Assembly: GCA_937883755.1 (NCBI GenBank)
Contig: CAKZYA010000024.1
Span: forward strand, 1-64,000
Length of the DNA stretch: 64,000 bases
DNA from: an uncultured Flammeovirgaceae bacterium
GTDB taxonomy: Bacteria; Bacteroidota; Bacteroidia; Cytophagales; Cyclobacteriaceae
Direction of reading: 5' to 3'
Below, one piece after another: positions 1 through 64,000 of this stretch. The translations under genes and the position numbers were made by a program. The first letter of the stretch is position 1; each line of letters opens with the position of its first letter. Below the pieces are notes generated by a model. It was given only the letters and a program-made list of their open reading frames with translations, was not told the origin of the DNA and ran no database searches.

Positions 1-69
1 CCTCTTGGGCTCGAACCAAGGACCTACTGATTAACAGTCAGCCGCTCTAACCAACTGAGCTAAGGAGGA
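1..69 (-). tRNA. tRNA-Asn (anticodon GTT), 3' end cut by window edge
   Basis: Read on the minus strand, the 5' acceptor arm TCCTCCT, D arm GCTC/GAGC, anticodon stem GCTGA/TCAGT with loop CTGTTAA, and T arm CTTGG/CCAAG with loop TTCGAGC form a standard cloverleaf. The central loop bases GTT give an asparagine tRNA. Only three of the seven 3' acceptor bases are inside the window, so the gene is incomplete because of the window edge and not because it has decayed. Confidence 0.95.
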
Positions 70-311
70 GTGTGTTTGATTTTGGGATTGCAATACTAGC
101 GGGTTATCCCGAAAATTCCAATATTTTTACTGATAAAATTTATTAGCCAAGTGGGAGCATTCTCCGCTTAGTTATTTGCTAATAATCACTACTTGAACTA
201 CTGCTGCTAGTTGTATAGTTAAGAAAGATCAGGTATATTATTTTCAGTTTTATAACACTAACGCAGCAGTCGCGTTACATAGTAAACAGTGTACTTTAGA
301 ATATTGTGCTG

Positions 312-1796
312 ATGAGACAGAGCAGATTTTTCTTTGGAATTATAGCAGCAGCCATATTAGGAGGCTTAGTTGCAGTGGGAATAGTAAGCTACATGGGGTG
401 GCAGCCACCGTCAACGTATGCCAACTTTGGAGATAAGCAGCAGAATGTCCAGTACCCGAATGTGAACTTTCTAGCTGATTCTAACTTCTCAGTACCTGAC
501 GGAATTAACTTTGTTTATGCGGCTGATCGGGTGAAACCCGGCGTAGTATTTATTCGCTCAATTTATAATGGTTCCCGACAATCGCGAAACAGCTTGTTAG
601 AGGATTTTTTTGGCGACCCATACCACGGAGATCGTGATGCTGACCGCCCTTCCCGCTCATCAGGTTCAGGAGTGTTGATTTCAGAAGACGGTTATATTGT
701 TACCAATAATCATGTAATTGAAGAGGCGAATCGGGTAGAAGTTACTTTGGATGATAACCGTTTTTATGAGGCTGAAATAATAGGGGTTGATCCCACTACT
801 GACTTGGCATTGCTAAAAATTGAGGATCGTAGTATATCCTTTCCTTTTGTGCCTTTTGGCGATTCTGATGAAGTAAAAGTAGGTGAATGGGTACTGGCTA
901 TTGGTAATCCGTTTGGAACACTGACATCTACTGTGACGGCAGGTATCGTTAGCGCTAAGGCTCGCAATATCAACATTTTACGTGACCGTAATGGGCGGCA
1001 AATAGAGTCGTTTATACAAACTGATGCAGCGGTGAACCAGGGGAATAGCGGTGGGGCTTTGATTAATTTAAAAGGCGAGCTGGTTGGAATTAATACAGCT
1101 ATTGCAACTCCAACAGGTACTTACGCGGGTTACTCCTTTGCTGTACCTGTGTCATTAGTACAAAAAGTAATGAATGACTTACTGGAGTTTGGGTCAGTAC
1201 AGCGAGCATTACTAGGAGTGCGCATTCGGGATGTAAATGCTCAATTAGCTGAAGAAGAAAGCTTAGAGACAGTTTCTGGAGTTTATATAGACGGAGTGAC
1301 TCAAGAAAGTGCTGCTTCCGAAGCAGGTATGAAAGCCGGAGATGTGATTGTGGAGATAAACAGCCGATCTGTACATAATGTATCTGAACTTCAAGAACTA
1401 GTAGCTCGTAACCGACCGGGTGACGAAGTGAAAGTAACTTTTTGGCGAAACGGTTCACTCGAGACGGTAAACGCTACGCTAAAAAATACAATGGGTAATA
1501 CTGATATTGTGGAGCGGGTGCGCCGTATTGAGGTTGAAGGAGGAGTTTTTGGTAATCCTTCTCCCGAGATTTTGAGTCAATTTGAACTGGAAGGGGGAGC
1601 TCAACTACTAGAACTTGGTGATGGTAAATGGAAAAAAGCGGGCTTACAAGAGGGGTTTATTATTACTTCTATTGATAAAATACCTGTTCAAAATGCGAAA
1701 GAGTTAGAAGAAATGATGCAAAACAAAGAGGGAGGCATCCTGATTGAAGGTATTTCTGCTGATGGTGAGAAGGCTTTTTATGGGGTTGGCTGGTAA
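312..1796 (+). CDS. htrA: HtrA/DegP-type periplasmic serine protease with two PDZ domains
   Basis: Envelope protease/chaperone that degrades or refolds misfolded periplasmic proteins. Numbered from the upstream GTG at 306, the trypsin-like triad is visible: His136 in TNNHVI, Asp166 in TTDLALL and Ser248 in QGNSGGAL. A hydrophobic N-terminal segment (about residues 8-29) is a membrane anchor or uncleaved signal. PDZ1 covers roughly residues 300-390. A degenerate second PDZ covers 420-490, with the typical EGFIITSIDKIPV core. I chose the ATG at 312 over the GTG at 306 because it directly precedes the positively charged MRQSR signal start. Length is normal for Bacteroidota DegP homologues. It is probably monocistronic. 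Confidence 0.93.
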   Translation: MRQSRFFFGIIAAAILGGLVAVGIVSYMGWQPPSTYANFGDKQQNVQYPNVNFLADSNFSVPDGINFVYAADRVKPGVVFIRSIYNGSRQSRNSLLEDFFGDPYHGDRDADRPSRSSGSGVLISEDGYIVTNNHVIEEANRVEVTLDDNRFYEAEIIGVDPTTDLALLKIEDRSISFPFVPFGDSDEVKVGEWVLAIGNPFGTLTSTVTAGIVSAKARNINILRDRNGRQIESFIQTDAAVNQGNSGGALINLKGELVGINTAIATPTGTYAGYSFAVPVSLVQKVMNDLLEFGSVQRALLGVRIRDVNAQLAEEESLETVSGVYIDGVTQESAASEAGMKAGDVIVEINSRSVHNVSELQELVARNRPGDEVKVTFWRNGSLETVNATLKNTMGNTDIVERVRRIEVEGGVFGNPSPEILSQFELEGGAQLLELGDGKWKKAGLQEGFIITSIDKIPVQNAKELEEMMQNKEGGILIEGISADGEKAFYGVGW

Positions 1797-2101
1797 GTAG
1801 GTTAGGGAATTTTACCAGAATCTTTTTAAAGATTCTTCCGATAAAGTACTTTTTCAACCTGATTGCAAATAAATTAATTAGATAAACTCAATTATTATTG
1901 CTTTGTTACCACGAATTATAAGGAATATATAATTTTTATAAGGTAAGTATAATCGTAATTTATTTAGTTTTTTATGTCTACAAGTTTGTAATTTGCACCA
2001 TATTTGATACTAACAGCACATAAGTAGTAAATTTATATTATTCCTAGCACTTTTGAACAAAGCGTAACTTCTAACTATCACCCAACAAGCACAGAAATAA
2101 T
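1797..2101. other. Intergenic region with a 20-bp inverted repeat
   Basis: AT-rich spacer between the protease and the response regulator. It holds one near-perfect dyad, AGAATCTTT (1817-1825) facing AAAGATTCT (1828-1836). It sits 20 bases after the protease stop and is not followed by a T tract, so it could be a weak terminator or an operator. I see no gene in the remainder. Confidence 0.5.
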
Positions 2102-2518
2102 ATGTCAGAACAAGAAAACAAACATCGTTCAGTCATGCTCATTGATGACAACGAGATCGATAATCTTATCAATCAAAAGATGATAGAGGCGGCTAACATC
2201 TGTGATCATATTTACACTCATTCCGGAGCGAAAAGTGCTATCGAGTTTCTGAAAAATATTGAAAAACTAGGAGATACTGGCGCACAAGTGCTTCCCGAGA
2301 TTATCTTTTTGGATATTGACATGCCGCTTATGGATGGTTTTCAGTTTCTAGACGAATTTGAGAAACTGGCTGACGAGACTAAAGATTACTGTAAAATTGT
2401 AATGCTCACGTCGTCTATCAATCCTCAGGATGTAAATAAGTCGCACAAATACGCTAGCGTGAAGCAGTATATCAACAAACCATTGACTCAGAAAAATCTA
2501 GAAAAATTAGCGATTTAA
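2102..2518 (+). CDS. Single-domain response regulator (CheY-like receiver)
   Basis: A 138-residue receiver domain with no output domain. The acidic pair D15/D16 (LIDDNEID), phosphoacceptor D71 in FLDIDMPLMDG, switch threonine T103 (MLTSS) and conserved K126 (INKPLT) are all present, so it should be phosphorylatable. This is the common Bacteroidota type of stand-alone receiver that relays phosphate or acts by protein-protein contact. No kinase is adjacent; the nearest in the window is the PAS/GAF kinase at 10.2 kb, and no link can be shown. A clear intrinsic terminator follows, so it is probably transcribed alone. Confidence 0.92.
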   Translation: MSEQENKHRSVMLIDDNEIDNLINQKMIEAANICDHIYTHSGAKSAIEFLKNIEKLGDTGAQVLPEIIFLDIDMPLMDGFQFLDEFEKLADETKDYCKIVMLTSSINPQDVNKSHKYASVKQYINKPLTQKNLEKLAI

Positions 2519-2545
2519 CGTAAACCTCACTTTTGTAAGTACTTG

Positions 2546-2580
2546 AACCATGCCTCAGCAATGAAGCATGGTTTTTTGTT
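2546..2580 (+). terminator. Intrinsic terminator of the response regulator
   Basis: Perfect 8-bp stem AACCATGC (2546-2553) / GCATGGTT (2566-2573) with a 12-base loop, followed by a T-rich tract, 28 bases after the stop codon. Confidence 0.85.
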
Positions 2581-2622
2581 TATAATAGATCGCATACTAG
2601 TTTCACTTAAGTGGAAGATAAA

Positions 2623-2722
2623 AGTCTAGAGACTGAAAACTGGAGATAGAATGTAGGTGATTCTTGCAATCCATCCCTTCCTACTTCTCGCTTCCCGCTT
2701 CGTGCTCCCTACTTCTTCCTTA
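2623..2722. repeat. Heptamer-phased intergenic element A
   Basis: Two blocks of 7-bp-periodic sequence. The left block (2623-2657) runs in units such as AGTCTAG and AGACTGA. The right block (2674-2722) runs in CTTC-type units such as CTACTTC, TCGCTTC and CCGCTTC, which on the minus strand read GAAG-type heptamers. The right block reaches the stop codon of the minus-strand aldo/keto reductase (2720-2722), so on that strand the repeat begins at the stop codon. The periodicity is seen directly; the function is unknown. Confidence 0.75.
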
Positions 2723-3691
2723 CTGCGACCATTCAGTAGGTTCTCGATCCCAGCGATGTTTCTTGAGCTCTTCTATCAAATCGGTAGATAAAGGAGTACT
2801 AGCACTACAACCAATATTAGAACGCACGTGTCGGGCTTTTCTCATTCCGGGAATAATAGTACTTACGGTAGGGTTCGCCAGAATAAACTTTAAAGCCGCT
2901 TCAGGCATACTGATGTTTTCGGGAAGTACAGCTTTTACGGCATCGGCATGATCGACACTGGAATGCAGGTTTTCGGGTACAAAGTAAGTTGAGCGCCAAT
3001 CATCTTCGGGGAAGGTAGTTTCGTGCGTAAATGTTCCGGTAAGGGTTCCCTCATCAAACGGCACCCGGGCAATTACTCCAATGTTTAGTTCATCGCAGAG
3101 CGGAAAGAGTTGGTCTTCGGGGGCTTGATCGAAAATATTGTAAATTACCTGTACAGCATCAATCAGACCGGTTCTGATCGTATTCAGGCCATTATTCGGT
3201 TCCCAGCGGTTCAAACTCAGGCCAATACCCTGAATTTTACCATCTTGTTTAAGTTGCTCTACCGCTCGTTTCCAATCGTCTTGCTCAGACCAGGCATCTT
3301 CCCACACATGAAATTGTAGTAGATCTACCGTTTCTGCATCCAGGTTCTTCAGGCTCTTCTCGGTATACTCAATGATATGATCGTAAGGAAATACCTCTTC
3401 TAGTTTGAAATGACTCTGAGAAGGCCAAGTAAAATTCTTAGGGGGTACTTTGGTAGCTGTGTACACCTTTTTATCAGAGTGGCGCTTAACCAATGCGCCC
3501 AGCAGTTCTTCGCTTTTTCCTTCTCCGTAACCCCAGGCTGTGTCAAAGAAGTTACAGCCTAGTTCTACAGCCAAATCTAGGGAATTTTCACTTTGGTCAT
3601 CGTCAGAGCCGGTCCACCCGGCCATGCCCCACATACCGTAGCCAATGTCGCTTACTTGCCAACCCAAACGGCCAAATTTTCGGTAGTTCAT
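2720..3691 (-). CDS. Aldo/keto reductase family oxidoreductase
   Basis: A 323-residue (alpha/beta)8-barrel NAD(P)H-dependent oxidoreductase. The N-terminus MNYRKFGRLGWQVSDIGYG and the segment FFDTAWGYGEGKSEELLG are typical of the AKR family. These carry the catalytic Asp (DTAWGYG) and Tyr (Y in GYGEG), and the Lys lies in TATKVPP. The C-terminal ANPTVSTIIPGMRKARHVRSN is the conserved cofactor-binding end. Length is normal. The substrate cannot be told. It converges on the response regulator and diverges from the serine hydrolase at 4014. Confidence 0.9.
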   Translation of the reverse strand: MNYRKFGRLGWQVSDIGYGMWGMAGWTGSDDDQSENSLDLAVELGCNFFDTAWGYGEGKSEELLGALVKRHSDKKVYTATKVPPKNFTWPSQSHFKLEEVFPYDHIIEYTEKSLKNLDAETVDLLQFHVWEDAWSEQDDWKRAVEQLKQDGKIQGIGLSLNRWEPNNGLNTIRTGLIDAVQVIYNIFDQAPEDQLFPLCDELNIGVIARVPFDEGTLTGTFTHETTFPEDDWRSTYFVPENLHSSVDHADAVKAVLPENISMPEAALKFILANPTVSTIIPGMRKARHVRSNIGCSASTPLSTDLIEELKKHRWDREPTEWSQ

Positions 3692-4013
3692 TTAATTGAT
3701 TGTTTGATTATTTATTACAGGTTTTGAATGTCTCAGGGTATTGGTTTTTACTTGCCATCAACCTTAAACTTTTTAAGTCGCTAATCTTTGAATTAGTTAT
3801 TTCTCTCAAAACTAATGAATTATTATTTGAACTATCTAAATAACTTTTTGTCTTTTTGAAATAAGTGGCTTGCTAACGTAAGAATATTTGTACTAATTAG
3901 TAGTTACGATCGTGTATTTTTTTACACTAATGAACTAAACAAGCGTTAAATCTGATAGTAAACTGAGGACAAAAAACTCGTAGCACAACCACCGTCAACT
4001 TTAGACCAAAACC
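3692..4013. promoter_or_regulatory. Divergent intergenic region with repeated ACTAAT sites
   Basis: AT-rich region between two divergent genes, presumably holding both promoters. ATTAGTT (3792-3798) faces AACTAAT (3810-3816). TACTAATTAGTA (3891-3902) is a perfect 12-bp palindrome. ACTAATGAATTA (3811-3822) recurs with one change as ACTAATGAACTA (3926-3937). The cluster could be an operator array, but AT-rich DNA makes chance matches likely. Confidence 0.4.
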
Positions 4014-5351
4014 ATGCAAGGAATATTGAGAAAACTTACATCCTTATCGCTGTACTTTCCTCGCCGTATTCACTTTTTATCCTTTACGGGTGTGATTACG
4101 CTAGTCCTTTTGGGAGTGCCATTTTCAATTTCTGAATCGGGGCCAGTAGTTTGGGGAGATAGCTACGAAGACTACTACGTTCGCCCGGTTGAGGTTGAAT
4201 TGCTGACGAATAAACATTCAGCCATTGCTGATTTTGAGCCCATAGATAAGGCAATGAATCGATTCATTCAGCGACAGGGCATTGTGGGAGCTTCTTTGGG
4301 TATTGTTAAGGATGGTAAACTAATGTATGCCAAAGGGTTTGGTTATGCTGATCAAGAAACCGAAGAAGCGGTGCAACCCTATCATCTGTTTCGGATAGGA
4401 AGCGTCTCTAAGTTGATTACGGCAGTAGCCATTATGAAACTGCGGGAAGATGGTCTTTTGCGGATGGATGAGCAAGTATTTGGTGAAGACGGAGTTTTAA
4501 ATACCGAAACCTATCAGGGAATTAAAGACAAAAAGCATTACAAGATTACAGTAGAACATCTACTTAACCATACCGGAGGCTGGAGCAAACGCTCGTTTGG
4601 CGACCCTCTATTTATTCCCCTGCGCATTGCTGATGCTATGGGCACTGAGGGTACTCCTGATTTGGATACCATTATCAAATTTATCTTATCTAAAAATCTA
4701 CCATATCGCCCCGGAACCCGCTACGACTATTCCAATTTTGGCTACTGCTTACTGGGGCGGGTGATTGAGGCTAAGTCAGGCAAACCCTACGAAGATTATG
4801 TGAGAACGGAGATTTTAGCTCCGCTCGGCATCACTAATATGCACTTGGCTAAGAATCTGCCAGAAGAACGGTTTGAAAACGAAGTGAGTTACTACGACCT
4901 TTCCGTGAACAATGTGCGCCCAGATATGTACGGTTCAGGCGAGTTGGTCTCTAATGCTTATAGTTTTAATATTGAAGCTCTAGGAGCCGCGGGAGGTTGG
5001 TTGGCCACCACGGCTGATCTGATGAAATTTTTGGTAGCAGTCGATGGCTTCAAAGACAGCCCTGATTTATTGAGTAATGAATCGCTACTTAGCATGATAG
5101 AAACTAAGTGGGGTAGACCCTACGGGTGGCGTAGTGCTCAAGTAGGCGGAACCTGGTGGCGCACGGGCACACTTGCTGGAACATCAGCGTTGATCAAGCG
5201 ACATCAAGACGGTACCTCATGGGTAGTATTAGCAAATTCTACTAATCATCGCAGCCGTTACTTTACAGGGCGCATTAGTTACATCATGCAAAAAGAATTT
5301 AGCCAACTTGATACCTGGCCCGAGCACGATTTATTTTCGGTGAGTTACTAA
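4014..5351 (+). CDS. Serine hydrolase of the beta-lactamase / penicillin-binding-protein-like family
   Basis: A 445-residue secreted or membrane-anchored hydrolase with class C beta-lactamase fold features. A hydrophobic segment lies at about residues 21-40. The nucleophile motif SVSK spans residues 130-133 in FRIGSVSKLITAV. The YxN motif is Y239-S240-N241 in YDYSNFGY. LLNHTGGW is the usual family signature, and RTGTLAG stands in for the KTG box. These proteins are usually esterases or D-amino-acid-peptide hydrolases, not antibiotic-resistance enzymes. The substrate is unknown. An intrinsic terminator follows. Confidence 0.88.
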   Translation: MQGILRKLTSLSLYFPRRIHFLSFTGVITLVLLGVPFSISESGPVVWGDSYEDYYVRPVEVELLTNKHSAIADFEPIDKAMNRFIQRQGIVGASLGIVKDGKLMYAKGFGYADQETEEAVQPYHLFRIGSVSKLITAVAIMKLREDGLLRMDEQVFGEDGVLNTETYQGIKDKKHYKITVEHLLNHTGGWSKRSFGDPLFIPLRIADAMGTEGTPDLDTIIKFILSKNLPYRPGTRYDYSNFGYCLLGRVIEAKSGKPYEDYVRTEILAPLGITNMHLAKNLPEERFENEVSYYDLSVNNVRPDMYGSGELVSNAYSFNIEALGAAGGWLATTADLMKFLVAVDGFKDSPDLLSNESLLSMIETKWGRPYGWRSAQVGGTWWRTGTLAGTSALIKRHQDGTSWVVLANSTNHRSRYFTGRISYIMQKEFSQLDTWPEHDLFSVSY

Positions 5352-5380
5352 CTCATTAGAAGCACTGTATCATATTATTT

Positions 5381-5410
5381 AGCCCGTGGGATTCGCTGCG
5401 GGCTTTTTTA
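5381..5410 (+). terminator. Intrinsic terminator after the serine hydrolase
   Basis: Stem AGCCCG (5381-5386) / CGGGCT (5399-5404) followed by a run of T, 30 bases after the stop codon. Confidence 0.85.
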
Positions 5411-5617
5411 TTTCTCTTCATCTTAAGAATTGAAAGACTAAATACAAGAATAGTACAAGTGGTTTTGTGATTTTCAAAAAGGGAATATTTTTATACCTGC
5501 TTATTAGCGGTCACCCAATATGCATGGATATATTTTAAGAAATTGATAAAATTACCGGATGGTGCAGGATGGCTTTTCCTGAAAAATGAGCTTTTATCCG
5601 GCAAATTCCACCACCGT

Positions 5618-6886
5618 ATGAACCTAAACAAACAACGTGTTGCCGAAGAGAATGCATTGGCTCTTCCTACTCATCAAGATCAATGGGATAGCTTTCGTTC
5701 GTTGCAATCATATTCGGATACTTTTTGGGATCGGTGTATACAACAGCTTTCGGCTATGCAGATTGCTATTCCGAGCTGGGCATTAGGCACTGGAGGAACT
5801 CGTTTTGGACGGTTTCCGGGTGGAGGTGAACCTCGTAACTTGGAAGAAAAGTTAGCAGACGTAGGAGTATTACACGCGCTGAACGGTCATTGTGGAGCTA
5901 TATCGCTCCATATTCCCTGGGATATTCCTGAGAATACCAATCATATTCGTCAGATAGCTGAAGAACTAGGGGTTACTTTTGATGCAGTGAATTCTAATAC
6001 TTTTCAGGATCAGGCTGACCAAACTCATTCGTATAAATTTGGCTCTTTGTCGCATACTGATACTGCGGTACGCGAGCAGGCCATAGCGCATAATCAGGAG
6101 GTTATCGATTACGGAAAAGCAATAGGCTCAAAGGCAATTACAGTTTGGCTATCCGACGGAGCTAATTTTCCGGGACAACAGCATTTTCGGCGAGCGTTTG
6201 AGAGGACGTTGGATAGTCTTCAGAAGATTTACGGTCATCTGCCTGATGATTGGCAGATGTTAGTAGAGTATAAACCGTATGAGCCTAACTTTTACAGCAC
6301 GGTTATTCAGGATTGGGGTAGTTCGTTACTTCTGGCTAGCAAATTAGGCTCAAAAGCCCTCAGTTTAGTAGATTTAGGTCATCATCTGCCAAATACCAAT
6401 ATCGAGCAAGTTGTCAGTCGGCTGATGATGGAAGGCAAGTTAGGTGGTTTCCACTTCAATGATTCCAAGTACGGAGATGATGATCTCACTGTAGGAAGCA
6501 TCAAGCCTTATCAGTTATTCTTGATCTTTCTGGAGCTGCTGGAAGGTATGGAAAATCAGTCGTTGGCGTGGATGATTGATGCCAGTCACAATGTGAAAGA
6601 TCCTTTAGAAGATCTGATGCAATCGGTTGAAGCCATCCTGATTGCTTACGCTCAGGCTCTATTAGTTGATCGGGAGGCACTGTATCAGGCTCAGGATGAT
6701 AATGATGTAGTGATGTGTCAGGAGATTATTCAACACGCGTTTCGTACAGATGTACGACCACTACTAGCCGAGGTACGTTACCGAGTCGGAGCGGCATTGC
6801 GACCCTTGGTACTGTACCGTAAGCTTCAGGTACGACAGACGTTAATTAATGACCGGGGCGCAGAAGCATTGGCTACTGGCCTTTGA
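5618..6886 (+). CDS. rhaI: L-rhamnose isomerase-like sugar isomerase (RhaI type, TIM barrel)
   Basis: Predicted metal-dependent aldose-ketose isomerase of the xylose-isomerase-like TIM-barrel superfamily, RhaI branch. Metal and substrate residues are expected in VEYKPYEPNFY (Glu), SLVDLGHHLPN (Asp, His) and GGFHFNDSKYGDDD (His, Asp). All three segments are present and match what I recall of L-rhamnose catabolism isomerases. The open frame extends upstream to a TTG at 5543, but I chose the ATG at 5618 (MNLNKQRV), which gives the family's usual length of about 420 residues. It is the first gene of an operon with an FGGY kinase and a permease. L-rhamnose is the likeliest substrate, but other 6-deoxy sugars are possible. 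Confidence 0.82.
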   Translation: MNLNKQRVAEENALALPTHQDQWDSFRSLQSYSDTFWDRCIQQLSAMQIAIPSWALGTGGTRFGRFPGGGEPRNLEEKLADVGVLHALNGHCGAISLHIPWDIPENTNHIRQIAEELGVTFDAVNSNTFQDQADQTHSYKFGSLSHTDTAVREQAIAHNQEVIDYGKAIGSKAITVWLSDGANFPGQQHFRRAFERTLDSLQKIYGHLPDDWQMLVEYKPYEPNFYSTVIQDWGSSLLLASKLGSKALSLVDLGHHLPNTNIEQVVSRLMMEGKLGGFHFNDSKYGDDDLTVGSIKPYQLFLIFLELLEGMENQSLAWMIDASHNVKDPLEDLMQSVEAILIAYAQALLVDREALYQAQDDNDVVMCQEIIQHAFRTDVRPLLAEVRYRVGAALRPLVLYRKLQVRQTLINDRGAEALATGL

Positions 6887-6916
6887 GTTTTGAAAATAGC
6901 AACCCAACAGAAGAAT

Positions 6917-8344
6917 ATGAACGAACCCGTTATTGCCATTTACGATATTGGAAGAACTAATAAGAAACTACTGCTTTATGATCGGGAATATCAAGTAGTA
7001 TACCAAGACCAGGTAAGTTTGCCAGAGATTAAGGACGAGGATGGATACCCCTGCGAAGATGTAAATAATGTTAGCCAGTGGGTAAAAAAGAGTTTTAAAG
7101 CCATAAAAAGAAACAAAAAGTTTGCTATACGGGCACTTAATGTATCTGCTTACGGAGCATCTTTTGTTCATTTAGATGAGCGAGGCCGCCCAGCTACTCC
7201 ACTGTATAATTACCTGAAGCCCTACCCAGAGGGACTAGCTGAGCAACTCTACGAACAATATGGTGGTGAGACTACATTTGTTCGGCAAACCGCTTCTCCT
7301 CGAATGGGGATGCTTAATTCTGGATTACAACTATACTGGCTCAAGCATTGTAAGCCTGAAATGTATAATACGATTTGGCGGTCATTGCACCTTCCTCAGT
7401 ATTTTGCTTATCTGATTCATGGGAAGTTTTTTAATGAGATTACCAGTCTAGGGTGCCACACTGCTCTGTGGGATTTTACGCGTGATCGGAGTCACGACTG
7501 GGTATATGCCGAAAAAATTGATGCCACACTACCTCCAGTAGTAGCTACACATTCCTACGAGGTGGTTTCTAATTACAATAGTGAAATGTTATGTGGAGTG
7601 GGTATTCACGATAGTTCAGCCTCACTCGTACCTTACCTTTTAGCGTTTGAAGAGTCATTCATGCTACTTTCTACTGGTACTTGGAGTATTACCTTAAACC
7701 CGTTTAATGAAGAGCCGCTTACTGAAGAAGAGCTAAAAAAAGATTGCTTACAATATATTAATTACCGGGGCACACCCGTGAAAGCATCCCGTATTTTTAT
7801 GGGGCACGAGCATGACTATCAGGAAGCCCGACTAGCCGAATACTTCAATAAAACTCCTGAGTATCACCGTTCTATCGTCTTGGATGAAGTATTATTGAGT
7901 AAATTACTTTCCAATGGTAGTCTTGATCAACGGTTTTATCCTCAGACAATGCAGCACACCGGCCCGCTTCCTAATTTTTCCGGCCCACTTACCGATTTAC
8001 AGCAATTTGCTAGTTACGAAGAAGCATATCACCAACTCATGCTTGATCTAGTAGGAATGCAGGTTATTTCTCTAAAGCTAGCAATAGGTCGAAAACCTCC
8101 TCAAAAAATCTTTATTTCGGGTGGGTTCTGCGCTAATCAGTTATTTATGCGTTTGCTAGCTACTCATTTTCCAGACATATGCTTTTACACTACTCAATTA
8201 GATAATGCATCGGCTCTAGGAGCTGCTTTAGTGATGCATCGTCACTGGAATCGCGACCAGCCTATTACGCACTTATTTCAATCTCAAGAAATTAAGCCCT
8301 TAGCTATTTCTAGTCTATCAACCTATCTACCTGTAAGCATATGA
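6917..8344 (+). CDS. FGGY-family carbohydrate kinase (rhamnulokinase-like)
   Basis: ATP-dependent sugar kinase with the two-domain FGGY actin-like fold, about 475 residues. The N-terminal phosphate loop is IAIYDIGRTNKK, the middle contains LLSTGTWSITLNPF, and the C-terminal ATP-binding segment is IFISGGFCANQLFM. The ATG at 6917 (MNEPVIAIYD) was preferred over a TTG at 6890 because it places the phosphate loop at the usual distance from the start. It lies 30 bases after the isomerase, so it presumably phosphorylates the ketose that enzyme makes. Its last base triplet overlaps the start of the permease gene (ATGA). Confidence 0.85.
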   Translation: MNEPVIAIYDIGRTNKKLLLYDREYQVVYQDQVSLPEIKDEDGYPCEDVNNVSQWVKKSFKAIKRNKKFAIRALNVSAYGASFVHLDERGRPATPLYNYLKPYPEGLAEQLYEQYGGETTFVRQTASPRMGMLNSGLQLYWLKHCKPEMYNTIWRSLHLPQYFAYLIHGKFFNEITSLGCHTALWDFTRDRSHDWVYAEKIDATLPPVVATHSYEVVSNYNSEMLCGVGIHDSSASLVPYLLAFEESFMLLSTGTWSITLNPFNEEPLTEEELKKDCLQYINYRGTPVKASRIFMGHEHDYQEARLAEYFNKTPEYHRSIVLDEVLLSKLLSNGSLDQRFYPQTMQHTGPLPNFSGPLTDLQQFASYEEAYHQLMLDLVGMQVISLKLAIGRKPPQKIFISGGFCANQLFMRLLATHFPDICFYTTQLDNASALGAALVMHRHWNRDQPITHLFQSQEIKPLAISSLSTYLPVSI

Positions 8345-9735
8345 GCGAAAATAAGGTAGTCGATAAGCTAAATAGCATCAATGAGTTTGAGCGAGAGCCA
8401 GTTCCTGCTTCCCGACTCAAAGGGGTAAAAAGCTTTGTAGGTATGTATGCTGGCGAGCACACGGCCGGCACAGAGTTTGTCATTGGACCGCTCTTCGTAG
8501 CTCACGGGGTATCCGCTGGGGATTTAATCTGGGGGTTGATTTTTGGTAATCTACTCGCCGTAGGTAGTTGGGCTTTTATCTGCGCTCCTATTGCAGCTAG
8601 TGTGCGGGAAACACTTTACTTCAAGTTAGAGAAAATTTGCGGACGCAATCTAGTTGCTCTGTATAATCTAGTAAACGGGATGATGTTCTGCTTTTTAGCA
8701 GGTTCTATGATTGCTGTTTCAGCCACCGCGGTAGGTATTCCATTCAATATCGCTATGCCAGAGTTAGGTGATTGGCTTCCCACAAGCTTAGGCTGGATTA
8801 TTACCGTATTTGCGGTGGGCACCGTAATTACAGTAGTAGCGATGTTGGGCTATGAGCAAGTTTCCCGCTTTGCTAATATCGCTGCCCCTTGGATGATTCT
8901 AGTCTTTATTGCGGCAGGGTTTGCTGCCTTGCCAGATTTAGGAGTACGCTCACTAGGTGATTTCTGGCAAGTAGCCAACGAAAAAATCTGGACGGGAGTA
9001 CCCTTGGAGGGTGAAAGTAAATTTACGTTTTGGCACGTGATGTTTTTTGCTTGGTTCTGTAACATGGCTATGCACATTGGGATGGCCGATATGTCTATTC
9101 TTCGCTACGCTCGCAAGTGGCAGTATGGTTTTTCTTCGGCGGCCGGAGTGTTCTTAGGGCACTTTGTGGCCTGGTTGGCTTCGGGTATTTTGTGTGCGGC
9201 AGCAGCCGGTTCTATTGCTCCGGGTCCAATTGCCTACAGTGCAGCGGGTATGGCGGGAGCTATTTGTGTTATTATTGCGGGGTGGACTACTGCTAACCCT
9301 ACTATTTATCGAGCGGGATTGGCCATTCAAGGAATTATGCCCTCGGTGCGACGGTGGAAAGTAACTTTAGTAGTAGGGTTAGTAACCACTGTAGCGGCTT
9401 GTTTTCCGGCATTGGTAATGAGGCTGCTAGAATTTGTGGCAATATACGGGTTAATACTTATGCCTATGGGAGCTGTGATTTTCATAGACTTTCACTTATT
9501 ACCTAGGTTAAAGCTAAAGCAAGACTACGCAGCTAAGCAAGGTTTATCATTCTATGCTGCCCCGGCTTTTGCCTGGATAGCAACACTCACTTGCTGCTTA
9601 TTGCTTAATTTAATATTTGGCATTGATATCTTCTTTTTAGGGTTACCCGGTTGGTTCTTAGCAGTGCTATTGTATATTGGGTCTAGTAAAATGTTACAAA
9701 GACAATCTTCTGTCTCATTTGAGAAAGTGATATGA
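8341..9735 (+). CDS. NCS1 / purine-cytosine-permease-like membrane transporter
   Basis: A 464-residue integral membrane protein with about 12 hydrophobic segments. The N-terminal part (VGMYAGEHTAGTEFVIGPLFVAHG) and the following Gly-rich helices resemble the nucleobase:cation symporter-1 family. It overlaps the kinase stop by ATGA, implying translational coupling, and itself overlaps a small membrane-protein gene the same way. The context says it imports the sugar used by the isomerase and kinase, although characterised NCS1 carriers move nucleobases, hydantoins or vitamins. The sugar assignment is therefore inference. Confidence 0.8.
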   Translation: MSENKVVDKLNSINEFEREPVPASRLKGVKSFVGMYAGEHTAGTEFVIGPLFVAHGVSAGDLIWGLIFGNLLAVGSWAFICAPIAASVRETLYFKLEKICGRNLVALYNLVNGMMFCFLAGSMIAVSATAVGIPFNIAMPELGDWLPTSLGWIITVFAVGTVITVVAMLGYEQVSRFANIAAPWMILVFIAAGFAALPDLGVRSLGDFWQVANEKIWTGVPLEGESKFTFWHVMFFAWFCNMAMHIGMADMSILRYARKWQYGFSSAAGVFLGHFVAWLASGILCAAAAGSIAPGPIAYSAAGMAGAICVIIAGWTTANPTIYRAGLAIQGIMPSVRRWKVTLVVGLVTTVAACFPALVMRLLEFVAIYGLILMPMGAVIFIDFHLLPRLKLKQDYAAKQGLSFYAAPAFAWIATLTCCLLLNLIFGIDIFFLGLPGWFLAVLLYIGSSKMLQRQSSVSFEKVI

Positions 9736-9899
9736 AATTATTACTCCAGTTAACATCTGCATTAGGTCTATTACTTACTATTATTCCTTCCTTATTATAC
9801 TTTGCTACTTACATCTCACTGGCAGTTCATCAGTATCTTATGCTAGCTGGAGCCATACTTTGGTTTGCTACAGCACCTTTCTGGATGAACAAAAAATAA
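9732..9899 (+). CDS. Small two-helix membrane protein overlapping the permease gene
   Basis: A 55-residue open frame beginning at an ATG that overlaps the permease stop (ATGA), exactly as the permease overlaps the kinase. The product starts MKLLLQLTSALG and has two hydrophobic segments (about residues 3-27 and 30-51), ending WMNKK. The overlap, hydrophobicity and charged tail argue for a real gene. From memory, similar short proteins accompany transporters in related bacteria, but I cannot name a family. It may be a transporter accessory subunit. Confidence 0.7.
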   Translation: MKLLLQLTSALGLLLTIIPSLLYFATYISLAVHQYLMLAGAILWFATAPFWMNKK

Positions 9900-10169
9900 C
9901 GTAAGTAGAACATGTGTGGTGTAGAAAAACGAAATAGATATGTATATTTCCTGCAATATTTATTACCTTTTCACCTTAAAAGAATCTCTACTTACAAATA
10001 ACCGCCATATTTCTCAAAAAGAGTACAACGAATACGCGAAATTACATTATCAATTTACACAAGTTGTTTAAACACAATCTTTAGCAAGTAATTTATTCGG
10101 TACAAAATTAGTCACGCGTTTCTAGTAAGTAGTAAATTAAAATCTCGGAATCTCTAATATTCGTCGCTT

Positions 10170-13103
10170 ATGCCGGGAGTTTCGTCACTTCGTAAGCTTG
10201 TATCTGATCAAGATTATGGAAATGTGTCGTATTCTGTTCTTAATTCCCATGTAAATTATCTAGTTCAGATTGATTTACAAGGTACTATTGTATTTGTAAA
10301 TCAAGCCTATGCTCAGGAGCTAGATATACATACTGAAGAAAGATATGTTGGGCAGCTGTTCCAGGCGACTGTACACCCTGAAGACATAGATAAATACGAA
10401 CAGGTTTCATTCAGGTGCGTTCAGAACCCAGGAGTTTCTATACCGATTGAGCTTCGCAAATCCAGACGTGATGGCACTTATTTTGTCACGTACTGGGAGT
10501 TTATGGGGATGGTTGATGAAGAAGGAAAAATCATAGGGGTACAGGGGTTAGGTCATAGTATCAGTGAGGAAAGTCAGTCAGCATACCAACTAGAAAAGAT
10601 CAGCCAATTAAACCAACATCTCCTTAATATCTCTGTACAGTTTATGGAGGTTGAACTGACCTCTTTACGTGATGCCGTACAGCGGGCTTTAAAAACTATT
10701 ACTCAGTTTTTGGGGTTCCAGCGAGGCTTAGTGTATACAGGCGAAGTTGGGCAAGAAGAACTGCAAGGACATTTGGCTTATGATTATTCAGACGTAACGT
10801 TATTTCCCCTAGGTAATAAAGTTAATAGGCTCTCGATAAAGAATTTTCCCTGGCTGAAGCAACAGGTGCTAGGTAGTCAGCCTTTTGAGGTTTCTGATGT
10901 TACAAGCCTCCCCCAAGAAGCATACCGTGAAACATTGTTATTTAGATTACTTGATACGGAGTCGCTATTGGCTATTCCTATTGTTTATCAACAGACATTA
11001 ACTGGCTATATATTATTTGTAAGTTCTACGAAGGTTGATCCACAAGCTGGTGAATTACTAAAATCTCTCAAAACGCTAGGAACAATTTTAGGAAGCACTT
11101 TTCATCATGTTTGGCTTAAGCGAGACTTGATCAATAGCCGCAGTCAATATAAGTTGTTGGCAGATAACGCAACAGACATGGTAAGTAAGCATGATCTGCA
11201 AGGAGTATATAATTATATTTCGCCTTCATCGGAAAACCTAACAGGCTTTAAACCATCTGAATTGTTAGGAACTTCTGCACTTGAGTTTATTCATCCAGAT
11301 GATCGTTCCAAGGCAGAGGAACACCTGATGACCACACTTTCAGGAAGTATTATCCGTCACCAATATAGAAAGCGTAATAAAAACGGCCATTACCATTGGG
11401 TCGAGGTAACATCGAAGCTGGTTGAAGATGGAGGAAAAAAAGAGATCATTGTCTCAACGCGTGATATCCATCAGCAAAAACTAGCTGAACAGACCAATGC
11501 TAAGCTACTCACTAAAAGTCAGCAACTAAATAAAAGGTTGCAGGATAGCCAGAAAGAGTTAGAACTAACCCTATTCCGTACTCAGGAACTGAATGAACTG
11601 TTATTAAAAAGTGAGAAAAAGTTCAGAAGCCTTACCGAAAAGAGCTTCGATGCAGTGATGATGTACAATACTGAGGGAATAATTACCTACGCTAGCCCTT
11701 CAGTAGTAAATGTTATTGGGTATAGCTCAGAAGAGTTAGTAGGCACTTACGCTCGTAATTATATTCACCCAGAAGATCTAACGCTGGTGCAGGGAGTTTT
11801 TCATAATGCAATCACGCAACCTCAACAACGGCTCAGCAGTCTGTCTCGCATAATTTGTAAGAACGGCAAGGTCATCTGGATAGAGTCTATTATGACAAAT
11901 TTGCTCATGGATGAGAATATCCAGGGGTTGGTATCGAACTTTCGGGATGTTACCAAACAACGTAAAAATGAGCAAGCAGTTGAAGAATACTCAGAGCGTC
12001 TCGCAATTGCTACTGAATCAGCTAATATTGGTATTTGGGACTGGTTAATTCTCCAAGATCATATAGTTTGGGATGAGCGAACTCTGCAAATGTTCGGTAT
12101 TACCCCACAGACAAAGACAAATTATAAAGCACTCTGGAAAGAAATAATTCACCCGGCTGATCTGCAGCGTATGCGGAACGAAATAGATTTAGCTCTAAAG
12201 GGAGAACAGGGTTACGATATAGAGTATAGAATAATTCGCCAAGATAATCGTCAAGTAAGGTGCATTAAATCGCATGCTAAAGTTACCTTTTTAGATGGAG
12301 AACCTGTGCGTATGACTGGAATAAATCTAGATATTACCACGCTGAAGAATACTGAGAAGCAACTACGAGACAACTTAGAGGCACTTGAGAAATCTAATGC
12401 TGAGCTCGATCATTTTGTCTACAGTACATCGCATAATTTACGGTCGCCCCTAGCCTCGGTACTCGGACTAATATCAGTACTTAGAGGGATTAGCAATGTG
12501 GATGAACGTGAGCAATACCTACGGCTCATTGAAGGCAGCATTCATCGGTTGGATGAGACCATTCAGGAAATTATAGACTATTCCCGTAATGCTCGTATGA
12601 GCCTTACTATTGGGCCTGTTCACTTCCAAAAGATTGTGGCTCAAGTATTAGACGGACTTTATTTCTTACGAAATACAATTAATATTCAAGTTGACCTCGA
12701 TATTGATAGTGAAATAGTTTTCTTTTCAGATACCTCCCGCGTACAAACAATTTTTAATAACTTATTGTCCAATGCTATTAAATACTTCAATCCTTACGTA
12801 GAGCAGTCCTTCGTATCTATATCAGTTCAATCTCACCGAGAAGGAGTGAAGATCATAGTAAAAGATAATGGTGTTGGAATAGAAAGAAAGGCACAGGAGA
12901 AAGTATTTGATATGTTTTTCCGAGCAACTAGCCGGGCGAGTGGTTCGGGCTTAGGGTTATATATCGTGAAGGAGACGGCGCTGATGTTAGGTGGTAATGT
13001 CTTCTTGGCCTCCCAAAAGGGGGAAGGCACTACATTTACCTTATATCTACCCTCTTTAGATAAGAATGTCCACACTAATCAGATATCCCAATTAGTGAAC
13101 TGA
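10170..13103 (+). CDS. Hybrid-sensing histidine kinase: PAS-GAF-PAS-PAS-PAS-HisKA-HATPase
   Basis: A 977-residue sensor kinase with no transmembrane segment, so probably cytoplasmic. Approximate domains: PAS 25-130, GAF 150-315, PAS 325-440, a coiled linker 440-480, PAS 480-600, PAS 605-735, HisKA 740-815 and HATPase 850-965. The phosphorylated histidine is H755 in TSHNLRSPLASV. The N box is NNLLSNAIKYF, and the G boxes are DNGVGIE and GSGLGLYIV. IHPDD and IHPED motifs mark PAS domains of the PAS_3 type. No receiver domain is attached and no cognate regulator is adjacent. Phosphotransfer to a stand-alone receiver is plausible but unproven. Confidence 0.92.
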   Translation: MPGVSSLRKLVSDQDYGNVSYSVLNSHVNYLVQIDLQGTIVFVNQAYAQELDIHTEERYVGQLFQATVHPEDIDKYEQVSFRCVQNPGVSIPIELRKSRRDGTYFVTYWEFMGMVDEEGKIIGVQGLGHSISEESQSAYQLEKISQLNQHLLNISVQFMEVELTSLRDAVQRALKTITQFLGFQRGLVYTGEVGQEELQGHLAYDYSDVTLFPLGNKVNRLSIKNFPWLKQQVLGSQPFEVSDVTSLPQEAYRETLLFRLLDTESLLAIPIVYQQTLTGYILFVSSTKVDPQAGELLKSLKTLGTILGSTFHHVWLKRDLINSRSQYKLLADNATDMVSKHDLQGVYNYISPSSENLTGFKPSELLGTSALEFIHPDDRSKAEEHLMTTLSGSIIRHQYRKRNKNGHYHWVEVTSKLVEDGGKKEIIVSTRDIHQQKLAEQTNAKLLTKSQQLNKRLQDSQKELELTLFRTQELNELLLKSEKKFRSLTEKSFDAVMMYNTEGIITYASPSVVNVIGYSSEELVGTYARNYIHPEDLTLVQGVFHNAITQPQQRLSSLSRIICKNGKVIWIESIMTNLLMDENIQGLVSNFRDVTKQRKNEQAVEEYSERLAIATESANIGIWDWLILQDHIVWDERTLQMFGITPQTKTNYKALWKEIIHPADLQRMRNEIDLALKGEQGYDIEYRIIRQDNRQVRCIKSHAKVTFLDGEPVRMTGINLDITTLKNTEKQLRDNLEALEKSNAELDHFVYSTSHNLRSPLASVLGLISVLRGISNVDEREQYLRLIEGSIHRLDETIQEIIDYSRNARMSLTIGPVHFQKIVAQVLDGLYFLRNTINIQVDLDIDSEIVFFSDTSRVQTIFNNLLSNAIKYFNPYVEQSFVSISVQSHREGVKIIVKDNGVGIERKAQEKVFDMFFRATSRASGSGLGLYIVKETALMLGGNVFLASQKGEGTTFTLYLPSLDKNVHTNQISQLVN

Positions 13104-13247
13104 TATTCACCTATCACATCCTTGTAGTATACCCATTCAAGTTTAGTGTTTGAGGTTCCAGATGACGAATACAGCAATGCTGATCTGGGTACATTCAATA
13201 TCTTTGCAAGAATTAATCAAGATATTTTGGTGAAAGGAGTAATACAC

Positions 13248-13274
13248 ATAGCCTTCAATTCCGAAAAAGGCTAT
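13248..13274. terminator. Possible bidirectional terminator between convergent genes
   Basis: ATAGCCTT (13248-13255) faces AAGGCTAT (13267-13274). It lies between the convergent kinase and DUF697 genes but has no long T tract on either side, so the terminator call is weak. The rest of 13104-13310 shows no convincing gene. Confidence 0.35.
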
Positions 13275-13310
13275 TATCTAGAAATACTTAGAGCAGTATT
13301 TTGTAGGGAA

Positions 13311-14228
13311 TTACACGAACTTCAGTACTTCCCGAGCCTTTCGCTGAGCCTCGCGGGGAAATACTAATAATGACTCACGTACAATCAGAGAGAGTTTCTT
13401 AATGGCCATTTTATTAGCTGAGACTCTCAACTCACGGCGAGATAAACCTTGTCCAGCCATGGCGTAATAGCCCTTGGTGATGTAGCCCACCCGCAAAGTA
13501 AGGAAAGCATTACCTGTGCCCTGCAAGATAGAAGAAGACAAAGTGCCGAGCCCAGGAATCACCCCTAAAAAGCCCCGACTAATTTGGGGAAAAATCTCAG
13601 CCAGTTGGGCATCTTCAATACCATCAGCAATTAGAGCCGCCGCCAGTACTTTGGTGTACGTTTTAACTAGTTGTCCGTAAGTAGGTCGATAGCCGTAGTT
13701 ACGAACCAATTCCTTCATCATGCGGAAGTTAATCATCAGTACCAAAATGGCATCCAGGCGTCCATTTTGAGATAAGGCAGTAGAGATAAAAACTTGCTTG
13801 GCGTGCCGGTGAATAATGTCATCCATGCGGTCGAGCCGACCGTCAAATATTTTTCCTAGGGCTTCTGAAGGGTCTTGGTTATTTTTAAGTAATTGATTTA
13901 GTTCATTCTTCTCAGCTAGTTCTATCTGACCTTGGTTAATGAGTTGCTTGGCTACTTTGCGAGCTACTTTTGAGCCGGGATCGCTCATATCTTCATCTAA
14001 AAATTGCCCTGCTCTTATTTCTGGAAGGGAAAAGACACTGAACAGTGGGCGAACGATAAGGAAAAAGAGTAGTAAGACCGTCACTAAATAAAATGCGTAA
14101 CTAAGGTAGGGGTGTATTTCAGCGATATTATCACCAATAGTCAGAATGTTGCCGATAATAATAAGGAGCAGTATAAATAGCAGCCCGCTACCCAACAGCC
14201 CCCAGAAGAGTATATTGTTATTTCTCAC
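13311..14228 (-). CDS. DUF697 family membrane protein
   Basis: A 305-residue protein with two N-terminal transmembrane segments (about residues 9-30 and 44-65). A soluble helical part follows, with the Gly-rich GFLGVIPGLGTLSSSILQGTGNAFLTLRVG stretch typical of DUF697/YcjF-like proteins. The role of the family is unknown; members are often linked to GTPases or stress operons. No GTPase is adjacent here. It converges on the histidine kinase. Confidence 0.75.
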   Translation of the reverse strand: MRNNNILFWGLLGSGLLFILLLIIIGNILTIGDNIAEIHPYLSYAFYLVTVLLLFFLIVRPLFSVFSLPEIRAGQFLDEDMSDPGSKVARKVAKQLINQGQIELAEKNELNQLLKNNQDPSEALGKIFDGRLDRMDDIIHRHAKQVFISTALSQNGRLDAILVLMINFRMMKELVRNYGYRPTYGQLVKTYTKVLAAALIADGIEDAQLAEIFPQISRGFLGVIPGLGTLSSSILQGTGNAFLTLRVGYITKGYYAMAGQGLSRRELRVSANKMAIKKLSLIVRESLLVFPREAQRKAREVLKFV

Positions 14229-14374
14229 AGTTAAAGGGTTGATTTTCAGTAGTTAATGTAGGGCTAAAATCTATAGCCACTACCTAATAAGACAGAATAT
14301 CGGCTATCAAGGTTGCATCTGTACCATAATTTGCTGAGTGGCGTGAACAAATTCTGGGTATTTATCACTCTAAT

Positions 14375-14403
14375 TAAAAAAGCACTCCCAATTTGAGAGT
14401 GCT
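14375..14403 (-). terminator. Intrinsic terminator of the Oar-like receptor gene
   Basis: On the minus strand, stem AGCACTC / GAGTGCT (14381-14387 and 14397-14403 on the plus strand) is followed by a six-T tract (14376-14381), 26 bases after the stop codon. Confidence 0.85.
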
Positions 14404-14429
14404 TTAGCTGTAAAATAATCTAAGAAGAA

Positions 14430-17400
14430 TTAGAAACTGTAACGTAACCCGAGCTGCAAGCGCCAAGGCTCACCACCAATGGGTTCCCTCCCTCGGGTGG
14501 TATTCACCGTATAGCCGTATTGCTGAGTGTTTTGGTCAAATTCCCGGATGCGGAGAAAGTCCTGTCTTCGTCGGTAGTTATGATTCACACCCCACTCGCG
14601 ACTCAAGAAATTAGTGAAGTTGAACATATCTGCCGAGAGCTCCAGCCCGTGGTCATCAAACAATGTAATCCGCTTAATCAGCCGCAGATCTAGTGTGGCA
14701 GCAAAAGGATTGACTCCCCCGTTTCGTTCCACAATACGCCCAACATTATCTTGAATATATTCCTTAAAACCATCCGTAGTTTCAGGATCGTTCAATACTG
14801 ATAGTAAGTCTTCTCGCACATTCTCTGGAGTGCTTGGGTCGTTCGGATCGAAAATGTAGGCTAGATCATTCCGAAGGTTAAAGTCTCCGTTCAAGCTGCT
14901 TCCAGCTCCGGCAGCGTGCAATGAATAACGGGTTCCACCCGAGCCAATCAGTGTAGCCCCTAAGGTGAAGCCATAAACACTAGGACTGGAGAAATTGACA
15001 ACAAGTTTAGAATTAAAGTGATTATCTGAGAAGCCGAAGTTCAAATCCCGAGGATCGTCCTTTACTGGAAGGAAAGTGGATGTATTAGCCACGCAGCAAT
15101 TGTACGATGAATTATCCTGTGCCCGGTTAGCCGTGTAGCTAGCGCTGATGTAACCATCTTGTCCAAGTTGGTAGTTGGCCTCTATAATCAGTGCCATCTG
15201 CTCAAGTTCACCTTCTGAGGTAAGTTCCAGTACCCGACCGGCTCGTTCGGTTTTACGGGAATCTAACCAATTATTGCGTCCGTTCTCGTCAATCGTTCCT
15301 GCTGGAACAAATATACCTCGGTTATCTTCTCTGACAATACGGAAGAATGGCTCATCTACCAAATTGCGTTCCTGGTAGACATAATTGTTCCAGGTTCGGC
15401 TAATCAAACCGTTTACGGTTATACTAAAGCGATCAGAGATGAGACGAGTATAGCTTATATTAGCCTTAAAAGTAGAAGGAACTTCAAAGTCTTCGCCTAC
15501 GGAGTTGATGGTAGAAAACGGTTGTACTCCGGCGGGTACTCCGGGAACGGTACTAGGATCGTTTCGGTACGATACAAAGTTAGGGGTAGGAATATTTTCG
15601 CTGACATCAACTGCTCCAAGCAGCACCCCGCTGTTCTGAATATTATTTACCTGCGCGTAGTAGTGGGGTTGGGATGAGAAAATACCTCCACCAAATTTGA
15701 TGAAATCTCGTTCGTTGCCACCTACGTTCCAATTAACCTGGAAGCGAGGCTGAATATTATTCCAGTCAGCGGGCTTACGGTCAGTACGAATATTCAAGTC
15801 TTCGTCAAGCACCGGATTGTAATCGGCACCATCCAGAAAGGCAGTAGCATCATAGCGCAACCCAATCATCGTACTGATATTCGGAGTAGGATTAAAATCC
15901 ATTTGAGCAAAGAGCGATAAATCCAGTACGGTTTGCTTTACGATAGGTAATCCACGTAGCGGCACTTCACGAGCGTAGCGAGAAGGATTCTGATTCTCAA
16001 AATCCTGCAAACTGCTGAAGAAGAAACGACCATTCTGCTCGTTCGATAGCAGTGTTTCCAGGTAAGTAATCATGTTATCTGTTCCGAAAGTGAAATTCAG
16101 CTTGCCGGTTTGCAAATATGCTGTATTTACCAAATGAACCTGTTGCTCTAGGTTGGTTTCAGGAGTGAACCGCTGTCCCCCAATCTGTACGTCTACTGTA
16201 TTAGTTGCATCAGGATTATCTTCAGTGGGAAATGAAGATTCTACCGCCACAATCGCGCGAGGAATATTGGAAAAGAGTAGCTGTGAGTTTGGGGCAAACG
16301 CTCGCTCAGCCCGCTGGTACTGCACCTTAAACTCGTTGGTGAAATTAGGAGAGAAGTTAGACCGAAGCGATATTAGCAAGCTGTTTTCTTCAGAAGAAAA
16401 GCTGCCCACTGACTCAGCAAGTTCAATATCGGAGTTATCGAAAACGCTCAGTGGACGGTTCCAATCCGAATAATTGTTTCGTAGAGTGAGGCGGTGGCGG
16501 TCATTCAACTGCCAGTCAATTCGAGTAAATAGCGTATTGGCTACTGTTTCCCGACCAAACTCCCCTACTTGCTGGTCATCGCTTACTCCGTACACTCGTC
16601 GGGCTACATCAATAAATCTCTGCAAAGTATCCTGGCGAATACCAATGCGCTCTTCATCCGCTTCATTGTTAATGTCGGCGATAAACACTGGTTCACCGGC
16701 ATCCTGACGATCGTAGGCAACGAAAAAATGCATCTTATCGCGGATAATTGGACCGCCTAGGCTGAACCCCCACTGATAGTTGTAAAAATCTTCATCACGA
16801 ACATTGCCTCGAATATCAAGATCACTTGCTAGGGCATCGTTACGATGGTACACAAAAGCTGTTCCTTCAAACTCATTAGTTCCTGATTTGGTAACTGCAT
16901 TGAGCGCACCACCTGATTGACGACCTTGAGTAACATCGTATACGTTAGTTGCTACCTCAAATTCCCGAATAGCTTCTAGGGAGATAGTGTACGGTCCCCG
17001 ACCAATTTCCCCAGCGGTAAGTTGATTGCGGGCATTTACTCCGTCGACAGTAATGTTAGTAGAAGTGCGTCGTTGCCCTCCGAGATTAATTGAACCACCT
17101 CCTTGCAAAGGTGATAAGCTAGTCAGATTGGTGAAATTACGACCTTCGTTCGGAAGCTTTTTAATTCGTAACGCTCCTATTGTGGTAGCATTTCCTTCCC
17201 GTTGCATTCTAGAGCGAAGCGACTGATCGGTAATGACAATTTCCTCTAATTCTTCGGCTGCTTCTCGCAAGAAGAAATTGATAGTGATTTGGTCGCCTTG
17301 GTTAAGCTGGTAACCCGTTTTGCGGGTATCACCGTAACCAACAAACGAGGAGGTTACCGTATAGGGGCCACCCAGTGGTAGCTGCTGCACCTGATACTCT

Positions 17401-17612
17401 CCTTTAATGTTGGATACCGTTCCGGTACTAAATCCGGTAGAGGTGTTTTTAATCAGAATAGTAGCCCCTGGCAGAGGGTCACCATTTTCGTCGTTCACTT
17501 TCCCCACAATGGAGGCGTTGGTTGATTGGGCCAGTAACGAACCTACTGGCAGTAATGAAATTACCAGGATAAAAATCACCCTGTTTAGATACATCGTACA
17601 CGCTTTTTTCAT
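14430..17612 (-). CDS. Oar-like TonB-dependent outer membrane receptor
   Basis: A 1060-residue outer membrane protein. It has a signal peptide (to about residue 29, ending SLLAQ), a carboxypeptidase-regulatory-like domain at 32-115 (SIVGKVNDENGDPLPGATI), a plug domain (DGVNARNQLTAGEIGRGPY) and a long beta-barrel ending in aromatic RYSF. The segment GRQSGGALNAVTKSGTNEFEG is characteristic of the Oar/cna-B-type receptor group. No SusD partner is adjacent. The substrate is unknown; some Oar proteins handle proteins or peptides instead of glycans. The Crp-like gene 99 bases upstream may regulate it. Confidence 0.88.
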   Translation of the reverse strand: MKKACTMYLNRVIFILVISLLPVGSLLAQSTNASIVGKVNDENGDPLPGATILIKNTSTGFSTGTVSNIKGEYQVQQLPLGGPYTVTSSFVGYGDTRKTGYQLNQGDQITINFFLREAAEELEEIVITDQSLRSRMQREGNATTIGALRIKKLPNEGRNFTNLTSLSPLQGGGSINLGGQRRTSTNITVDGVNARNQLTAGEIGRGPYTISLEAIREFEVATNVYDVTQGRQSGGALNAVTKSGTNEFEGTAFVYHRNDALASDLDIRGNVRDEDFYNYQWGFSLGGPIIRDKMHFFVAYDRQDAGEPVFIADINNEADEERIGIRQDTLQRFIDVARRVYGVSDDQQVGEFGRETVANTLFTRIDWQLNDRHRLTLRNNYSDWNRPLSVFDNSDIELAESVGSFSSEENSLLISLRSNFSPNFTNEFKVQYQRAERAFAPNSQLLFSNIPRAIVAVESSFPTEDNPDATNTVDVQIGGQRFTPETNLEQQVHLVNTAYLQTGKLNFTFGTDNMITYLETLLSNEQNGRFFFSSLQDFENQNPSRYAREVPLRGLPIVKQTVLDLSLFAQMDFNPTPNISTMIGLRYDATAFLDGADYNPVLDEDLNIRTDRKPADWNNIQPRFQVNWNVGGNERDFIKFGGGIFSSQPHYYAQVNNIQNSGVLLGAVDVSENIPTPNFVSYRNDPSTVPGVPAGVQPFSTINSVGEDFEVPSTFKANISYTRLISDRFSITVNGLISRTWNNYVYQERNLVDEPFFRIVREDNRGIFVPAGTIDENGRNNWLDSRKTERAGRVLELTSEGELEQMALIIEANYQLGQDGYISASYTANRAQDNSSYNCCVANTSTFLPVKDDPRDLNFGFSDNHFNSKLVVNFSSPSVYGFTLGATLIGSGGTRYSLHAAGAGSSLNGDFNLRNDLAYIFDPNDPSTPENVREDLLSVLNDPETTDGFKEYIQDNVGRIVERNGGVNPFAATLDLRLIKRITLFDDHGLELSADMFNFTNFLSREWGVNHNYRRRQDFLRIREFDQNTQQYGYTVNTTRGREPIGGEPWRLQLGLRYSF

Positions 17613-17673
17613 CGCTAAAAAGTTTAGGTGAATATTAAAAGCGCGAAATTACCGAGTGATGGTAGGGGGCGAA

Positions 17674-17704
17674 TGTTAAAAATTAACAGTTAAGTATTCT
17701 TAAC
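17674..17704. promoter_or_regulatory. Nested GTTAA palindromes upstream of the Oar-like gene
   Basis: Two adjacent perfect dyads, TGTTAA-AAA-TTAACA (17674-17688) and GTTAAG-TATT-CTTAAC (17689-17704), give four GTTAA half-sites in 31 bp. They lie 62-92 bases before the receptor start and just after the Crp-like stop. They could be an operator or part of a weak crp terminator. The regulator is not known. Confidence 0.5.
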
Positions 17705-17711
17705 ATAGACT

Positions 17712-18305
17712 TCATACAGCCTTAACATGCATGTTTTTCGTGATTTGGGCTACCGTCTGGCGGGTAAGTCCAGTTAAATTGGCAATATCTTTTTGGGTAA
17801 GCAAAGTATGAATTGGAACAGATTTTCTCATATCAATGGTTACTTCCTGCCGATACTGTTGCAACAATTTTTTTACCCGCTCGGTAGGGCTAAGTGAAGC
17901 ATTAGCAAACAGTTTAGTCTCGGCTCGGCACCAGCGGCGTACCATTACTTTATGAAAACGCTCAGCTACATTTTTGTCTTCCTGGATCAACTCTTTGAAC
18001 AGCGAAGTAGAGCAACTGTGTACTTCCACAGAGGACAGTGCCTTAGCAAATTCGCTGAATACGTTACCGGGCAGATACTGAAGGTTACCAAAAAACTCAC
18101 CGGGACACACAATATCGTAGGTGATTTCAGTCCCTTTAGGCGAATAACTTCCAAGTTTGACAGCTCCCTGATTGAGAATAAATAGTCGGTTGAGGCGGTC
18201 AGTAGACAGGTAGATAAAATCCCCTCGACGATACCGCATTTTACTATATTCTTTTGGCGACAGATGAGAGGCTAGTAAGGGTAAGCTCAGTAGTAATTCA
18301 CTCAT
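17712..18305 (-). CDS. Crp/Fnr-family transcriptional regulator with short C-terminus
   Basis: 197 residues with an N-terminal cyclic-nucleotide-binding-like beta-roll (about residues 10-120, with GAVKLGSYSPKGTE and CPGEFFGNLQYL) and a C-terminal helix-turn-helix (LLTQKDIANLTGLTRQTVAQITKN). The usual phosphate-binding Arg-Ala-Ser cassette is not recognisable, so the domain may bind another ligand or none. The protein ends about eight residues after the recognition helix, so the beta-hairpin wing of typical Crp DNA-binding domains appears to be missing. It sits directly upstream of the Oar-like receptor on the same strand and is the best candidate to control it. Confidence 0.85.
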   Translation of the reverse strand: MSELLLSLPLLASHLSPKEYSKMRYRRGDFIYLSTDRLNRLFILNQGAVKLGSYSPKGTEITYDIVCPGEFFGNLQYLPGNVFSEFAKALSSVEVHSCSTSLFKELIQEDKNVAERFHKVMVRRWCRAETKLFANASLSPTERVKKLLQQYRQEVTIDMRKSVPIHTLLTQKDIANLTGLTRQTVAQITKNMHVKAV

Positions 18306-18383
18306 ACCCTACTAAACTAATCAGTCAAGATTCTCTCTCAATTTTTGTGTTATGCTTGTGTTAAGTTTGCCTGCCGAATACTT

Positions 18384-19661
18384 CTATTTCTGAGGGCGAC
18401 GTTTTTTCCAATAAGGATGACGAGGTTTCTTACTTTTTACACTTACGGAAGCATTTTCAGTTGATTTAGTTCGCGAATTTGCCTGGGGTGTGCTTGGCTG
18501 ACTTCCAGCAATAGATTCAGTATTACTTCCGAGGAAAGGATGGTCGTCTGCCACCGGAATTTTCTGATTAATAGTTCGCTGAATGTCGCGTAAGTAAGCT
18601 TTTTCCTCAGCGTCACAAAACGAAAGAGCAATGCCGCTGGCTCCGGCTCGCCCGGTTCGGCCAATACGATGAACATAAGTTTCGGGCACGTTGGGTAGAT
18701 CGTAGTTTACTACGTGCGACAACTCCTCCACATCAATACCTCGCGCTGCAATATCAGTGGCTACTAATACGTTCGTTTGCCCACTTTTAAAGCTACTTAA
18801 GGCTTTTTGCCGAGCCGTTTGGGATTTGTTTCCGTGAATGGCATTCGACTGGATACCAGCCCGCCCTAATAACTTTACAATTTTATTAGCCCCGTGTTTG
18901 GTTCGGGAGAAAACCAGTGCGGAGTCTATCGCTTCAGTTTGCAATAGGTGGACCAGTAGTTTTGCTTTACTTTTCTTCTCCACAAAGTATACTGACTGTT
19001 GCACTTTCTCGGCAGTGGTTTGCTCTGGTTTGATCGTCACCTTTTCAGGGTTACCCAGAATTTTCTGCGATAATTTCAGACTTTCAGGTGGTAAAGTAGC
19101 GGAGAAGAACAAGGATTGTCGTTGTTCAGGCAAGCGGGCGATAATCTTACGAATATCGTGGATGAAACCCATGTCAAGCATTTGGTCAGCTTCATCCAGC
19201 ACAAAGTACTCAATATCTTTTAGCGTGATAATGCCCTGATTCATCAGATCGAGCAACCGTCCGGGCGTAGCAATCAGCACATCTACTCCCCGCTGAAGAG
19301 CTTGTACCTGAGTACCCTGTTTTACTCCGCCAAAAATAACAGTGTTTCTGATACTCGTAAATCTGCCATAAGCTGTAAAACTCTCGTCTATTTGAATAGC
19401 TAGCTCTCTGGTGGGAGTCACTACTAAAGCTCTAATTTTGCGTCGGTTTGTTTCTCTCCGTTGGTCAAGGTGAAGATGCTGCAAAATTGGAATAGCGAAA
19501 GCAGCCGTTTTGCCAGTACCCGTCTGAGCACAGCCGAGTAAATCTCGTTTACGCAATAAAATCGGAATCGCTTGTTGTTGAATAGGAGTGGGGTGGGTAT
19601 ATCCTTCTGCCGCCAAGGCTTTTAAAATGGGGGCAGTAATTTTTAGGTCTTGAAAAGTCAT
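18384..19661 (-). CDS. DEAD-box RNA helicase (RhlE-like)
   Basis: A 425-residue ATP-dependent RNA helicase. It has a Q motif near the N-terminus (FQDLKI...[10 protein letters not shown]), Walker A AQTGTGKT (45-52), PTRELA, DEAD at 156-159, SAT at 187-189, and the C-terminal RecA motifs [18 protein letters not shown] and [11 protein letters not shown] basic, low-complexity tail (about 375-425) ends [12 protein letters not shown] and probably binds RNA. Its length and tail fit RhlE-type helicases of Bacteroidota. It lies downstream of a cold-shock-domain gene on the same strand, suggesting a shared role in unfolding RNA at low temperature. Confidence 0.93.
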
Positions 19662-19689
19662 TTTGGTATTTATAAGTGAAATCAGTATT

Positions 19690-19754
19690 CCCTATTGGCT
19701 CTGTAAAATCAATAGGGGGTAGGCTTCTGAAAGTGAGTGTCTTCTCTTCAGAAG
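19690..19754 (-). promoter_or_regulatory. Tandem hairpins in the leader of the RNA helicase gene
   Basis: CCCTATTG (19690-19697) faces CAATAGGG (19710-19717), and CTTCTGAA (19724-19731) faces TTCAGAAG (19747-19754). Both 8-bp stems lie 29-93 bases before the helicase start, between it and the cold-shock gene. Neither has a T tract, so they look like leader structure, not terminators. Confidence 0.5.
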
Positions 19755-19871
19755 TCTAATGAATTAAATAATAATTGTGATATGGGGTAGGATAGAAAAA
19801 CAATAGAGTAGACGTATACTGAGCCTACTCCTTACTTGGAAATGAGTTGTTGGAAAGAGCAGATGCTGAAG

Positions 19872-20315
19872 CTACTTTTTGACCTTAACGGCATTCATTC
19901 CTTTCATGCCCTGCTCCAACTCAAAGGTTACTAAATCGCCCTCATCTACTTCGTCGATCAAGCCAGTAACGTGGACAAAGTACTTTTCATGCTTATCAGC
20001 ATCTTTAATAAAGCCGTACCCTTTTTCGTGATTGAAGAATTCAACCCGTCCGGTACGCACGGCTGATTCTTCTTCTTTCTCTTTGGGGGGAATGCCAATG
20101 ATAATATCTTCGGCTTTTACCTTTTTCTTCTTATCCGGATCAGGTGGAGTGTCAGTAATATTTCCATTTTCATCCACGTAAGCAATCATATCATCGAGAC
20201 CACTGCTCGAGGCATTTTCCTGACGCTCTTCCTTTCTTTGCTGCTTTTCTTGCTTTTTCTTTAAACGCTTTTTCTCTTTTTCTTTTTTACTAAAGGTTTC
20301 TCGCGATTTCGCCAT
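19872..20315 (-). CDS. Cold-shock-domain RNA-binding protein with basic N-terminal extension
   Basis: 147 residues. The C-terminal cold-shock domain (86-147) carries RNP1 KGYGFIKD at 98-105 and RNP2 YFVHV at 112-116. The first 35 residues are Lys/Glu/Gln-rich and likely form a charged coil. The middle links the two with IAYVDENGNITDTPPDP. This extended CspA-type architecture is common in Bacteroidota. It lies upstream of a DEAD-box helicase on the same strand, a pairing that fits RNA chaperone work. Its own leader contains a 7-bp inverted repeat. Confidence 0.9.
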   Translation of the reverse strand: MAKSRETFSKKEKEKKRLKKKQEKQQRKEERQENASSSGLDDMIAYVDENGNITDTPPDPDKKKKVKAEDIIIGIPPKEKEEESAVRTGRVEFFNHEKGYGFIKDADKHEKYFVHVTGLIDEVDEGDLVTFELEQGMKGMNAVKVKK

Positions 20316-20337
20316 ATTTTATTGGGTATTTACTTTG

Positions 20338-20368
20338 CAACGAACTCGCGTGAAGAAACGTTTCGTTG
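20338..20368 (-). promoter_or_regulatory. Inverted repeat in the leader of the cold-shock gene
   Basis: CAACGAA (20338-20344) faces TTCGTTG (20362-20368), 23-53 bases before the start of the cold-shock-domain gene. It could be a leader hairpin. Structured leaders are known in cspA genes of other bacteria; here this is inference. Confidence 0.4.
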
Positions 20369-20533
20369 GTGAAAAATAGATAGCTTATGTAGTGGCAAAA
20401 ATAGTGCGCACTTTCTAATTTTGGCAAAGTTTCTCATGAAAGATGTGTGCTGTCGAACGCTGAGTCAACAGGAAAGAGTATTTTTAGTAGTATCACGCAT
20501 GTTTTATCTTGCCAAGTCGTCAATAAAAGATTT

Positions 20534-21151
20534 ATGAATAAAATAGTAATCATCGTCATCAGTTTAGTTGCTGTTGGTGTACTGGCTTACTCACTACAAG
20601 GTGGAGAAAGCGAAGAAGATTACACCGAACGGATTTTAAAGGAGCGGGAAAACATCCGTAACTTTTTGCGAGGCTCAGGTGAGTCGCCTTTCGCACCCGA
20701 TAGTATTTCGTTTAAAGAATTAAACTACTATGAGCCGAATCTGGCTTATCGCGTGAATGCTCGTCTTGATCGTATTGACGACCATAAGTTACTGACCTTG
20801 CCTACTTCCGACGGAAAAGATGAAAAATACATTCGGTACGGCTACGCGACTTTTAATATCAATGGGCAATCCCAAAAGTTATTGGTACTGCAACCTTTTG
20901 AACAACAGCAGCCCCCCATGCTATTCGTTGCTTTTGCTGATGCTACTAGTGGGGAAGAAACCTACGGTGGAGGGCGCTACCTGAATGTAGAGATGCCGAG
21001 TCGTACCGGACAGAAAAGTTTGGAGCTAGATTTTAACTTGGCGTACAATCCGTACTGCGCTTATAATCCTACGTTTAGCTGTCCACTGCCTCCCCGGGAA
21101 AATGTATTAGAGGTTCCCATTCCGGTGGGTGAGAAAAATTTTGGTGATTAG
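20534..21151 (+). CDS. DUF1684 domain protein, N-terminally anchored
   Basis: 205 residues. An N-terminal hydrophobic segment (MNKIVIIVISLVAVGVLAYSL) anchors or exports the protein. The rest is a DUF1684 domain with its hallmark GGGRYLNVEMP and the C-terminal LDFNLAYNPYCAYNPTFSCPLPPREN. The family is of unknown function and is widespread in Bacteroidota. I chose the ATG at 20534 over a GTG at 20447 because the hydrophobic signal begins there and the upstream residues look non-coding. It is followed directly by a heptamer element and rnhB. Confidence 0.85.
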   Translation: MNKIVIIVISLVAVGVLAYSLQGGESEEDYTERILKERENIRNFLRGSGESPFAPDSISFKELNYYEPNLAYRVNARLDRIDDHKLLTLPTSDGKDEKYIRYGYATFNINGQSQKLLVLQPFEQQQPPMLFVAFADATSGEETYGGGRYLNVEMPSRTGQKSLELDFNLAYNPYCAYNPTFSCPLPPRENVLEVPIPVGEKNFGD

Positions 21152-21234
21152 TCCATAGCAGTCAGTTGACAGTCCACAGTGACTTGCTGTATGTAAAAGT
21201 AAAAAACCTGTCGACTGTGGATCGTTGACCGTCG
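21150..21234. repeat. Heptamer-phased intergenic element B
   Basis: 85 bp of 7-bp units. The left arm (21150-21184) has AGTC-type units (AGTCCAT, AGTTGAC, AGTCCAC). The right arm (21207-21234) has ACTGTGG, ATCGTTG and ACCGTCG. The arms pair through TCCACAGT (21173-21180) and ACTGTGGA (21214-21221). The first unit starts inside the stop codon of the DUF1684 gene. It shares AGTCCAT-type words with element D. Confidence 0.8.
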
Positions 21235-21250
21235 GCTAAATCGTTAAAAA

Positions 21251-21829
21251 ATGTTAAAAAGTGCATTTACTACTGACCTGGTTGAAGCGGGTTGCGATGA
21301 AGTAGGCCGAGGGTGTTTGGCTGGTCCTGTAGTGGCAGCGGCGGTGATTCTACCCAAGGATTTTACCCACGTAATCCTCACTGATTCCAAGCAGCTTTCG
21401 GCAGAAAATCGAACCCAGCTAGCCAAGGAAATTAAAGCACAGGCACTAGCCTATGCGGTGGCTGAAGTGAGCAATGAACAAATCGATGAGATCAATATTT
21501 TGAATGCTTCTTTCCTAGCGATGCACCAAGCACTAGATGCCCTAAGTGTACGACCGGAGTTTATTTTGGTGGACGGAAACCGCTTTAATCCCTATCCGTT
21601 TGTGTCCCATGAATGCGTTGTAAAGGGTGATCAGCGATACTTTTCTATCGCAGCTGCCTCGGTTTTAGCCAAAACTTACCGAGATAGTTTGATGCAGCGG
21701 TTAGCCGAAGAGCATCCGCAGTATGGTTGGGAAAGTAATGTGGGCTACCCTACGTCAGCCCACCGTCAGGCTATTCGGCAACACGGTATCACGCCCTGGC
21801 ACCGGAAAAGTTTTGCGGGGTGTAAATAG
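21251..21829 (+). CDS. rnhB: Ribonuclease HII
   Basis: 192 residues. It cleaves the RNA strand of RNA-DNA hybrids and removes misincorporated ribonucleotides. Acidic catalytic residues D16 and E17 sit in the signature AGCDEVGRGCLAGPVVAA. D108 is in ILVDGNRF, and the last conserved region is AAASVLAKTYRDSLM. LTDSKQLS is the family's second motif. Length is normal. It is flanked on both sides by heptamer elements and lies upstream of uppS on the same strand. Confidence 0.96.
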   Translation: MLKSAFTTDLVEAGCDEVGRGCLAGPVVAAAVILPKDFTHVILTDSKQLSAENRTQLAKEIKAQALAYAVAEVSNEQIDEINILNASFLAMHQALDALSVRPEFILVDGNRFNPYPFVSHECVVKGDQRYFSIAAASVLAKTYRDSLMQRLAEEHPQYGWESNVGYPTSAHRQAIRQHGITPWHRKSFAGCK

Positions 21830-21917
21830 TGCTTTAGTATTAATAGCTTCATGGTGTTATAGTACTAAAGTATTGAAAGTTACTGGACTCCGAACTCAAA
21901 ACTTTAATACACTAACC
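21827..21917. repeat. Probable heptamer-phased intergenic element F
   Basis: Starts at the stop codon of rnhB. CTTTAGTA (21832-21839) faces TACTAAAG (21863-21870), and a second weaker pairing joins TATTGAAAGTT (21871-21881) to the later AACTTTAATA. Units such as CCGAACT and CAAAACT keep a 7-bp step in the right half. The period is less regular than in the other elements, so membership is tentative. Confidence 0.5.
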
Positions 21918-22003
21918 CTGTAATACCTGAATATCATCGCACGCTAGGTCTGCTATATTCGACTAAATTTTTGTACCTTGCGAGCAATCTCGGATGAGTG
22001 AGC

Positions 22004-22741
22004 ATGAAAGAAAAAATAGACCTTAGCAATTTGCCCCAACACATTGCCGTTATTATGGACGGGAATGGTCGGTGGGCGAAGAAGAAAGGAGCCGAGCGAG
22101 TGTTTGGTCATCGTAACGCAATTAAAGCGGTGCGCGAAGTGACCGAAGGTTGTGCCGAGCTAGGTGTCGGTTTTCTGACACTATACGCCTTTTCTACCGA
22201 AAACTGGGGGCGGCCTAGGCTAGAGGTTGAAGCACTAATGCAATTGCTGGTAACTACAATCAGTAATGAGATTGAGACACTGATGAAAAATAACGTTCGC
22301 CTGCAATCTATTGGTGATGTTGAAAGGCTACCTGGTAACTGCCACCGTAAACTTCAGGAAGCCATCGAACTTACCCAGGATAATAGCGGTTTAACGTTAA
22401 TATTGGCTCTCAACTATAGTGGGCGCTGGGAGATTGCCGAAGCAGTAAAGAACATTGCCAGAATGGCTCAAAATGGGCTGATTGCCCCTGGAGATATTGA
22501 CCAGCAAATGATTGCTGAACAACTAACAACCCGCAATATACCCGACCCCGAATTGCTTATTCGTACCAGTGGTGAAATGCGAATTAGTAATTTTCTACTT
22601 TGGCAGATCGCCTATACCGAATTATATATGACCCAACTGCTCTGGCCTGATTTCCGGCGAGAGCATTTATACGAGGCAATTATTGCCTACCAACAGCGCG
22701 AGCGTAGATTTGGAAAAATCAGTGAGCAAGTAAAAACGTAA
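22004..22741 (+). CDS. uppS: Undecaprenyl diphosphate synthase (cis-prenyltransferase)
   Basis: Makes the C55 lipid carrier for peptidoglycan and O-antigen synthesis from farnesyl and isopentenyl diphosphates. The catalytic Asp lies in VIMDGNGRWAKKKG (D19). FSTENW and the C-terminal RTSGEMRISNFLLWQ with ELYMTQLLWPDF are the conserved substrate-binding segments. I chose the ATG at 22004 over a GTG at 21998, giving 245 residues, the usual length. The stop overlaps the bamA start as TAATG, so translation of bamA is probably coupled. Confidence 0.96.
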   Translation: MKEKIDLSNLPQHIAVIMDGNGRWAKKKGAERVFGHRNAIKAVREVTEGCAELGVGFLTLYAFSTENWGRPRLEVEALMQLLVTTISNEIETLMKNNVRLQSIGDVERLPGNCHRKLQEAIELTQDNSGLTLILALNYSGRWEIAEAVKNIARMAQNGLIAPGDIDQQMIAEQLTTRNIPDPELLIRTSGEMRISNFLLWQIAYTELYMTQLLWPDFRREHLYEAIIAYQQRERRFGKISEQVKT

Positions 22742-25494
22742 TGAAGTATTTAGTAACTCTAATAGTCCTACTAGCTCTCCTTACTGAAGGAGCCTTTGCC
22801 CAAATTGGAGTAGGGCGCCGTCGTACCCAACCCACCCCTCAGCAATCGGTCGATTACAATAATCCGCAGGAGTACGAGATTGCTGAAATTACAGTTTCTG
22901 GTAACAAAGGCTTGGATGCCAATGCAATTATCTCGTTATCAGGTCTTTCGGTAGGAGATAAAATTCGAGTGCCTGGTCCTGCTGTGAGTTCGGCCATCAA
23001 AAAGCTATGGAAAAGTCGTATTCTAGGTGATGTTTCGGTCTCAGCTACTAAGATTGAGGACGGAAAAATATATTTAGTTATCAGCTTGGCAGAGAAGCCT
23101 CGCCTGAGCCGGATTGTTCTAGATGGGGTAAATAGTAGTCAGGAAACGGAAATTACTGACGACCTGACACTGATTAAGGGGCAAATTGTAGACGATGCCC
23201 TAATTAACCGCGCCCGCCTTACTGTCAAAAACTTCTTTGTAGACAAAGGCTACCTTAACGTAGAGGTAGATATTCAGCAAAAACAAGATACATTACTGAA
23301 TAATGCGATTGCCCTCAATATCAATGTGGATAAGGGAGATAAGGTGAAAATTAACCGGGTTAACTTCATCGGAAACGAAGCTATATCAGGCAAGAAGTTG
23401 AAGGGAAAGATGAAGAATACGAATGAGCGGGTACGTTTTACGCTCATCAAAGATTGGGTAAACCGCCTATTCAATATTACTCCCAAAAAAGTTGGCAATT
23501 TTGTAACCAAGCAAGAAGATAAGTCTTTTGACGATGTACGTTCCTATGTGAATGAACATGTGAAGCTGAATTTCTTTAATGGTTCTAAGTTCATCCGCGA
23601 TGATTTTAAAACCGATAAGCAAGCTGTTATTGATTTCTATAATTCTAAGGGCTACCGCGATGCGGCTATTGTCTCAGATAGCGTTTACAAATCGGGTGAT
23701 GATGCCATCAGTATAGATATTGAGGTAGATGAAGGTGATAAGTACTACTTCCGGGATATTATCTGGACAGGTAATTATGTGTACGAAGATGAAGTGCTAG
23801 AGCGAGTTTTGGGTATTGCGAAAGGTGATGTTTATGATTTAGAAAATTTGAACAAACGCCTTAACTTCAATCCGCAAGGGGCGGATGTTAGTGCCCTTTA
23901 CATGGATAACGGCTACCTATTTTTCCGGGTAGATCCAATTGAGGTACAGATAGAGGAGGATTCTATTGATATTGAGATGCGGATTTTTGAGGGAGAACAG
24001 GCAACAATCAGTAAGATTATCATTACGGGTAATGATCGTACGAATGACCACGTGATCCGGCGGGAAATCCGTACACTGCCAGGACAGAAATTTAGCCGTA
24101 GTGACCTGATTCGTACCCAACGGGAGCTATCTCAGCTAGGGTACTTTGATCCCGAGCAGATTGGTATCAATCCTATTCCAAACCCTGCTGATGGAACAGT
24201 AGATATTGAATATGCATTGGTAGAGAAGCCCAGCGATCAGATTGAGTTGTCCGGTGGTTGGGGTGGTTTTATGGGCTTTGTAGGTACACTGGGATTAGTA
24301 TTTAATAATTTCTCAGTGAAGAATATTCCGCACTTTGATCGCTGGCGACCACTACCGATTGGTGACGGTCAAAAGCTTTCATTACGGGTGCAAGCCAATG
24401 GGCGGTTCTTTCAAAATTACTCTGCTACCTTTTCTGAGCCTTGGCTAGGAGGTAAAAAACCGAACAGTCTGACTATTGGCCTTTCTCACCAAATTCTTCG
24501 TAGTACTACGGGATTCGGCGGGCTTGGCGGGTTCAATCAATTTGGTGGTCAATTTGGGGGCTTTGGAGGAGTTCCACAAATTGGCGGCTCAATGCGAATA
24601 ACAAATCTTAGTGTAGGTCTAGGACGGCGGCTTCGTTGGCCCGATGACTACTTCACTATGAGTAACTCACTGGTGTACCGACGTTATGACTTGGATGAGT
24701 ACCAAGATATTGGTATTGGTTTCACTAGTGGTATTTCTAATAATTTATCGTTTAATACGACTATTGCTCGAAATAGCATAGATAACCCCATGTTCCCCCG
24801 TACCGGTTCATCTATATCACTGGAAGTAGCCCTTACTCCTCCTTTCTCTGTCTTTGATAGCGATCTTGATTATACTGAGCCTATTATTACTGATGATCCA
24901 GCTGAGCGACAAGAGTTATACGCCGAGCGTTACAATTGGCTAGAGTATCACCGTTGGATGTTTGACGCTAAACACTACACCCAGCTAGGTAAAAATTTAG
25001 TGCTTAATACCAATATCCACTTTGGCTTTTTTGGTTCTTACAAAGATAACACCATCAACTCGCCGTTTGAACGATTCACGTTAGGAGGGGCAGGAATGGC
25101 TGGTCAGAACTTCTTTGTGGCGGAAGAGCAAATCGGACTGCGGGGCTATCCTGAGCGAGCATTTAGACCGCTAGATGGTACAGGAGCTCGGGGAGGAATC
25201 GCTTACAACAAGTTCTCAGCAGAGTTGAGATACCTAGTTTCTCCTAATCCTGCTGCTACTATCTTCGTACTGGGTTTCGTGGAAGGGGGTAACAATTTTG
25301 CCGATTTTAATGAATATAACCCCTTTGATCTGTATAAATCAGCGGGAGTAGGTGCCCGTATCTTTATGCCAGCCTTTGGTTTGCTAGGCATTGACTGGGG
25401 ATATGGTTTTGATACTATTCCAAATATACCCGGTTTGCAGGCTCGCCCTCCTGGACCAGAGTTCCACTTCCGTATAGGCCAGCAAATTCGCTAA
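22741..25494 (+). CDS. bamA: Outer membrane protein assembly factor BamA (Omp85)
   Basis: 917 residues. Core of the machine that inserts beta-barrel proteins into the outer membrane. The signal peptide (about 1-20, ending AFAQ) is followed by POTRA repeats up to about residue 470 (TVSGNKGLDANAI; IVLDGVNSSQE; IIWTGNYVYEDEV; IIITGNDRTNDHVI) and a C-terminal barrel. The barrel includes LGGAGMAGQN...GLRGYPERAF, a version of the conserved Omp85 lid-loop region. Residues about 591-620 form a Gly/Phe-rich stretch (GFGG repeats), predicted to be a surface loop. Two Skp genes follow, as is usual. Confidence 0.95.
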   Translation: MKYLVTLIVLLALLTEGAFAQIGVGRRRTQPTPQQSVDYNNPQEYEIAEITVSGNKGLDANAIISLSGLSVGDKIRVPGPAVSSAIKKLWKSRILGDVSVSATKIEDGKIYLVISLAEKPRLSRIVLDGVNSSQETEITDDLTLIKGQIVDDALINRARLTVKNFFVDKGYLNVEVDIQQKQDTLLNNAIALNINVDKGDKVKINRVNFIGNEAISGKKLKGKMKNTNERVRFTLIKDWVNRLFNITPKKVGNFVTKQEDKSFDDVRSYVNEHVKLNFFNGSKFIRDDFKTDKQAVIDFYNSKGYRDAAIVSDSVYKSGDDAISIDIEVDEGDKYYFRDIIWTGNYVYEDEVLERVLGIAKGDVYDLENLNKRLNFNPQGADVSALYMDNGYLFFRVDPIEVQIEEDSIDIEMRIFEGEQATISKIIITGNDRTNDHVIRREIRTLPGQKFSRSDLIRTQRELSQLGYFDPEQIGINPIPNPADGTVDIEYALVEKPSDQIELSGGWGGFMGFVGTLGLVFNNFSVKNIPHFDRWRPLPIGDGQKLSLRVQANGRFFQNYSATFSEPWLGGKKPNSLTIGLSHQILRSTTGFGGLGGFNQFGGQFGGFGGVPQIGGSMRITNLSVGLGRRLRWPDDYFTMSNSLVYRRYDLDEYQDIGIGFTSGISNNLSFNTTIARNSIDNPMFPRTGSSISLEVALTPPFSVFDSDLDYTEPIITDDPAERQELYAERYNWLEYHRWMFDAKHYTQLGKNLVLNTNIHFGFFGSYKDNTINSPFERFTLGGAGMAGQNFFVAEEQIGLRGYPERAFRPLDGTGARGGIAYNKFSAELRYLVSPNPAATIFVLGFVEGGNNFADFNEYNPFDLYKSAGVGARIFMPAFGLLGIDWGYGFDTIPNIPGLQARPPGPEFHFRIGQQIR

Positions 25495-25526
25495 CTTCGC
25501 TTTGTCTACCACATAAGTTGCCCGCT

Positions 25527-26090
25527 ATGGCTAAGATTGTTTTCCTTGATAAGGGGGTTTTATTAATAGTTTTTGTAACTTTGTGCGCTTTATTGGCGTC
25601 CTCCTCAGTATTTGGCCAGAAATTTGGATACATAAATACGGAGTACATCTTAAATAAGATGCCTGAGTACCAAGAAGCACAAGGAGAGATAGATCAATTG
25701 GCTACCCAATGGCAGAGCGAGATACAGGGAATGCAGCAGGAGGTAGACAACATGTACAGTGAGTTAAAGGCCGAGGAAGTATTATTAACTGCCGAAATGC
25801 GTCGAGAACGCAATGAAACCATTCAGCAAAAGGAACAAACACTGAAAGAGTATCAGCAAAAAGTGTTTGGATTTGAGGGGTTGTATTACCTCAAAAAGCA
25901 GGAGCTAGTCAAGCCCATACAAGAACAGGTATTTGAGGCAGTAGAAAAAGTAGCCGAAGAAAACAAGCTACAAATTGTATTTGATAAATCCGGTGATTTA
26001 GTCATGATTTATACTAATCCTATTCACGATTATACTGATTATGTGTTAGACGAATTGGGGTTAGGCGAACGAGAAGACACTATTCGATAA
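25527..26090 (+). CDS. Skp/OmpH-family periplasmic chaperone (first copy)
   Basis: 187 residues: a signal peptide (to about residue 30, ending SSVFGQ) and then the family start KFGYINTEYILNKMPEYQ. A long Gln/Glu-rich coiled coil (about 45-125) forms the tentacle arms of the trimer that holds unfolded outer membrane proteins. The short C-terminal beta region IVFDKSGDLVMIY is typical. The ATG at 25527 was preferred over a TTG at 25518. It lies 32 bases after bamA and 23 before a second Skp gene. Confidence 0.9.
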   Translation: MAKIVFLDKGVLLIVFVTLCALLASSSVFGQKFGYINTEYILNKMPEYQEAQGEIDQLATQWQSEIQGMQQEVDNMYSELKAEEVLLTAEMRRERNETIQQKEQTLKEYQQKVFGFEGLYYLKKQELVKPIQEQVFEAVEKVAEENKLQIVFDKSGDLVMIYTNPIHDYTDYVLDELGLGEREDTIR

Positions 26091-26113
26091 ATTTAATGTA
26101 ACTTATAATTAGT

Positions 26114-26668
26114 ATGAAGCGAAATATTTTAGTAGCAATAAGTGTGTTAGCACTATTCTTTACTGCCGAGGCACAAGCCCAGCAAAAATTCGGTTTTGTT
26201 AGTACCGAGTACGTGCTGAGCCAAATGCCTGAATCTAAGTCTATTCAATCTGAGTTGCAAGCCTACCAGCGACAGCTAGTAAATAAAATTCAGGCCACTA
26301 CCCAAGGATTTCAGACCCAACTAGATGCGTACCAAAAAGGAGCTGCCACGATGACTGAAGATGCCCGGGCTGCCAAGGAAAAAGAATTGCAGGATTTACA
26401 AACCCAAATTCAGCAAGACCAGCAAGAAGCTCAGGTAAATCTACAGCGCAAAGAGGCCGAGTTATTGCAGCCAGCCTTGGATAAAATTCAAAAGTCTATT
26501 GATGCAGTAGCCAAAGAAAACAGCTACACGCATGTATTTAGCTTAGACGTTGCCGGAAACCCAATTCTGCTGTACGTAGAAAATCAAGATGAAGCCGATA
26601 TTTCGGATCTAGTGCTTAAGAACATGGGCATTACCCCTACTGAAGCCAATAACTCTGGTTCTAACTAA
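26114..26668 (+). CDS. Skp/OmpH-family periplasmic chaperone (second copy)
   Basis: 184 residues, paralogous to the gene before it: a signal peptide ending AEAQAQ, KFGFVSTEYVLSQMPESKS, a coiled coil rich in Gln (about 40-130) and a C-terminal HVFSLDVAGNPILLYV strand region. The two copies keep the same start motif but differ through the coil, so they probably form distinct or mixed trimers. A strong terminator follows and ends the uppS-bamA-skp-skp operon. Confidence 0.92.
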   Translation: MKRNILVAISVLALFFTAEAQAQQKFGFVSTEYVLSQMPESKSIQSELQAYQRQLVNKIQATTQGFQTQLDAYQKGAATMTEDARAAKEKELQDLQTQIQQDQQEAQVNLQRKEAELLQPALDKIQKSIDAVAKENSYTHVFSLDVAGNPILLYVENQDEADISDLVLKNMGITPTEANNSGSN

Positions 26669-26697
26669 CCAAGGATAAAGTTTTAAGATCTTCATTA

Positions 26698-26726
26698 AGC
26701 CAGGCAATTTTGTCTGGCTTTTTTTT
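26698..26726 (+). terminator. Intrinsic terminator of the bamA-skp operon
   Basis: Stem AGCCAG / CTGGCT (26698-26703 and 26714-26719), extended by an inner CA/TG pair, then eight T, 30 bases after the stop codon. Confidence 0.9.
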
Positions 26727-26883
26727 GCTCAATTGTGCCATTTCTTCAACGAATGTCGGTGATCTAACCGTATTTTTAGTAAGTTATCATCGTTTATATT
26801 GTTATTTTCCATATTTTTATTGACCAGCTTGAGACCTCGACTTTTTAAAAATCATCATATCATTTAACTAATCTTCTAAACCT

Positions 26884-28134
26884 ATGAACGAAAATGTTAA
26901 CAAGAACGCCCTATTCTACGGGAGTTGCTTCGCTCTAATCACTACAGCTTTTTCCTTCTCTATACGAGCCGGAATATTACCTCAACTTGGTGAAGAGTTT
27001 GGTCTCACCGCTGAACAATTAGGCTTTATCAACTCAATGTGGTTTTTAGGATTTCCCATTTCAATGGTTATCGGTGGGCTAGTTTACCACACAGTGGGTG
27101 GTAAAACTATTATGAATATAGCTTTCTTCGCTCATACCATAGGTATTCTAATGACTATATATGCTGGTGGCTACACGACACTACTTATTTCTACTTTACT
27201 GATTGGTATTGGTAATGGATGTACCGAAGCTGCCTGCAATCCTATGATTGCCGACACTTATTCAGGAGTGAAAATGAATAAGATGCTTAATCGTTTTCAT
27301 ATGTGGTTTCCTGGTGGACTTTTGTTAGGCTCTCTTATCTCAAAATTCATGACTGACTTCAGTATGAGTTGGGAAGCGCAAATATGGGTAATCATGATAC
27401 CAACGATTACATATGCTGTGTTATTCTTCGGAAAAACATTCCCTAAAGCCAAAGTAGAAGGTGCTACTTCCTTAGCTGAGAATGCAAAGGCTATGCTAAG
27501 TCCAGTCTTTATCTTCTTATTTGTGGCTATGGCACTCACTGCTATTACGGAGTTTGGCCCTGGACAATGGGTAACGTTTATTCTAGGTGCCAGCGGAGCA
27601 GATCCTTTACTAGTAATCGCATTAACCTACGGGGTAGTAACTCTTGCTCGATATTTTGCTGGTCCTGTCGTAGGATCACTCGGACAAACTGGGGTGTTAT
27701 TGGGCGGAGCTATCCTGGCAGCTATCGGTATTTACCTGTTTAGTACCGTTACTGGTCCTATTGCTTATCTAGCTGCTATCATCTTCGGTTTAGGGTATGG
27801 TTACTTTTGGCCAGTGATGATTGGGGCAACGGCTCAGCGGGTTCCTTTAAGCAGTGCATTAGGTATGTCAGTGATAGGGGCAGTAGGTATGTTCTCCTCA
27901 GCCATTTTTCAACCTATCATTGGAGGGTGGATTGATGGTGCCCGGGCTGTCAATGTAGCCGAAGGGCTTAGTGGGGATGCGCTGGAATTAGCAGTAGGTC
28001 AGGACGCTTTGCAGAATATGCTAATATTTCCTGCCGTGTTAATTGTATTATTTGCGATTTTCTTTTTCTGGCAGAAAAATTCTAAGAAGGCGGTACCTGA
28101 ACCTGAATCAGAAAAAGTAGCAGCTGAGTACTAG
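26884..28134 (+). CDS. Major facilitator superfamily transporter
   Basis: 416 residues with 12 predicted membrane helices. The first helix region (FALITTAFSFSIRAGILPQLGEEFGLTAEQLGFINSMWFLG) and the loop after helix 2 (GGLVYHTVGGKTIM) fit the MFS fold. RFHMWFPGGLLLGSLI resembles the helix-5 region of sugar-type MFS carriers in Bacteroidota. It lies upstream of the SusC/SusD block but has its own terminator, so it is probably a separate transcript. It may import the sugar released by that block, though no substrate can be read from the sequence. Confidence 0.85.
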   Translation: MNENVNKNALFYGSCFALITTAFSFSIRAGILPQLGEEFGLTAEQLGFINSMWFLGFPISMVIGGLVYHTVGGKTIMNIAFFAHTIGILMTIYAGGYTTLLISTLLIGIGNGCTEAACNPMIADTYSGVKMNKMLNRFHMWFPGGLLLGSLISKFMTDFSMSWEAQIWVIMIPTITYAVLFFGKTFPKAKVEGATSLAENAKAMLSPVFIFLFVAMALTAITEFGPGQWVTFILGASGADPLLVIALTYGVVTLARYFAGPVVGSLGQTGVLLGGAILAAIGIYLFSTVTGPIAYLAAIIFGLGYGYFWPVMIGATAQRVPLSSALGMSVIGAVGMFSSAIFQPIIGGWIDGARAVNVAEGLSGDALELAVGQDALQNMLIFPAVLIVLFAIFFFWQKNSKKAVPEPESEKVAAEY

Positions 28135-28159
28135 TATCGTAAAATCTCAGAATACCGAG

Positions 28160-28190
28160 AGGCAGTTCAAAATAGGAGCTGCCTTTTTTT
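28160..28190 (+). terminator. Intrinsic terminator of the MFS gene
   Basis: Stem AGGCAG (28160-28165) / CTGCCT (28179-28184), extended inward by TC/GA across a mismatch, then seven T. Confidence 0.85.
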
Positions 28191-28280
28191 ATGCCCTTCA
28201 GCCTAAGGTAATAGTTACTCCGATTTGTCGTCTACAGAATATATACTACACTTATTTTTATTCTAACAGGGTATATAATT

Positions 28281-28312
28281 GAACTTCAATGAAAAAATTT
28301 ATTATTTCAGCT
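28281..28312 (+). promoter_or_regulatory. Conserved upstream box of the first susC
   Basis: Begins GAACTTCAATGAAAAA and continues with a shared TT-rich part ending in GCTA. The same box stands at 33670 before the second susC, about 190 bases from each start codon, inside otherwise diverged DNA. It lies about 8 bases upstream of the candidate -33 element, a position that suits an activator site. Confidence 0.55.
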
Positions 28313-28319
28313 AGATAAA

Positions 28320-28351
28320 TTGACATTATAACAAAATATTATATAGATTTG
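28320..28351 (+). promoter_or_regulatory. Bacteroidota-type promoter candidate for the first susC
   Basis: TTG (28320-28322) and TAGATTTG (28344-28351) are 21 bases apart and match the -33 TTG / -7 TAnnTTTG pattern of Bacteroidota primary promoters. The leader would be about 110 bases long. Confidence 0.5.
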
Positions 28352-28468
28352 GGGTTGGTTATGTAAATATTATTAATGCAATGCTACCTTGATAAAATCA
28401 ATAACCTGTTTTGGGTTCAATAATATTTAATGCTTTTTTAATCAAACTTTAACGTAAACCTAATGAGT

Positions 28469-31400
28469 ATGAGAATTTCTACGCATGTTAAATGCTTGTG
28501 CCTTTTTGTGCTTAGCTTATTGCTAAGTATAGGAGGGTATGCTCAAGACAAAACCGTTTCGGGTACGGTGACCGACGGTGAAAACAATGAGACTCTTCCG
28601 GGTGTCAATGTGCTGATAAAGGGCACTACCCAAGGGACAGTAACGGATATGAACGGAGAGTACCGATTATCTGTACCAGGAAATGATGCGGTACTAGTTT
28701 TTACTTCCATTGGCTACGCTGCCGAAGAGGTAACGGTAGGTAACCAAAGCACGATTGATTTAACCATGTTACCGGATGTACAGTCTCTATCTGAGATTGT
28801 AGTCACTGGGTATTCAGTAGACAATCGAAGAGAAACTACTGGTTCAGTAGCTACCGTAGATGCGGAAGATTTGCAAGTAGTGCCTTCTGGTAATGTGGAG
28901 CAACAGCTGCAAGGTCGAGTATCGGGAGTAACTGTAATTACTAATGGACAGCCGGGTACTAGTAGTATTGTACGGGTGCGTGGTTTCGGTGCGCTAGGTG
29001 GTAACGAACCACTTTACGTAGTAGATGGGGTTCCTACCTTAGACACTGAGTTTTTAGCTCCAGGTGATATTGAGTCTACTACCGTACTGAAAGATGCAAC
29101 TAGTGCATCTATTTATGGAGCTAGAGCTGCGGGTGGTGTTATTGTCTACACTACTAAGAAGGGGGGAAGGAATCAACCGTTAAAAGTAACCTACAATGGA
29201 GAGATCGGCGTAACCGATCCCGGACAAGGCCTAGAAGTACTAAACCCAGAAGAGCAAGCCATTTGGACGTGGAATGCTATTCGTAACGGAGCTAATAACC
29301 GAGGAGAAGCCCCCAATTTCACCCATCCACAGTACGGTACTGGAGCTCAGCCCATTATTCCTGACTATCTATTGGTAGGACCTGACGCTGGAATCATAGG
29401 TAATGTTAACCTTGACGAGCAAGCCCAATTTTATAATGTTGACCCTAATTTAGGTTCTATCTACCAAGTAGTAAGAGCTAACCAAGAAGGTACTGATTGG
29501 TACGATGCTATTACTCGGCCAGGTATGCTACATCGCCACAATCTGGGGCTGTCGGGTGGTGGCGAAAATAACCGCTATTATCTCGGTCTGAATATGCAGG
29601 AACAAGAAGGAATTCTTAATTACCAGGTTTTTAAACGCTACACTGTTCGGGCCAACTCCGAATTTGATATTATTCCTAATAAACTCCGTATCGGAGAAAA
29701 TATTCAAGGAACTTTCCGAAGTGTGAATATTTTGTTGGGAGCTAATAACAGAGGTCAAGGAGGGGCTGGTTCAGCTGACGACGAGAATCTCATCTTGACT
29801 GCCTCGCGTATGTCACCGATCATTCCTATTTTCGATGAATTTGGCGGCTATGCAGGAACTGCTGCCCCTGGCTTTAATAACCCTCGTAACCCAGTTGCTG
29901 ATCTAGATGGGCAGCGGAATAATAGTAACTTTTCCGTGGGCGGTTTTGGAAATGTGTACTTAGAGTTTGAACCTATCGAGGATCTAACATTCCGCTCTAG
30001 CTTCGGAGGTAGTTTTGAATCCTTTAACGCCGAGCTTTACACGCGGCGTCAGTATGAAAATAGCGAAAATAATTCTGCTTTTGGCTATACTAGAAGGTCT
30101 TTCTATGAAACATCCTGGGTGTTCACTAATACTGTAAGTTATAAGAAAGAATTTGGCGACCATGGATTTGATGTCCTCTTAGGACAAGAAGCGTTGAACC
30201 AAGGTTCATTTAACTTCTACGAAGGCACTGGTATAGACCCATTTTCCGAAACTCCCGATTTCATTACTCTCAATACAGTAGAAGCTAATCCTGGTACCGG
30301 ATTCAAATCAAACGGAGTAAACTTTGCCTCTTACTTCGGAAGTGTGAAGTATGATTTTCGCGATAAATACTTACTTACCGGGGTAGTTCGTTACGATGGT
30401 TCATCCCGATTTGGCTCGGAAGAGCGCTTTGGAATATTCCCAGCCATATCAGGCGCATGGCGAATCTCATCCGAAGGTTTTATGGATGGATTAACCTTTA
30501 TCGAGGATATGAAAATTCGCGGAGGATACGGAATTATTGGTAACTCTAATAACGTAGACCCTAATAACCAATTCAGTCTTTATACGACCAACTTAGGGCA
30601 GGGAAGCTACGATATTAATGGTACTAATTCGGCTATCCAGTTAGGTTTCTACCGCAACCGTATCGGTAATCCTTTCGCTCGTTGGGAGCAAGCAGTTACT
30701 ATTAATGCAGGTTTTGATGCCTTACTATTTAATGGTAAGCTGGACGTGATCTTTGATGTATGGGAGAAAAGAACCCAAGACTTATTGTTTGAAGTACCGG
30801 TAACCTTGCAAACTGGTAATCAAGCAGATGCTCCATCTGTGAACGTGGGTGAAATGCTAAATAGGGGAATTGACCTACGTATTGTAAATAAGGGTACCTT
30901 AGGCGGTGGTCTAAGCTACGAAGTGACCCTAAATGGTGGATTTCTTCAGAACGAGATTGTTGCTTTAGCTCCCGGTATTGAAGAGTTACCTAACCGAACT
31001 GAGTACCGAGGGATTATTCCGGTGTTAAATCGGCTGGGTCAACCGCTATCTAATTTCTACGGTTATGAGGTAGAAGGCATATTTCAAGATCAGAACGAAG
31101 TGGATAATGCGCCTACGCAGGAGGGCGCTGCTCCTGGTCGTTTCCGCTTTGCTGATTTAGATGGTGATGGAGAGATCACCATAGATGACCGAACCAACTT
31201 AGGAAATCCTATTCCAGATTTTACTGGAGGATTGACTATCAAGCTAAGCTATAAAGGCTTTGACCTAGAAGCGTATACCTACGGTCAGGCTGGCAATGAA
31301 ATCTACAATATCTCTAAGCTGTTTACTGATTTCTATCCGCTATTTCCCGGAGCCGCCATCAGTTCACGGGTGAAAGACACTTGGACTCCTCAGAATACTG

Positions 31401-31717
31401 GAGCAGAAATTCCGATTTTTGAAGATGTTTCTAACTTTAGCACTAACACCCAATCGAACTCTTTTTATGTAGAAGACGGCTCTTACCTAAGAATGCAAAA
31501 CCTGACGTTTGGTTACAACCTTCCTGCTTCAACATTAGACAACTGGGGAATGGAGAAACTTAGAGTTTTCGCTTCAGTCAATAACTTGTTTACGATTACT
31601 GGGTACGATGGTTTAGATCCCCAGGTCGGTGGTGGAGCCGATACCAACTTCGGTATTGACCGAGGTAACTTCCCGGTGACGCGCCAGTTTGTATTCGGAG
31701 TGAACGTCGCATTTTAA
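28469..31717 (+). CDS. SusC/RagA-family TonB-dependent receptor (first of tandem pair)
   Basis: About 1082 residues. It has a signal peptide (ending GGYAQ), a carboxypeptidase-like regulatory domain (VSGTVTDGENNETLPGVNV), a TonB-box-like region (SEIVVTGY), the SusC plug signature (VRVRGFGALGGNEPLYVVDGVP) and a 22-strand barrel ending in VNVAF. A Ca-binding-like DLDGDGEITIDDR lies near the C-terminus. It imports glycan or another large substrate with its SusD lid. The ATG at 28469 matches the start of the paralogue at 33867 and was preferred over the ATG at 28463. susD follows after 24 bases. Confidence 0.95.
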   Translation: MRISTHVKCLCLFVLSLLLSIGGYAQDKTVSGTVTDGENNETLPGVNVLIKGTTQGTVTDMNGEYRLSVPGNDAVLVFTSIGYAAEEVTVGNQSTIDLTMLPDVQSLSEIVVTGYSVDNRRETTGSVATVDAEDLQVVPSGNVEQQLQGRVSGVTVITNGQPGTSSIVRVRGFGALGGNEPLYVVDGVPTLDTEFLAPGDIESTTVLKDATSASIYGARAAGGVIVYTTKKGGRNQPLKVTYNGEIGVTDPGQGLEVLNPEEQAIWTWNAIRNGANNRGEAPNFTHPQYGTGAQPIIPDYLLVGPDAGIIGNVNLDEQAQFYNVDPNLGSIYQVVRANQEGTDWYDAITRPGMLHRHNLGLSGGGENNRYYLGLNMQEQEGILNYQVFKRYTVRANSEFDIIPNKLRIGENIQGTFRSVNILLGANNRGQGGAGSADDENLILTASRMSPIIPIFDEFGGYAGTAAPGFNNPRNPVADLDGQRNNSNFSVGGFGNVYLEFEPIEDLTFRSSFGGSFESFNAELYTRRQYENSENNSAFGYTRRSFYETSWVFTNTVSYKKEFGDHGFDVLLGQEALNQGSFNFYEGTGIDPFSETPDFITLNTVEANPGTGFKSNGVNFASYFGSVKYDFRDKYLLTGVVRYDGSSRFGSEERFGIFPAISGAWRISSEGFMDGLTFIEDMKIRGGYGIIGNSNNVDPNNQFSLYTTNLGQGSYDINGTNSAIQLGFYRNRIGNPFARWEQAVTINAGFDALLFNGKLDVIFDVWEKRTQDLLFEVPVTLQTGNQADAPSVNVGEMLNRGIDLRIVNKGTLGGGLSYEVTLNGGFLQNEIVALAPGIEELPNRTEYRGIIPVLNRLGQPLSNFYGYEVEGIFQDQNEVDNAPTQEGAAPGRFRFADLDGDGEITIDDRTNLGNPIPDFTGGLTIKLSYKGFDLEAYTYGQAGNEIYNISKLFTDFYPLFPGAAISSRVKDTWTPQNTGAEIPIFEDVSNFSTNTQSNSFYVEDGSYLRMQNLTFGYNLPASTLDNWGMEKLRVFASVNNLFTITGYDGLDPQVGGGADTNFGIDRGNFPVTRQFVFGVNVAF

Positions 31718-31741
31718 TTAATTTAATAAGTTAACCTACAT

Positions 31742-33469
31742 ATGAAAATTACACGAATAATTGCTTTAAGCTTAGTAGCCGTAATCTCGGTTACGGTAGC
31801 CTGCCAAGATTCTTTCCTAGATGTAGCTCCGGCGGGTTCACTTAGTCAGGCCGAACTTTCGTCTCAATCGGGATTGGAAGGGGCTCTCATTGCTACATAT
31901 GCCACTTTGTTAGGGCGGTTGGGGTTTTACTCTGATGCCAGCAACTGGTTTTGGGGAGGCGTACTGGGAGGCGATGCCAACAAGGGTAGCGACCCCGGAG
32001 ACCAGTCACAAGTGAACGAGATTCAACTGTACGCTGCTCAGACCAATAACAATTCTATTGAGCAGAAGTACCGTGCTACATATGAAGGAGTAGCACGGGC
32101 GAATGCTACGCTGGCGCTAATTGAGCTTGCCGAAAATGCGACTGAGGAAGCTAAGACCAGAATTGGGGCAGAGGCAAGATTTCTCCGAGGGCATTACTAC
32201 TTTGATCTGAAGAGAAATTTCGATGATGTCCCGTTCGTAGATGAAACTTGGGATGAAATCACGCCTATTCCAAATGATCAGGATTTATGGCCGATGATTG
32301 AGATGGATTTTCAGTTTGCCTTTGATAATCTACCTGAAGTGCAGACTGCTGCCGGACGAGCCAATAAGTGGGCAGCAGGTGCTTACTTGGGTAAAGTTTT
32401 TCTATTTCAAGGTAAGGATGCTGAGGCTAAAGCGATCTTTGATCAGGTAATTGCCAACGGAGTTACTGCCACTGGCGAACCTTACGGGTTAATGCCTAAC
32501 TACTCTGACCTGTTCCGTTCTACCAATGATAATAATATGGAGACGGTATTTTCTGTGCAGGCAGCCGCTAATACGGGTACTATCAATAATGCCAACCCAG
32601 CGATGGTATTAAACTTTCCGCACGGTTCTAGCGGGCCGGAGCGACCCGGTGGATGCTGTGGTTTCAATCAACCTAGTTTTGAGTTAGCCAACTCGTATCG
32701 TACCACTGCGGCAGGTCTACCATTATTGGATGGTTCGTACAATAACGGCGCAAACGCGTTAGATAATGACTTTGGGTTATCTAGTGCCGACGCCTTTACA
32801 CCAGATGCTGGGCCAGTAGATCCTCGTTTAGATCATGCCATTGGTCGTCGGGGTATTCCTTACCTAGATTGGGGTCCTCACCCAGGTCGCGACTGGATTC
32901 GTAATCAGCCCAATGGCGGTCCGTACTCCCCGAAGAAGTTTATGTACTACAAAGAAGGAGAAGGTATTGAAAACGACGCTACTTCATGGACACCCGGCTA
33001 CACAGCGGTCAACTACTACATCATCCGCTATGCAGATGTACTACTAATGGCGGCTGAAGCCGAAGCGGAGCTAGGTAATTTAGGTGCAGCTTTGGATCTA
33101 GTTAATCAAGTTCGTTCTCGAGCGCAAAATGACTTAGTAACTAACGAAGACGGTACTCCCGCAGCTAATTACGTCATCAGCTTGTACCCATCTTTCGCTA
33201 GTCAAGAAGACGCGATTGAGGCTGTCCGCTTTGAGCGAAAGCTAGAGCTTTCTGGTGAAGGACATCGCTTTTATGACCTAGTTCGCTGGGGTATTGCTGA
33301 GCCTACGTTAGATTCATACGTAGCTCACGAGCAACAATTTTTAGGTACAGCATTTTCCGGAGCCGATTTCCAGTCTGGTCAGGACGAGTACTTACCCATT
33401 CCTCAGAATGAAATTGACCTACAAAATAATGATGGTGAGGTTGTACTGACACAAAACCCTGGTTACTAA
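31742..33469 (+). CDS. SusD/RagB-family surface lipoprotein (first of tandem pair)
   Basis: 575 residues. The signal with lipobox ends in Cys21 (TVACQDSFLD), so the mature protein is a lipoprotein. RFLRGHYYFDLKR and TPGYTAVNYYIIRYADVLLMAAEAEAE are SusD hallmarks, and the C-terminal FERKLELSGEGHRFYDLVRWG is strongly conserved in RagB/SusD. It carries a vicinal cysteine pair, C305-C306, in GGCCGFNQPSFEL, shared with the paralogue at 37138. It would sit as a lid on the SusC barrel and bind the substrate. Confidence 0.95.
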   Translation: MKITRIIALSLVAVISVTVACQDSFLDVAPAGSLSQAELSSQSGLEGALIATYATLLGRLGFYSDASNWFWGGVLGGDANKGSDPGDQSQVNEIQLYAAQTNNNSIEQKYRATYEGVARANATLALIELAENATEEAKTRIGAEARFLRGHYYFDLKRNFDDVPFVDETWDEITPIPNDQDLWPMIEMDFQFAFDNLPEVQTAAGRANKWAAGAYLGKVFLFQGKDAEAKAIFDQVIANGVTATGEPYGLMPNYSDLFRSTNDNNMETVFSVQAAANTGTINNANPAMVLNFPHGSSGPERPGGCCGFNQPSFELANSYRTTAAGLPLLDGSYNNGANALDNDFGLSSADAFTPDAGPVDPRLDHAIGRRGIPYLDWGPHPGRDWIRNQPNGGPYSPKKFMYYKEGEGIENDATSWTPGYTAVNYYIIRYADVLLMAAEAEAELGNLGAALDLVNQVRSRAQNDLVTNEDGTPAANYVISLYPSFASQEDAIEAVRFERKLELSGEGHRFYDLVRWGIAEPTLDSYVAHEQQFLGTAFSGADFQSGQDEYLPIPQNEIDLQNNDGEVVLTQNPGY

Positions 33470-33495
33470 GATAATAACCTCTTTTTAGCTAACTA

Positions 33496-33521
33496 AAGCC
33501 GGGCATATGTCCGGCTTTTTT
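33496..33521 (+). terminator. Intrinsic terminator of the first susCD pair
   Basis: Stem AAGCCGG / CCGGCTT with loop GCATATGT-type sequence, then a T tract, about 27 bases after the stop codon. The two SusC/SusD pairs are therefore probably separate transcripts. Confidence 0.88.
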
Positions 33522-33866
33522 CATTTCATTATACCTGGATTTTCATCTTCACTCTCTTCTGTACAGTGTTCAGGCTTAAGGTTCTTAACCAATAACAGTA
33601 ACTCCTACCTAATGGCTAGAGAAAGTTTAAGAAAACAAGATCTAGCTAGTTCTATAATAAGCCTGGGTTGAACTTCAATGAAAAATTTTGTTAGTTCGCT
33701 AAACTATACTAATACTCTTCTAAAATGTAGCGCTATCTTGTAGCTATTTATGCTAAAATAGCAATAACGCAAGATGTGATAGTATTTTCATACTAGAGAA
33801 GCCGATAGCTTTTAGAATGCTCAAGATTTTTAATCAAACTTTTACATAAACCTAAACCTAACAAGC
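33522..33866. other. Intergenic region before the second susC
   Basis: AT-rich, with no gene. It holds the copy of the susC box at 33670-33701. It also holds a conserved leader end, TTTTTAATCAAAC (from 33827), that recurs before the first susC at 28435. I could not find a clear TAnnTTTG promoter in it. Confidence 0.6.
33670..33701 (+). promoter_or_regulatory. Conserved upstream box of the second susC
   Basis: GAACTTCAATGAAAAA followed by a TT-rich part ending in GCTA, matching the box at 28281 and at nearly the same distance from the start codon (about 197 versus 188 bases). Confidence 0.55.
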
Positions 33867-36800
33867 ATGAAAGTTTCTACACACGCTAGGTGCTTGTATC
33901 TGCTTCTACTCAGTCTACTACTGAGTATGAGTGGATACGCCCAAGACAAGACCGTTTCAGGTACAGTGACCGACGGTGAAAACAATGAGACCCTTCCGGG
34001 TGTCAACGTACTGATAAAGGGGACTACCCAAGGAACGGTAACAGATATGAATGGTGAGTATCGTCTGACTGTGCCGAGTAATGATGCAGTAATAGTCTTC
34101 ACTTCAATTGGCTACACACCTGAAGAAGTAGCGGTAGGTAATCAGAGCACGATTAACCTAACCATGTTGCCAGACATTCAATCACTAGCTGAGATTGTGG
34201 TAACGGGTTATTCTACTGAGGAACGGAAAGATGTAACCGGAGCGGTAAGCACAGTAGAGGCTGAGGACTTACAAGCAGTGCCTTCGGGTAACGTAGAGCA
34301 GCAATTACAGGGTCGAGTAGCCGGAGTCACCGTAATTACGAATGGACAGCCCGGAACAACTAGTCAAATACGAGTGCGAGGATTTGGTGCCTTTGGTGGT
34401 AATGAGCCCTTGTATGTAGTAGACGGAGTACCGGTAGGAACCGTAAACTTTGTTCAACCCGACGATGTGGAATCTACAACTGTACTGAAAGATGCAGCAG
34501 CAGCCTCTATTTATGGTGCTCGGGCCGCGAATGGGGTAATTGTTATTACTACTAAGAAAGGAAAAAGAGGTGGAGGATTTCATGTAAGTTATGACGGGGT
34601 ATTTGGTGTCACTGCGCCCGGTCAACTTAACCGTATTCTAAGCCCTCAAGAAGATGCTGATTGGACTTGGCAAGCATTCCGTAATACTGCCTGGCAGCTA
34701 GGCGAGAGCCCCACTTTTGATCATCCTCAATACGGAACTGGCGATCAGCCTATTGTGCCCGATTATATCAATGTAGGTGGGCAAAGTGGAGTAATTGGTA
34801 CAGTAGATCTAGAAGCCGAGCGGGCTAATTACAATATTGATCCTAATGCTGGACCCATTTATCAAGTAGTACGAGCTAATAAAGCTGGCACTAACTGGTG
34901 GGATGAAATTACTCGGGTTGCTCCCCTTAACCGACACACTTTAGGTTTCTCGGGAGGTACTGAACGTAGTGCTTATTATGTAAGCTTAGGTTTCCAAGAA
35001 AGTGATGGAATCATTATCAATCAAAAATTTAGAAGGTATTCATTACGAATTAATTCAGAGCACGATATTACAGATCGAATTCGTATCGGACAATCCTTTC
35101 AGGGAACCTACCTTTCTGCACTTGGCTTGATTGGTGGTGCCGGAGGAAGAGGCGCTGCTGGACAGGAGACGGATTTCCTACAAGCGTTTCGTATGCCTTC
35201 TATCATCCCAGTATTTGATGAGTTTGGTGGTTACGCAGGTACAGCAGCTCGAGGCTTTAATAACCCGCGTAACCCAGTAGCTAACCGTGAGCGAATTAAG
35301 GACAATAATGCTTATGATATTTTCGGCTTTGGTAATCTTTATGCTGAGGTAGACTTAATAGAAGGATTAACATTCCGAAGTAGTTTCGGGGGTGGTTATA
35401 GTAACGGCTACTTTTACGCCTACGGCCCTCCTCAATACGAGAATTCAGAGAACAACACTACTTTTAATTACAACGAAGGAGCTAGTAGCTTCTTCAACTG
35501 GACATTTACCAACACCTTACGGTATGAACAATCGTTCGGACGAAGTACAGTGAGTGCTTTGGCAGGAATTGAAGCTATTAATACTGGAACTGGCCGGGCA
35601 ATTAGTGGTTCAGGTCAGAATCCGTTCTCGTCCGACCCTAACTATATAACACTCTCTAATACAGGAAATCGGATTGTAGATAGTAACTTCTTCCGAGGAG
35701 AGAATTACTTCTCTTATTTCGGTAGTGCCAAATACATTTATGATGACAAGTATATCATTAGTGGGGTAGTACGACGCGATGGCTCTTCTCAATTTGGTTC
35801 AGAAAATCGCTTTGGTATCTTTCCTGCATTCTCAGCTGCTTGGCGTATGTCAGAAGAGAGCTTTATGTCAGGTGTTACATTCATCGACGATCTAAAAGTT
35901 CGTGGAGGATGGGGGCAAATGGGTAACTCTCTTAACGTTGATCCCAATAACCAATTTAGCCTGTTTGCTGCTAGCTTAGGAAATTCTTCTTACGATGTTA
36001 CTGGATCTAACGGTAGTGTAGTAGAAGGTTTCTTCCGGAGTCGTATCGGTAACCCGGCGGCTCAGTGGGAGACATCTACTACTGCAAATATTGGTTTTGA
36101 TGGGTCATTCTTCGGTGGTAAATTAGATTTAGTGTTTGATGTATGGCGAAAAAATACTGAAGATCTATTGTATCAAGTACCGCTTCCAGCAGTAGTTGGT
36201 CCATCAGCAAATGCTCCTTCCGTGAATATTGCTGAGATGCTAAACGAGGGAATTGATTTACAGATTATCACTCGTCAAGATCTAGGTGCCGATGTGAATC
36301 TGGAGCTTACGCTTACCGGGAGCTTCCTAAGAAATGAAATTGTATCCTTAGCACCTGGTGTATTTTTCTTTGATGAAGGAGGAACCCGAATTGGTAATGT
36401 AGTACGTAACCAACCCGGTCGGCCTATTTCTTCTTTCTTCGGTTACCAAGTAGAAGGGTTATTTCAAAACCAAGCAGAAGTGGACAATGCTCCTACCCAA
36501 AATGGCGCGGGAGTTGGACGATTCCGCTACGCTGATCTAGATGGTGACGGAGAGATTACACCGGAAGATCGTACCTACTTGGGAGATCCAGTACCTGATT
36601 TCAACGGTGGTATTAATATCAAATTAAACTATCGTAACTGGGAGCTGACTACATTTATGACATTATTCTTAGGGCTTCAGAATTACCACTTTGCTAAGTG
36701 GTTTACAGACTTCTACCCTTCATTTACCGGAGCGGCTAAGGGTAATCGAGTAAAAGACTCATTTATTCCAACCGAGCTCGGAGGAAATGGCGGAAATACC

Positions 36801-37109
36801 GTGCCCATCTATGAGAACGTATCTAATTTTAGTACGAATACAGAATCTAATTCATATTATGTAGAAAATGGAGATTACGCCAGATTGATGAACTTGCAAA
36901 TAGGATACAATTTTCCTGCTTCCGTATTGGATCGCGTTGGAATCGACCGAGCTAAGGTCTTTTTGCAAGGCACGAACCTCTTTACTATTACCAGTTACCA
37001 AGGAATTGACCCTGGGGTAGGTGGGGCCGCCGATACAAGCTTTGGTATTGATGAGGGGAACCCTCCGGTAACTCGAGGTTTCAACATAGGACTTCAGTTA
37101 GGATTTTAA
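33867..37109 (+). CDS. SusC/RagA-family TonB-dependent receptor (second of tandem pair)
   Basis: 1080 residues, clearly paralogous to the receptor at 28469. The signal peptide and regulatory domain are almost the same at DNA level (the VSGTVTDGENNETLPGV region), while barrel segments differ. The plug signature is IRVRGFGAFGGNEPLYVVDGVP, the Ca-binding-like motif is DLDGDGEITPEDR, and the C-terminus ends LQLGF. susD follows after 28 bases. The pair arose by tandem duplication of a susC-susD unit. The diverged barrel suggests a related but different ligand. Confidence 0.95.
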   Translation: MKVSTHARCLYLLLLSLLLSMSGYAQDKTVSGTVTDGENNETLPGVNVLIKGTTQGTVTDMNGEYRLTVPSNDAVIVFTSIGYTPEEVAVGNQSTINLTMLPDIQSLAEIVVTGYSTEERKDVTGAVSTVEAEDLQAVPSGNVEQQLQGRVAGVTVITNGQPGTTSQIRVRGFGAFGGNEPLYVVDGVPVGTVNFVQPDDVESTTVLKDAAAASIYGARAANGVIVITTKKGKRGGGFHVSYDGVFGVTAPGQLNRILSPQEDADWTWQAFRNTAWQLGESPTFDHPQYGTGDQPIVPDYINVGGQSGVIGTVDLEAERANYNIDPNAGPIYQVVRANKAGTNWWDEITRVAPLNRHTLGFSGGTERSAYYVSLGFQESDGIIINQKFRRYSLRINSEHDITDRIRIGQSFQGTYLSALGLIGGAGGRGAAGQETDFLQAFRMPSIIPVFDEFGGYAGTAARGFNNPRNPVANRERIKDNNAYDIFGFGNLYAEVDLIEGLTFRSSFGGGYSNGYFYAYGPPQYENSENNTTFNYNEGASSFFNWTFTNTLRYEQSFGRSTVSALAGIEAINTGTGRAISGSGQNPFSSDPNYITLSNTGNRIVDSNFFRGENYFSYFGSAKYIYDDKYIISGVVRRDGSSQFGSENRFGIFPAFSAAWRMSEESFMSGVTFIDDLKVRGGWGQMGNSLNVDPNNQFSLFAASLGNSSYDVTGSNGSVVEGFFRSRIGNPAAQWETSTTANIGFDGSFFGGKLDLVFDVWRKNTEDLLYQVPLPAVVGPSANAPSVNIAEMLNEGIDLQIITRQDLGADVNLELTLTGSFLRNEIVSLAPGVFFFDEGGTRIGNVVRNQPGRPISSFFGYQVEGLFQNQAEVDNAPTQNGAGVGRFRYADLDGDGEITPEDRTYLGDPVPDFNGGINIKLNYRNWELTTFMTLFLGLQNYHFAKWFTDFYPSFTGAAKGNRVKDSFIPTELGGNGGNTVPIYENVSNFSTNTESNSYYVENGDYARLMNLQIGYNFPASVLDRVGIDRAKVFLQGTNLFTITSYQGIDPGVGGAADTSFGIDEGNPPVTRGFNIGLQLGF

Positions 37110-37137
37110 TTAACCTTACAGTAAATCTGATATAGAT

Positions 37138-38901
37138 ATGAAACTAGTTTTTAGAAAAAAGATTACTTACATCGCGATGTTTGGCTTGATGCTAAACTCT
37201 ATTGGATGTAATGAAGACAAGTTTTTGGACGTACCCGTAACCGGGCAGCTTTCTGAGACCCAACTGAATAGCCCTGAAGGTTTAGAAGGACTTTTAATCG
37301 GAGTATATTCAGTACTAAATGGAAGAGGCACCGAGTGGATGGGCGGCGCAGAGAACTGGTTATGGGGCAGTATTCGGGGCGGAGATGCTAATAAAGGATC
37401 CGATGCTGGTGACTTCAATTCAATTATTCCTTTTGCCCGTCATGAACAAAACCCAACCAATAACCTTACCAACGACAAGTGGTTTTCTAGTTTTGAGGGG
37501 ATATCTCGGGCGAATACGGTACTAGCTGGTCTAGCTGCAAGCGAAGTGATGTCTGAGGATAGGAAAGTAACAATGGCAGCTGAGGCTCGTTTTCTGCGGG
37601 GGCACTTTTATTTCGAGTTGAGAAAAATTTTCTTGAATATTCCCTGGCTAGATGAGACCCTGACCCAGCCTGAAATTATCGAAGTGCCAAACACAGAAGA
37701 GGTTTGGCCGAATATTGAAGCTGACTTCCAGTTTGCTATGAATAACCTACCCGAAACCCAAGCTGAAGTAGGTCGCCCTAATAAGTGGGCCGCTGCGGTC
37801 TTTCTAGCTCGAACATACATGTATCAAGACAAGTTTAATGAAGCTAAGGTGCTTTACGACGATATCATTGCTAATGGACAGACATCTAATGGGCTCAAAT
37901 ACGGTTTAGTAGAGAATTTTGAAGATGTGTTTCGGGGGACTAATGAAAACCATCAAGAGTCTGTTTTTGCGTTTCAGGCTGCCTCTAATACCGGTAGCAT
38001 AGCTAATACTAACAATGGTATTGCGATGAACTACCCATATAATACTGGCCCAGCGGGTCCAGGTGAGTGCTGTGGATTTTATCAACCTAGCTTTGAGTTA
38101 GTAAACTCGTACCGTACCAGCGCTGATGGGTTACCATTGTTAGATGGTTCATATAACAATGCAGCAAATGCAGTGAAGGATGACTACGGTATTCTCTCAG
38201 CCGATCCGTTTGAGCCTGATCAAGGCCCTCTTGATCCTCGTCTTGACCATTCTATCGGTCGTCGCGGTATTATGTTTCTCGATTGGCAAAAGCATCCTGG
38301 TGATGACTGGATTCGGGATCAAGGCTACGCTGGGCCTTTCACTCAAAAGAAGTACTCTTACTACGAAGCCGATAAAGGAATCTACCAAGATGGTAGTTCT
38401 TGGACTCCTGGTTATCACTCCATCAATTTTATGATTATGCGTTTTTCAGATGTGTTACTAATGGCAGCTGAAGCAGAAATTGAAGTAGGAAGCTTAGAGA
38501 CAGCACGGGAATACGTAAATATGGTGCGTGCCCGGGCGGCTAATAGCTTCGTAATGGATCCTGATACGGAGGGGCCAGCGGCCAACTATGTAATCGGTAC
38601 CTATGATACTCCTTGGACTGGTCAGGATGCAGCTCGTCAGGCCGTTCGCTTTGAACGCAAGCTGGAATTAGCCTTGGAAGGGCAGCGTTTTTTTGATCTA
38701 GTACGTTGGGGCATTGCTGATTCGGAAATGAATGCCTATTTTGATTATGAAGGCACTCGTCTTCAGACGAACTTAGCTGGAGCAGAGTTTACTCCTAACC
38801 AGGATGAATACTTGCCAATTCCACAAGAACAAATTGACCGACAACAAATAGAGGGTTCAGATGGATCTACTAGTGTTCTGATACAGAACCCAGGGTACTA
38901 A
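37138..38901 (+). CDS. SusD/RagB-family surface lipoprotein (second of tandem pair)
   Basis: 587 residues. The lipobox ends in Cys24 (LNSIGCNEDKFLD). It shares ARFLRGHFYFELRK, TPGYHSINFMIMRFSDVLLMAAEAEIE and FERKLELALEGQRFFDLVRWG with the first SusD. The vicinal cysteines C311-C312 in GECCGFYQPSFEL are kept. It pairs with the SusC encoded 28 bases upstream. A terminator follows. Confidence 0.95.
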   Translation: MKLVFRKKITYIAMFGLMLNSIGCNEDKFLDVPVTGQLSETQLNSPEGLEGLLIGVYSVLNGRGTEWMGGAENWLWGSIRGGDANKGSDAGDFNSIIPFARHEQNPTNNLTNDKWFSSFEGISRANTVLAGLAASEVMSEDRKVTMAAEARFLRGHFYFELRKIFLNIPWLDETLTQPEIIEVPNTEEVWPNIEADFQFAMNNLPETQAEVGRPNKWAAAVFLARTYMYQDKFNEAKVLYDDIIANGQTSNGLKYGLVENFEDVFRGTNENHQESVFAFQAASNTGSIANTNNGIAMNYPYNTGPAGPGECCGFYQPSFELVNSYRTSADGLPLLDGSYNNAANAVKDDYGILSADPFEPDQGPLDPRLDHSIGRRGIMFLDWQKHPGDDWIRDQGYAGPFTQKKYSYYEADKGIYQDGSSWTPGYHSINFMIMRFSDVLLMAAEAEIEVGSLETAREYVNMVRARAANSFVMDPDTEGPAANYVIGTYDTPWTGQDAARQAVRFERKLELALEGQRFFDLVRWGIADSEMNAYFDYEGTRLQTNLAGAEFTPNQDEYLPIPQEQIDRQQIEGSDGSTSVLIQNPGY

Positions 38902-39201
38902 ATAATCGTTGTTACTACTTCAGTATGAAAATAGGCTAGGCTTTCGTCTGGCCTATTTTTATCTAATAACCACTGCTAGCACTTCAAATTCATCTCTAGT
39001 AGCGAACACTTTGTTGAAGCAATTATCGCACAATAAGAATAGGTAATACTAGCTAATCTTAGAACTAGTGCTTTAGATTCACTACAAGCAATGGGAAATC
39101 AAAAAGAAGTATTGACTTGAAAAACAAAGAAAACCCACCAAGTAAGAAATAATGAGGAGCGCAGCGAAAGATTATTGCTAACCAAGACTATTTAGCTGTA
39201 A
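38902..39201. other. Intergenic region before the FG-GAP genes
   Basis: Contains the susD terminator and then about 240 bases with no gene that I can support. A nine-codon frame at 39152 (ATGAGGAGCGCAGCG, ending TAA) is too short to call. Confidence 0.5.
38929..38961 (+). terminator. Intrinsic terminator of the second susCD pair
   Basis: AAATAGGC ... GCCTATTT stem with an inner AG/CT pair across a one-base mismatch, ending in five T. Confidence 0.8.
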
Positions 39202-42200
39202 ATGAAACTAGTCAGTCATATTATTATTGTGGGGGTTGTATTGTTGGTTGCTTGTGCTACTGATCAACAACCACTTTTTCAATTAATCTCCCCCGAGTAC
39301 TCTAATGTTCACTTTTCTAATCGTATTGCTGAGAACGATACATTTAACATACTAAGTGAAGAGTATATTTATAATGGTGGAGGGGTAGGCATTGGTGATT
39401 TCAATAACGATGGACTAGCGGACATCTACTTTACTGGAAATTCAGTTGATAACGCGCTGTATCTCAATCGAGGTGAGATGAAGTTTGAGGATATTACCCA
39501 AGTGGCTGATGTAGCTGGGGAGGAACGCTGGTGCTCGGGAGTAGCATTAGTCGATATCAATCAAGATGGTTGGTTAGATATTTACGCTTCAGCTACTTTA
39601 AAAAGAGATTCTATCAATCGAAAAAATCTGTTATACATCAATAATGGTCTGAACGATGAAGATATTCCTACTTTCACTGAATCAGCAGCGAAATACGGTA
39701 TAGATGATACTGGGCATACTACCCAAGCCACCTTTTTTGACTATGATCTGGATGGTGATCTAGATATGTATCTGCTAACTAACACAATCAAAAACCGCTT
39801 GCCAACCAGTTATCGGGAAAAAATGACTGATGGCTCAGCTCCTAACAACGACCGCTTTTATCGGAACGATGGAGGGCATTTTGTCAACGTATCTAAAGAA
39901 GTAGGAATCACGATTGAGGGTTTCGGCTTAGGCGTTACCGTATCAGATATTAACCTGGATGGCTGGCCAGATATTTACATCACCAATGATTATCTGTCCA
40001 ATGATCTGCTCTACGTCAACAACCAAGATGGAACATTTACCAATCAGGTGGGGAAGTACCTAAGACACCAAAGTTTTTCGGCAATGGGTTCAGATGTAGT
40101 AGACTTTAATAATGACGGCTTGGTAGATATTGTTGCGCTGGATATGCTGCCAGAGAATAATCTGCGCCAGAAGCAGATGAAGGGCGCAAGTAATTACACC
40201 ACATACATTAACAATGAACGCTACGGCTTTGAGTATCAGTATGTGCGTAATACCTTACAACTGAACCAGGGGTTTACCCCTGAAGGACATCCGGTTTTTA
40301 GTGAGATTGGGCAACTGGCTGGGGTGTATCAGACTGACTGGAGTTGGACCCCGCTGATGGCTGATTTTGATAATGATGGCTATAAAGATCTTATTATCAC
40401 CAACGGTTTCCCTCGTGATGTTACTGATCGGGATTTTGCCAATTTCCGAGCGGGGCCAGGTGGCGGAGTAGCTACTCCAGCGCAGATGATGGACTCCATC
40501 CCGATAGTGAAAATATCGAACTATGCTTACCATAATAGCGGTGCTGACCATAGCCAGGGTCTGACATTTACTGACCAAACTGAAGCCTGGGGCATGTCTC
40601 GTCCATCTTTCTCAAATGGTGCTGCTTACGCCGATTTGGACAATGATGGCGACCTAGATGTTGTAGTGAATAATATTAACGATAGTGCCTTTGTCTACCG
40701 CAATCAGCTATACGAAAACGAGCGTGATGAGCATAATTTTCTTCGCGTTGCTTTAGAGGGAAGCGAAATAAACCCGCAGGGAATTGGAGCTAAAATATTG
40801 ATCCGTTACGGAGAGGGAGAAGTGCAGTACGTAGAAAATGTGCGTTACCGAGGTTATCTCTCTACTATGGAAGAGCAACAGCACTTTGGGCTAGGCGAGT
40901 ATAGTGCGGTAGATTCTTTACTAATAATTTGGCCGGATGGTAAACGTCAGTTGTTACTAGGTATTCTAGCTAACCAGACCGTGACACTGGCGTATTCTGA
41001 TGCTCAAGAGGTGAGTAGTCAGGATATTAACCAGGAGATTATTCCTTCTGCTTCAGCTCGTGCGCTTTTCAGAGAAGCGGCTGAAAATTATGGTATTCAG
41101 TTTGAACACCAGGAGCAGGATATGATCGACTTTAATTGGCAACGCACCATTCCTCATAAACTTACCCAAAACGGACCGGGGATTGCTGTAGGCGATGTGA
41201 ATGGTGATGACTTAGATGATTTTTACATAGCCGGTTCAGCTAACCAATCAGGAACTCTGTTTTTACAAACGACAGATGGAGTATTTAGTCTAACAATACC
41301 AAAAATTGATTCGGCAAGTGAAGAACTAGGAGTGCTATTGTTTGATGTCGATGGTGATGACGATCTTGACTTGTATGCGGTTAGTGGTAGCTACGAATTC
41401 CAGTCCGGAAGTGAGGAGTTACAGGATAAACTTTATCGTAATGATGGCCAGGGACAGTTTACGTTAGATCAAACTGCTCTACCAGAGATGCTTACCAGTG
41501 GCTCCTGCGTAAAAGCGGCGGACTATGACCAAGACGGTGATTTAGATTTATTCGTGGGCGGACGAGTAATTCCCGGAAGCTACCCGATACCTCCGGCCAG
41601 TTATCTACTTCGCAACGAGAGGGGGACGTTTAGCAACGTAACGGCTGATCTTGTTCCTGAACTGGATAGTCTGGGAATGGTCACTGATGCTTTGTGGACG
41701 GATGTGGATAATGATGGACTAATTGATCTCTTAATCGTAGGAGAATGGATGCCAATTACCTTATTCAAGAATACGGGCAATGGTTTTGAGAATGCTACCA
41801 CTTCCACTGGCATAGCGGATAAAGTCGGCTGGTGGAATAGTCTTACCGCTGGCGATTTTGACAGTGATGGCGACATCGACTACGTAGCGGGTAATTTGGG
41901 ACTAAACACCAGCTACCGAGGCACCGAAGAGCATCCGCTGAGTATATACGCTAACGACTTTGATAACAATGGTAGCATTGACCCAGTACTGGTTACTTAC
42001 AAAAAAGATGAAGCGGGGCAATTGTCTCCTTTTCCAGTACATTCTAAAGACGATTTTACCTCGCAGCTCCTGCCTATCCGCCAGCGGTTTCCTAGTTACG
42101 AAAAGTATGGCCTAGCGACTATCAGTACTGTTTTTTCGGAAGGAGAACTAAGCAGTGGCATCGCCTACCACGCTACTCATCTGGCGAGTAGCTACATTGA

Positions 42201-42768
42201 AAATCAGGGAGGCGGTACGTTTACGATAACGGCGTTACCCACTGAAGCTCAGTTTGCCCCACTCTTCGGAATGTTAGCCCGGGATATTAACCAGGACGGA
42301 CACTTGGATATTCTCGCTGTAGGAAATAATTATGCTACTGAGATCGCTACCGGACGCTACGATGCTCTTAACGGACTGTACTTGGAAGGAGATGGGCAGG
42401 GTAATTTCATATCACAATCTTTGAATGAGAGCGGATGGTACGTACCCGGCGATGCTAAAGGGTTGGCGGAGCTACGGGGTGGCAACGGGGAAAGTGTATT
42501 CTTAGTGACCCAGAACCAGGATAGTCTATTGGTTTTTGCAAATTCATCGGCTAAGGAATTAAATCCAGTCATTCAGCTACAGCCAATGGATAGTTGGGCA
42601 AAAGTGGAACTAGCCAACGGTACTACCGTGAAACAAGAATTTTACTACGGTTCAACCTATCTTTCCCAAGCTACCCGTCGTATTACATTGCCAAGTACCG
42701 CTGTAAGTGTCATCATCTATGATTTTAAGGGAAACAGCCGAACTATTAATTTAGAGCCAGCCGGATGA
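39202..42768 (+). CDS. FG-GAP/VCBS repeat lipoprotein with ASPIC/UnbV domain
   Basis: 1188 residues. The lipobox ends in Cys18 (LLVACATDQQ). At least seven FG-GAP/VCBS blades with Ca-binding DxDxDG-type motifs are visible before residue 510 (DFNNDGLADIY, DINQDGWLDIY, DLDGDLDMYLL, DINLDGWPDIY, DFNNDGLVDIV, DFDNDGYKDLI, DLDNDGDLDVV). Then comes an ASPIC/UnbV domain at about 510-600 (GIGAKILIRYGEGEVQYVE), followed by a second set of blades to the C-terminus. Such surface beta-propellers are frequent partners of SusC/SusD in Bacteroidota, presumably binding ligand or protein. It overlaps the next gene by ATGA. Confidence 0.9.
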   Translation: MKLVSHIIIVGVVLLVACATDQQPLFQLISPEYSNVHFSNRIAENDTFNILSEEYIYNGGGVGIGDFNNDGLADIYFTGNSVDNALYLNRGEMKFEDITQVADVAGEERWCSGVALVDINQDGWLDIYASATLKRDSINRKNLLYINNGLNDEDIPTFTESAAKYGIDDTGHTTQATFFDYDLDGDLDMYLLTNTIKNRLPTSYREKMTDGSAPNNDRFYRNDGGHFVNVSKEVGITIEGFGLGVTVSDINLDGWPDIYITNDYLSNDLLYVNNQDGTFTNQVGKYLRHQSFSAMGSDVVDFNNDGLVDIVALDMLPENNLRQKQMKGASNYTTYINNERYGFEYQYVRNTLQLNQGFTPEGHPVFSEIGQLAGVYQTDWSWTPLMADFDNDGYKDLIITNGFPRDVTDRDFANFRAGPGGGVATPAQMMDSIPIVKISNYAYHNSGADHSQGLTFTDQTEAWGMSRPSFSNGAAYADLDNDGDLDVVVNNINDSAFVYRNQLYENERDEHNFLRVALEGSEINPQGIGAKILIRYGEGEVQYVENVRYRGYLSTMEEQQHFGLGEYSAVDSLLIIWPDGKRQLLLGILANQTVTLAYSDAQEVSSQDINQEIIPSASARALFREAAENYGIQFEHQEQDMIDFNWQRTIPHKLTQNGPGIAVGDVNGDDLDDFYIAGSANQSGTLFLQTTDGVFSLTIPKIDSASEELGVLLFDVDGDDDLDLYAVSGSYEFQSGSEELQDKLYRNDGQGQFTLDQTALPEMLTSGSCVKAADYDQDGDLDLFVGGRVIPGSYPIPPASYLLRNERGTFSNVTADLVPELDSLGMVTDALWTDVDNDGLIDLLIVGEWMPITLFKNTGNGFENATTSTGIADKVGWWNSLTAGDFDSDGDIDYVAGNLGLNTSYRGTEEHPLSIYANDFDNNGSIDPVLVTYKKDEAGQLSPFPVHSKDDFTSQLLPIRQRFPSYEKYGLATISTVFSEGELSSGIAYHATHLASSYIENQGGGTFTITALPTEAQFAPLFGMLARDINQDGHLDILAVGNNYATEIATGRYDALNGLYLEGDGQGNFISQSLNESGWYVPGDAKGLAELRGGNGESVFLVTQNQDSLLVFANSSAKELNPVIQLQPMDSWAKVELANGTTVKQEFYYGSTYLSQATRRITLPSTAVSVIIYDFKGNSRTINLEPAG

Positions 42769-44456
42769 GCATTTTGCGGATTTGGGTGGGACTGATCATT
42801 TTACTAGCAGGTTGTAGTAGAACTGAACAGCCTGTGCAGTTTGAAGCGGTGAGAGCACCTGCTTCCGTGTTTTCTCATCCCGACAGTACAACGCATCTTA
42901 CCGGAGAACAACTCGCGTACCGCTACTGTCAGACTTGTCATGCTTTTCCCGAACCAGGTTTATTACCCAAAACCATCTGGGCGGAGAGCGTTTTACCCCG
43001 CATGGGGCACCGATTGGGTATTCGGGCTAATGCTCAGGAACCTTACCAAGGGCTATCCATGTACGACGATTATCTGGTGCGGCAAGCTGGAATCTTTCCT
43101 GACGAACCTCAATTATCAGAAGGCAGTTGGCAAAAGCTGGTAAGTTACTACCAGCAGCAAGCTCCTGACAGTCTCTCAGCAACTCCCCTCTCCCGGGTAG
43201 ATACAGCACTAACCCAATTTCAAATCCACCCGGTTCGACTCTCTACGCAAACGATACCCACCACTACCTTAACCCATATTAACACTATTACCGGACACCT
43301 TTGGCTAGGTGATGCCCGAGGTATGTTGTACAAAATTGACCAGCGATCTGCTATTATAAACTCGAGTTCTGAAGAGAGAACAAATATTCCCCTTTTGAAA
43401 GAGAGCCTGCCTCGGAATCGTTCCGAGGGAGGGAGGAGGATTTATTCAAAACATTCCGTACTCGATTCAATCCAACTAGATAGCCCGCCCTCGGATATTC
43501 ACCTTCAATCGGATGGTACTCATCAAGTGCTAACGATGGGAATCATGAACCCCTCTGACCAGATAACAGGAAAGCTATGGCAAGGTGGTAGCCAAGATAG
43601 TTTGTGGCAACTGATTTCCACTGATTTGCGACGACCAGTACACTTCAAGCCCACCAACTTTGGTGAGGGGAAAATGTCAGGTTGGCTAGTCGCTGAATTT
43701 GGTAATTACTTGGGTCAGTTAGCTTACTACGAAACCATACCAGGGAAGGGTGCTCAAAAACAAGTTCTGATGGATAGCCCCGGCACCAGGAAAGTAGAAA
43801 TTGCTGACGTAGATCAGAATGGACTGATCGATGTGACCGCGTTGGTAGCTCAAGGTGATGAACGTATCATCATCTGGTACAATCAGGGCGATGGACAGTA
43901 CAAGCCACAAGTACTGCTGCGCTTTCCCCCGGTATACGGTTCCAGTTATTTTGAACTGGCTGACTTTAATCAGGACGGACGATTGGATATACTGTATACC
44001 AATGGCGATAATGCTGACTATTCTACTGTGCTTAAACCCTACCACGGTATTCGTATCTTTCTACAATCAGCCGAAGGGAAATTTGAGGAAGGCTACTTTC
44101 TAGCTATGCCCGGAGCTTCCAAAGCAGTAGCCCGCGACTTCGACCAAGACGGTGACCTGGATATCGCTGCTATCTCATTTTTCCCAGATTTTGAGCAAAC
44201 TCCCGAGCGAGGATTTATGTACCTGGAAAATCAATCCTCAGGTAAATTACTCAGCTTCATCGCTCAGACCTTTCCCGAAGCGGCTTACGGTCACTGGCTA
44301 ACGATGGATGCTGGAGATACCGACCAGGATGGCGACCTGGATATTGTATTAGGTTCATTTGTCTTACCACCCTCGCCCGTCCCAGATTCGCTGAGTGAAC
44401 TTTGGATGAAGAACGGACCACACTATATGGTGTTGGAGAATAATACAAATCAGTAG
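42765..44456 (+). CDS. FG-GAP repeat lipoprotein with c-type-haem CxxCH motif
   Basis: 563 residues. The lipobox ends in Cys17 (ILLAGCSRTEQ). A cytochrome-like segment follows with C55-Q-T-C58-H59 in YRYCQTCHAFPEPGLLP; a downstream Met (VLPRMGHRLG) could be the axial ligand. The C-terminal half has four FG-GAP blades (DVDQNGLIDVT, DFNQDGRLDIL, DFDQDGDLDIA, DTDQDGDLDIV). The start overlaps the preceding FG-GAP gene by ATGA, so the two are translationally coupled. I read it as a surface lipoprotein joining an electron-carrier-like head to a beta-propeller; haem attachment is inferred from the motif only. Confidence 0.85.
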   Translation: MSILRIWVGLIILLAGCSRTEQPVQFEAVRAPASVFSHPDSTTHLTGEQLAYRYCQTCHAFPEPGLLPKTIWAESVLPRMGHRLGIRANAQEPYQGLSMYDDYLVRQAGIFPDEPQLSEGSWQKLVSYYQQQAPDSLSATPLSRVDTALTQFQIHPVRLSTQTIPTTTLTHINTITGHLWLGDARGMLYKIDQRSAIINSSSEERTNIPLLKESLPRNRSEGGRRIYSKHSVLDSIQLDSPPSDIHLQSDGTHQVLTMGIMNPSDQITGKLWQGGSQDSLWQLISTDLRRPVHFKPTNFGEGKMSGWLVAEFGNYLGQLAYYETIPGKGAQKQVLMDSPGTRKVEIADVDQNGLIDVTALVAQGDERIIIWYNQGDGQYKPQVLLRFPPVYGSSYFELADFNQDGRLDILYTNGDNADYSTVLKPYHGIRIFLQSAEGKFEEGYFLAMPGASKAVARDFDQDGDLDIAAISFFPDFEQTPERGFMYLENQSSGKLLSFIAQTFPEAAYGHWLTMDAGDTDQDGDLDIVLGSFVLPPSPVPDSLSELWMKNGPHYMVLENNTNQ

Positions 44457-44477
44457 AATAATCAAAGATCTTAGGTG

Positions 44478-46124
44478 CTACTGAATTGCCTGGTACTCAA
44501 AAATAAACTTAACCGCGATGGAGCCTTCCCCTACCGCTGAAGCTACCCGCTTGACCGACTTGCTACGAACGTCGCCTACTGCGAACACTCCGGGTAGGCT
44601 GGTTTCTAACAGAAATGGATCCCGGGTAGTAATATGCCAACTACCAGCCTGCTTCAAAGCACTTCCCGTCAGGATAAATCCTTGGTCGTCCAGCGCGATT
44701 ACATCCTGTAGCCATTGAGTGCGCGGCTCTGCTCCGATAAAGGTAAACAGGGCTTTAATGGGGAGTTGTTTTTGCTCTTTGGCCTGATTATTCTGAATAA
44801 TTACTTCCTCCAAAAACCTTTCTCCATCTAATCCAACTACTTCGGTATGAGACAGCACTGTGATATTATCAGTACGCTCAATACGATCTATAAGGTAGCG
44901 AGACATACTACTGACCAAACTCTCTCGTCGGATGACGATGTATACTTTTTGGGCATGACTCGCTAAGAAGATAGCTGCCTGCCCGGCTGAATTACCGCCT
45001 CCGACCACCATTATCGGTTCGTTATAACATAATTGAGCTTCGGTCTGGGTAGCGGCGTAATATACACCTTGACCTTCGTACTTAGGTAGATTCGCTATTG
45101 GTAACTTACGATAGCGGGCTCCGGTAGCGATAATAATGTTTTGGGCTGCCACTTCTTCACCATCCGCTAATTGAATAATATAATGTCCGACCTCTTTCCT
45201 TAGCTGAGTGGCCGCTTGCGAAACTACAATACGAGCTCCGAATTTCTGCGCTTGGGCAACCGCTCGGTTAGCCAGCTCCGCTCCGGAAAGCCCTGACGGA
45301 AAACCTAAGTAGTTTTCAATCTTAGACGAAGTACCCGCTTGCCCTCCGGTAGATACCGCTTCTAACGTCAGCGTAGCAAGCCCCTCCGAAGCACCGTAGA
45401 CTGAAGCGGCTAACCCTCCGGGACCAGCTCCAACCACGATTAAATCCACCATTTCCCCCGAGGTAATCGTTCGGTTCAAGCCTAATCGGCGGGTGAGATC
45501 ACTATCGGTAGGATTTCTGAGTACCTCCTTTCCTTGCCAGATAACGATGGGCGTATCCTGAGGGGCAACATGGAAAGTTGTTAACAGTACTTCGGCTTGT
45601 GTGTCCTGTTCTACGTCAATCCACTGATGAGGCAGCTGATTTCGGGCAGCAAACGCTCGTAGCCGCTGCGTATCGCTAGAAAAGCGCGAGCCGACAATCT
45701 TTAGGGCTGAGGTAGCTGCATTACCTCGTAAAATCTCGCGACGCATAAGAAACGCATTGAGCACTAGCTCACTGATTTGAGGGTTGGTAGCAATAATCTC
45801 GCGCAACTTATCCGAAGAAATTCTCAGTACACTACCGGCTTGCTGCACACGGGCGGTAAGAAACGCAGTTTGCCCAGTTAACAGACTAATTTCTCCTAAA
45901 AACTGCCCATCGGTACGAACTGCTAATATTTCTGGATTCGTATCTACGTTGCTAATAATTTCCAAAGCACCGTTGATGACTACAAACCAGTCATAGTCCT
46001 TATCACCTACTTGGAAGAGAATATCGTCTACTTCGGTAGGCTGCACTTCACCGTATTGCTGCAATTGTTCAATCTGAGACTGGAGCAGGGTAGGATAGGC
46101 TATACTTTCGTCAATCGTGCTCAT
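44478..46124 (-). CDS. CNMP-domain / thioredoxin-like / thioredoxin-reductase-like fusion flavoprotein
   Basis: 548 residues. An N-terminal cyclic-nucleotide-binding-type beta-roll (about 20-135, FLGEISLL) lacks the usual cassette arginine. A thioredoxin-like linker domain spans 140-215 (LKIVGSRFSSDTQRL). An FAD/NAD(P)H domain spans 225-548 with GAGPGG at 232-237, GGGNSAG at 375-381 and the C-terminal FAVGDVRS. Where thioredoxin reductases have CxTC before the second nucleotide site, this protein has TQTEAQLC, so it cannot do normal disulfide exchange there. It lies 18 bases downstream of an FtsX-type gene. Confidence 0.88.
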   Translation of the reverse strand: MSTIDESIAYPTLLQSQIEQLQQYGEVQPTEVDDILFQVGDKDYDWFVVINGALEIISNVDTNPEILAVRTDGQFLGEISLLTGQTAFLTARVQQAGSVLRISSDKLREIIATNPQISELVLNAFLMRREILRGNAATSALKIVGSRFSSDTQRLRAFAARNQLPHQWIDVEQDTQAEVLLTTFHVAPQDTPIVIWQGKEVLRNPTDSDLTRRLGLNRTITSGEMVDLIVVGAGPGGLAASVYGASEGLATLTLEAVSTGGQAGTSSKIENYLGFPSGLSGAELANRAVAQAQKFGARIVVSQAATQLRKEVGHYIIQLADGEEVAAQNIIIATGARYRKLPIANLPKYEGQGVYYAATQTEAQLCYNEPIMVVGGGNSAGQAAIFLASHAQKVYIVIRRESLVSSMSRYLIDRIERTDNITVLSHTEVVGLDGERFLEEVIIQNNQAKEQKQLPIKALFTFIGAEPRTQWLQDVIALDDQGFILTGSALKQAGSWHITTRDPFLLETSLPGVFAVGDVRSKSVKRVASAVGEGSIAVKFIFEYQAIQ

Positions 46125-46142
46125 TCGTGTTTAGTGTAGTAG

Positions 46143-48569
46143 TTAGTCATCTCGGAGTATATCGGCGGGGTTACGAAGGGCTTGTTTTACAGACTGCCCA
46201 CTGGTGGTCAGGACGGAAAGCCCCACCAAAAGAAGCAAAGGAACGGCAAACATCCACCACTGCCATTCAGTGCGATAGGCATATCCATGTAACCACTTAT
46301 TGAGTAGTAAATACGCAATAGGGGCAGCAAAGAGAAATCCTAAGCAAGCTAAAGATAGTAGCCCTTTCATTAGCAAAAAAGTCAAATGTGCTAATGGCGC
46401 CCCCAGTACTTTGCGAATACTGATTTCTTTGATTCTACGGGAAATAATAAAGATGGATAGTCCAAACAAACCCATTAGAGCAATCACTAAGCATAGTAGC
46501 ATAAATAGGGATGAGACTCGGAAGAATTGCTGTTCATCGTGGTACTGGCGGTGATAAAAATCGTCTAGGAAAAAATAGTCAAAGGGACTATCAGAAAATA
46601 CTTCATTCCATTGCGCTTGTATGACTGCCATCGATTGCTCAATATCTTTTTCAGGAATCTTGACCACCAGATAATCTAACGCTCGGGGAAGCAACTCGTA
46701 GAACGTAGGTTTGATTACTTGTTGTAAAGATTCTTGGTGAAAATCCTGCAGTATCCCAACGATCAGCTTTTGACTATTATCATAAAAGATTAAGTGCTTA
46801 CCTACCGCTTCTTCAGCACTGGAAAAACCTAAGGTACGTATTGCTGACTCGTTCAGCAGCACCGTATTAAACTGATCGGTAGAATAACGCTCGGAGAAGT
46901 TTCGTCCGGCAAGCACGGTCGCATCGAATACTTCTATAAATTGGTCGTCAATGCCCTGCATATGCAAAAAGTGGACTTCATCCGGTGAGCTTCCTTCCCG
47001 CCGAAACCCTTCGGTTCCCCAGACCAGTTCGCTTCCCGGCACGTGGGATACTGAGGCTACTTGCATAGAGGAAAATGAGGATAACTTTTCTTCCAAGAGA
47101 TGCGTCAATCGGCTGTATTCCGAATCAATAACGTAGCTTTTACGCTTTTCTGACCACTCTTCTTTTTCCATATTAGGCGCTTTAATTGCTACCAGTTGCT
47201 CGACATCAATGCCCAAGTCCCGCCCCTGCATAAACTTCAACTGCTGGTGAATTAGCAGCACCGTAATCATCACAAAAGTAGTAGCCACAAACTGAAAGGT
47301 GATGAGCCCCTTCCGTAAGAAAAGAGAGCCCGAAACTTGACTTACCCCTTTAATAGCTCGACTGGGATTTACCGAAGACAGCAGTAGGGAAGGATAGAGA
47401 GCCAATGCCAACGCCGTAATTAGAAACACACTAACTATGGCTGCCCAAAATATGCTATCAGCATAGAGCTGTGTCGAGGATAGCGGTTTACCGGAAAGCT
47501 CGGCTAAAAATGGGAAAAGAAAAATACTTAGCCCAAGTGCTAAACTGATACCGATAAAACTGTAAAAGCTGGCCTCGGCGAAGAACTGCTGAACTAAGCG
47601 GCTTTGGGTGGTGCCTAATATTTTCCGAATGCCTACCTCCTTGGTGCGACCTAAGGCATGGACGGTATAGATATTTACTGAATTGACAATAGCTACGGTA
47701 GGAACGATCAGTCCGATAATAATGAGTAGCAACAGCAATTGATGACTCCCGTTAGGTACGATTTCTTCCTGAAGGTTGGAATGCAGATGAATACTGGTAA
47801 GTGGCTGAAGGTTCACTCGCGTGGTTACCTGCTCATCAAAAACTCCTTTACTTTTTTCGGTTACAGTCTTATTGAGTTGCTCTTCAAACTGATCAACATT
47901 CACGCCTTCCGAAAGCAGCGTATAGGTATACGCCCCAGTAAAGTGCCAGGATAATTCACTCTCTGCTTCTTCGGCTTGCACAAAAAGAATCTCGTAGGGA
48001 AAGTGCGTATTAGCGGGAAGATCCGCAAACACCCCAATGACCTGGGATATCGTATGGTCTTCGCCCAAAATTTCAATAGATTCACCAAGAGCCGAGGCTG
48101 GATTAGTAAAGTACTTTTTAGCTACCGACTCCGCAACCAATACCCCCAACCCTTCGGATGTTCCGTGTAGTATGGTGGCGGAGAAGATATCCACGAAGTG
48201 AGGGTCTACCCCGTAAACTTGCTTTTCGTTCAATCGCTTCTCGCCCATCTCAATTGTTACGCCCGTGGCCGGGTAGATTTTGGTGGTATGATGAGCTTCG
48301 GGCAAATCCTCTCGGATAGTATTGGCTAGAGCAGAAGGAGATTTAGCTAATGACTCTGATTTGATGCCCTGAATGAACTTTTGAAAGCTTATCCGATAGA
48401 TACGATCATGATTAGGATAAAACATATCGTAGCCCCGCTCCCAAGAGATGTAGCTATAGACCAATATACCAATCGTGATCCCAGTAGTGAGACCGAGAAT
48501 GTTCACCAGCGAGGAAGTAAGATGTCGTTGGGCATAGCGAGTCGTTAGGATGAGGAATCTACGGTACAT
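46143..48569 (-). CDS. FtsX/MacB-type ABC transporter permease
   Basis: 808 residues with the duplicated Bacteroidota arrangement: an N-terminal helix (about 17-41, LTSSLVNILGLTTGITIGILVY), a large periplasmic domain, three helices at about 285-405, a second helix-plus-periplasmic unit, and three C-terminal helices from about 690 (RIKEISIRKVLGAPLAHL). VGIRKILGTTQSRLV and ISIRKVLGAP are the paired FtsX signatures. No ATPase is adjacent. Such proteins work with a separate ATPase in macrolide/lipoprotein-type export or signalling. It is co-oriented with the flavoprotein gene 18 bases downstream. Confidence 0.9.
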   Translation of the reverse strand: MYRRFLILTTRYAQRHLTSSLVNILGLTTGITIGILVYSYISWERGYDMFYPNHDRIYRISFQKFIQGIKSESLAKSPSALANTIREDLPEAHHTTKIYPATGVTIEMGEKRLNEKQVYGVDPHFVDIFSATILHGTSEGLGVLVAESVAKKYFTNPASALGESIEILGEDHTISQVIGVFADLPANTHFPYEILFVQAEEAESELSWHFTGAYTYTLLSEGVNVDQFEEQLNKTVTEKSKGVFDEQVTTRVNLQPLTSIHLHSNLQEEIVPNGSHQLLLLLIIIGLIVPTVAIVNSVNIYTVHALGRTKEVGIRKILGTTQSRLVQQFFAEASFYSFIGISLALGLSIFLFPFLAELSGKPLSSTQLYADSIFWAAIVSVFLITALALALYPSLLLSSVNPSRAIKGVSQVSGSLFLRKGLITFQFVATTFVMITVLLIHQQLKFMQGRDLGIDVEQLVAIKAPNMEKEEWSEKRKSYVIDSEYSRLTHLLEEKLSSFSSMQVASVSHVPGSELVWGTEGFRREGSSPDEVHFLHMQGIDDQFIEVFDATVLAGRNFSERYSTDQFNTVLLNESAIRTLGFSSAEEAVGKHLIFYDNSQKLIVGILQDFHQESLQQVIKPTFYELLPRALDYLVVKIPEKDIEQSMAVIQAQWNEVFSDSPFDYFFLDDFYHRQYHDEQQFFRVSSLFMLLCLVIALMGLFGLSIFIISRRIKEISIRKVLGAPLAHLTFLLMKGLLSLACLGFLFAAPIAYLLLNKWLHGYAYRTEWQWWMFAVPLLLLVGLSVLTTSGQSVKQALRNPADILRDD

Positions 48570-48706
48570 TTAAGAAAATTAGGTTTCTACCTCGAATAGC
48601 TCACTTAAGTTAGCTCTAATGAATGAACCCTCCAATTTTGTCATTATAATCAAGGCAGCCATGCTATACTTTACCCTTTTCAGAATTCTGGTATATTCGC
48701 CTACTG

Positions 48707-51028
48707 ATGATCATTCGTATGACTGAAGTAATATTTCTAATCAATAGGCTAGCACTTCGGCACTTACTGTTTTCGGTAGTGCTCAGCATTCTTTCTGTTG
48801 CGACCACTTACGCCGACACAATAGATTACGACCTATCTACCTACCGCCCGCAACCAGGATTGACGGCAGAAGTAGCGAATAAAGTATTAACTGTCACTTG
48901 GCAGGGCGATCGCAATACTGAACTACGGTTGCGATTTACCGTCAATCAGGGAGTGCCTACTATCCAGGAACTGGCAGTTCAATCCGCAGAAGATGGGTGG
49001 AGAGTGTTAGCTACGGATGTGGTACCGGAGTTCCGCGTGGTGTCAGGAGTACGGCGGGTTACTCAGCAGCAAACCGAACCGCTGGAGCGGCTAGGAGTAC
49101 CGTTAACAGTAAAGAAGCTTAAAGAGGTTATGTGGGATGCTTTTTGGGATGCTCCGCTCTACGTGTCAGATGAGCCCCCGCTCTCACATCAGTCATCTAT
49201 TCCGGCAGCGGAACCCTTTGCTAATCATCCCGGTATGCCTCGCAAGCCGGAGGAAATCATTCGGGATACGGCTCGCTACCAAGCTACTAACTGTAAAGTA
49301 CGTACCAACGGAGCCCGCATTGAAATTACCTTTCCGGGAGCTGAAGTCGGTATCTTCTCTGGATACTTACAATACGACGTATTCAAAGGCAGTAACCTGA
49401 TTCGGCAGATGCTAGTCGCGAAGACCGACCATCCTTCGGTGGCGTTTAAGTACGATGCTGGACTTAAGGGTTTGCCAACCCAATCTCCGTCAAAAGTAGT
49501 ATGGCGCGATCTTGTACATCGTTGGCAGGAGTATCAGTTAGGTGGCTCAGTCAACGAACAAGCTACTGTGGTACGCAGCAGTAATCGGCTAATGGCGGCC
49601 GAATTGGCTGATGGAGCTATAGCGGCTTTTCCGCCGCCCCACAGCTTTTACTGGGCGCGGGAAACCGAACAGAATTTAGGCTACGGCTGGTACCGCAAAG
49701 ACAGTATTAACTCTTTTTCCTTCGGTATCCGCCAAGCTGAAGGGGAAGAAGACCCGGAGTTTTACCACAACTTTGCGCTGTATAATGCCCGCCCAGGTAC
49801 CTGGCAACGGATGCCGCTGTTTCTGTATGTCAGTCCTGAAAATGGATGGAACGCGATTAATCAGGCATTGAAATTTACCAACGGTGACCAATTTCGTCCG
49901 CTACCGGGTTACAAGGTGATGGGACACCACTACCACGTGGGGTTGGTTCCTCGGCTTCAGGAAAAGGGCGGGTTTGACCAGCGATTGAACGATATCACTA
50001 CCATGAAGGGCATTGGGGTAGACATTTACGGAGTGATTGACGGGGAGCGCGGGCCGGGTCGGCACGATAAGGGTGAAAAATATCTGGCAGGACTGGCAAA
50101 CTACTACGAAGCTGCTCGTCGCCAATCAGACAAAAACTTTCTGGTAATGCCCAGCGATGAAAACAGTACTGGCGGGCGTCGCCCCTTTCTAGGCGGGCAC
50201 TACGATATTATTCCCTCTAAGCCTATCTACTGGCGACCCCAGCGTCTGGAAGGCCAGCCATTATCCGAGCCTCATCCTAAGTACGGCACGGTGTACAATC
50301 TGGGCGAGCCGATGGATATGATGGAGATGGCCGAGCGGGAAAACGTACTTATCTCCATGCCCCACCCTAGGGCGAAGCGTTCTACCGGGTTTCTAGAAGC
50401 CATTAAAGACGAGCCTCAGTTTCTGCATCCGCACTACTTTAGTTTGGGCTACCGCTGGGGTATGGGGATTGATGCTTCAGAAACCCGGCTGGGTGAATAC
50501 CGCTTTCAAACCCTTTGGGACGAAGCTAATAACTGGATGGCTGCCCGTGACTTACCTCCCAAATTCGCACTAGCCATTTCTGAATCCCGCTCGGATTTAG
50601 GCCACTGGGGCAAACCACCCTACGATGATAGCTACGGTATGTCACCCGTCAATTACCTAAAACTTGATTCCGTACCGTCGGTGGAAGATATGAGCTTGAT
50701 CATTAATACGCTAAAGCAGGGTGACTACTTTGTAACTTCGGGTGAGGTGCTAATCCCCCATTACGAAGTGCAAGGCGAAGGAAGTCAGCGAGCCATCGTG
50801 GCAGATGTAGAGTGGACATTTCCGCTAGAAATGGTAGAATTGGTGTGGGGCGACGGCGAAACTACCGATCGCCAAGTTATTTCCACTACGGATTTATTAC
50901 CTTTCGGCAAAAAGCGGTTTGAAATCCCCTTTGATGCTCAGGGCAAAAAATGGGTACGCTTCGCTGCCTGGGACGTAGCCACCAATGGGGCAATGGTACA
51001 GCCTATTCAGTTAATGAATAATGACTGA
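48707..51028 (+). CDS. Secreted protein with PHP/metallohydrolase-like C-terminal half, function unknown
   Basis: 773 residues. The N-terminal hydrophobic signal ends at about TTYADT (residue 37). The first half is beta-rich and unassigned. The second half has features of PHP-type metal hydrolases: an HxH-like start GHHYHVGL, MPSDEN, GGHYDI, ISMPHPRAKRSTGF and ISESRSDLGHW. The C-terminus (LVWGDGETTDRQ...FAAWDVATNGAM) is a beta-domain seen in CehA-like proteins. I do not recognise a named family. It heads a run of co-oriented genes with an acyltransferase and an amidohydrolase. Confidence 0.7.
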   Translation: MIIRMTEVIFLINRLALRHLLFSVVLSILSVATTYADTIDYDLSTYRPQPGLTAEVANKVLTVTWQGDRNTELRLRFTVNQGVPTIQELAVQSAEDGWRVLATDVVPEFRVVSGVRRVTQQQTEPLERLGVPLTVKKLKEVMWDAFWDAPLYVSDEPPLSHQSSIPAAEPFANHPGMPRKPEEIIRDTARYQATNCKVRTNGARIEITFPGAEVGIFSGYLQYDVFKGSNLIRQMLVAKTDHPSVAFKYDAGLKGLPTQSPSKVVWRDLVHRWQEYQLGGSVNEQATVVRSSNRLMAAELADGAIAAFPPPHSFYWARETEQNLGYGWYRKDSINSFSFGIRQAEGEEDPEFYHNFALYNARPGTWQRMPLFLYVSPENGWNAINQALKFTNGDQFRPLPGYKVMGHHYHVGLVPRLQEKGGFDQRLNDITTMKGIGVDIYGVIDGERGPGRHDKGEKYLAGLANYYEAARRQSDKNFLVMPSDENSTGGRRPFLGGHYDIIPSKPIYWRPQRLEGQPLSEPHPKYGTVYNLGEPMDMMEMAERENVLISMPHPRAKRSTGFLEAIKDEPQFLHPHYFSLGYRWGMGIDASETRLGEYRFQTLWDEANNWMAARDLPPKFALAISESRSDLGHWGKPPYDDSYGMSPVNYLKLDSVPSVEDMSLIINTLKQGDYFVTSGEVLIPHYEVQGEGSQRAIVADVEWTFPLEMVELVWGDGETTDRQVISTTDLLPFGKKRFEIPFDAQGKKWVRFAAWDVATNGAMVQPIQLMNND

Positions 51029-51105
51029 TGACGAATGGTTGACCCGCAATGTAGATGAATGTTTATCAATTATCATTCACTAGTCACTGTCCATCAATCA
51101 TTAAA
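51021..51105. repeat. Heptamer-phased intergenic element C
   Basis: 85 bp in two arms of six 7-bp units. The left arm has ATGA-type units (ATGACTG, ATGACGA). The right arm (51064-51105) has CAT/CAC-type units (TATCATT, CATCAAT). AATGACTGATG (51020-51030) faces CATCAATCATT (51092-51102) with one mismatch. The stop codon of the preceding gene (51026-51028) lies inside the first two units. Confidence 0.75.
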
Positions 51106-51142
51106 TTGCTGTATATTTCACTTTCGTTAGCACGAATCATCT

Positions 51143-52291
51143 ATGGCTGAAACTACTACTACCGTTCCTTCACCAACGTATCTTAAAGAATCAAAACCAA
51201 CCAGACAGCGACTACTCTCGCTGGATGTACTGCGGGGGATTACGATCATCGGAATGATTGTCGTGAACACTCCGGGTTCTTGGAGTTACGTATATCCGCC
51301 GCTTCAGCACGCCGAGTGGCACGGGCTTACCCCTACTGATCTGGTATTTCCCTTTTTCTTGTTTATGGTTGGTATTTCTATTACGCTGGCTTTGGGGCGA
51401 CGGGTAGAAAGTGGGACACCGTTGAAGGGAGTAGTGACCAAGATCGTGAAGCGTTTCTTTATCATCTACGCTCTCGGTTTGTTTTTGGCACTGTTCCCGG
51501 CTTTTGACTTTGAGAATTTACGTTACGTAGGAGTGCTGCCCCGTATCGCCGTTGTTTATCTGGTGTGTAGCTTGTTATTTCTAAAACTATCCTGGCGAAG
51601 GGTTGCTTGGCTAAGTGGGATTACACTGGTTGCTTACTGGTTGGCAATGGTACTAATTCCGGTACCGGGAGTAGGATTGGCTAATTTGGAACCTGGAACC
51701 AACTTGGCGGCTTGGCTAGACGAACTATTGGTACCCGGCCGTATGTACCGTGTCACCTGGGATCCGGAAGGTTTTTTGAGTACTTTCCCAGCCATTGTTA
51801 CGGGCTTTACGGGAGTGCTTACCGGCTACTGGTTGCGTTCGTCGCAAACCGTTGAGCGAAAGATTATCGGGATGATGGTAGCGGGGGTACTAGCCTGTCT
51901 GGTGGGTTATTTGTGGCATCAGTTCTTTCCGGTCAATAAAAATTTGTGGAGTAGTTCTTATGTGTTGGTTTCTTCGGGCATGGCTTTACTATTGCTAGGT
52001 ACGCTATACTGGTTTATTGATGTTAAGCACTATCGGAGCTGGACACCCTTTTTTGTCGCCTTCGGTATGAATGCCATTACCGCTTACGTGCTGCACGGAA
52101 CGCTGATCGATGCGTTTCATATTCCGGTTAATGAGGCGGGGGAAACCCTAAGAGGGAGTAGTTTCCAGGGACTAGTACAGCTAGGCTTACTACCAGAACT
52201 GGCCTCATTTGTTTGGGCACTGCTTTATTTACTATTGTGCTTCATCCCGGTCTGGATTATGTATCGCCGAAATATCATTGTCAAAATTTAA
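51143..52291 (+). CDS. HGSNAT/NagX-like membrane acyltransferase (DUF5009 type)
   Basis: 382 residues with about ten membrane helices. SLDVLRGITIIGMIVVN and HAEWHGLTPTDLVFPFFLFMVG (H56, H60) match heparan-alpha-glucosaminide N-acetyltransferase-like proteins, where a histidine in this region carries the acetyl group across the membrane. AYVLHGTLIDAF is near the C-terminus. It would acetylate an amino sugar at the outer face of the inner membrane. The substrate here is not evident. It is co-oriented with the PHP-like gene and the secreted amidohydrolase. Confidence 0.82.
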   Translation: MAETTTTVPSPTYLKESKPTRQRLLSLDVLRGITIIGMIVVNTPGSWSYVYPPLQHAEWHGLTPTDLVFPFFLFMVGISITLALGRRVESGTPLKGVVTKIVKRFFIIYALGLFLALFPAFDFENLRYVGVLPRIAVVYLVCSLLFLKLSWRRVAWLSGITLVAYWLAMVLIPVPGVGLANLEPGTNLAAWLDELLVPGRMYRVTWDPEGFLSTFPAIVTGFTGVLTGYWLRSSQTVERKIIGMMVAGVLACLVGYLWHQFFPVNKNLWSSSYVLVSSGMALLLLGTLYWFIDVKHYRSWTPFFVAFGMNAITAYVLHGTLIDAFHIPVNEAGETLRGSSFQGLVQLGLLPELASFVWALLYLLLCFIPVWIMYRRNIIVKI

Positions 52292-52362
52292 TCACTTACT
52301 AATCTCGATGCGAAATACCTGAGCGTTACCGCTCGTTAGCATCTCGAATACCTTCCTGAACT

Positions 52363-53520
52363 ATGAAGCATCTGTTAGTACTATTTCTGTGTTTATTAAC
52401 AACCCTAGCAATGGGGCAAACGGAGAAGCCGGACACTACTATGGGCTTTGAGGAGTACGAACCAACTTCTACGCTGGTAGTACCGGAAAACCCAGTGAAA
52501 CGAGCGAAGTATCCCTTTGTGGATGTGCACGGTCATCAGTACAATATGCCTGAGCAAGACTTGTCCAAGGTTATTACTTCCATGGACACGCTCAATATGG
52601 CCGTGATGGTGAATCTGAGCGGTAGAGGCTTTAAGCGTACTCCTGCCGGGTTTGATGTAAATACTTCCGAGCATTTAGTAAAATCTTTAGCGAGGGTTAA
52701 AGCCGAGTATCCCGGGCGGTTTGTGTTATTTACAAATATCTCATTTAGGGGTATTGGTAAAGAAGGCTGGACGGAGCGGGCAGTAAAGCAGTTAGAAGAG
52801 GATATACAAGGTGGAGCGAATGGACTAAAAATCTACAAAAGCCTAGGCATGAGCGTGAAGGATATGGACGGCAACCGGGTGCCTGTCGACGACGAACGAC
52901 TTGATCCAATCTGGGCAAAATGTGGGGAGTTAGGCGTGCCAGTCTTGATTCATTCGGCTGACCCTCGGCCCTTCTGGGCGGAAATGGATAGCACCAATGA
53001 ACGCTGGTTAGAACTAAAAACCCGCCCCAACCGTAAGCGTAGTGCCACCGATCCGGCTCCCTGGGAGCAGATCATCCAAGAGCAGCATAATGTGTTTAAG
53101 AAACATCCTAATACTAAGTTTATCAACGCTCATATGGGCTGGTATGCTAATAACCTAGATAAATTAGGTATGCTTTTAGAAGCGTATCCTAACATGTACG
53201 TGGGCATCGGAGCTATCATTGCCGAATTGGGTCGTCAGCCGCGGCAGACGCATCGCTTCTTTGTGAAGTATCAGGATCGGGTATTGTTTGGAAAGGATAG
53301 TTGGAAGCCAGAGGAGTTTCCTACCTATTTTCGGGTGCTAGAAACTGACGATGAGTACTTCCCTTATCATAAAAAATACCATGCTTTCTGGCGGATGTAC
53401 GGCATAAACTTACCCGATGAAGTGCTACGCAAGGTATATTACGAGAATGCTCTTCAACTTATTCCGGGCATTGATAAGTCATTATTTCCTGCCTCTCAAA
53501 AAGCCAGTCTTCAGGAGTAA
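52363..53520 (+). CDS. Secreted amidohydrolase (amidohydrolase-2 family)
   Basis: 385 residues. The signal peptide is about 1-19 (ending LAMGQ). Metal-binding H56-x-H58 lies in FVDVHGHQYN. Other expected ligands lie in PVLIHSADPRPFW, FINAHMGW and VLFGKDSW. The fold is the TIM-barrel amidohydrolase type that includes ACMSD-like decarboxylases and lactonases, so it could be a hydrolase or a decarboxylase. Secretion is unusual for central metabolism and points to extracellular or periplasmic substrate processing, in line with its neighbours. Confidence 0.85.
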   Translation: MKHLLVLFLCLLTTLAMGQTEKPDTTMGFEEYEPTSTLVVPENPVKRAKYPFVDVHGHQYNMPEQDLSKVITSMDTLNMAVMVNLSGRGFKRTPAGFDVNTSEHLVKSLARVKAEYPGRFVLFTNISFRGIGKEGWTERAVKQLEEDIQGGANGLKIYKSLGMSVKDMDGNRVPVDDERLDPIWAKCGELGVPVLIHSADPRPFWAEMDSTNERWLELKTRPNRKRSATDPAPWEQIIQEQHNVFKKHPNTKFINAHMGWYANNLDKLGMLLEAYPNMYVGIGAIIAELGRQPRQTHRFFVKYQDRVLFGKDSWKPEEFPTYFRVLETDDEYFPYHKKYHAFWRMYGINLPDEVLRKVYYENALQLIPGIDKSLFPASQKASLQE

Positions 53521-53627
53521 TTAATTGCAGAAATTGGGATGCCTTGGAGATTATATGTAATCCATTATTCTTAACTTTAAAAGTGAATTTTTTCAGAAGT
53601 AATTTTACGTCTACTTCTAAGAGATAA

Positions 53628-53656
53628 CCAACAATACGCGTTAGGATTATTGTTGG
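53628..53656 (+). promoter_or_regulatory. Leader hairpin before the TonB-dependent receptor
   Basis: CCAACAAT (53628-53635) faces ATTGTTGG (53649-53656), ending 20 bases before the receptor start. A weaker AGAAGT/ACTTCT dyad stands just upstream. No T tract follows, so a leader or operator role is more likely than termination. Confidence 0.45.
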
Positions 53657-53676
53657 ATTAATAAGTATAAGCCTAC

Positions 53677-56055
53677 ATGACACTGCTGCGACGAGCCATT
53701 TTTTCTACGTTATTCTCTCTGTTATTTTCCACTCTCAGTGCTCAAACCATCACCCAAACAGTGCGGGGGACGGTTGTTGAGCAAGCAACCCTCCAGCCAC
53801 TAGTAGGAGCAACAGTATATCTAAAAGGAGCAGATTTAGGAAGTAGTACCAATGAACAGGGAAGCTTCGTAATTCAGGAAGTGCCTATTGGGCGCTACGT
53901 ACTAGAAGTTAGTTTCGTCGGGTATGAAACTGTCCAGATTTCAGGCTTGCTAATAAAGTCAGGAAAAGAAACTATACTGAAAATCACACTCTCTCCCACC
54001 GCTCAAAACTTGGATGAAGTAGTAGTGCAGGAAGAACGAGTGTCCCCACCCAAGATGATCACCCCCTTAAGTAGTCGAAGCTTCACCGTAGAAGAAACCC
54101 GTCGGTTTGCGGCTACCTTTTTCGATCCCGGTCGGTTAGCTACGTCCTTTCCGGGAGTGGTAGGGGTGAATGACCAGGCGAATCATATTTCGGTACGCGG
54201 TAATTCTCCTAATAGTATGCTGTGGCGGGTAGAAGGAATCGATATTGTGAACCCTAATCACCTATCCAATGCCGGAACCTTCAGCGATCGTCGGGCAGCC
54301 AGCGGCGGTAGCCAAAGCGTGCTGAGCACTCAGGTGTTAGATAACTCTCAGTTTTTGACCGGAGCATTTCCGGCCAATTATGGCAATACCATTGGCGGTG
54401 CATTTGACATGCAGCTACGCACTGGGAATAATCAACAACGTGAGTACACCGTACAGGCCGGATTAATTGGGCTAGAGTTTGCGGCGGAAGGGCCGTTTAC
54501 CGAAGGTGGGGAAAGCTCTTATTTGGCAAACTATCGCTACTCCACCGTTGGACTGCTGACTAACGTAATTGGTTTAGATTTTGGCGGTGAGGCGATTTCT
54601 TTTCAGGATTTGTCGTTTAACCTCACGTTTCCTACCCAAAATGCGGGCACATTTACATTTTTCGGAATAGGCGGAACCGGGCGGAATGTGTTTGAGGCTC
54701 CGCGTGACTCGCTGGAATGGGAAGCGCAGGAAGATCGTTTTGATGTTACTTTCACTAATGACATGGGCGCGGCGGGAGTCACCCACACCCTACCACTCAA
54801 TGAACGTACCTTGGTTAAATCAGTGGTGGCTATGTCGGCTTTGAGTAGCACCCGACAGGGCAATTTGGTTACTGATACCTACGAAACGCTATCTCTGGAG
54901 GAAGACACTTACGAGGAATATCGTTTTTCCGTTACCTCCTCAATTACTCACCGAACTTCAGCCCGACAAGTACTGAGTGGTGGGTTCTTTCTAAACCACC
55001 TGAACTACCAACTATCGAGCAGCGAAGGAACTGCTGTTGCTAATCCGCAAGTACTAGTTTCTGGTGGGGGAAGTGGTTGGTTGCTTCAACCCTATGTGCA
55101 GGGCGAATGGCAAATAGGTAGTCAATTAACGGGGCAAATTGGTTTGCACTATACCTACTTCTCACTTAGTGAGTCCCACGCAGTGGAGCCTCGGGCGCAG
55201 CTTCGGTGGGTTCCCGGTGATCGCCATTCACTCACATTAGCTTACGGATTGCATAGTCAGATTCAACAGCCGGGAGTATATTTCTCAACCGTGCCTAACG
55301 ATATTTTGGGTCAGCCTCCACTCCAACCTAATCAGAACCTTGATCTAACCAAAGCTTTTCACTATACGCTGGGTTACCAGAGTTTACTGGGTGAGACCGT
55401 TCGGCTGCGAGCAGAAGCGTATTATCAAGATTTATTTGACGTACCCATTGCTATCAGTCCAACCAGTTCGTTCTCGGCTCTCAACCTGTTTGAGGGATTT
55501 GTCAACGAAAGACTAATTAATGAGGGTACGGGTGAAAACTACGGATTAGAAGTATCGCTGGAGAAAAGCTTGGTAGATAGTTATTACTTTTTGCTAAGTA
55601 GCTCGTTTTATGAATCAAAGTTTACCGGAGCTGATGGGGTGAAGCGGGATACTCGCTTTAACGGTAATTACGCGTTCAGCTTAACGGGTGGTAAAGAAAT
55701 TCCCTGGAACAGAAATGATAAGCAACGAGTAATTGGGATTAACCTGCGGGCGAATTATCTGGGAGGACTGCGAACCACACCGATTGATGAGATAGCTTCT
55801 CGAGAGCAACAAACAACTGTATTTATTGACGACCAGGCTTTCTCCAATAAGCTACCTGACTATTTTAAACTGGATCTACGCATCAGTCTGCGAAAAAATA
55901 CGGATCGTTATACTAGTGTATGGTCGCTTGACTTGCAAAATGCGCTTAATCAGCAAAATGTAGCCTTTCAGTACTTTGATACGATAGAGGGAGCGGTTGT
56001 CACTAAGTACCAACTCGGTCTGATTCCGATTTTAACGTATCGGGTAGAGTTCTGA
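53677..56055 (+). CDS. TonB-dependent receptor with carboxypeptidase-like regulatory domain
   Basis: 792 residues. The signal peptide ends at about TLSAQ (23). A carboxypeptidase-like domain covers 28-105 (VRGTVVEQATLQPLVGATVYLKG), the TonB-box-like NLDEVVVQEE comes next, then a plug domain (VNDQANHISVRGNSPNSMLWRVEGIDI) and a barrel to the C-terminal YRVEF. At under 800 residues it is shorter than SusC proteins and has no SusD partner, so it is a single-component importer of unknown ligand. It follows the secreted amidohydrolase and PHP-like genes. Confidence 0.88.
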   Translation: MTLLRRAIFSTLFSLLFSTLSAQTITQTVRGTVVEQATLQPLVGATVYLKGADLGSSTNEQGSFVIQEVPIGRYVLEVSFVGYETVQISGLLIKSGKETILKITLSPTAQNLDEVVVQEERVSPPKMITPLSSRSFTVEETRRFAATFFDPGRLATSFPGVVGVNDQANHISVRGNSPNSMLWRVEGIDIVNPNHLSNAGTFSDRRAASGGSQSVLSTQVLDNSQFLTGAFPANYGNTIGGAFDMQLRTGNNQQREYTVQAGLIGLEFAAEGPFTEGGESSYLANYRYSTVGLLTNVIGLDFGGEAISFQDLSFNLTFPTQNAGTFTFFGIGGTGRNVFEAPRDSLEWEAQEDRFDVTFTNDMGAAGVTHTLPLNERTLVKSVVAMSALSSTRQGNLVTDTYETLSLEEDTYEEYRFSVTSSITHRTSARQVLSGGFFLNHLNYQLSSSEGTAVANPQVLVSGGGSGWLLQPYVQGEWQIGSQLTGQIGLHYTYFSLSESHAVEPRAQLRWVPGDRHSLTLAYGLHSQIQQPGVYFSTVPNDILGQPPLQPNQNLDLTKAFHYTLGYQSLLGETVRLRAEAYYQDLFDVPIAISPTSSFSALNLFEGFVNERLINEGTGENYGLEVSLEKSLVDSYYFLLSSSFYESKFTGADGVKRDTRFNGNYAFSLTGGKEIPWNRNDKQRVIGINLRANYLGGLRTTPIDEIASREQQTTVFIDDQAFSNKLPDYFKLDLRISLRKNTDRYTSVWSLDLQNALNQQNVAFQYFDTIEGAVVTKYQLGLIPILTYRVEF

Positions 56056-56058
56056 TTT

Positions 56059-56143
56059 AGTCCATAGTCTACGGTCGACAGTCAATAGTCCACTGTTAAT
56101 AGCCTATTTATCTCTTCTGTAGACTGTCGACTATTAGCTATCT
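56059..56143. repeat. Heptamer-phased intergenic element D
   Basis: 85 bp starting four bases after the receptor stop. The left arm has seven AGTC-type units (AGTCCAT, AGTCTAC, AGTCAAT, AGTCCAC). The right arm (56116-56143) has ACTGTCG, ACTATTA and similar. GTCGACAGTC (56074-56083) faces GACTGTCGAC (56122-56131), 10 bp perfect. It shares its words with element B, 35 kb away. Confidence 0.85.
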
Positions 56144-56182
56144 TTTCCTTTATTTGTAATAATCTTTTTAACCTAACCTATT

Positions 56183-56800
56183 ATGAAAAAGCTTTCTCTT
56201 TCATTAGTATTTATTCTTTCCACAATCATTGCCTTTGCTCAAGATGATGATTCTGGTCAGGAGACTTTGGTTAAGGGGTTTAGTATTACTCACTCGGGGG
56301 GCTATGGTGGTCCGGCGTTAAAGGTCAGCTCAATCGGGGGCGATATGGTATTGTTTTCCGGTGGTTACGGTGGGTGGTTTCTGAATAAAAAATGGATGTT
56401 TGGCGGTGGTGGCTACGGAATGATTACCCAACTGGATGTACCCGCTACAGCCTCAGTACGACCGGGTCAGGACTTACACTACGATATGGGTTACGGTGGT
56501 TTTCTAACCGAATATATTTTGCATTCAGACCGAATGTTGCACCTTACGGCTCATATGCTGATTGGAGCCGGAGGTATCTCACAGGATTTAGAAGGCGAAC
56601 CCGATTTACAAGGTACAGAAAGTAGTTTCTTCGTACTAGAACCCGGTGTAGGGGCAGAGTTGAATATCACGGAGTTCTTCCGGTTAAATGGGGGATTTAC
56701 CTATCGTATCGTTAGTGGTTCAGATACCCGAGGCATTACTGACAGCGATCTAAGCAGTATGGCTTTCTTCCTTAATTTTAAATTTGGTTTTTTTAACTAA
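56183..56800 (+). CDS. Small outer-membrane-type beta-barrel protein, function unknown
   Basis: 205 residues with a signal peptide (about 1-19, ending IAFAQ) and a Gly/Tyr/Phe-rich body with alternating hydrophobic strands (GGYGGWFLNKKWMFGGGGYGMI; YDMGYGGFLTEYIL). It ends in the aromatic FKFGFFN, as outer-membrane barrels do. The length would suit an eight-stranded barrel. I do not recognise a family. It stands between two heptamer elements and may belong with the receptor upstream. Confidence 0.75.
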   Translation: MKKLSLSLVFILSTIIAFAQDDDSGQETLVKGFSITHSGGYGGPALKVSSIGGDMVLFSGGYGGWFLNKKWMFGGGGYGMITQLDVPATASVRPGQDLHYDMGYGGFLTEYILHSDRMLHLTAHMLIGAGGISQDLEGEPDLQGTESSFFVLEPGVGAELNITEFFRLNGGFTYRIVSGSDTRGITDSDLSSMAFFLNFKFGFFN

Positions 56801-56804
56801 TAGA

Positions 56805-56889
56805 AGGTCGAGGGTATAGGGTAGAAGATTAAAGGAGCACTCGCTTAACCCATTTTTTACCCTATACCTTATACCATTTACCCTATATG
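56805..56889. repeat. Heptamer-phased intergenic element E, reaching the nuoK start codon
   Basis: 85 bp beginning right after the stop of the preceding gene. Left units are GGGTATA and GGGTAGA; right units (from 56855) are CTATACC, TTATACC, ATTTACC and CTATATG, the last containing the nuoK ATG. GGTATAGGGTA (56813-56823) faces TACCCTATACC (56858-56868), 11 bp perfect. A second copy, TACCCTATA (56879-56887), can pair with the same left arm. Confidence 0.8.
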
Positions 56890-57192
56890 ATACCATTAGA
56901 GCATTACTTCTTACTTAGTGCCTTTCTATTATGTGTGGGGCTGGCGGTTGTGGTCACTAAGCGCAATGCTATTGTAATACTAATAGGCATTGAGCTAATA
57001 CTGAACGCAACAAATATTAACCTAGTGGCTTTTAGTCGTCACGATGCTTCGCTACTGCAAGGACAGATGTTTGCCCTATTTGTTATTGTAGTTGCTGCTG
57101 CTGAAGCTGCCGTAGCGATGGCAATCATACTGAAGGCATACAGCTTCTACAAAACTGCTAATGTAGACGATATTCGGGAAATGAAAGGGTAA
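56887..57192 (+). CDS. nuoK: NADH-quinone oxidoreductase subunit K, isolated from other nuo genes
   Basis: 101 residues, three membrane helices. One conserved glutamate is in GIELILNATNIN and the other is in AAAEAAVAMAI; both are needed for proton translocation in complex I. The ending NVDDIREMKG is typical of NuoK. The start MIPLEHYFLLSA gives the normal length. No other complex I gene lies in the window: the upstream neighbour is an outer-membrane-type protein and the downstream gene is on the other strand. It is therefore either an extra copy or the only copy separated from its operon. Confidence 0.92.
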   Translation: MIPLEHYFLLSAFLLCVGLAVVVTKRNAIVILIGIELILNATNINLVAFSRHDASLLQGQMFALFVIVVAAAEAAVAMAIILKAYSFYKTANVDDIREMKG

Positions 57193-57211
57193 GTCTACTG
57201 TATTTTCCCAT

Positions 57212-58141
57212 CTACTTTGATGAGTTGATCTGTTTTGTTTCTCGAGCATCCAATAAAAAATCAGTCATCTTCTTAAAATATTTTGGTTCGTGTAGCCCGG
57301 AGCCATGCTTTGCTCCAGGTACTATAACAAGTTTATTGGGAACATTGTATTGCTTGAGGGCTTGATGAAGTATCTCACTTTGACAATGCGGTACCAGCGG
57401 ATCAGCATCGCCATGAATAATTAAGAACGGTGGGTCGTTAGCATCCACGTAACTAACAGGGTTTGCTAGAGCACAGCGATCTTTATGGTCTTGAATGGGA
57501 CCACCGATTAAGGTGGATTCAGGCGAATCGGCGGCGTTATGGTTCATGCGACTGCCGCAAGAATCCATCACCAGAAAGGTGGTAGGTCCGTACCAGTCTA
57601 CCACCGCATCTACGAAACTATTCATTTCTAGATAATCTCCGAGTGAGCCTTCTATGGCGACTATTTCACTGCCAACAGAGTGTTGGATTATACCACCTGA
57701 TGTTCCTAGAAAAGCCGAAAGGTGTCCTCCGGATGAGTTACCAACCGCGGCTACAAATGAGGTATCCAAAGAATATTGTTCAGCATTGCCTCTAAGAAAA
57801 CGAACCGCAGCTTTCACATCATGGATTTGAGCGGGGAATATCGCTTCCCGGCTTGAACGATGATTAATAGCAGCTACCGCGAACCCAGCCTCTAATAATG
57901 ATGGCCCGAATAATTTATAACTTTGGTGCTTCCGGTTATTACCAAACCAAGCACTCCCGTAGATAACAACTGCTACTGGAAAGGACTCTTTTTTTTGCGA
58001 GGGTAAGTAAATATCTAGTTGATGTCCGACTAACGTATCATTCACATAGCTGATATCTGGCCACGTTGGTTCTACACCTTGGGCAACACCTGAAATTTGC
58101 ATAATAAATACAAATAATAATGCAATTCTGAGTATTATCAT
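57212..58141 (-). CDS. Secreted alpha/beta-hydrolase (esterase/lipase type)
   Basis: 309 residues. The signal peptide ends near SGVAQG (22). The nucleophile is S136 in VGNSSGGHLSAF, the acid is in IIHGDADPLVP, and the base is the His of GAKHGSGLHE. The fold resembles BD-FAE-like carbohydrate esterases (oxyanion strand VVIYGSAWFGNNRKH). It might remove acyl groups from a glycan and so could serve the divergent SusC/SusD pair at 58.6 kb; this is inference from position. Confidence 0.85.
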   Translation of the reverse strand: MIILRIALLFVFIMQISGVAQGVEPTWPDISYVNDTLVGHQLDIYLPSQKKESFPVAVVIYGSAWFGNNRKHQSYKLFGPSLLEAGFAVAAINHRSSREAIFPAQIHDVKAAVRFLRGNAEQYSLDTSFVAAVGNSSGGHLSAFLGTSGGIIQHSVGSEIVAIEGSLGDYLEMNSFVDAVVDWYGPTTFLVMDSCGSRMNHNAADSPESTLIGGPIQDHKDRCALANPVSYVDANDPPFLIIHGDADPLVPHCQSEILHQALKQYNVPNKLVIVPGAKHGSGLHEPKYFKKMTDFLLDARETKQINSSK

Positions 58142-58561
58142 TTTGTTAAGTTTTCATTTACCCTTAAAAAAGCATTAAGATTTATCATGTAGAACAAATT
58201 TAATCCATAAAATAGGGTTCATTTCTGGTAAATTTTTCTAACTTAATAATCAGTTAATACTTAGTTATTACCTTTCTGATACCCGTCTAGTCGGAACACT
58301 TATGAGCCTATTTTTAGAAACACGGATCGCTAATTTAGTTTCAAACTTACTCCTTCCCAATACTTTCCTCTGTTGACACTACTTATCCCATATTACTCTA
58401 ATTACCAACTAAACCAATTCTGCCTATTGTAACACCCAACCAACAACCTACTACCAGCATTTTCCAGGAGAATAGCTGACTATCACTTTGGTACAAACGC
58501 TCCGATAGTAGCCTCGCCTTTTGTACCAAAACAACCTGTTTTCAACCTAAAAACTAACTCT
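58142..58561. other. Divergent intergenic region before the third susC
   Basis: 420 bases, AT-rich at the hydrolase side and pyrimidine-rich nearer susC. It holds one strong inverted repeat (58487-58530), listed separately. I could not place promoters with confidence and see no gene. Confidence 0.5.
58487..58530 (+). promoter_or_regulatory. Perfect 11-bp inverted repeat in the leader of the third susC
   Basis: TTTGGTACAAA (58487-58497) faces TTTGTACCAAA (58520-58530) with 22 bases between, ending 31 bases before the start codon. It can form a stable leader hairpin or be a two-armed operator. No T tract follows. Confidence 0.65.
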
Positions 58562-61500
58562 ATGAAACCGGAATTAATACCGCAATCGCCCGGATTACGC
58601 GGGTACATGCTTCTTATTGCCTTATTTTTCTTAAGTACCACCGCTTGGCAGACTGCCCTAAGCCAATCAACAACTACGGTGTCGGGTACAGTAGTCGCTC
58701 CCAATGATAATGAGGGGCTGCCCGGAGTAAACGTACTAGTAAAAGGAACCAGTCAAGGAACAGTTACTGATATAGATGGTAAGTACACTATCAATGTTCC
58801 TAACAGCGACGATATTCTCGTCTTCTCCTCTATCGGCTTTGTTTCTCAGGAAGTGCCTGTAGAAGGTAGGTCTACAATTGATATTACCATGGCTGAAGAT
58901 GTTCAGGCATTAGACGAAATTGTAGTAATTGGCTACGGTACCCAGAAAAGGTCAGATCTTACCGGGGCAGTTGGTTCAGTAGATGTAGAACAATTACAAG
59001 AGCGCCCAGTAGTTTCTCTCAACCAATCGCTGGCAGGTAGAATACCGGGGGTACAAGTAAACGTTAACTCGGGGCGACCCGGTGGAAAAGCTAATATACG
59101 GGTTCGTGGATTTAGCTCTATCAATTCGTCTAATAACCCGCTCTACGTGGTGGATGGGGTTCAATTGCCTATTACTACTCAAACCCAGCGCAGCCAAGCT
59201 ATTGATTATATTAACCCTAATGATATTGTATCGGTAGAAGTTCTGAAAGATGCCTCTTCAACTGCTATTTACGGAGCCAGAGGGGCAAATGGAGTAATAC
59301 TGATTACGACCAAACAAGGAAAGTCGGGCGAAGGGAAAATCTCTTACAGCGTAGATTTGAGCACCGTTACCTATGGCCCTAACCGACCGGAGGTCTTAAA
59401 TACTGAGCAGTACCTAGCCGTGGAAGACTTAGCCTGGCGAAATATGGAAAAGTTTGATCCGCAAGGCTGGGCCGAAGGCAAGTGGGCCTATTTGAATCCC
59501 GCGTTGAAGAGAACCGATCCTGAACTATTTGATAGCAACGGAAACCCCTACTTCGATACCAACTGGATTGATGAAACTACCCAAAGTAAACTATCCCAAA
59601 ATCACCAGCTAAACTTTAGCGGGGGAAGTGACAAGACTACCTACTCTCTTTCTTTAGGATACCAGGACATTCAGGGACTGTATTTGACCAACTTTTTAAC
59701 TCGCTACTCCGGGCGAGTTGCGGTAGAAACTGAAGTGAAGGACTGGCTTACCATAGGTACTACGCTTAACTATAATTTCCAGTCGGAAAACAATGTGGAC
59801 TTTAATGACCAGATTCCCCGACGAATGGTAGAGGATTTTCCATTCTTGCCAGTGTACTACTCAGACGGAACCTACGCCGACAACCGGGATTATCCGTTTG
59901 CCGAAGGTACCCGTAGTTCAGTGCATAACCTGTTGGAGCGTAACTTTACGTTAAATACCCAGACATTCATCGGATCGGCTCACGCCAATATTAGACTAAC
60001 CGATGATTTAATCTTTAGAACAGTACTAGGTACTAACGTGATTACCCAAGAAACCAACCGCTACGAAGGTCGAACTATACGGGAGGGTGACCAAGGTAGA
60101 GTCTGGTTAGACGATGATAGAACCACCTTTTGGTCGTTTGAGAATTACCTGACGTATACCAAAACGTTTGCAGATATTCACGCCTTTGAAGGAATGCTAG
60201 GAATATCCTGGCAGGAGTCAAATTTCTTCGGAATGGACGCTGAAGCCAGAAATTTCGCTACTGATTATTTCCAGTTCAACAACATAGGAGCGGGTAGTAA
60301 TAATCTGGAAGTGGGTTCTAGCGCCAATCGGGAAGCATTGAATTCTTACTTTGGCCGGTTTCAGTACCGTCTGATGGACAAATATCTGGCAACCTTCACC
60401 GGGCGAATGGATGGTTCTTCTAAGTTTGGTGATAATAACAAATATGCCTTTTTCCCATCTGCCGCTCTGGCTTGGAGAATTTCCGAAGAGGGCTTTTTAG
60501 CTGACAACCGCCTGATCTCCAATCTTAAGCTTCGTACTAGCTACGGTCTAACCGGAAACTCAGAGATACCTCCTTATTCGTCGCTGGCTTTGCTAGGTTC
60601 CGGATACGCTGCGGTCATCAATGAGTCCCGTGTAAGCGGAACCGGTATATTCCGTCTGGCTAACCCTGACCTACGGTGGGAGAAAACGGCTCAAACGGAC
60701 GTAGGAGTTGAATTGGGCTTGTTCGACGGTAGAGTTTCCTTGGAAGCTGATTATTACTACCGTAAGACGACCGATATGTTGTTAGATGCGCCAGTGCCTC
60801 AAACCAGTGGCTACGCTACTATTCGTCGTAACGTGGGCTCTATGGAAAATAGAGGAGTCGAGTTGGCAATTAATACCGTTAATATCGCCAAAGACAAACT
60901 TGAGTGGCGTTCCAACTTTAATATTTCTTTCAACCGAAATAGAGTGTTAGAGTTGGCTACCCGCGCACCCATCTTCGGAGTGGGTGGTCCCGGTATCACC
61001 AACGAAACCAGTATCATCACCGAAGGCGAATCGGCTAGTTCATTTTGGGGACTAAACCGATTAGGAGTGTGGGGAACGGATGAAGCAGCTGAGGCCGCAG
61101 AGTTTACTAGCTACCGTAATGGCTTAACCATTTTACCCGGAGATATTAAGTACGAAGACGTAAACGGTGATAAAGCTATTACCGATGCCGACCGAATGAT
61201 TATTGGCGACGGTAGTCCCGAATTCTGGGGAGCTTTTATCAATAACTTCCGATTCGGAAACTTTGATCTATTACTAGATCTTCAATTCTCCTACGGGAAC
61301 GATATTATGGATATGAACCTACACTCAAGCGAAGACCGTCAGGCATTAGCCAACAGCTACACCACTGTACTGAACGCCTGGACGCCGGAGAACCAGAATA
61401 CCATGATTGCCCAAATACGAGATACTCGTGCCGGTTATGTTACTAATGTGGATTCTCATTGGGTACAAGACGGCTCGTTTCTACGGGGACGAAACCTGGT

Positions 61501-61732
61501 GCTGGGATATAATTTTCCTAGGGCAATTACTGAGAGAATTTTCTTAGATAATCTTAGAGTATACGCTTCGGTACAAAACTTCTTCCTATTAGTAGATGAC
61601 GAAGTAATCGGTGATCCTGAGATCACTCCTATTCGGGGCGGTGTAAGCAACAACGTATTCTCGCAGGGAATGAAGTGGCATGAATATCCAAAGACTACCA
61701 CTTACACTTTTGGACTAAGAGTAGGTCTATAG
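58562..61732 (+). CDS. SusC/RagA-family TonB-dependent receptor (third pair)
   Basis: 1056 residues with a signal peptide (to about residue 36, ALSQS), a carboxypeptidase-like domain (VSGTVVAPNDNEGLPGVNV), a TonB-box-like region (LDEIVVIGYGTQKRSDLTGAV), the plug signature (IRVRGFSSINSSNNPLYVVDGVQ), NGVILITTKQGK and a barrel ending LRVGL. It belongs to a different SusC subgroup from the tandem pair at 28-37 kb, since its plug has the classic IGYGTQKR sequence. susD follows after 30 bases. Confidence 0.95.
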   Translation: MKPELIPQSPGLRGYMLLIALFFLSTTAWQTALSQSTTTVSGTVVAPNDNEGLPGVNVLVKGTSQGTVTDIDGKYTINVPNSDDILVFSSIGFVSQEVPVEGRSTIDITMAEDVQALDEIVVIGYGTQKRSDLTGAVGSVDVEQLQERPVVSLNQSLAGRIPGVQVNVNSGRPGGKANIRVRGFSSINSSNNPLYVVDGVQLPITTQTQRSQAIDYINPNDIVSVEVLKDASSTAIYGARGANGVILITTKQGKSGEGKISYSVDLSTVTYGPNRPEVLNTEQYLAVEDLAWRNMEKFDPQGWAEGKWAYLNPALKRTDPELFDSNGNPYFDTNWIDETTQSKLSQNHQLNFSGGSDKTTYSLSLGYQDIQGLYLTNFLTRYSGRVAVETEVKDWLTIGTTLNYNFQSENNVDFNDQIPRRMVEDFPFLPVYYSDGTYADNRDYPFAEGTRSSVHNLLERNFTLNTQTFIGSAHANIRLTDDLIFRTVLGTNVITQETNRYEGRTIREGDQGRVWLDDDRTTFWSFENYLTYTKTFADIHAFEGMLGISWQESNFFGMDAEARNFATDYFQFNNIGAGSNNLEVGSSANREALNSYFGRFQYRLMDKYLATFTGRMDGSSKFGDNNKYAFFPSAALAWRISEEGFLADNRLISNLKLRTSYGLTGNSEIPPYSSLALLGSGYAAVINESRVSGTGIFRLANPDLRWEKTAQTDVGVELGLFDGRVSLEADYYYRKTTDMLLDAPVPQTSGYATIRRNVGSMENRGVELAINTVNIAKDKLEWRSNFNISFNRNRVLELATRAPIFGVGGPGITNETSIITEGESASSFWGLNRLGVWGTDEAAEAAEFTSYRNGLTILPGDIKYEDVNGDKAITDADRMIIGDGSPEFWGAFINNFRFGNFDLLLDLQFSYGNDIMDMNLHSSEDRQALANSYTTVLNAWTPENQNTMIAQIRDTRAGYVTNVDSHWVQDGSFLRGRNLVLGYNFPRAITERIFLDNLRVYASVQNFFLLVDDEVIGDPEITPIRGGVSNNVFSQGMKWHEYPKTTTYTFGLRVGL

Positions 61733-61762
61733 TCCCTGGTAAAAACAAAAAACTTAGCAACT

Positions 61763-63313
61763 ATGAAATTTCATATAATTAACAATATTGGCAAGATACT
61801 TTTGGGAGTCTTTATCTTAATAGCCCCAGCTTGTTCTGATTTCCTGGACGAAGAAGATCCTTCTAACCTGACTCCAGAAAGTTTTTTCACGATACCCGAT
61901 CATGCCGAAGCTGCTATTGCCGCGGTGTACGATGATACCCGGTTTTACGGCGACGGAGCGGGAATCTTCTCTTCCAACTGGCAATTACTAGAGGCACCTA
62001 CTGGCACTGCCACCACCGAAACGGCTCAGAACTCAGATTTGAACAATCTGTATTCGCTGACTTGGGACGAAAATACTGGTCATATTCGCAACTGGTGGCG
62101 AGGAATATATCAGCTAGTAGCGAATGCTAATTTGGTGTTAGATCGAGTTCCGGATATTACTCCGATGGATGAAGCTCAGAAGGCTCGAATATTGGGTGAG
62201 GCCAAGTTTTTACGCGCTTGGGCGTATTTCTACGCGGTACGTTTATGGGGTGATGTTCCTTTGGTACTACAGCCTCAAACTGCTTCTTCAGAAGATTTTT
62301 TCCCATCTCGCACTCCGCAGCGAGAAGTATACGATCAGATTGTCAACGACCTTCAGGATGCCGAAAGTGCTAGTTTACCTTTCACTGATGTAAGCGGTAG
62401 GGTTTCTCAGGCAGCCGCTAAAGCCATGCTGTCTAAGGTGTATCTCACCATGGCGGGTTTTCCACTGAACTTAGGTACTGAATACTACCAACTAGCAGCG
62501 AATAAAGCTAAGGAGATTATCGATAATCCGGGTCCGATTGATCTGTTTGATACCTACATGGAAGTGCATGATGAACGTTCGGGCAATCAGGTGGAGCATA
62601 TTTTTATGATTCAGTACAACAATGTGGTAGCGGGTAACCCGATGGGCAATATGTTTCCGAACTTTAAGCCCGTTTCTTACCGGGGGCCTTCCGGAACTGG
62701 AAGTACCGTACCTACTTTCTCATTTTATGAGTCCTACGAAGAAGGTGATATTCGCACGGTAGACCAGGAAGGGTACTTCTATACCACTTACTTCGAAAAC
62801 GGTAGTGGGGCGCGATTTGATTTAGGTGCACCTTATATCTTTAAGCACTTCAACGTGATTGCCAATGGAACGCAAGGAGTAGAAGGTACGGCTCAGGATA
62901 ATCTGAACGTTCCAGTGCTTCGGTTTGCGGAGATATTGCTGATTTTTGCCGAAGCCTCTAATGAGGTGAATGGCCCAACGCAGGAAGCACAAGAAGCCCT
63001 AAAGCGAGTGCGCGATCGGGCAGGGTTAGAAACTCCTATCGTAGGTGAGTTTACTCAAGAAAGCTTCCGCGAGTTGGTTTGGAAAGAACGTTGGCATGAA
63101 CTGGCTTACGAAGGAAAAACCTGGTTTGATATGGTTCGTTTACGCCAGGTATTCAACGAGCAAACGAAAGGTTTTGACGATTTTGTCGGTCATGTGAATT
63201 TAAACTCTAATCAAGCGTTGCAGGAAAGGAATCTGCTATTTCCTATTCCTCTCCAGGAAATGCTAAACAATCCTAATTTGGAAGTACAGAACCCAGGTTA
63301 CGAAGCTAGGTAG
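61763..63313 (+). CDS. SusD/RagB-family surface lipoprotein (third pair)
   Basis: 516 residues. The lipobox ends in Cys24 (LIAPACSDFLDEEDP). AEAKFLRAWAYFYAVRLWGDVPLV and FAEILLIFAEASNEV are standard SusD segments, and RELVWKERWHELAYEGKTWFDMVRLRQ is the conserved C-terminal region. It lacks the vicinal cysteine motif of the other two SusD proteins. It partners the SusC encoded 30 bases upstream. Confidence 0.95.
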   Translation: MKFHIINNIGKILLGVFILIAPACSDFLDEEDPSNLTPESFFTIPDHAEAAIAAVYDDTRFYGDGAGIFSSNWQLLEAPTGTATTETAQNSDLNNLYSLTWDENTGHIRNWWRGIYQLVANANLVLDRVPDITPMDEAQKARILGEAKFLRAWAYFYAVRLWGDVPLVLQPQTASSEDFFPSRTPQREVYDQIVNDLQDAESASLPFTDVSGRVSQAAAKAMLSKVYLTMAGFPLNLGTEYYQLAANKAKEIIDNPGPIDLFDTYMEVHDERSGNQVEHIFMIQYNNVVAGNPMGNMFPNFKPVSYRGPSGTGSTVPTFSFYESYEEGDIRTVDQEGYFYTTYFENGSGARFDLGAPYIFKHFNVIANGTQGVEGTAQDNLNVPVLRFAEILLIFAEASNEVNGPTQEAQEALKRVRDRAGLETPIVGEFTQESFRELVWKERWHELAYEGKTWFDMVRLRQVFNEQTKGFDDFVGHVNLNSNQALQERNLLFPIPLQEMLNNPNLEVQNPGYEAR

Positions 63314-63339
63314 TGCTGATTAAATAATTAATTTCACTA

Positions 63340-63375
63340 AGCCATTGTATCGTTTGAGCGGTACAATGGCTTTTT
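63340..63375 (+). terminator. Intrinsic terminator of the third susCD pair
   Basis: Perfect 10-bp stem AGCCATTGTA (63340-63349) / TACAATGGCT (63362-63371) followed by T. It lies between convergent genes and may serve both. Confidence 0.88.
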
Positions 63376-63389
63376 ACTTTTAAGGGCCG

Positions 63390-63734
63390 TCAAGTGTAAA
63401 CCTGAATAGCTTCCTTCAGGATTTGCCTTACGATAATAACTTGAATATCTGCTTCAGGATCAACGGAAAGGATCTTAATACGTTTGCGACCACCACTTGT
63501 TAACGCCGGATGGTCAAGATAGCGTCCTTCTACTATACCTATGTATGGTTGCTGAGTACGTCGGTCAACCGACAAGTAGCACAGCATCTTGCCATTAAAG
63601 AGAAAAAAAGGCGTCTGGTACTTCCAGACTTCAAGAATTTGAGAATTATGATTTAGAATGATTTCTCGTAAAGTAAGCAAACAGCTTCGGTTAGGCTCTG
63701 GTTGGTTTTCGTAGTATTCATCTAATGCTTTCAT
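63390..63734 (-). CDS. DUF1801 domain protein
   Basis: 114 residues with the DUF1801/YdhG-like pattern: YYENQPEPNRSCLLTLREII, WKYQTPFFLFNGKMLCYLSV and the C-terminal basic segment DHPALTSGGRKRIKIL. The family is small, cytoplasmic and of unknown function, with a frataxin-like fold reported for members as I recall. It is convergent to the third susCD pair. The following 266 bases to the window end hold nothing I can support. Confidence 0.8.
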   Translation of the reverse strand: MKALDEYYENQPEPNRSCLLTLREIILNHNSQILEVWKYQTPFFLFNGKMLCYLSVDRRTQQPYIGIVEGRYLDHPALTSGGRKRIKILSVDPEADIQVIIVRQILKEAIQVYT

Positions 63735-64000
63735 CGTGTAAAGCTATTTAAAGTATTTGGGTTTATGTTTCAGGAGTAGCATTGCTCCCAATCCCTTTGG
63801 TCATTTGGATGATAGTTAAATGTTATGCTGGAGATTCAGTTAAAAATCTCTACTTAATATACAAAAGGTCATCTTTCTTAAACCGTAGTTTTTTAAAACT
63901 TTACATCATTTCTTCTCAATAAATATAAATATTCTCACAATTTATTAATTTTTATTAGCTAAATTAGCAGACTATGAAAAATAGTTAACTTTGAAATGCT

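Follow-up and report, generated by a model that had tools for sequence, protein, structure and literature searches.

Two-armed arrays of degenerate 7- and 8-bp words at gene junctions of Bacteroidota resemble cyanobacterial heptanucleotide repeats

Here, we describe non-coding elements at the gene junctions of an uncultured Flammeovirgaceae bacterium (Bacteroidota). Each begins as a G-rich, C-poor array of degenerate words of 7 or 8 bp; in most, a second array, approximately the reverse complement of the first, comes next. A comparison of layout gives good support for regarding them as counterparts, by kind, of the cyanobacterial STRR heptanucleotide repeats; words and sites differ. We give about an even chance to the reading that these junction elements are changed at the DNA level, by slippage and template switching as the inferred mechanism, and in part spread as dispersed copies.

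Six elements lie in the window, the 64,000-nucleotide stretch analyzed here (Table 1). The preliminary description placed nearly all of their starts in or close to stop codons, and this contact is real: element 21150 starts in the stop codon of gene 20447-21151 and reaches the RNase HII-like gene at 21251, element 51021 begins within the last codons of gene 48707-51028, and elements 56059 and 56805 begin 3-4 bases after a stop codon. The far end of element 2623 touches the stop codon of the minus-strand gene 2720-3691. Furthermore, lag-7 identity is maximal in the first 20 bp after stop codons, both in the host genome, G000 (0.306 vs 0.289 at lag 6), and in stretches of a same-genus species, G003 (0.326 vs 0.262).

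Table 1. Elements and element arms in the window. Values given with a left arm are those of its element; z7 and z8 refer to periods 7 and 8, and fold z to single-strand DNA against shuffles.
Feature	Coordinates	Strand	Lag-7 identity	Gap z7	Fold z	Remarks
Degenerate heptad element	2623..2722	.	0.48	4.7	+0.7	CTTC-type words on right; lag-14 0.51
AGTCNAY heptad element	21150..21234	.	0.46	5.3	-0.3	
Octad (8-bp) element	21827..21940	.	0.32	2.3	-1.5	3' of RNase HII-like gene; lag-8 0.43, z8 4.7
AATGANT-type heptad element	51021..51105	.	0.45	4.0	-1.0	
Left (5') arm of 56059-56143	56059..56093	.	0.54	8.3	-3.1	clearest AGTCNAY element
Right arm of 56059-56143	56119..56141	.				GTNGACT words; AGTC-word orthologues in G003 and G002
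Left arm of 56805-56889	56805..56825	.	0.50	7.0	-2.2	GGTANAA-type words
Right arm of 56805-56889	56858..56887	.				TACCCTA-type words; ends at start codon of 56887-57192

In the host sample (464 kb, the window plus 400 kb), 17 of 186 intergenic gaps pass period 7 at z ≥ 5. Dinucleotide shuffles of the 186 gaps (ten sets) yielded a mean of 0.1, so that the 7-bp periodicity first proposed for the elements survives this check. The excess is specific: control periods 4, 5, 6, 8, 9, 10, 11, 12, and 13 are passed by 0, 1, 1, 1, 2, 0, 0, 1, and 0 of the 186 gaps, and the harmonic period 14 by 5. The five heptad elements have lag-7 identities of 0.45-0.54, against 0.1-0.4 at most lags that are not multiples of 7. 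An origin of the arrays as chance or low-complexity sequence would fit the bulk intergenic DNA, in which lag-7 identity (0.2785) barely exceeds that at lag 6 (0.2766) and lag 8 (0.2723); this excess is small, however, because the elements are sparse, and the 17 gaps against 0.1 leave chance with next to no probability. Bulk autocorrelation is too blunt a measure for sparse heptad elements.

Neither a single period nor a fixed length describes the elements. The 7-bp steps initially ascribed to all six are present in five; the stretch listed as 21827-21917 has period 8 and represents an octad class. The original size of 85 bp does not hold throughout: tandem element-bearing gaps in the host sample (n = 16) measure 73-841 bp and the orthologue of element 51021 in G003 is ~54 bp long.

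In Nostoc/Anabaena, STRR heptanucleotide repeats are found, for example, in the hupS-hupL intergenic region and close to hoxW (PMC2670836). Like our elements, they are degenerate 7-bp repeats, intergenic, and of unsettled function (PMC2670836). They can also form a hairpin (PMC2670836), a capacity that is seen in our elements as a group and in two of the six in the window, but not in element 2623. Tandem degenerate 7-bp units are present in five of the six window elements (the sixth being 8-bp), and the elements are intergenic and occur at many sites (18 of the 193 gaps of the 464-kb sample). The likeness, which the preliminary description had already drawn, extends to plasmid A of Trichormus variabilis: of 195 gaps there, 10 pass at period 7 and 1-3 at each other period, and the gap at L325:43048 has the same anatomy, with two arms right after a stop codon. 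Dyad symmetry at z > 3 is found in only 1 of 5 period-7 or -8 gaps of the plasmid. The elements described here differ in belonging to another phylum, in having an 8-bp class as well, in switching words between orthologues, and in their C-poor 5' arm.

Two further heptad systems invite comparison. The P6b stem of the Nostoc trnL group I intron consists of two arms of one of two heptad classes, TDNGATT or NNTGAGT, and shares with our elements degenerate heptad arms, indels of unit length, and repeated swaps of the whole region to the other class (PMC4476775). P6b is a single cyanobacterial intron locus with a structural RNA role (PMC4476775), whereas the Bacteroidota elements occupy many gene junctions, fall into many classes, and carry no RNA signature. 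TAACTGA heptamer repeats are reported from Beggiatoaceae, cyanobacteria, and five Bacteroidetes; they too form intergenic arrays, with indels in 7-nt steps in Cyanothece (PMC4679880). In contrast to our elements, they are described as direct repeats of one fixed word, with one indirect set in that genome, and in the main species they usually precede start codons (PMC4679880). The TAACTGA pair TAACTGATAACTGA is absent from the window, allowing one mismatch, and we reject these repeats as such as the identity of our elements. The original statement that nothing of the kind was described for this group must be narrowed: heptamer repeats were known from Bacteroidetes (PMC4679880), but two-armed, word-switching elements in that group were not found in open-license PMC papers.

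As a group, the period-7 gaps have excess dyad symmetry. Among gaps of up to 400 bp, to which the dyad and mismatch tests were confined, dyad symmetry at z > 3 is found in 7 of 14 period-7 gaps, vs 5% of 146 other gaps. Single-strand DNA folding is clear against shuffles for only two of the six window elements (56059 and 56805); elements 21827, 51021, and 21150 have weak or no advantage, and no stable hairpin is predicted for 2623. Partly pairing arms, as first described, are thereby supported for the group and for two window elements. A further, new feature is a scarcity of C in the 5' arm (36 vs 8 and 27 vs 8 elements, after exclusion of 3 ties and of elements with an arm score below 22, namely, 9 of 56 and 12 of 47). 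Non-periodic gaps show no C bias between arms.

Their position after stop codons might suggest that the elements work as RNA, being terminators, 3'-end processing signals, or transcript-stabilizing stem-loops, as was first suggested. Transcript stability or translational coupling has been proposed for cyanobacterial STRRs (PMC2670836), and a nifH1 stem-loop of Anabaena variabilis is said to prolong mRNA life, in a report that rests on unpublished data and in which the stem-loop is not said to be heptad (PMC4284476). Our results make such RNA-level roles quite improbable. Stem mismatches are about equally often of G-U and A-C types in the host genus (114 vs 117) and in other Bacteroidota (90 vs 97), counts that are not independent, since some elements are orthologues of one another, and that exclude convergent and divergent gaps and the same elements with arm scores below 22 (another mismatch count left out 8 of 51 on this score). 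Terminators in the same sequences, by the same method, do show a G-U excess (29 vs 11; Fisher P = 0.005). Selection on an RNA hairpin is therefore unlikely, and we reject an RNA-selected stem. In plasmid A, the count was 3 vs 10, from 2 usable elements, too few for a comparison of mismatches or chirality. None of 29 terminator-like sites (loops of 3-8 only) in 33 kb holding the six elements overlaps an element, and four of the six lack a clear fold. Elements occupy 9 of 40 divergent gaps in G003 (mostly AGTC-chosen stretches), which also speaks against an RNA role; in the host sample they avoid divergent gaps, a result that goes against our own reading. A known Rfam family was rejected, the sole window match at gathering score being the tRNA at 1-69. 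Mismatch symmetry is also expected from very young arms, and two covarying arms alone are no proof of a selected RNA structure.

The spelling of the elements changes between species. The nearest relatives compared (G001 to G003) are different species of the same genus. They carry such elements at matching junctions, in several cases spelled with different words. The word class differs at orthologous junctions 56801, C33:66900, C33:84734, 51021, and 21152, which agrees with the earlier observation of one layout without common words. At the junction of 56805-56889, GGTA-type words in G001 and G002 correspond to GGGCAGG-type words in G003. At 51021, G001 has GCAATGA/TGCACAT words, G003 the shorter AATGANT element, and G002 ~1 kb of inserted coding-like DNA in place of the element. 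At 21152, G003 keeps AGTC words, and in G001 an AATGANT hairpin is nested between older AGTC-arm remnants. The octad element has orthologues with octamers like GTGTTATG in all three species, and the G003 gap orthologous to the 2623 site reaches a z7 of only 2.6. By automatic count, persistence across species is borderline; identities were compared for gap pairs with length ratios of 0.4-2.5.

Both arms can switch together. This is clear at 21152 (own-arm match of 36.5 in G001 vs 14-17 across species) and at 51021 (37.5 in G001 vs 13-23.5), and modest at 56801 (22 in G003 vs 10.5-20) and at C33:84734 (22 in G002 vs 13-20). No joint switch is seen at C33:66900, the arms of G003 matching there at baseline level (18 vs 17.8). 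With every site pooled, arms from one species match only a little better than arms from different species (30.2 vs 26.6), because species of the same class cross-match. Arrays of sites repeated every 7 bp and bound by a protein, at the DNA or RNA level, would account for the fixed and the variable positions of a word class (AGTC-N-A/G-C/T), seen in several families, and for the C-poor 5' arm. However, several word classes coexist within one genome and the words at one junction vary between species; one protein is therefore unlikely to keep them all, and we consider binding-site arrays very improbable. A shared GA-N-T word core was dropped as an idea because several word classes have no such core.

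Some elements exist as dispersed copies. A ~300-bp composite has at least 48 matches in G003 (40 of 246 first-look candidates scored); matches in G000 to G002 are short, 67 bp at most. Several G003 copies begin right after a stop codon. Its heptad block measures 14, 14, 21, 28, 28, 28, and 42 bp in different copies and its octad block 16, 24, 32, or 47 bp (of 16 entries, 3 unrelated and 1 run-through were dropped). Such variation in 7- and 8-bp steps accords with the process suspected at the outset, one that keeps the 7-bp phase.

These copies are what small REP- or MITE-like elements, mobile but non-autonomous, would leave if they inserted at gene ends, a class switch being insertion of or replacement by another family. 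The small number of word classes covering most host elements, the loop GTGACTTGC common to three host AGTC elements, and the nested element in G001 are also consistent with mobility. Yet beyond that loop and the G003 composite, words and layout are common but no alignable core is, and neither target duplication nor a clean empty site was recognized by eye in orthologous gaps and at composite ends. REP/RAYT elements are short palindromes that lie between genes, close to gene ends; ours resemble them in this and differ in their heptad phase, which REP/RAYT elements lack. Within the Y1 transposase family (PF01797), the mobilizer of REP and the one family examined, we find 7, 5, and 5 matches in G000, G001, and G002 but none in G003, the species with most AGTC triples in the genus, and RAYT mobilization was rejected as a general cause. 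We thus regard mobile elements as a possible, if rather unlikely, explanation of the whole.

We favor an origin by slippage and template switching, which needs no cellular function but is compatible with one. Replication slippage would add or remove whole words, and template switching on a transient hairpin would copy one arm onto the other and so respell the two jointly. That hairpins can be both generated and repaired by template switching has been described (PMC8794818). New hairpins may arise in, or land inside, older ones, and some families may also spread as copies. Elements would collect just after stop codons because the DNA there is tolerant; the ribosome-free transcript past the stop perhaps favors RNA:DNA hybrids and hence elements there. 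The 7- and 8-bp steps of the copies, the joint arm switches, the nested G001 element, and the mismatch symmetry argue for a DNA-level origin. Against it, the dispersed families also point to whole-element copying, neither slippage nor template switching in itself predicts a C-poor 5' arm, and joint switching is clear at two sites, modest at two, and absent at one. The small pooled advantage of own arms, the clear folding of only two window elements, the borderline persistence across species, and the scarcity of elements in unselected stretches of other Bacteroidota also count against it.

A broader proposal, which we consider unlikely but worth stating, is that a DNA-writing process, widespread and active, advances in steps of 7-8 nt and makes chiral hairpins with a C-poor 5' arm just past the stop codon, where ribosomes are first absent; RNA:DNA hybrids there may set it off, and it rewrites both arms together. 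The same process would lie behind the cyanobacterial STRRs and the Nostoc P6b switches, and junctions would retain a hairpin through repeated changes of its spelling. The cyanobacterial heptad repeats have so far had no settled function or mechanism. Within each of two Bacteroidota genera from different orders, we now find that a given junction has one layout in different words, with lengths in unit steps and no RNA signature. It can now be tested whether hairpins are written into the gene junctions of bacteria by slippage together with template switching.

Word switches were found again in another order of Bacteroidota. Unselected stretches of other Bacteroidota are element-poor (3 of 140 gaps, a count that leaves out one 213-bp piece). 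For a phylum-wide scan with one word class, the reversed pattern YANCTGA served as the control; it has many matches in some genomes and is no true null, because it covers TAACTGA. The word class itself has matches in only 15 of 395 genomes, the host among them.

The intergenic 7-bp word arrays recognized in the preliminary description are real, and the phenomenon is broader than first described. Our host sample combined the window, on contig C24 of G000, with a further 400 kb of that genome (464 kb; ~6% of 7.60 Mb). The window has a tRNA truncated at its edge (1-69, minus strand) and an RNase HII whose nearest named match is 81% identical, which suggests that the genome is of a Flammeovirgaceae/Cyclobacteriaceae-like bacterium in the Bacteroidota. 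Open reading frames were called by a simple length rule, and gaps of at least 50 bp were scored for periods 4 to 14. Period 7 exceeded z 5 in 17 of 186 host gaps, against a mean of 0.1 in ten dinucleotide-shuffled sets. Periods 4, 5, 6, 8, 9, 10, 11, 12, and 13 gave 0, 1, 1, 1, 2, 0, 0, 1, and 0 gaps, respectively, and the harmonic period 14 gave 5. Intergenic 7-bp periodicity is thus higher than in shuffled controls, and the refuting outcome named in the preliminary description did not occur.

Lag-7 identity is 0.45-0.54 in five heptad elements of the window. The sixth, proposed as a probable heptad element (21827-21917), has a period of 8, and its octad pattern is more distinct in its orthologues (GTGTTAGA GTGTTATG...). 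Nor is there a common size of 85 bp; element length varies. The suggested pairing of arms is evident at group level: dyad symmetry (z > 3; gaps >400 bp excluded) occurs in 7 of 14 period-7 gaps in G000 versus 5% of 146 others, and in 35% of 43 versus 10% of 205 in the same-genus G003, whose stretches were mostly picked for AGTC matches or synteny. A clear single-strand DNA fold, relative to shuffles, is found in only two of the six window elements. The proposed contact with stop codons is borne out, lag-7 identity being highest within the first 20 bp 3′ of them in both G000 and G003. Periodic gaps number 18 among 157 tandem or convergent gaps of G000 and 0 among 36 divergent ones (P = 0.027). 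Divergent gaps are not avoided in the mostly AGTC-chosen G003 set (9/40 divergent versus 32/156 other); in unselected G003 stretches, periodic gaps make up 1/17 divergent and 9/61 others.

The key observation is that the same gene junction carries different words in different species. Three genomes of the same genus (G001 to G003; DNA ~67-87% identical in alignments >1 kb) were compared, and 32 host gaps could be placed in them. Orthologous junctions hold elements spelled differently between species, which upholds the claim of shared layout without shared words.

Junctions with their word classes, and example copies of the G003 composite
Feature	Position	Words	Contrasting words
Junction	56801	GGTA-type (host, G001, G002)	GGGCAGG-type (G003)
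Junction	C33:66900 (host contig C33)	GGTAGAA-type (host, G001)	G/C-rich, most distinct in right half (G003)
Junction	C33:84734	AGTC (host, G003)	TGACAAG-type (G002)
Junction	51021	AATGANT-type (host)	GCAATGA/TGCACAT (G001)
Junction	21152		AATGANT hairpin flanked by remnants of AGTC arms (G001)
Composite copy	L167:4955-5231
Composite copy	L167:13490-13800
Composite copy	L153:9430-9787

We scored the match between an element's own two arms against matches with the arms of other species. Both arms have clearly switched together in G001 at 21152 (own 36.5 versus 14-17 across) and 51021 (37.5 versus 13-23.5), and more modestly at 56801 in G003 (22 versus 10.5-20) and C33:84734 in G002 (22 versus 13-20). 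The arms of G003 at C33:66900 show no joint switch, their own score of 18 lying at the baseline (17.8 for arms paired from different loci). When every site is included, scores average 30.2 within elements and 26.6 across species, a small difference because species with the same word class cross-match. Element-bearing gaps are less conserved than other gaps (median identity 0.58 versus 0.74; P = 0.003). Elements at host junctions tend to recur: 7 of 12 are matched by an element in a relative versus 4 of 20 element-free host gaps (P = 0.053 at a threshold of 4.0, 0.035 at 4.5, and 0.068 at 3.5). This count omits the G001 orthologues at 56055 and 51021, both of which were located by aligning the sequences directly. 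The G002 orthologue of junction 51021 (L138, ~430-1500) has ~1 kb of inserted coding-like DNA in place of the heptad element.

Two genomes of one genus in another order of Bacteroidota, G269 and G434, provide an independent replicate. A 7-bp TTTCGAA hairpin in one corresponds to an 8-bp AATGGATT-type hairpin in the other; at a second junction, AGTC words face GAAAGC-type words; at a third, only G434 has an element. The neighborhoods of RNase HII genes at 80 loci contain 644 gaps, of which 12 score above z 5.5 for period 7, 8 for period 8, 5 for period 9, and 0-3 for each of periods 5, 6, 10, 11, and 12; one of the 12 comes from a same-genus record (L056), and a few resemble coding periodicity in missed reading frames. 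Period 7 passes this threshold in only 3 of 140 gaps from 17 unselected stretches, one per genome, and the trait is therefore patchy; 22 stretches chosen for, or adjoining, AGTC matches give 29 of 235. An AGTCNAY triple is present in 15 of 395 genomes of the phylum, host included, and several families can be seen to have the two-arm layout. The control, in which the pattern is reversed to YANCTGA, is not a null, because it spells another heptad class that covers TAACTGA and is abundant in certain genomes (56 + 33 matches in G180, for example).

The preliminary description also proposed RNA roles, which our data do not support. Using an aligner that scores all mismatches equally, we counted stem mismatches of elements in tandem gaps. 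In same-genus stems, 114 mismatches are of the G-U type and 117 of the A-C type (47 usable elements out of 56; an earlier count gave 107/115); the figures for other Bacteroidota are 90 and 97 (35 of 47 usable). Non-periodic gaps are likewise symmetric (245/256 and 644/614), the expectation for unselected DNA. In contrast, the terminators of these sequences carry 29 versus 11 in their stems (39 sites; pooled contrast with elements, Fisher P = 0.005). There is thus no sign that a sense RNA hairpin is being kept, with the caveats that very recent arms would also be symmetric and some elements are orthologous to each other.

The arms are also chiral. Leaving ties aside, G outnumbers C in the 5′ arm of 36 of 44 elements of this genus (P = 2.5e-5) and of 27 of 35 elsewhere (P = 0.002), a bias absent from non-periodic gaps (48 versus 39; 120 versus 127). 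Since an inverted repeat reads the same 5′ arm on either strand, the bias belongs to the element, not to gene direction. G-rich nascent RNA just 3′ of the stop codon, where ribosomes leave, would favor RNA:DNA hybrids. Such hybrids are linked to quasi-palindrome mutation in yeast, according to PMC3820800, and this link may bear on the chirality seen here.

Elements are also dispersed as copies. G003 carries a ~300-bp composite of several word blocks (48 matches), with only short matches in G000 to G002. Its left half has G-type words (GGAGACC, AATGAAT, and CAATGAG) and its right half C-type words (AACACTT octads and GTGGACT), which are not mutually complementary; several copies begin directly 3′ of a stop codon. 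Within fetched stretches, the heptad block between fixed anchors measures 14, 14, 21, 28, 28, 28, 42, and once 4 bp, and the octad block 16 (three copies), 24 (five), 32 (three), or 47 bp (one). Copy number therefore shifts in near-exact units of 7 and 8 within one element. Three host AGTC elements (window:21178, C33:84760, and C33:85114) and the G003 orthologue of the first share the loop GTGACTTGC. The host has remnants of a Y1 transposase (PF01797), several split or with stops (C13:68880-69250, C60:299922-300323, C58:3467-3869, and others); none was found in G003.

The best account is that these elements are the Bacteroidota counterpart of cyanobacterial heptad hairpins, partly dispersed as copies and, by the mechanism we infer, rewritten at the DNA level. 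The short tandemly repeated sequences (STRRs) of Nostoc and Anabaena are described in PMC2670836 as usually 7-bp, hairpin-forming, and of unknown function; suggested roles are in transcript stability or translational coupling. The P6b stem of the Nostoc trnL intron consists of words from one of two heptad classes, and the whole region has been replaced repeatedly (PMC4476775). TAACTGA repeats are reported from five Bacteroidetes in PMC4679880, which also relays a suggestion by Mrazek et al. (2007): 7 nt may correspond to a polymerase-contact length favoring slippage. Hairpins can be created and mended by template switching (PMC8794818). In 350 kb of plasmid A of Trichormus variabilis, 10 of 195 gaps have period 7; the remaining periods between 5 and 12 yield 1-3 gaps apiece. 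Dyad symmetry (z > 3) differs, occurring in only one of five periodic gaps, but gap L325:43048 has the anatomy of our elements, directly 3′ of a stop codon, in line with the resemblance first noted to cyanobacterial heptanucleotide repeats.
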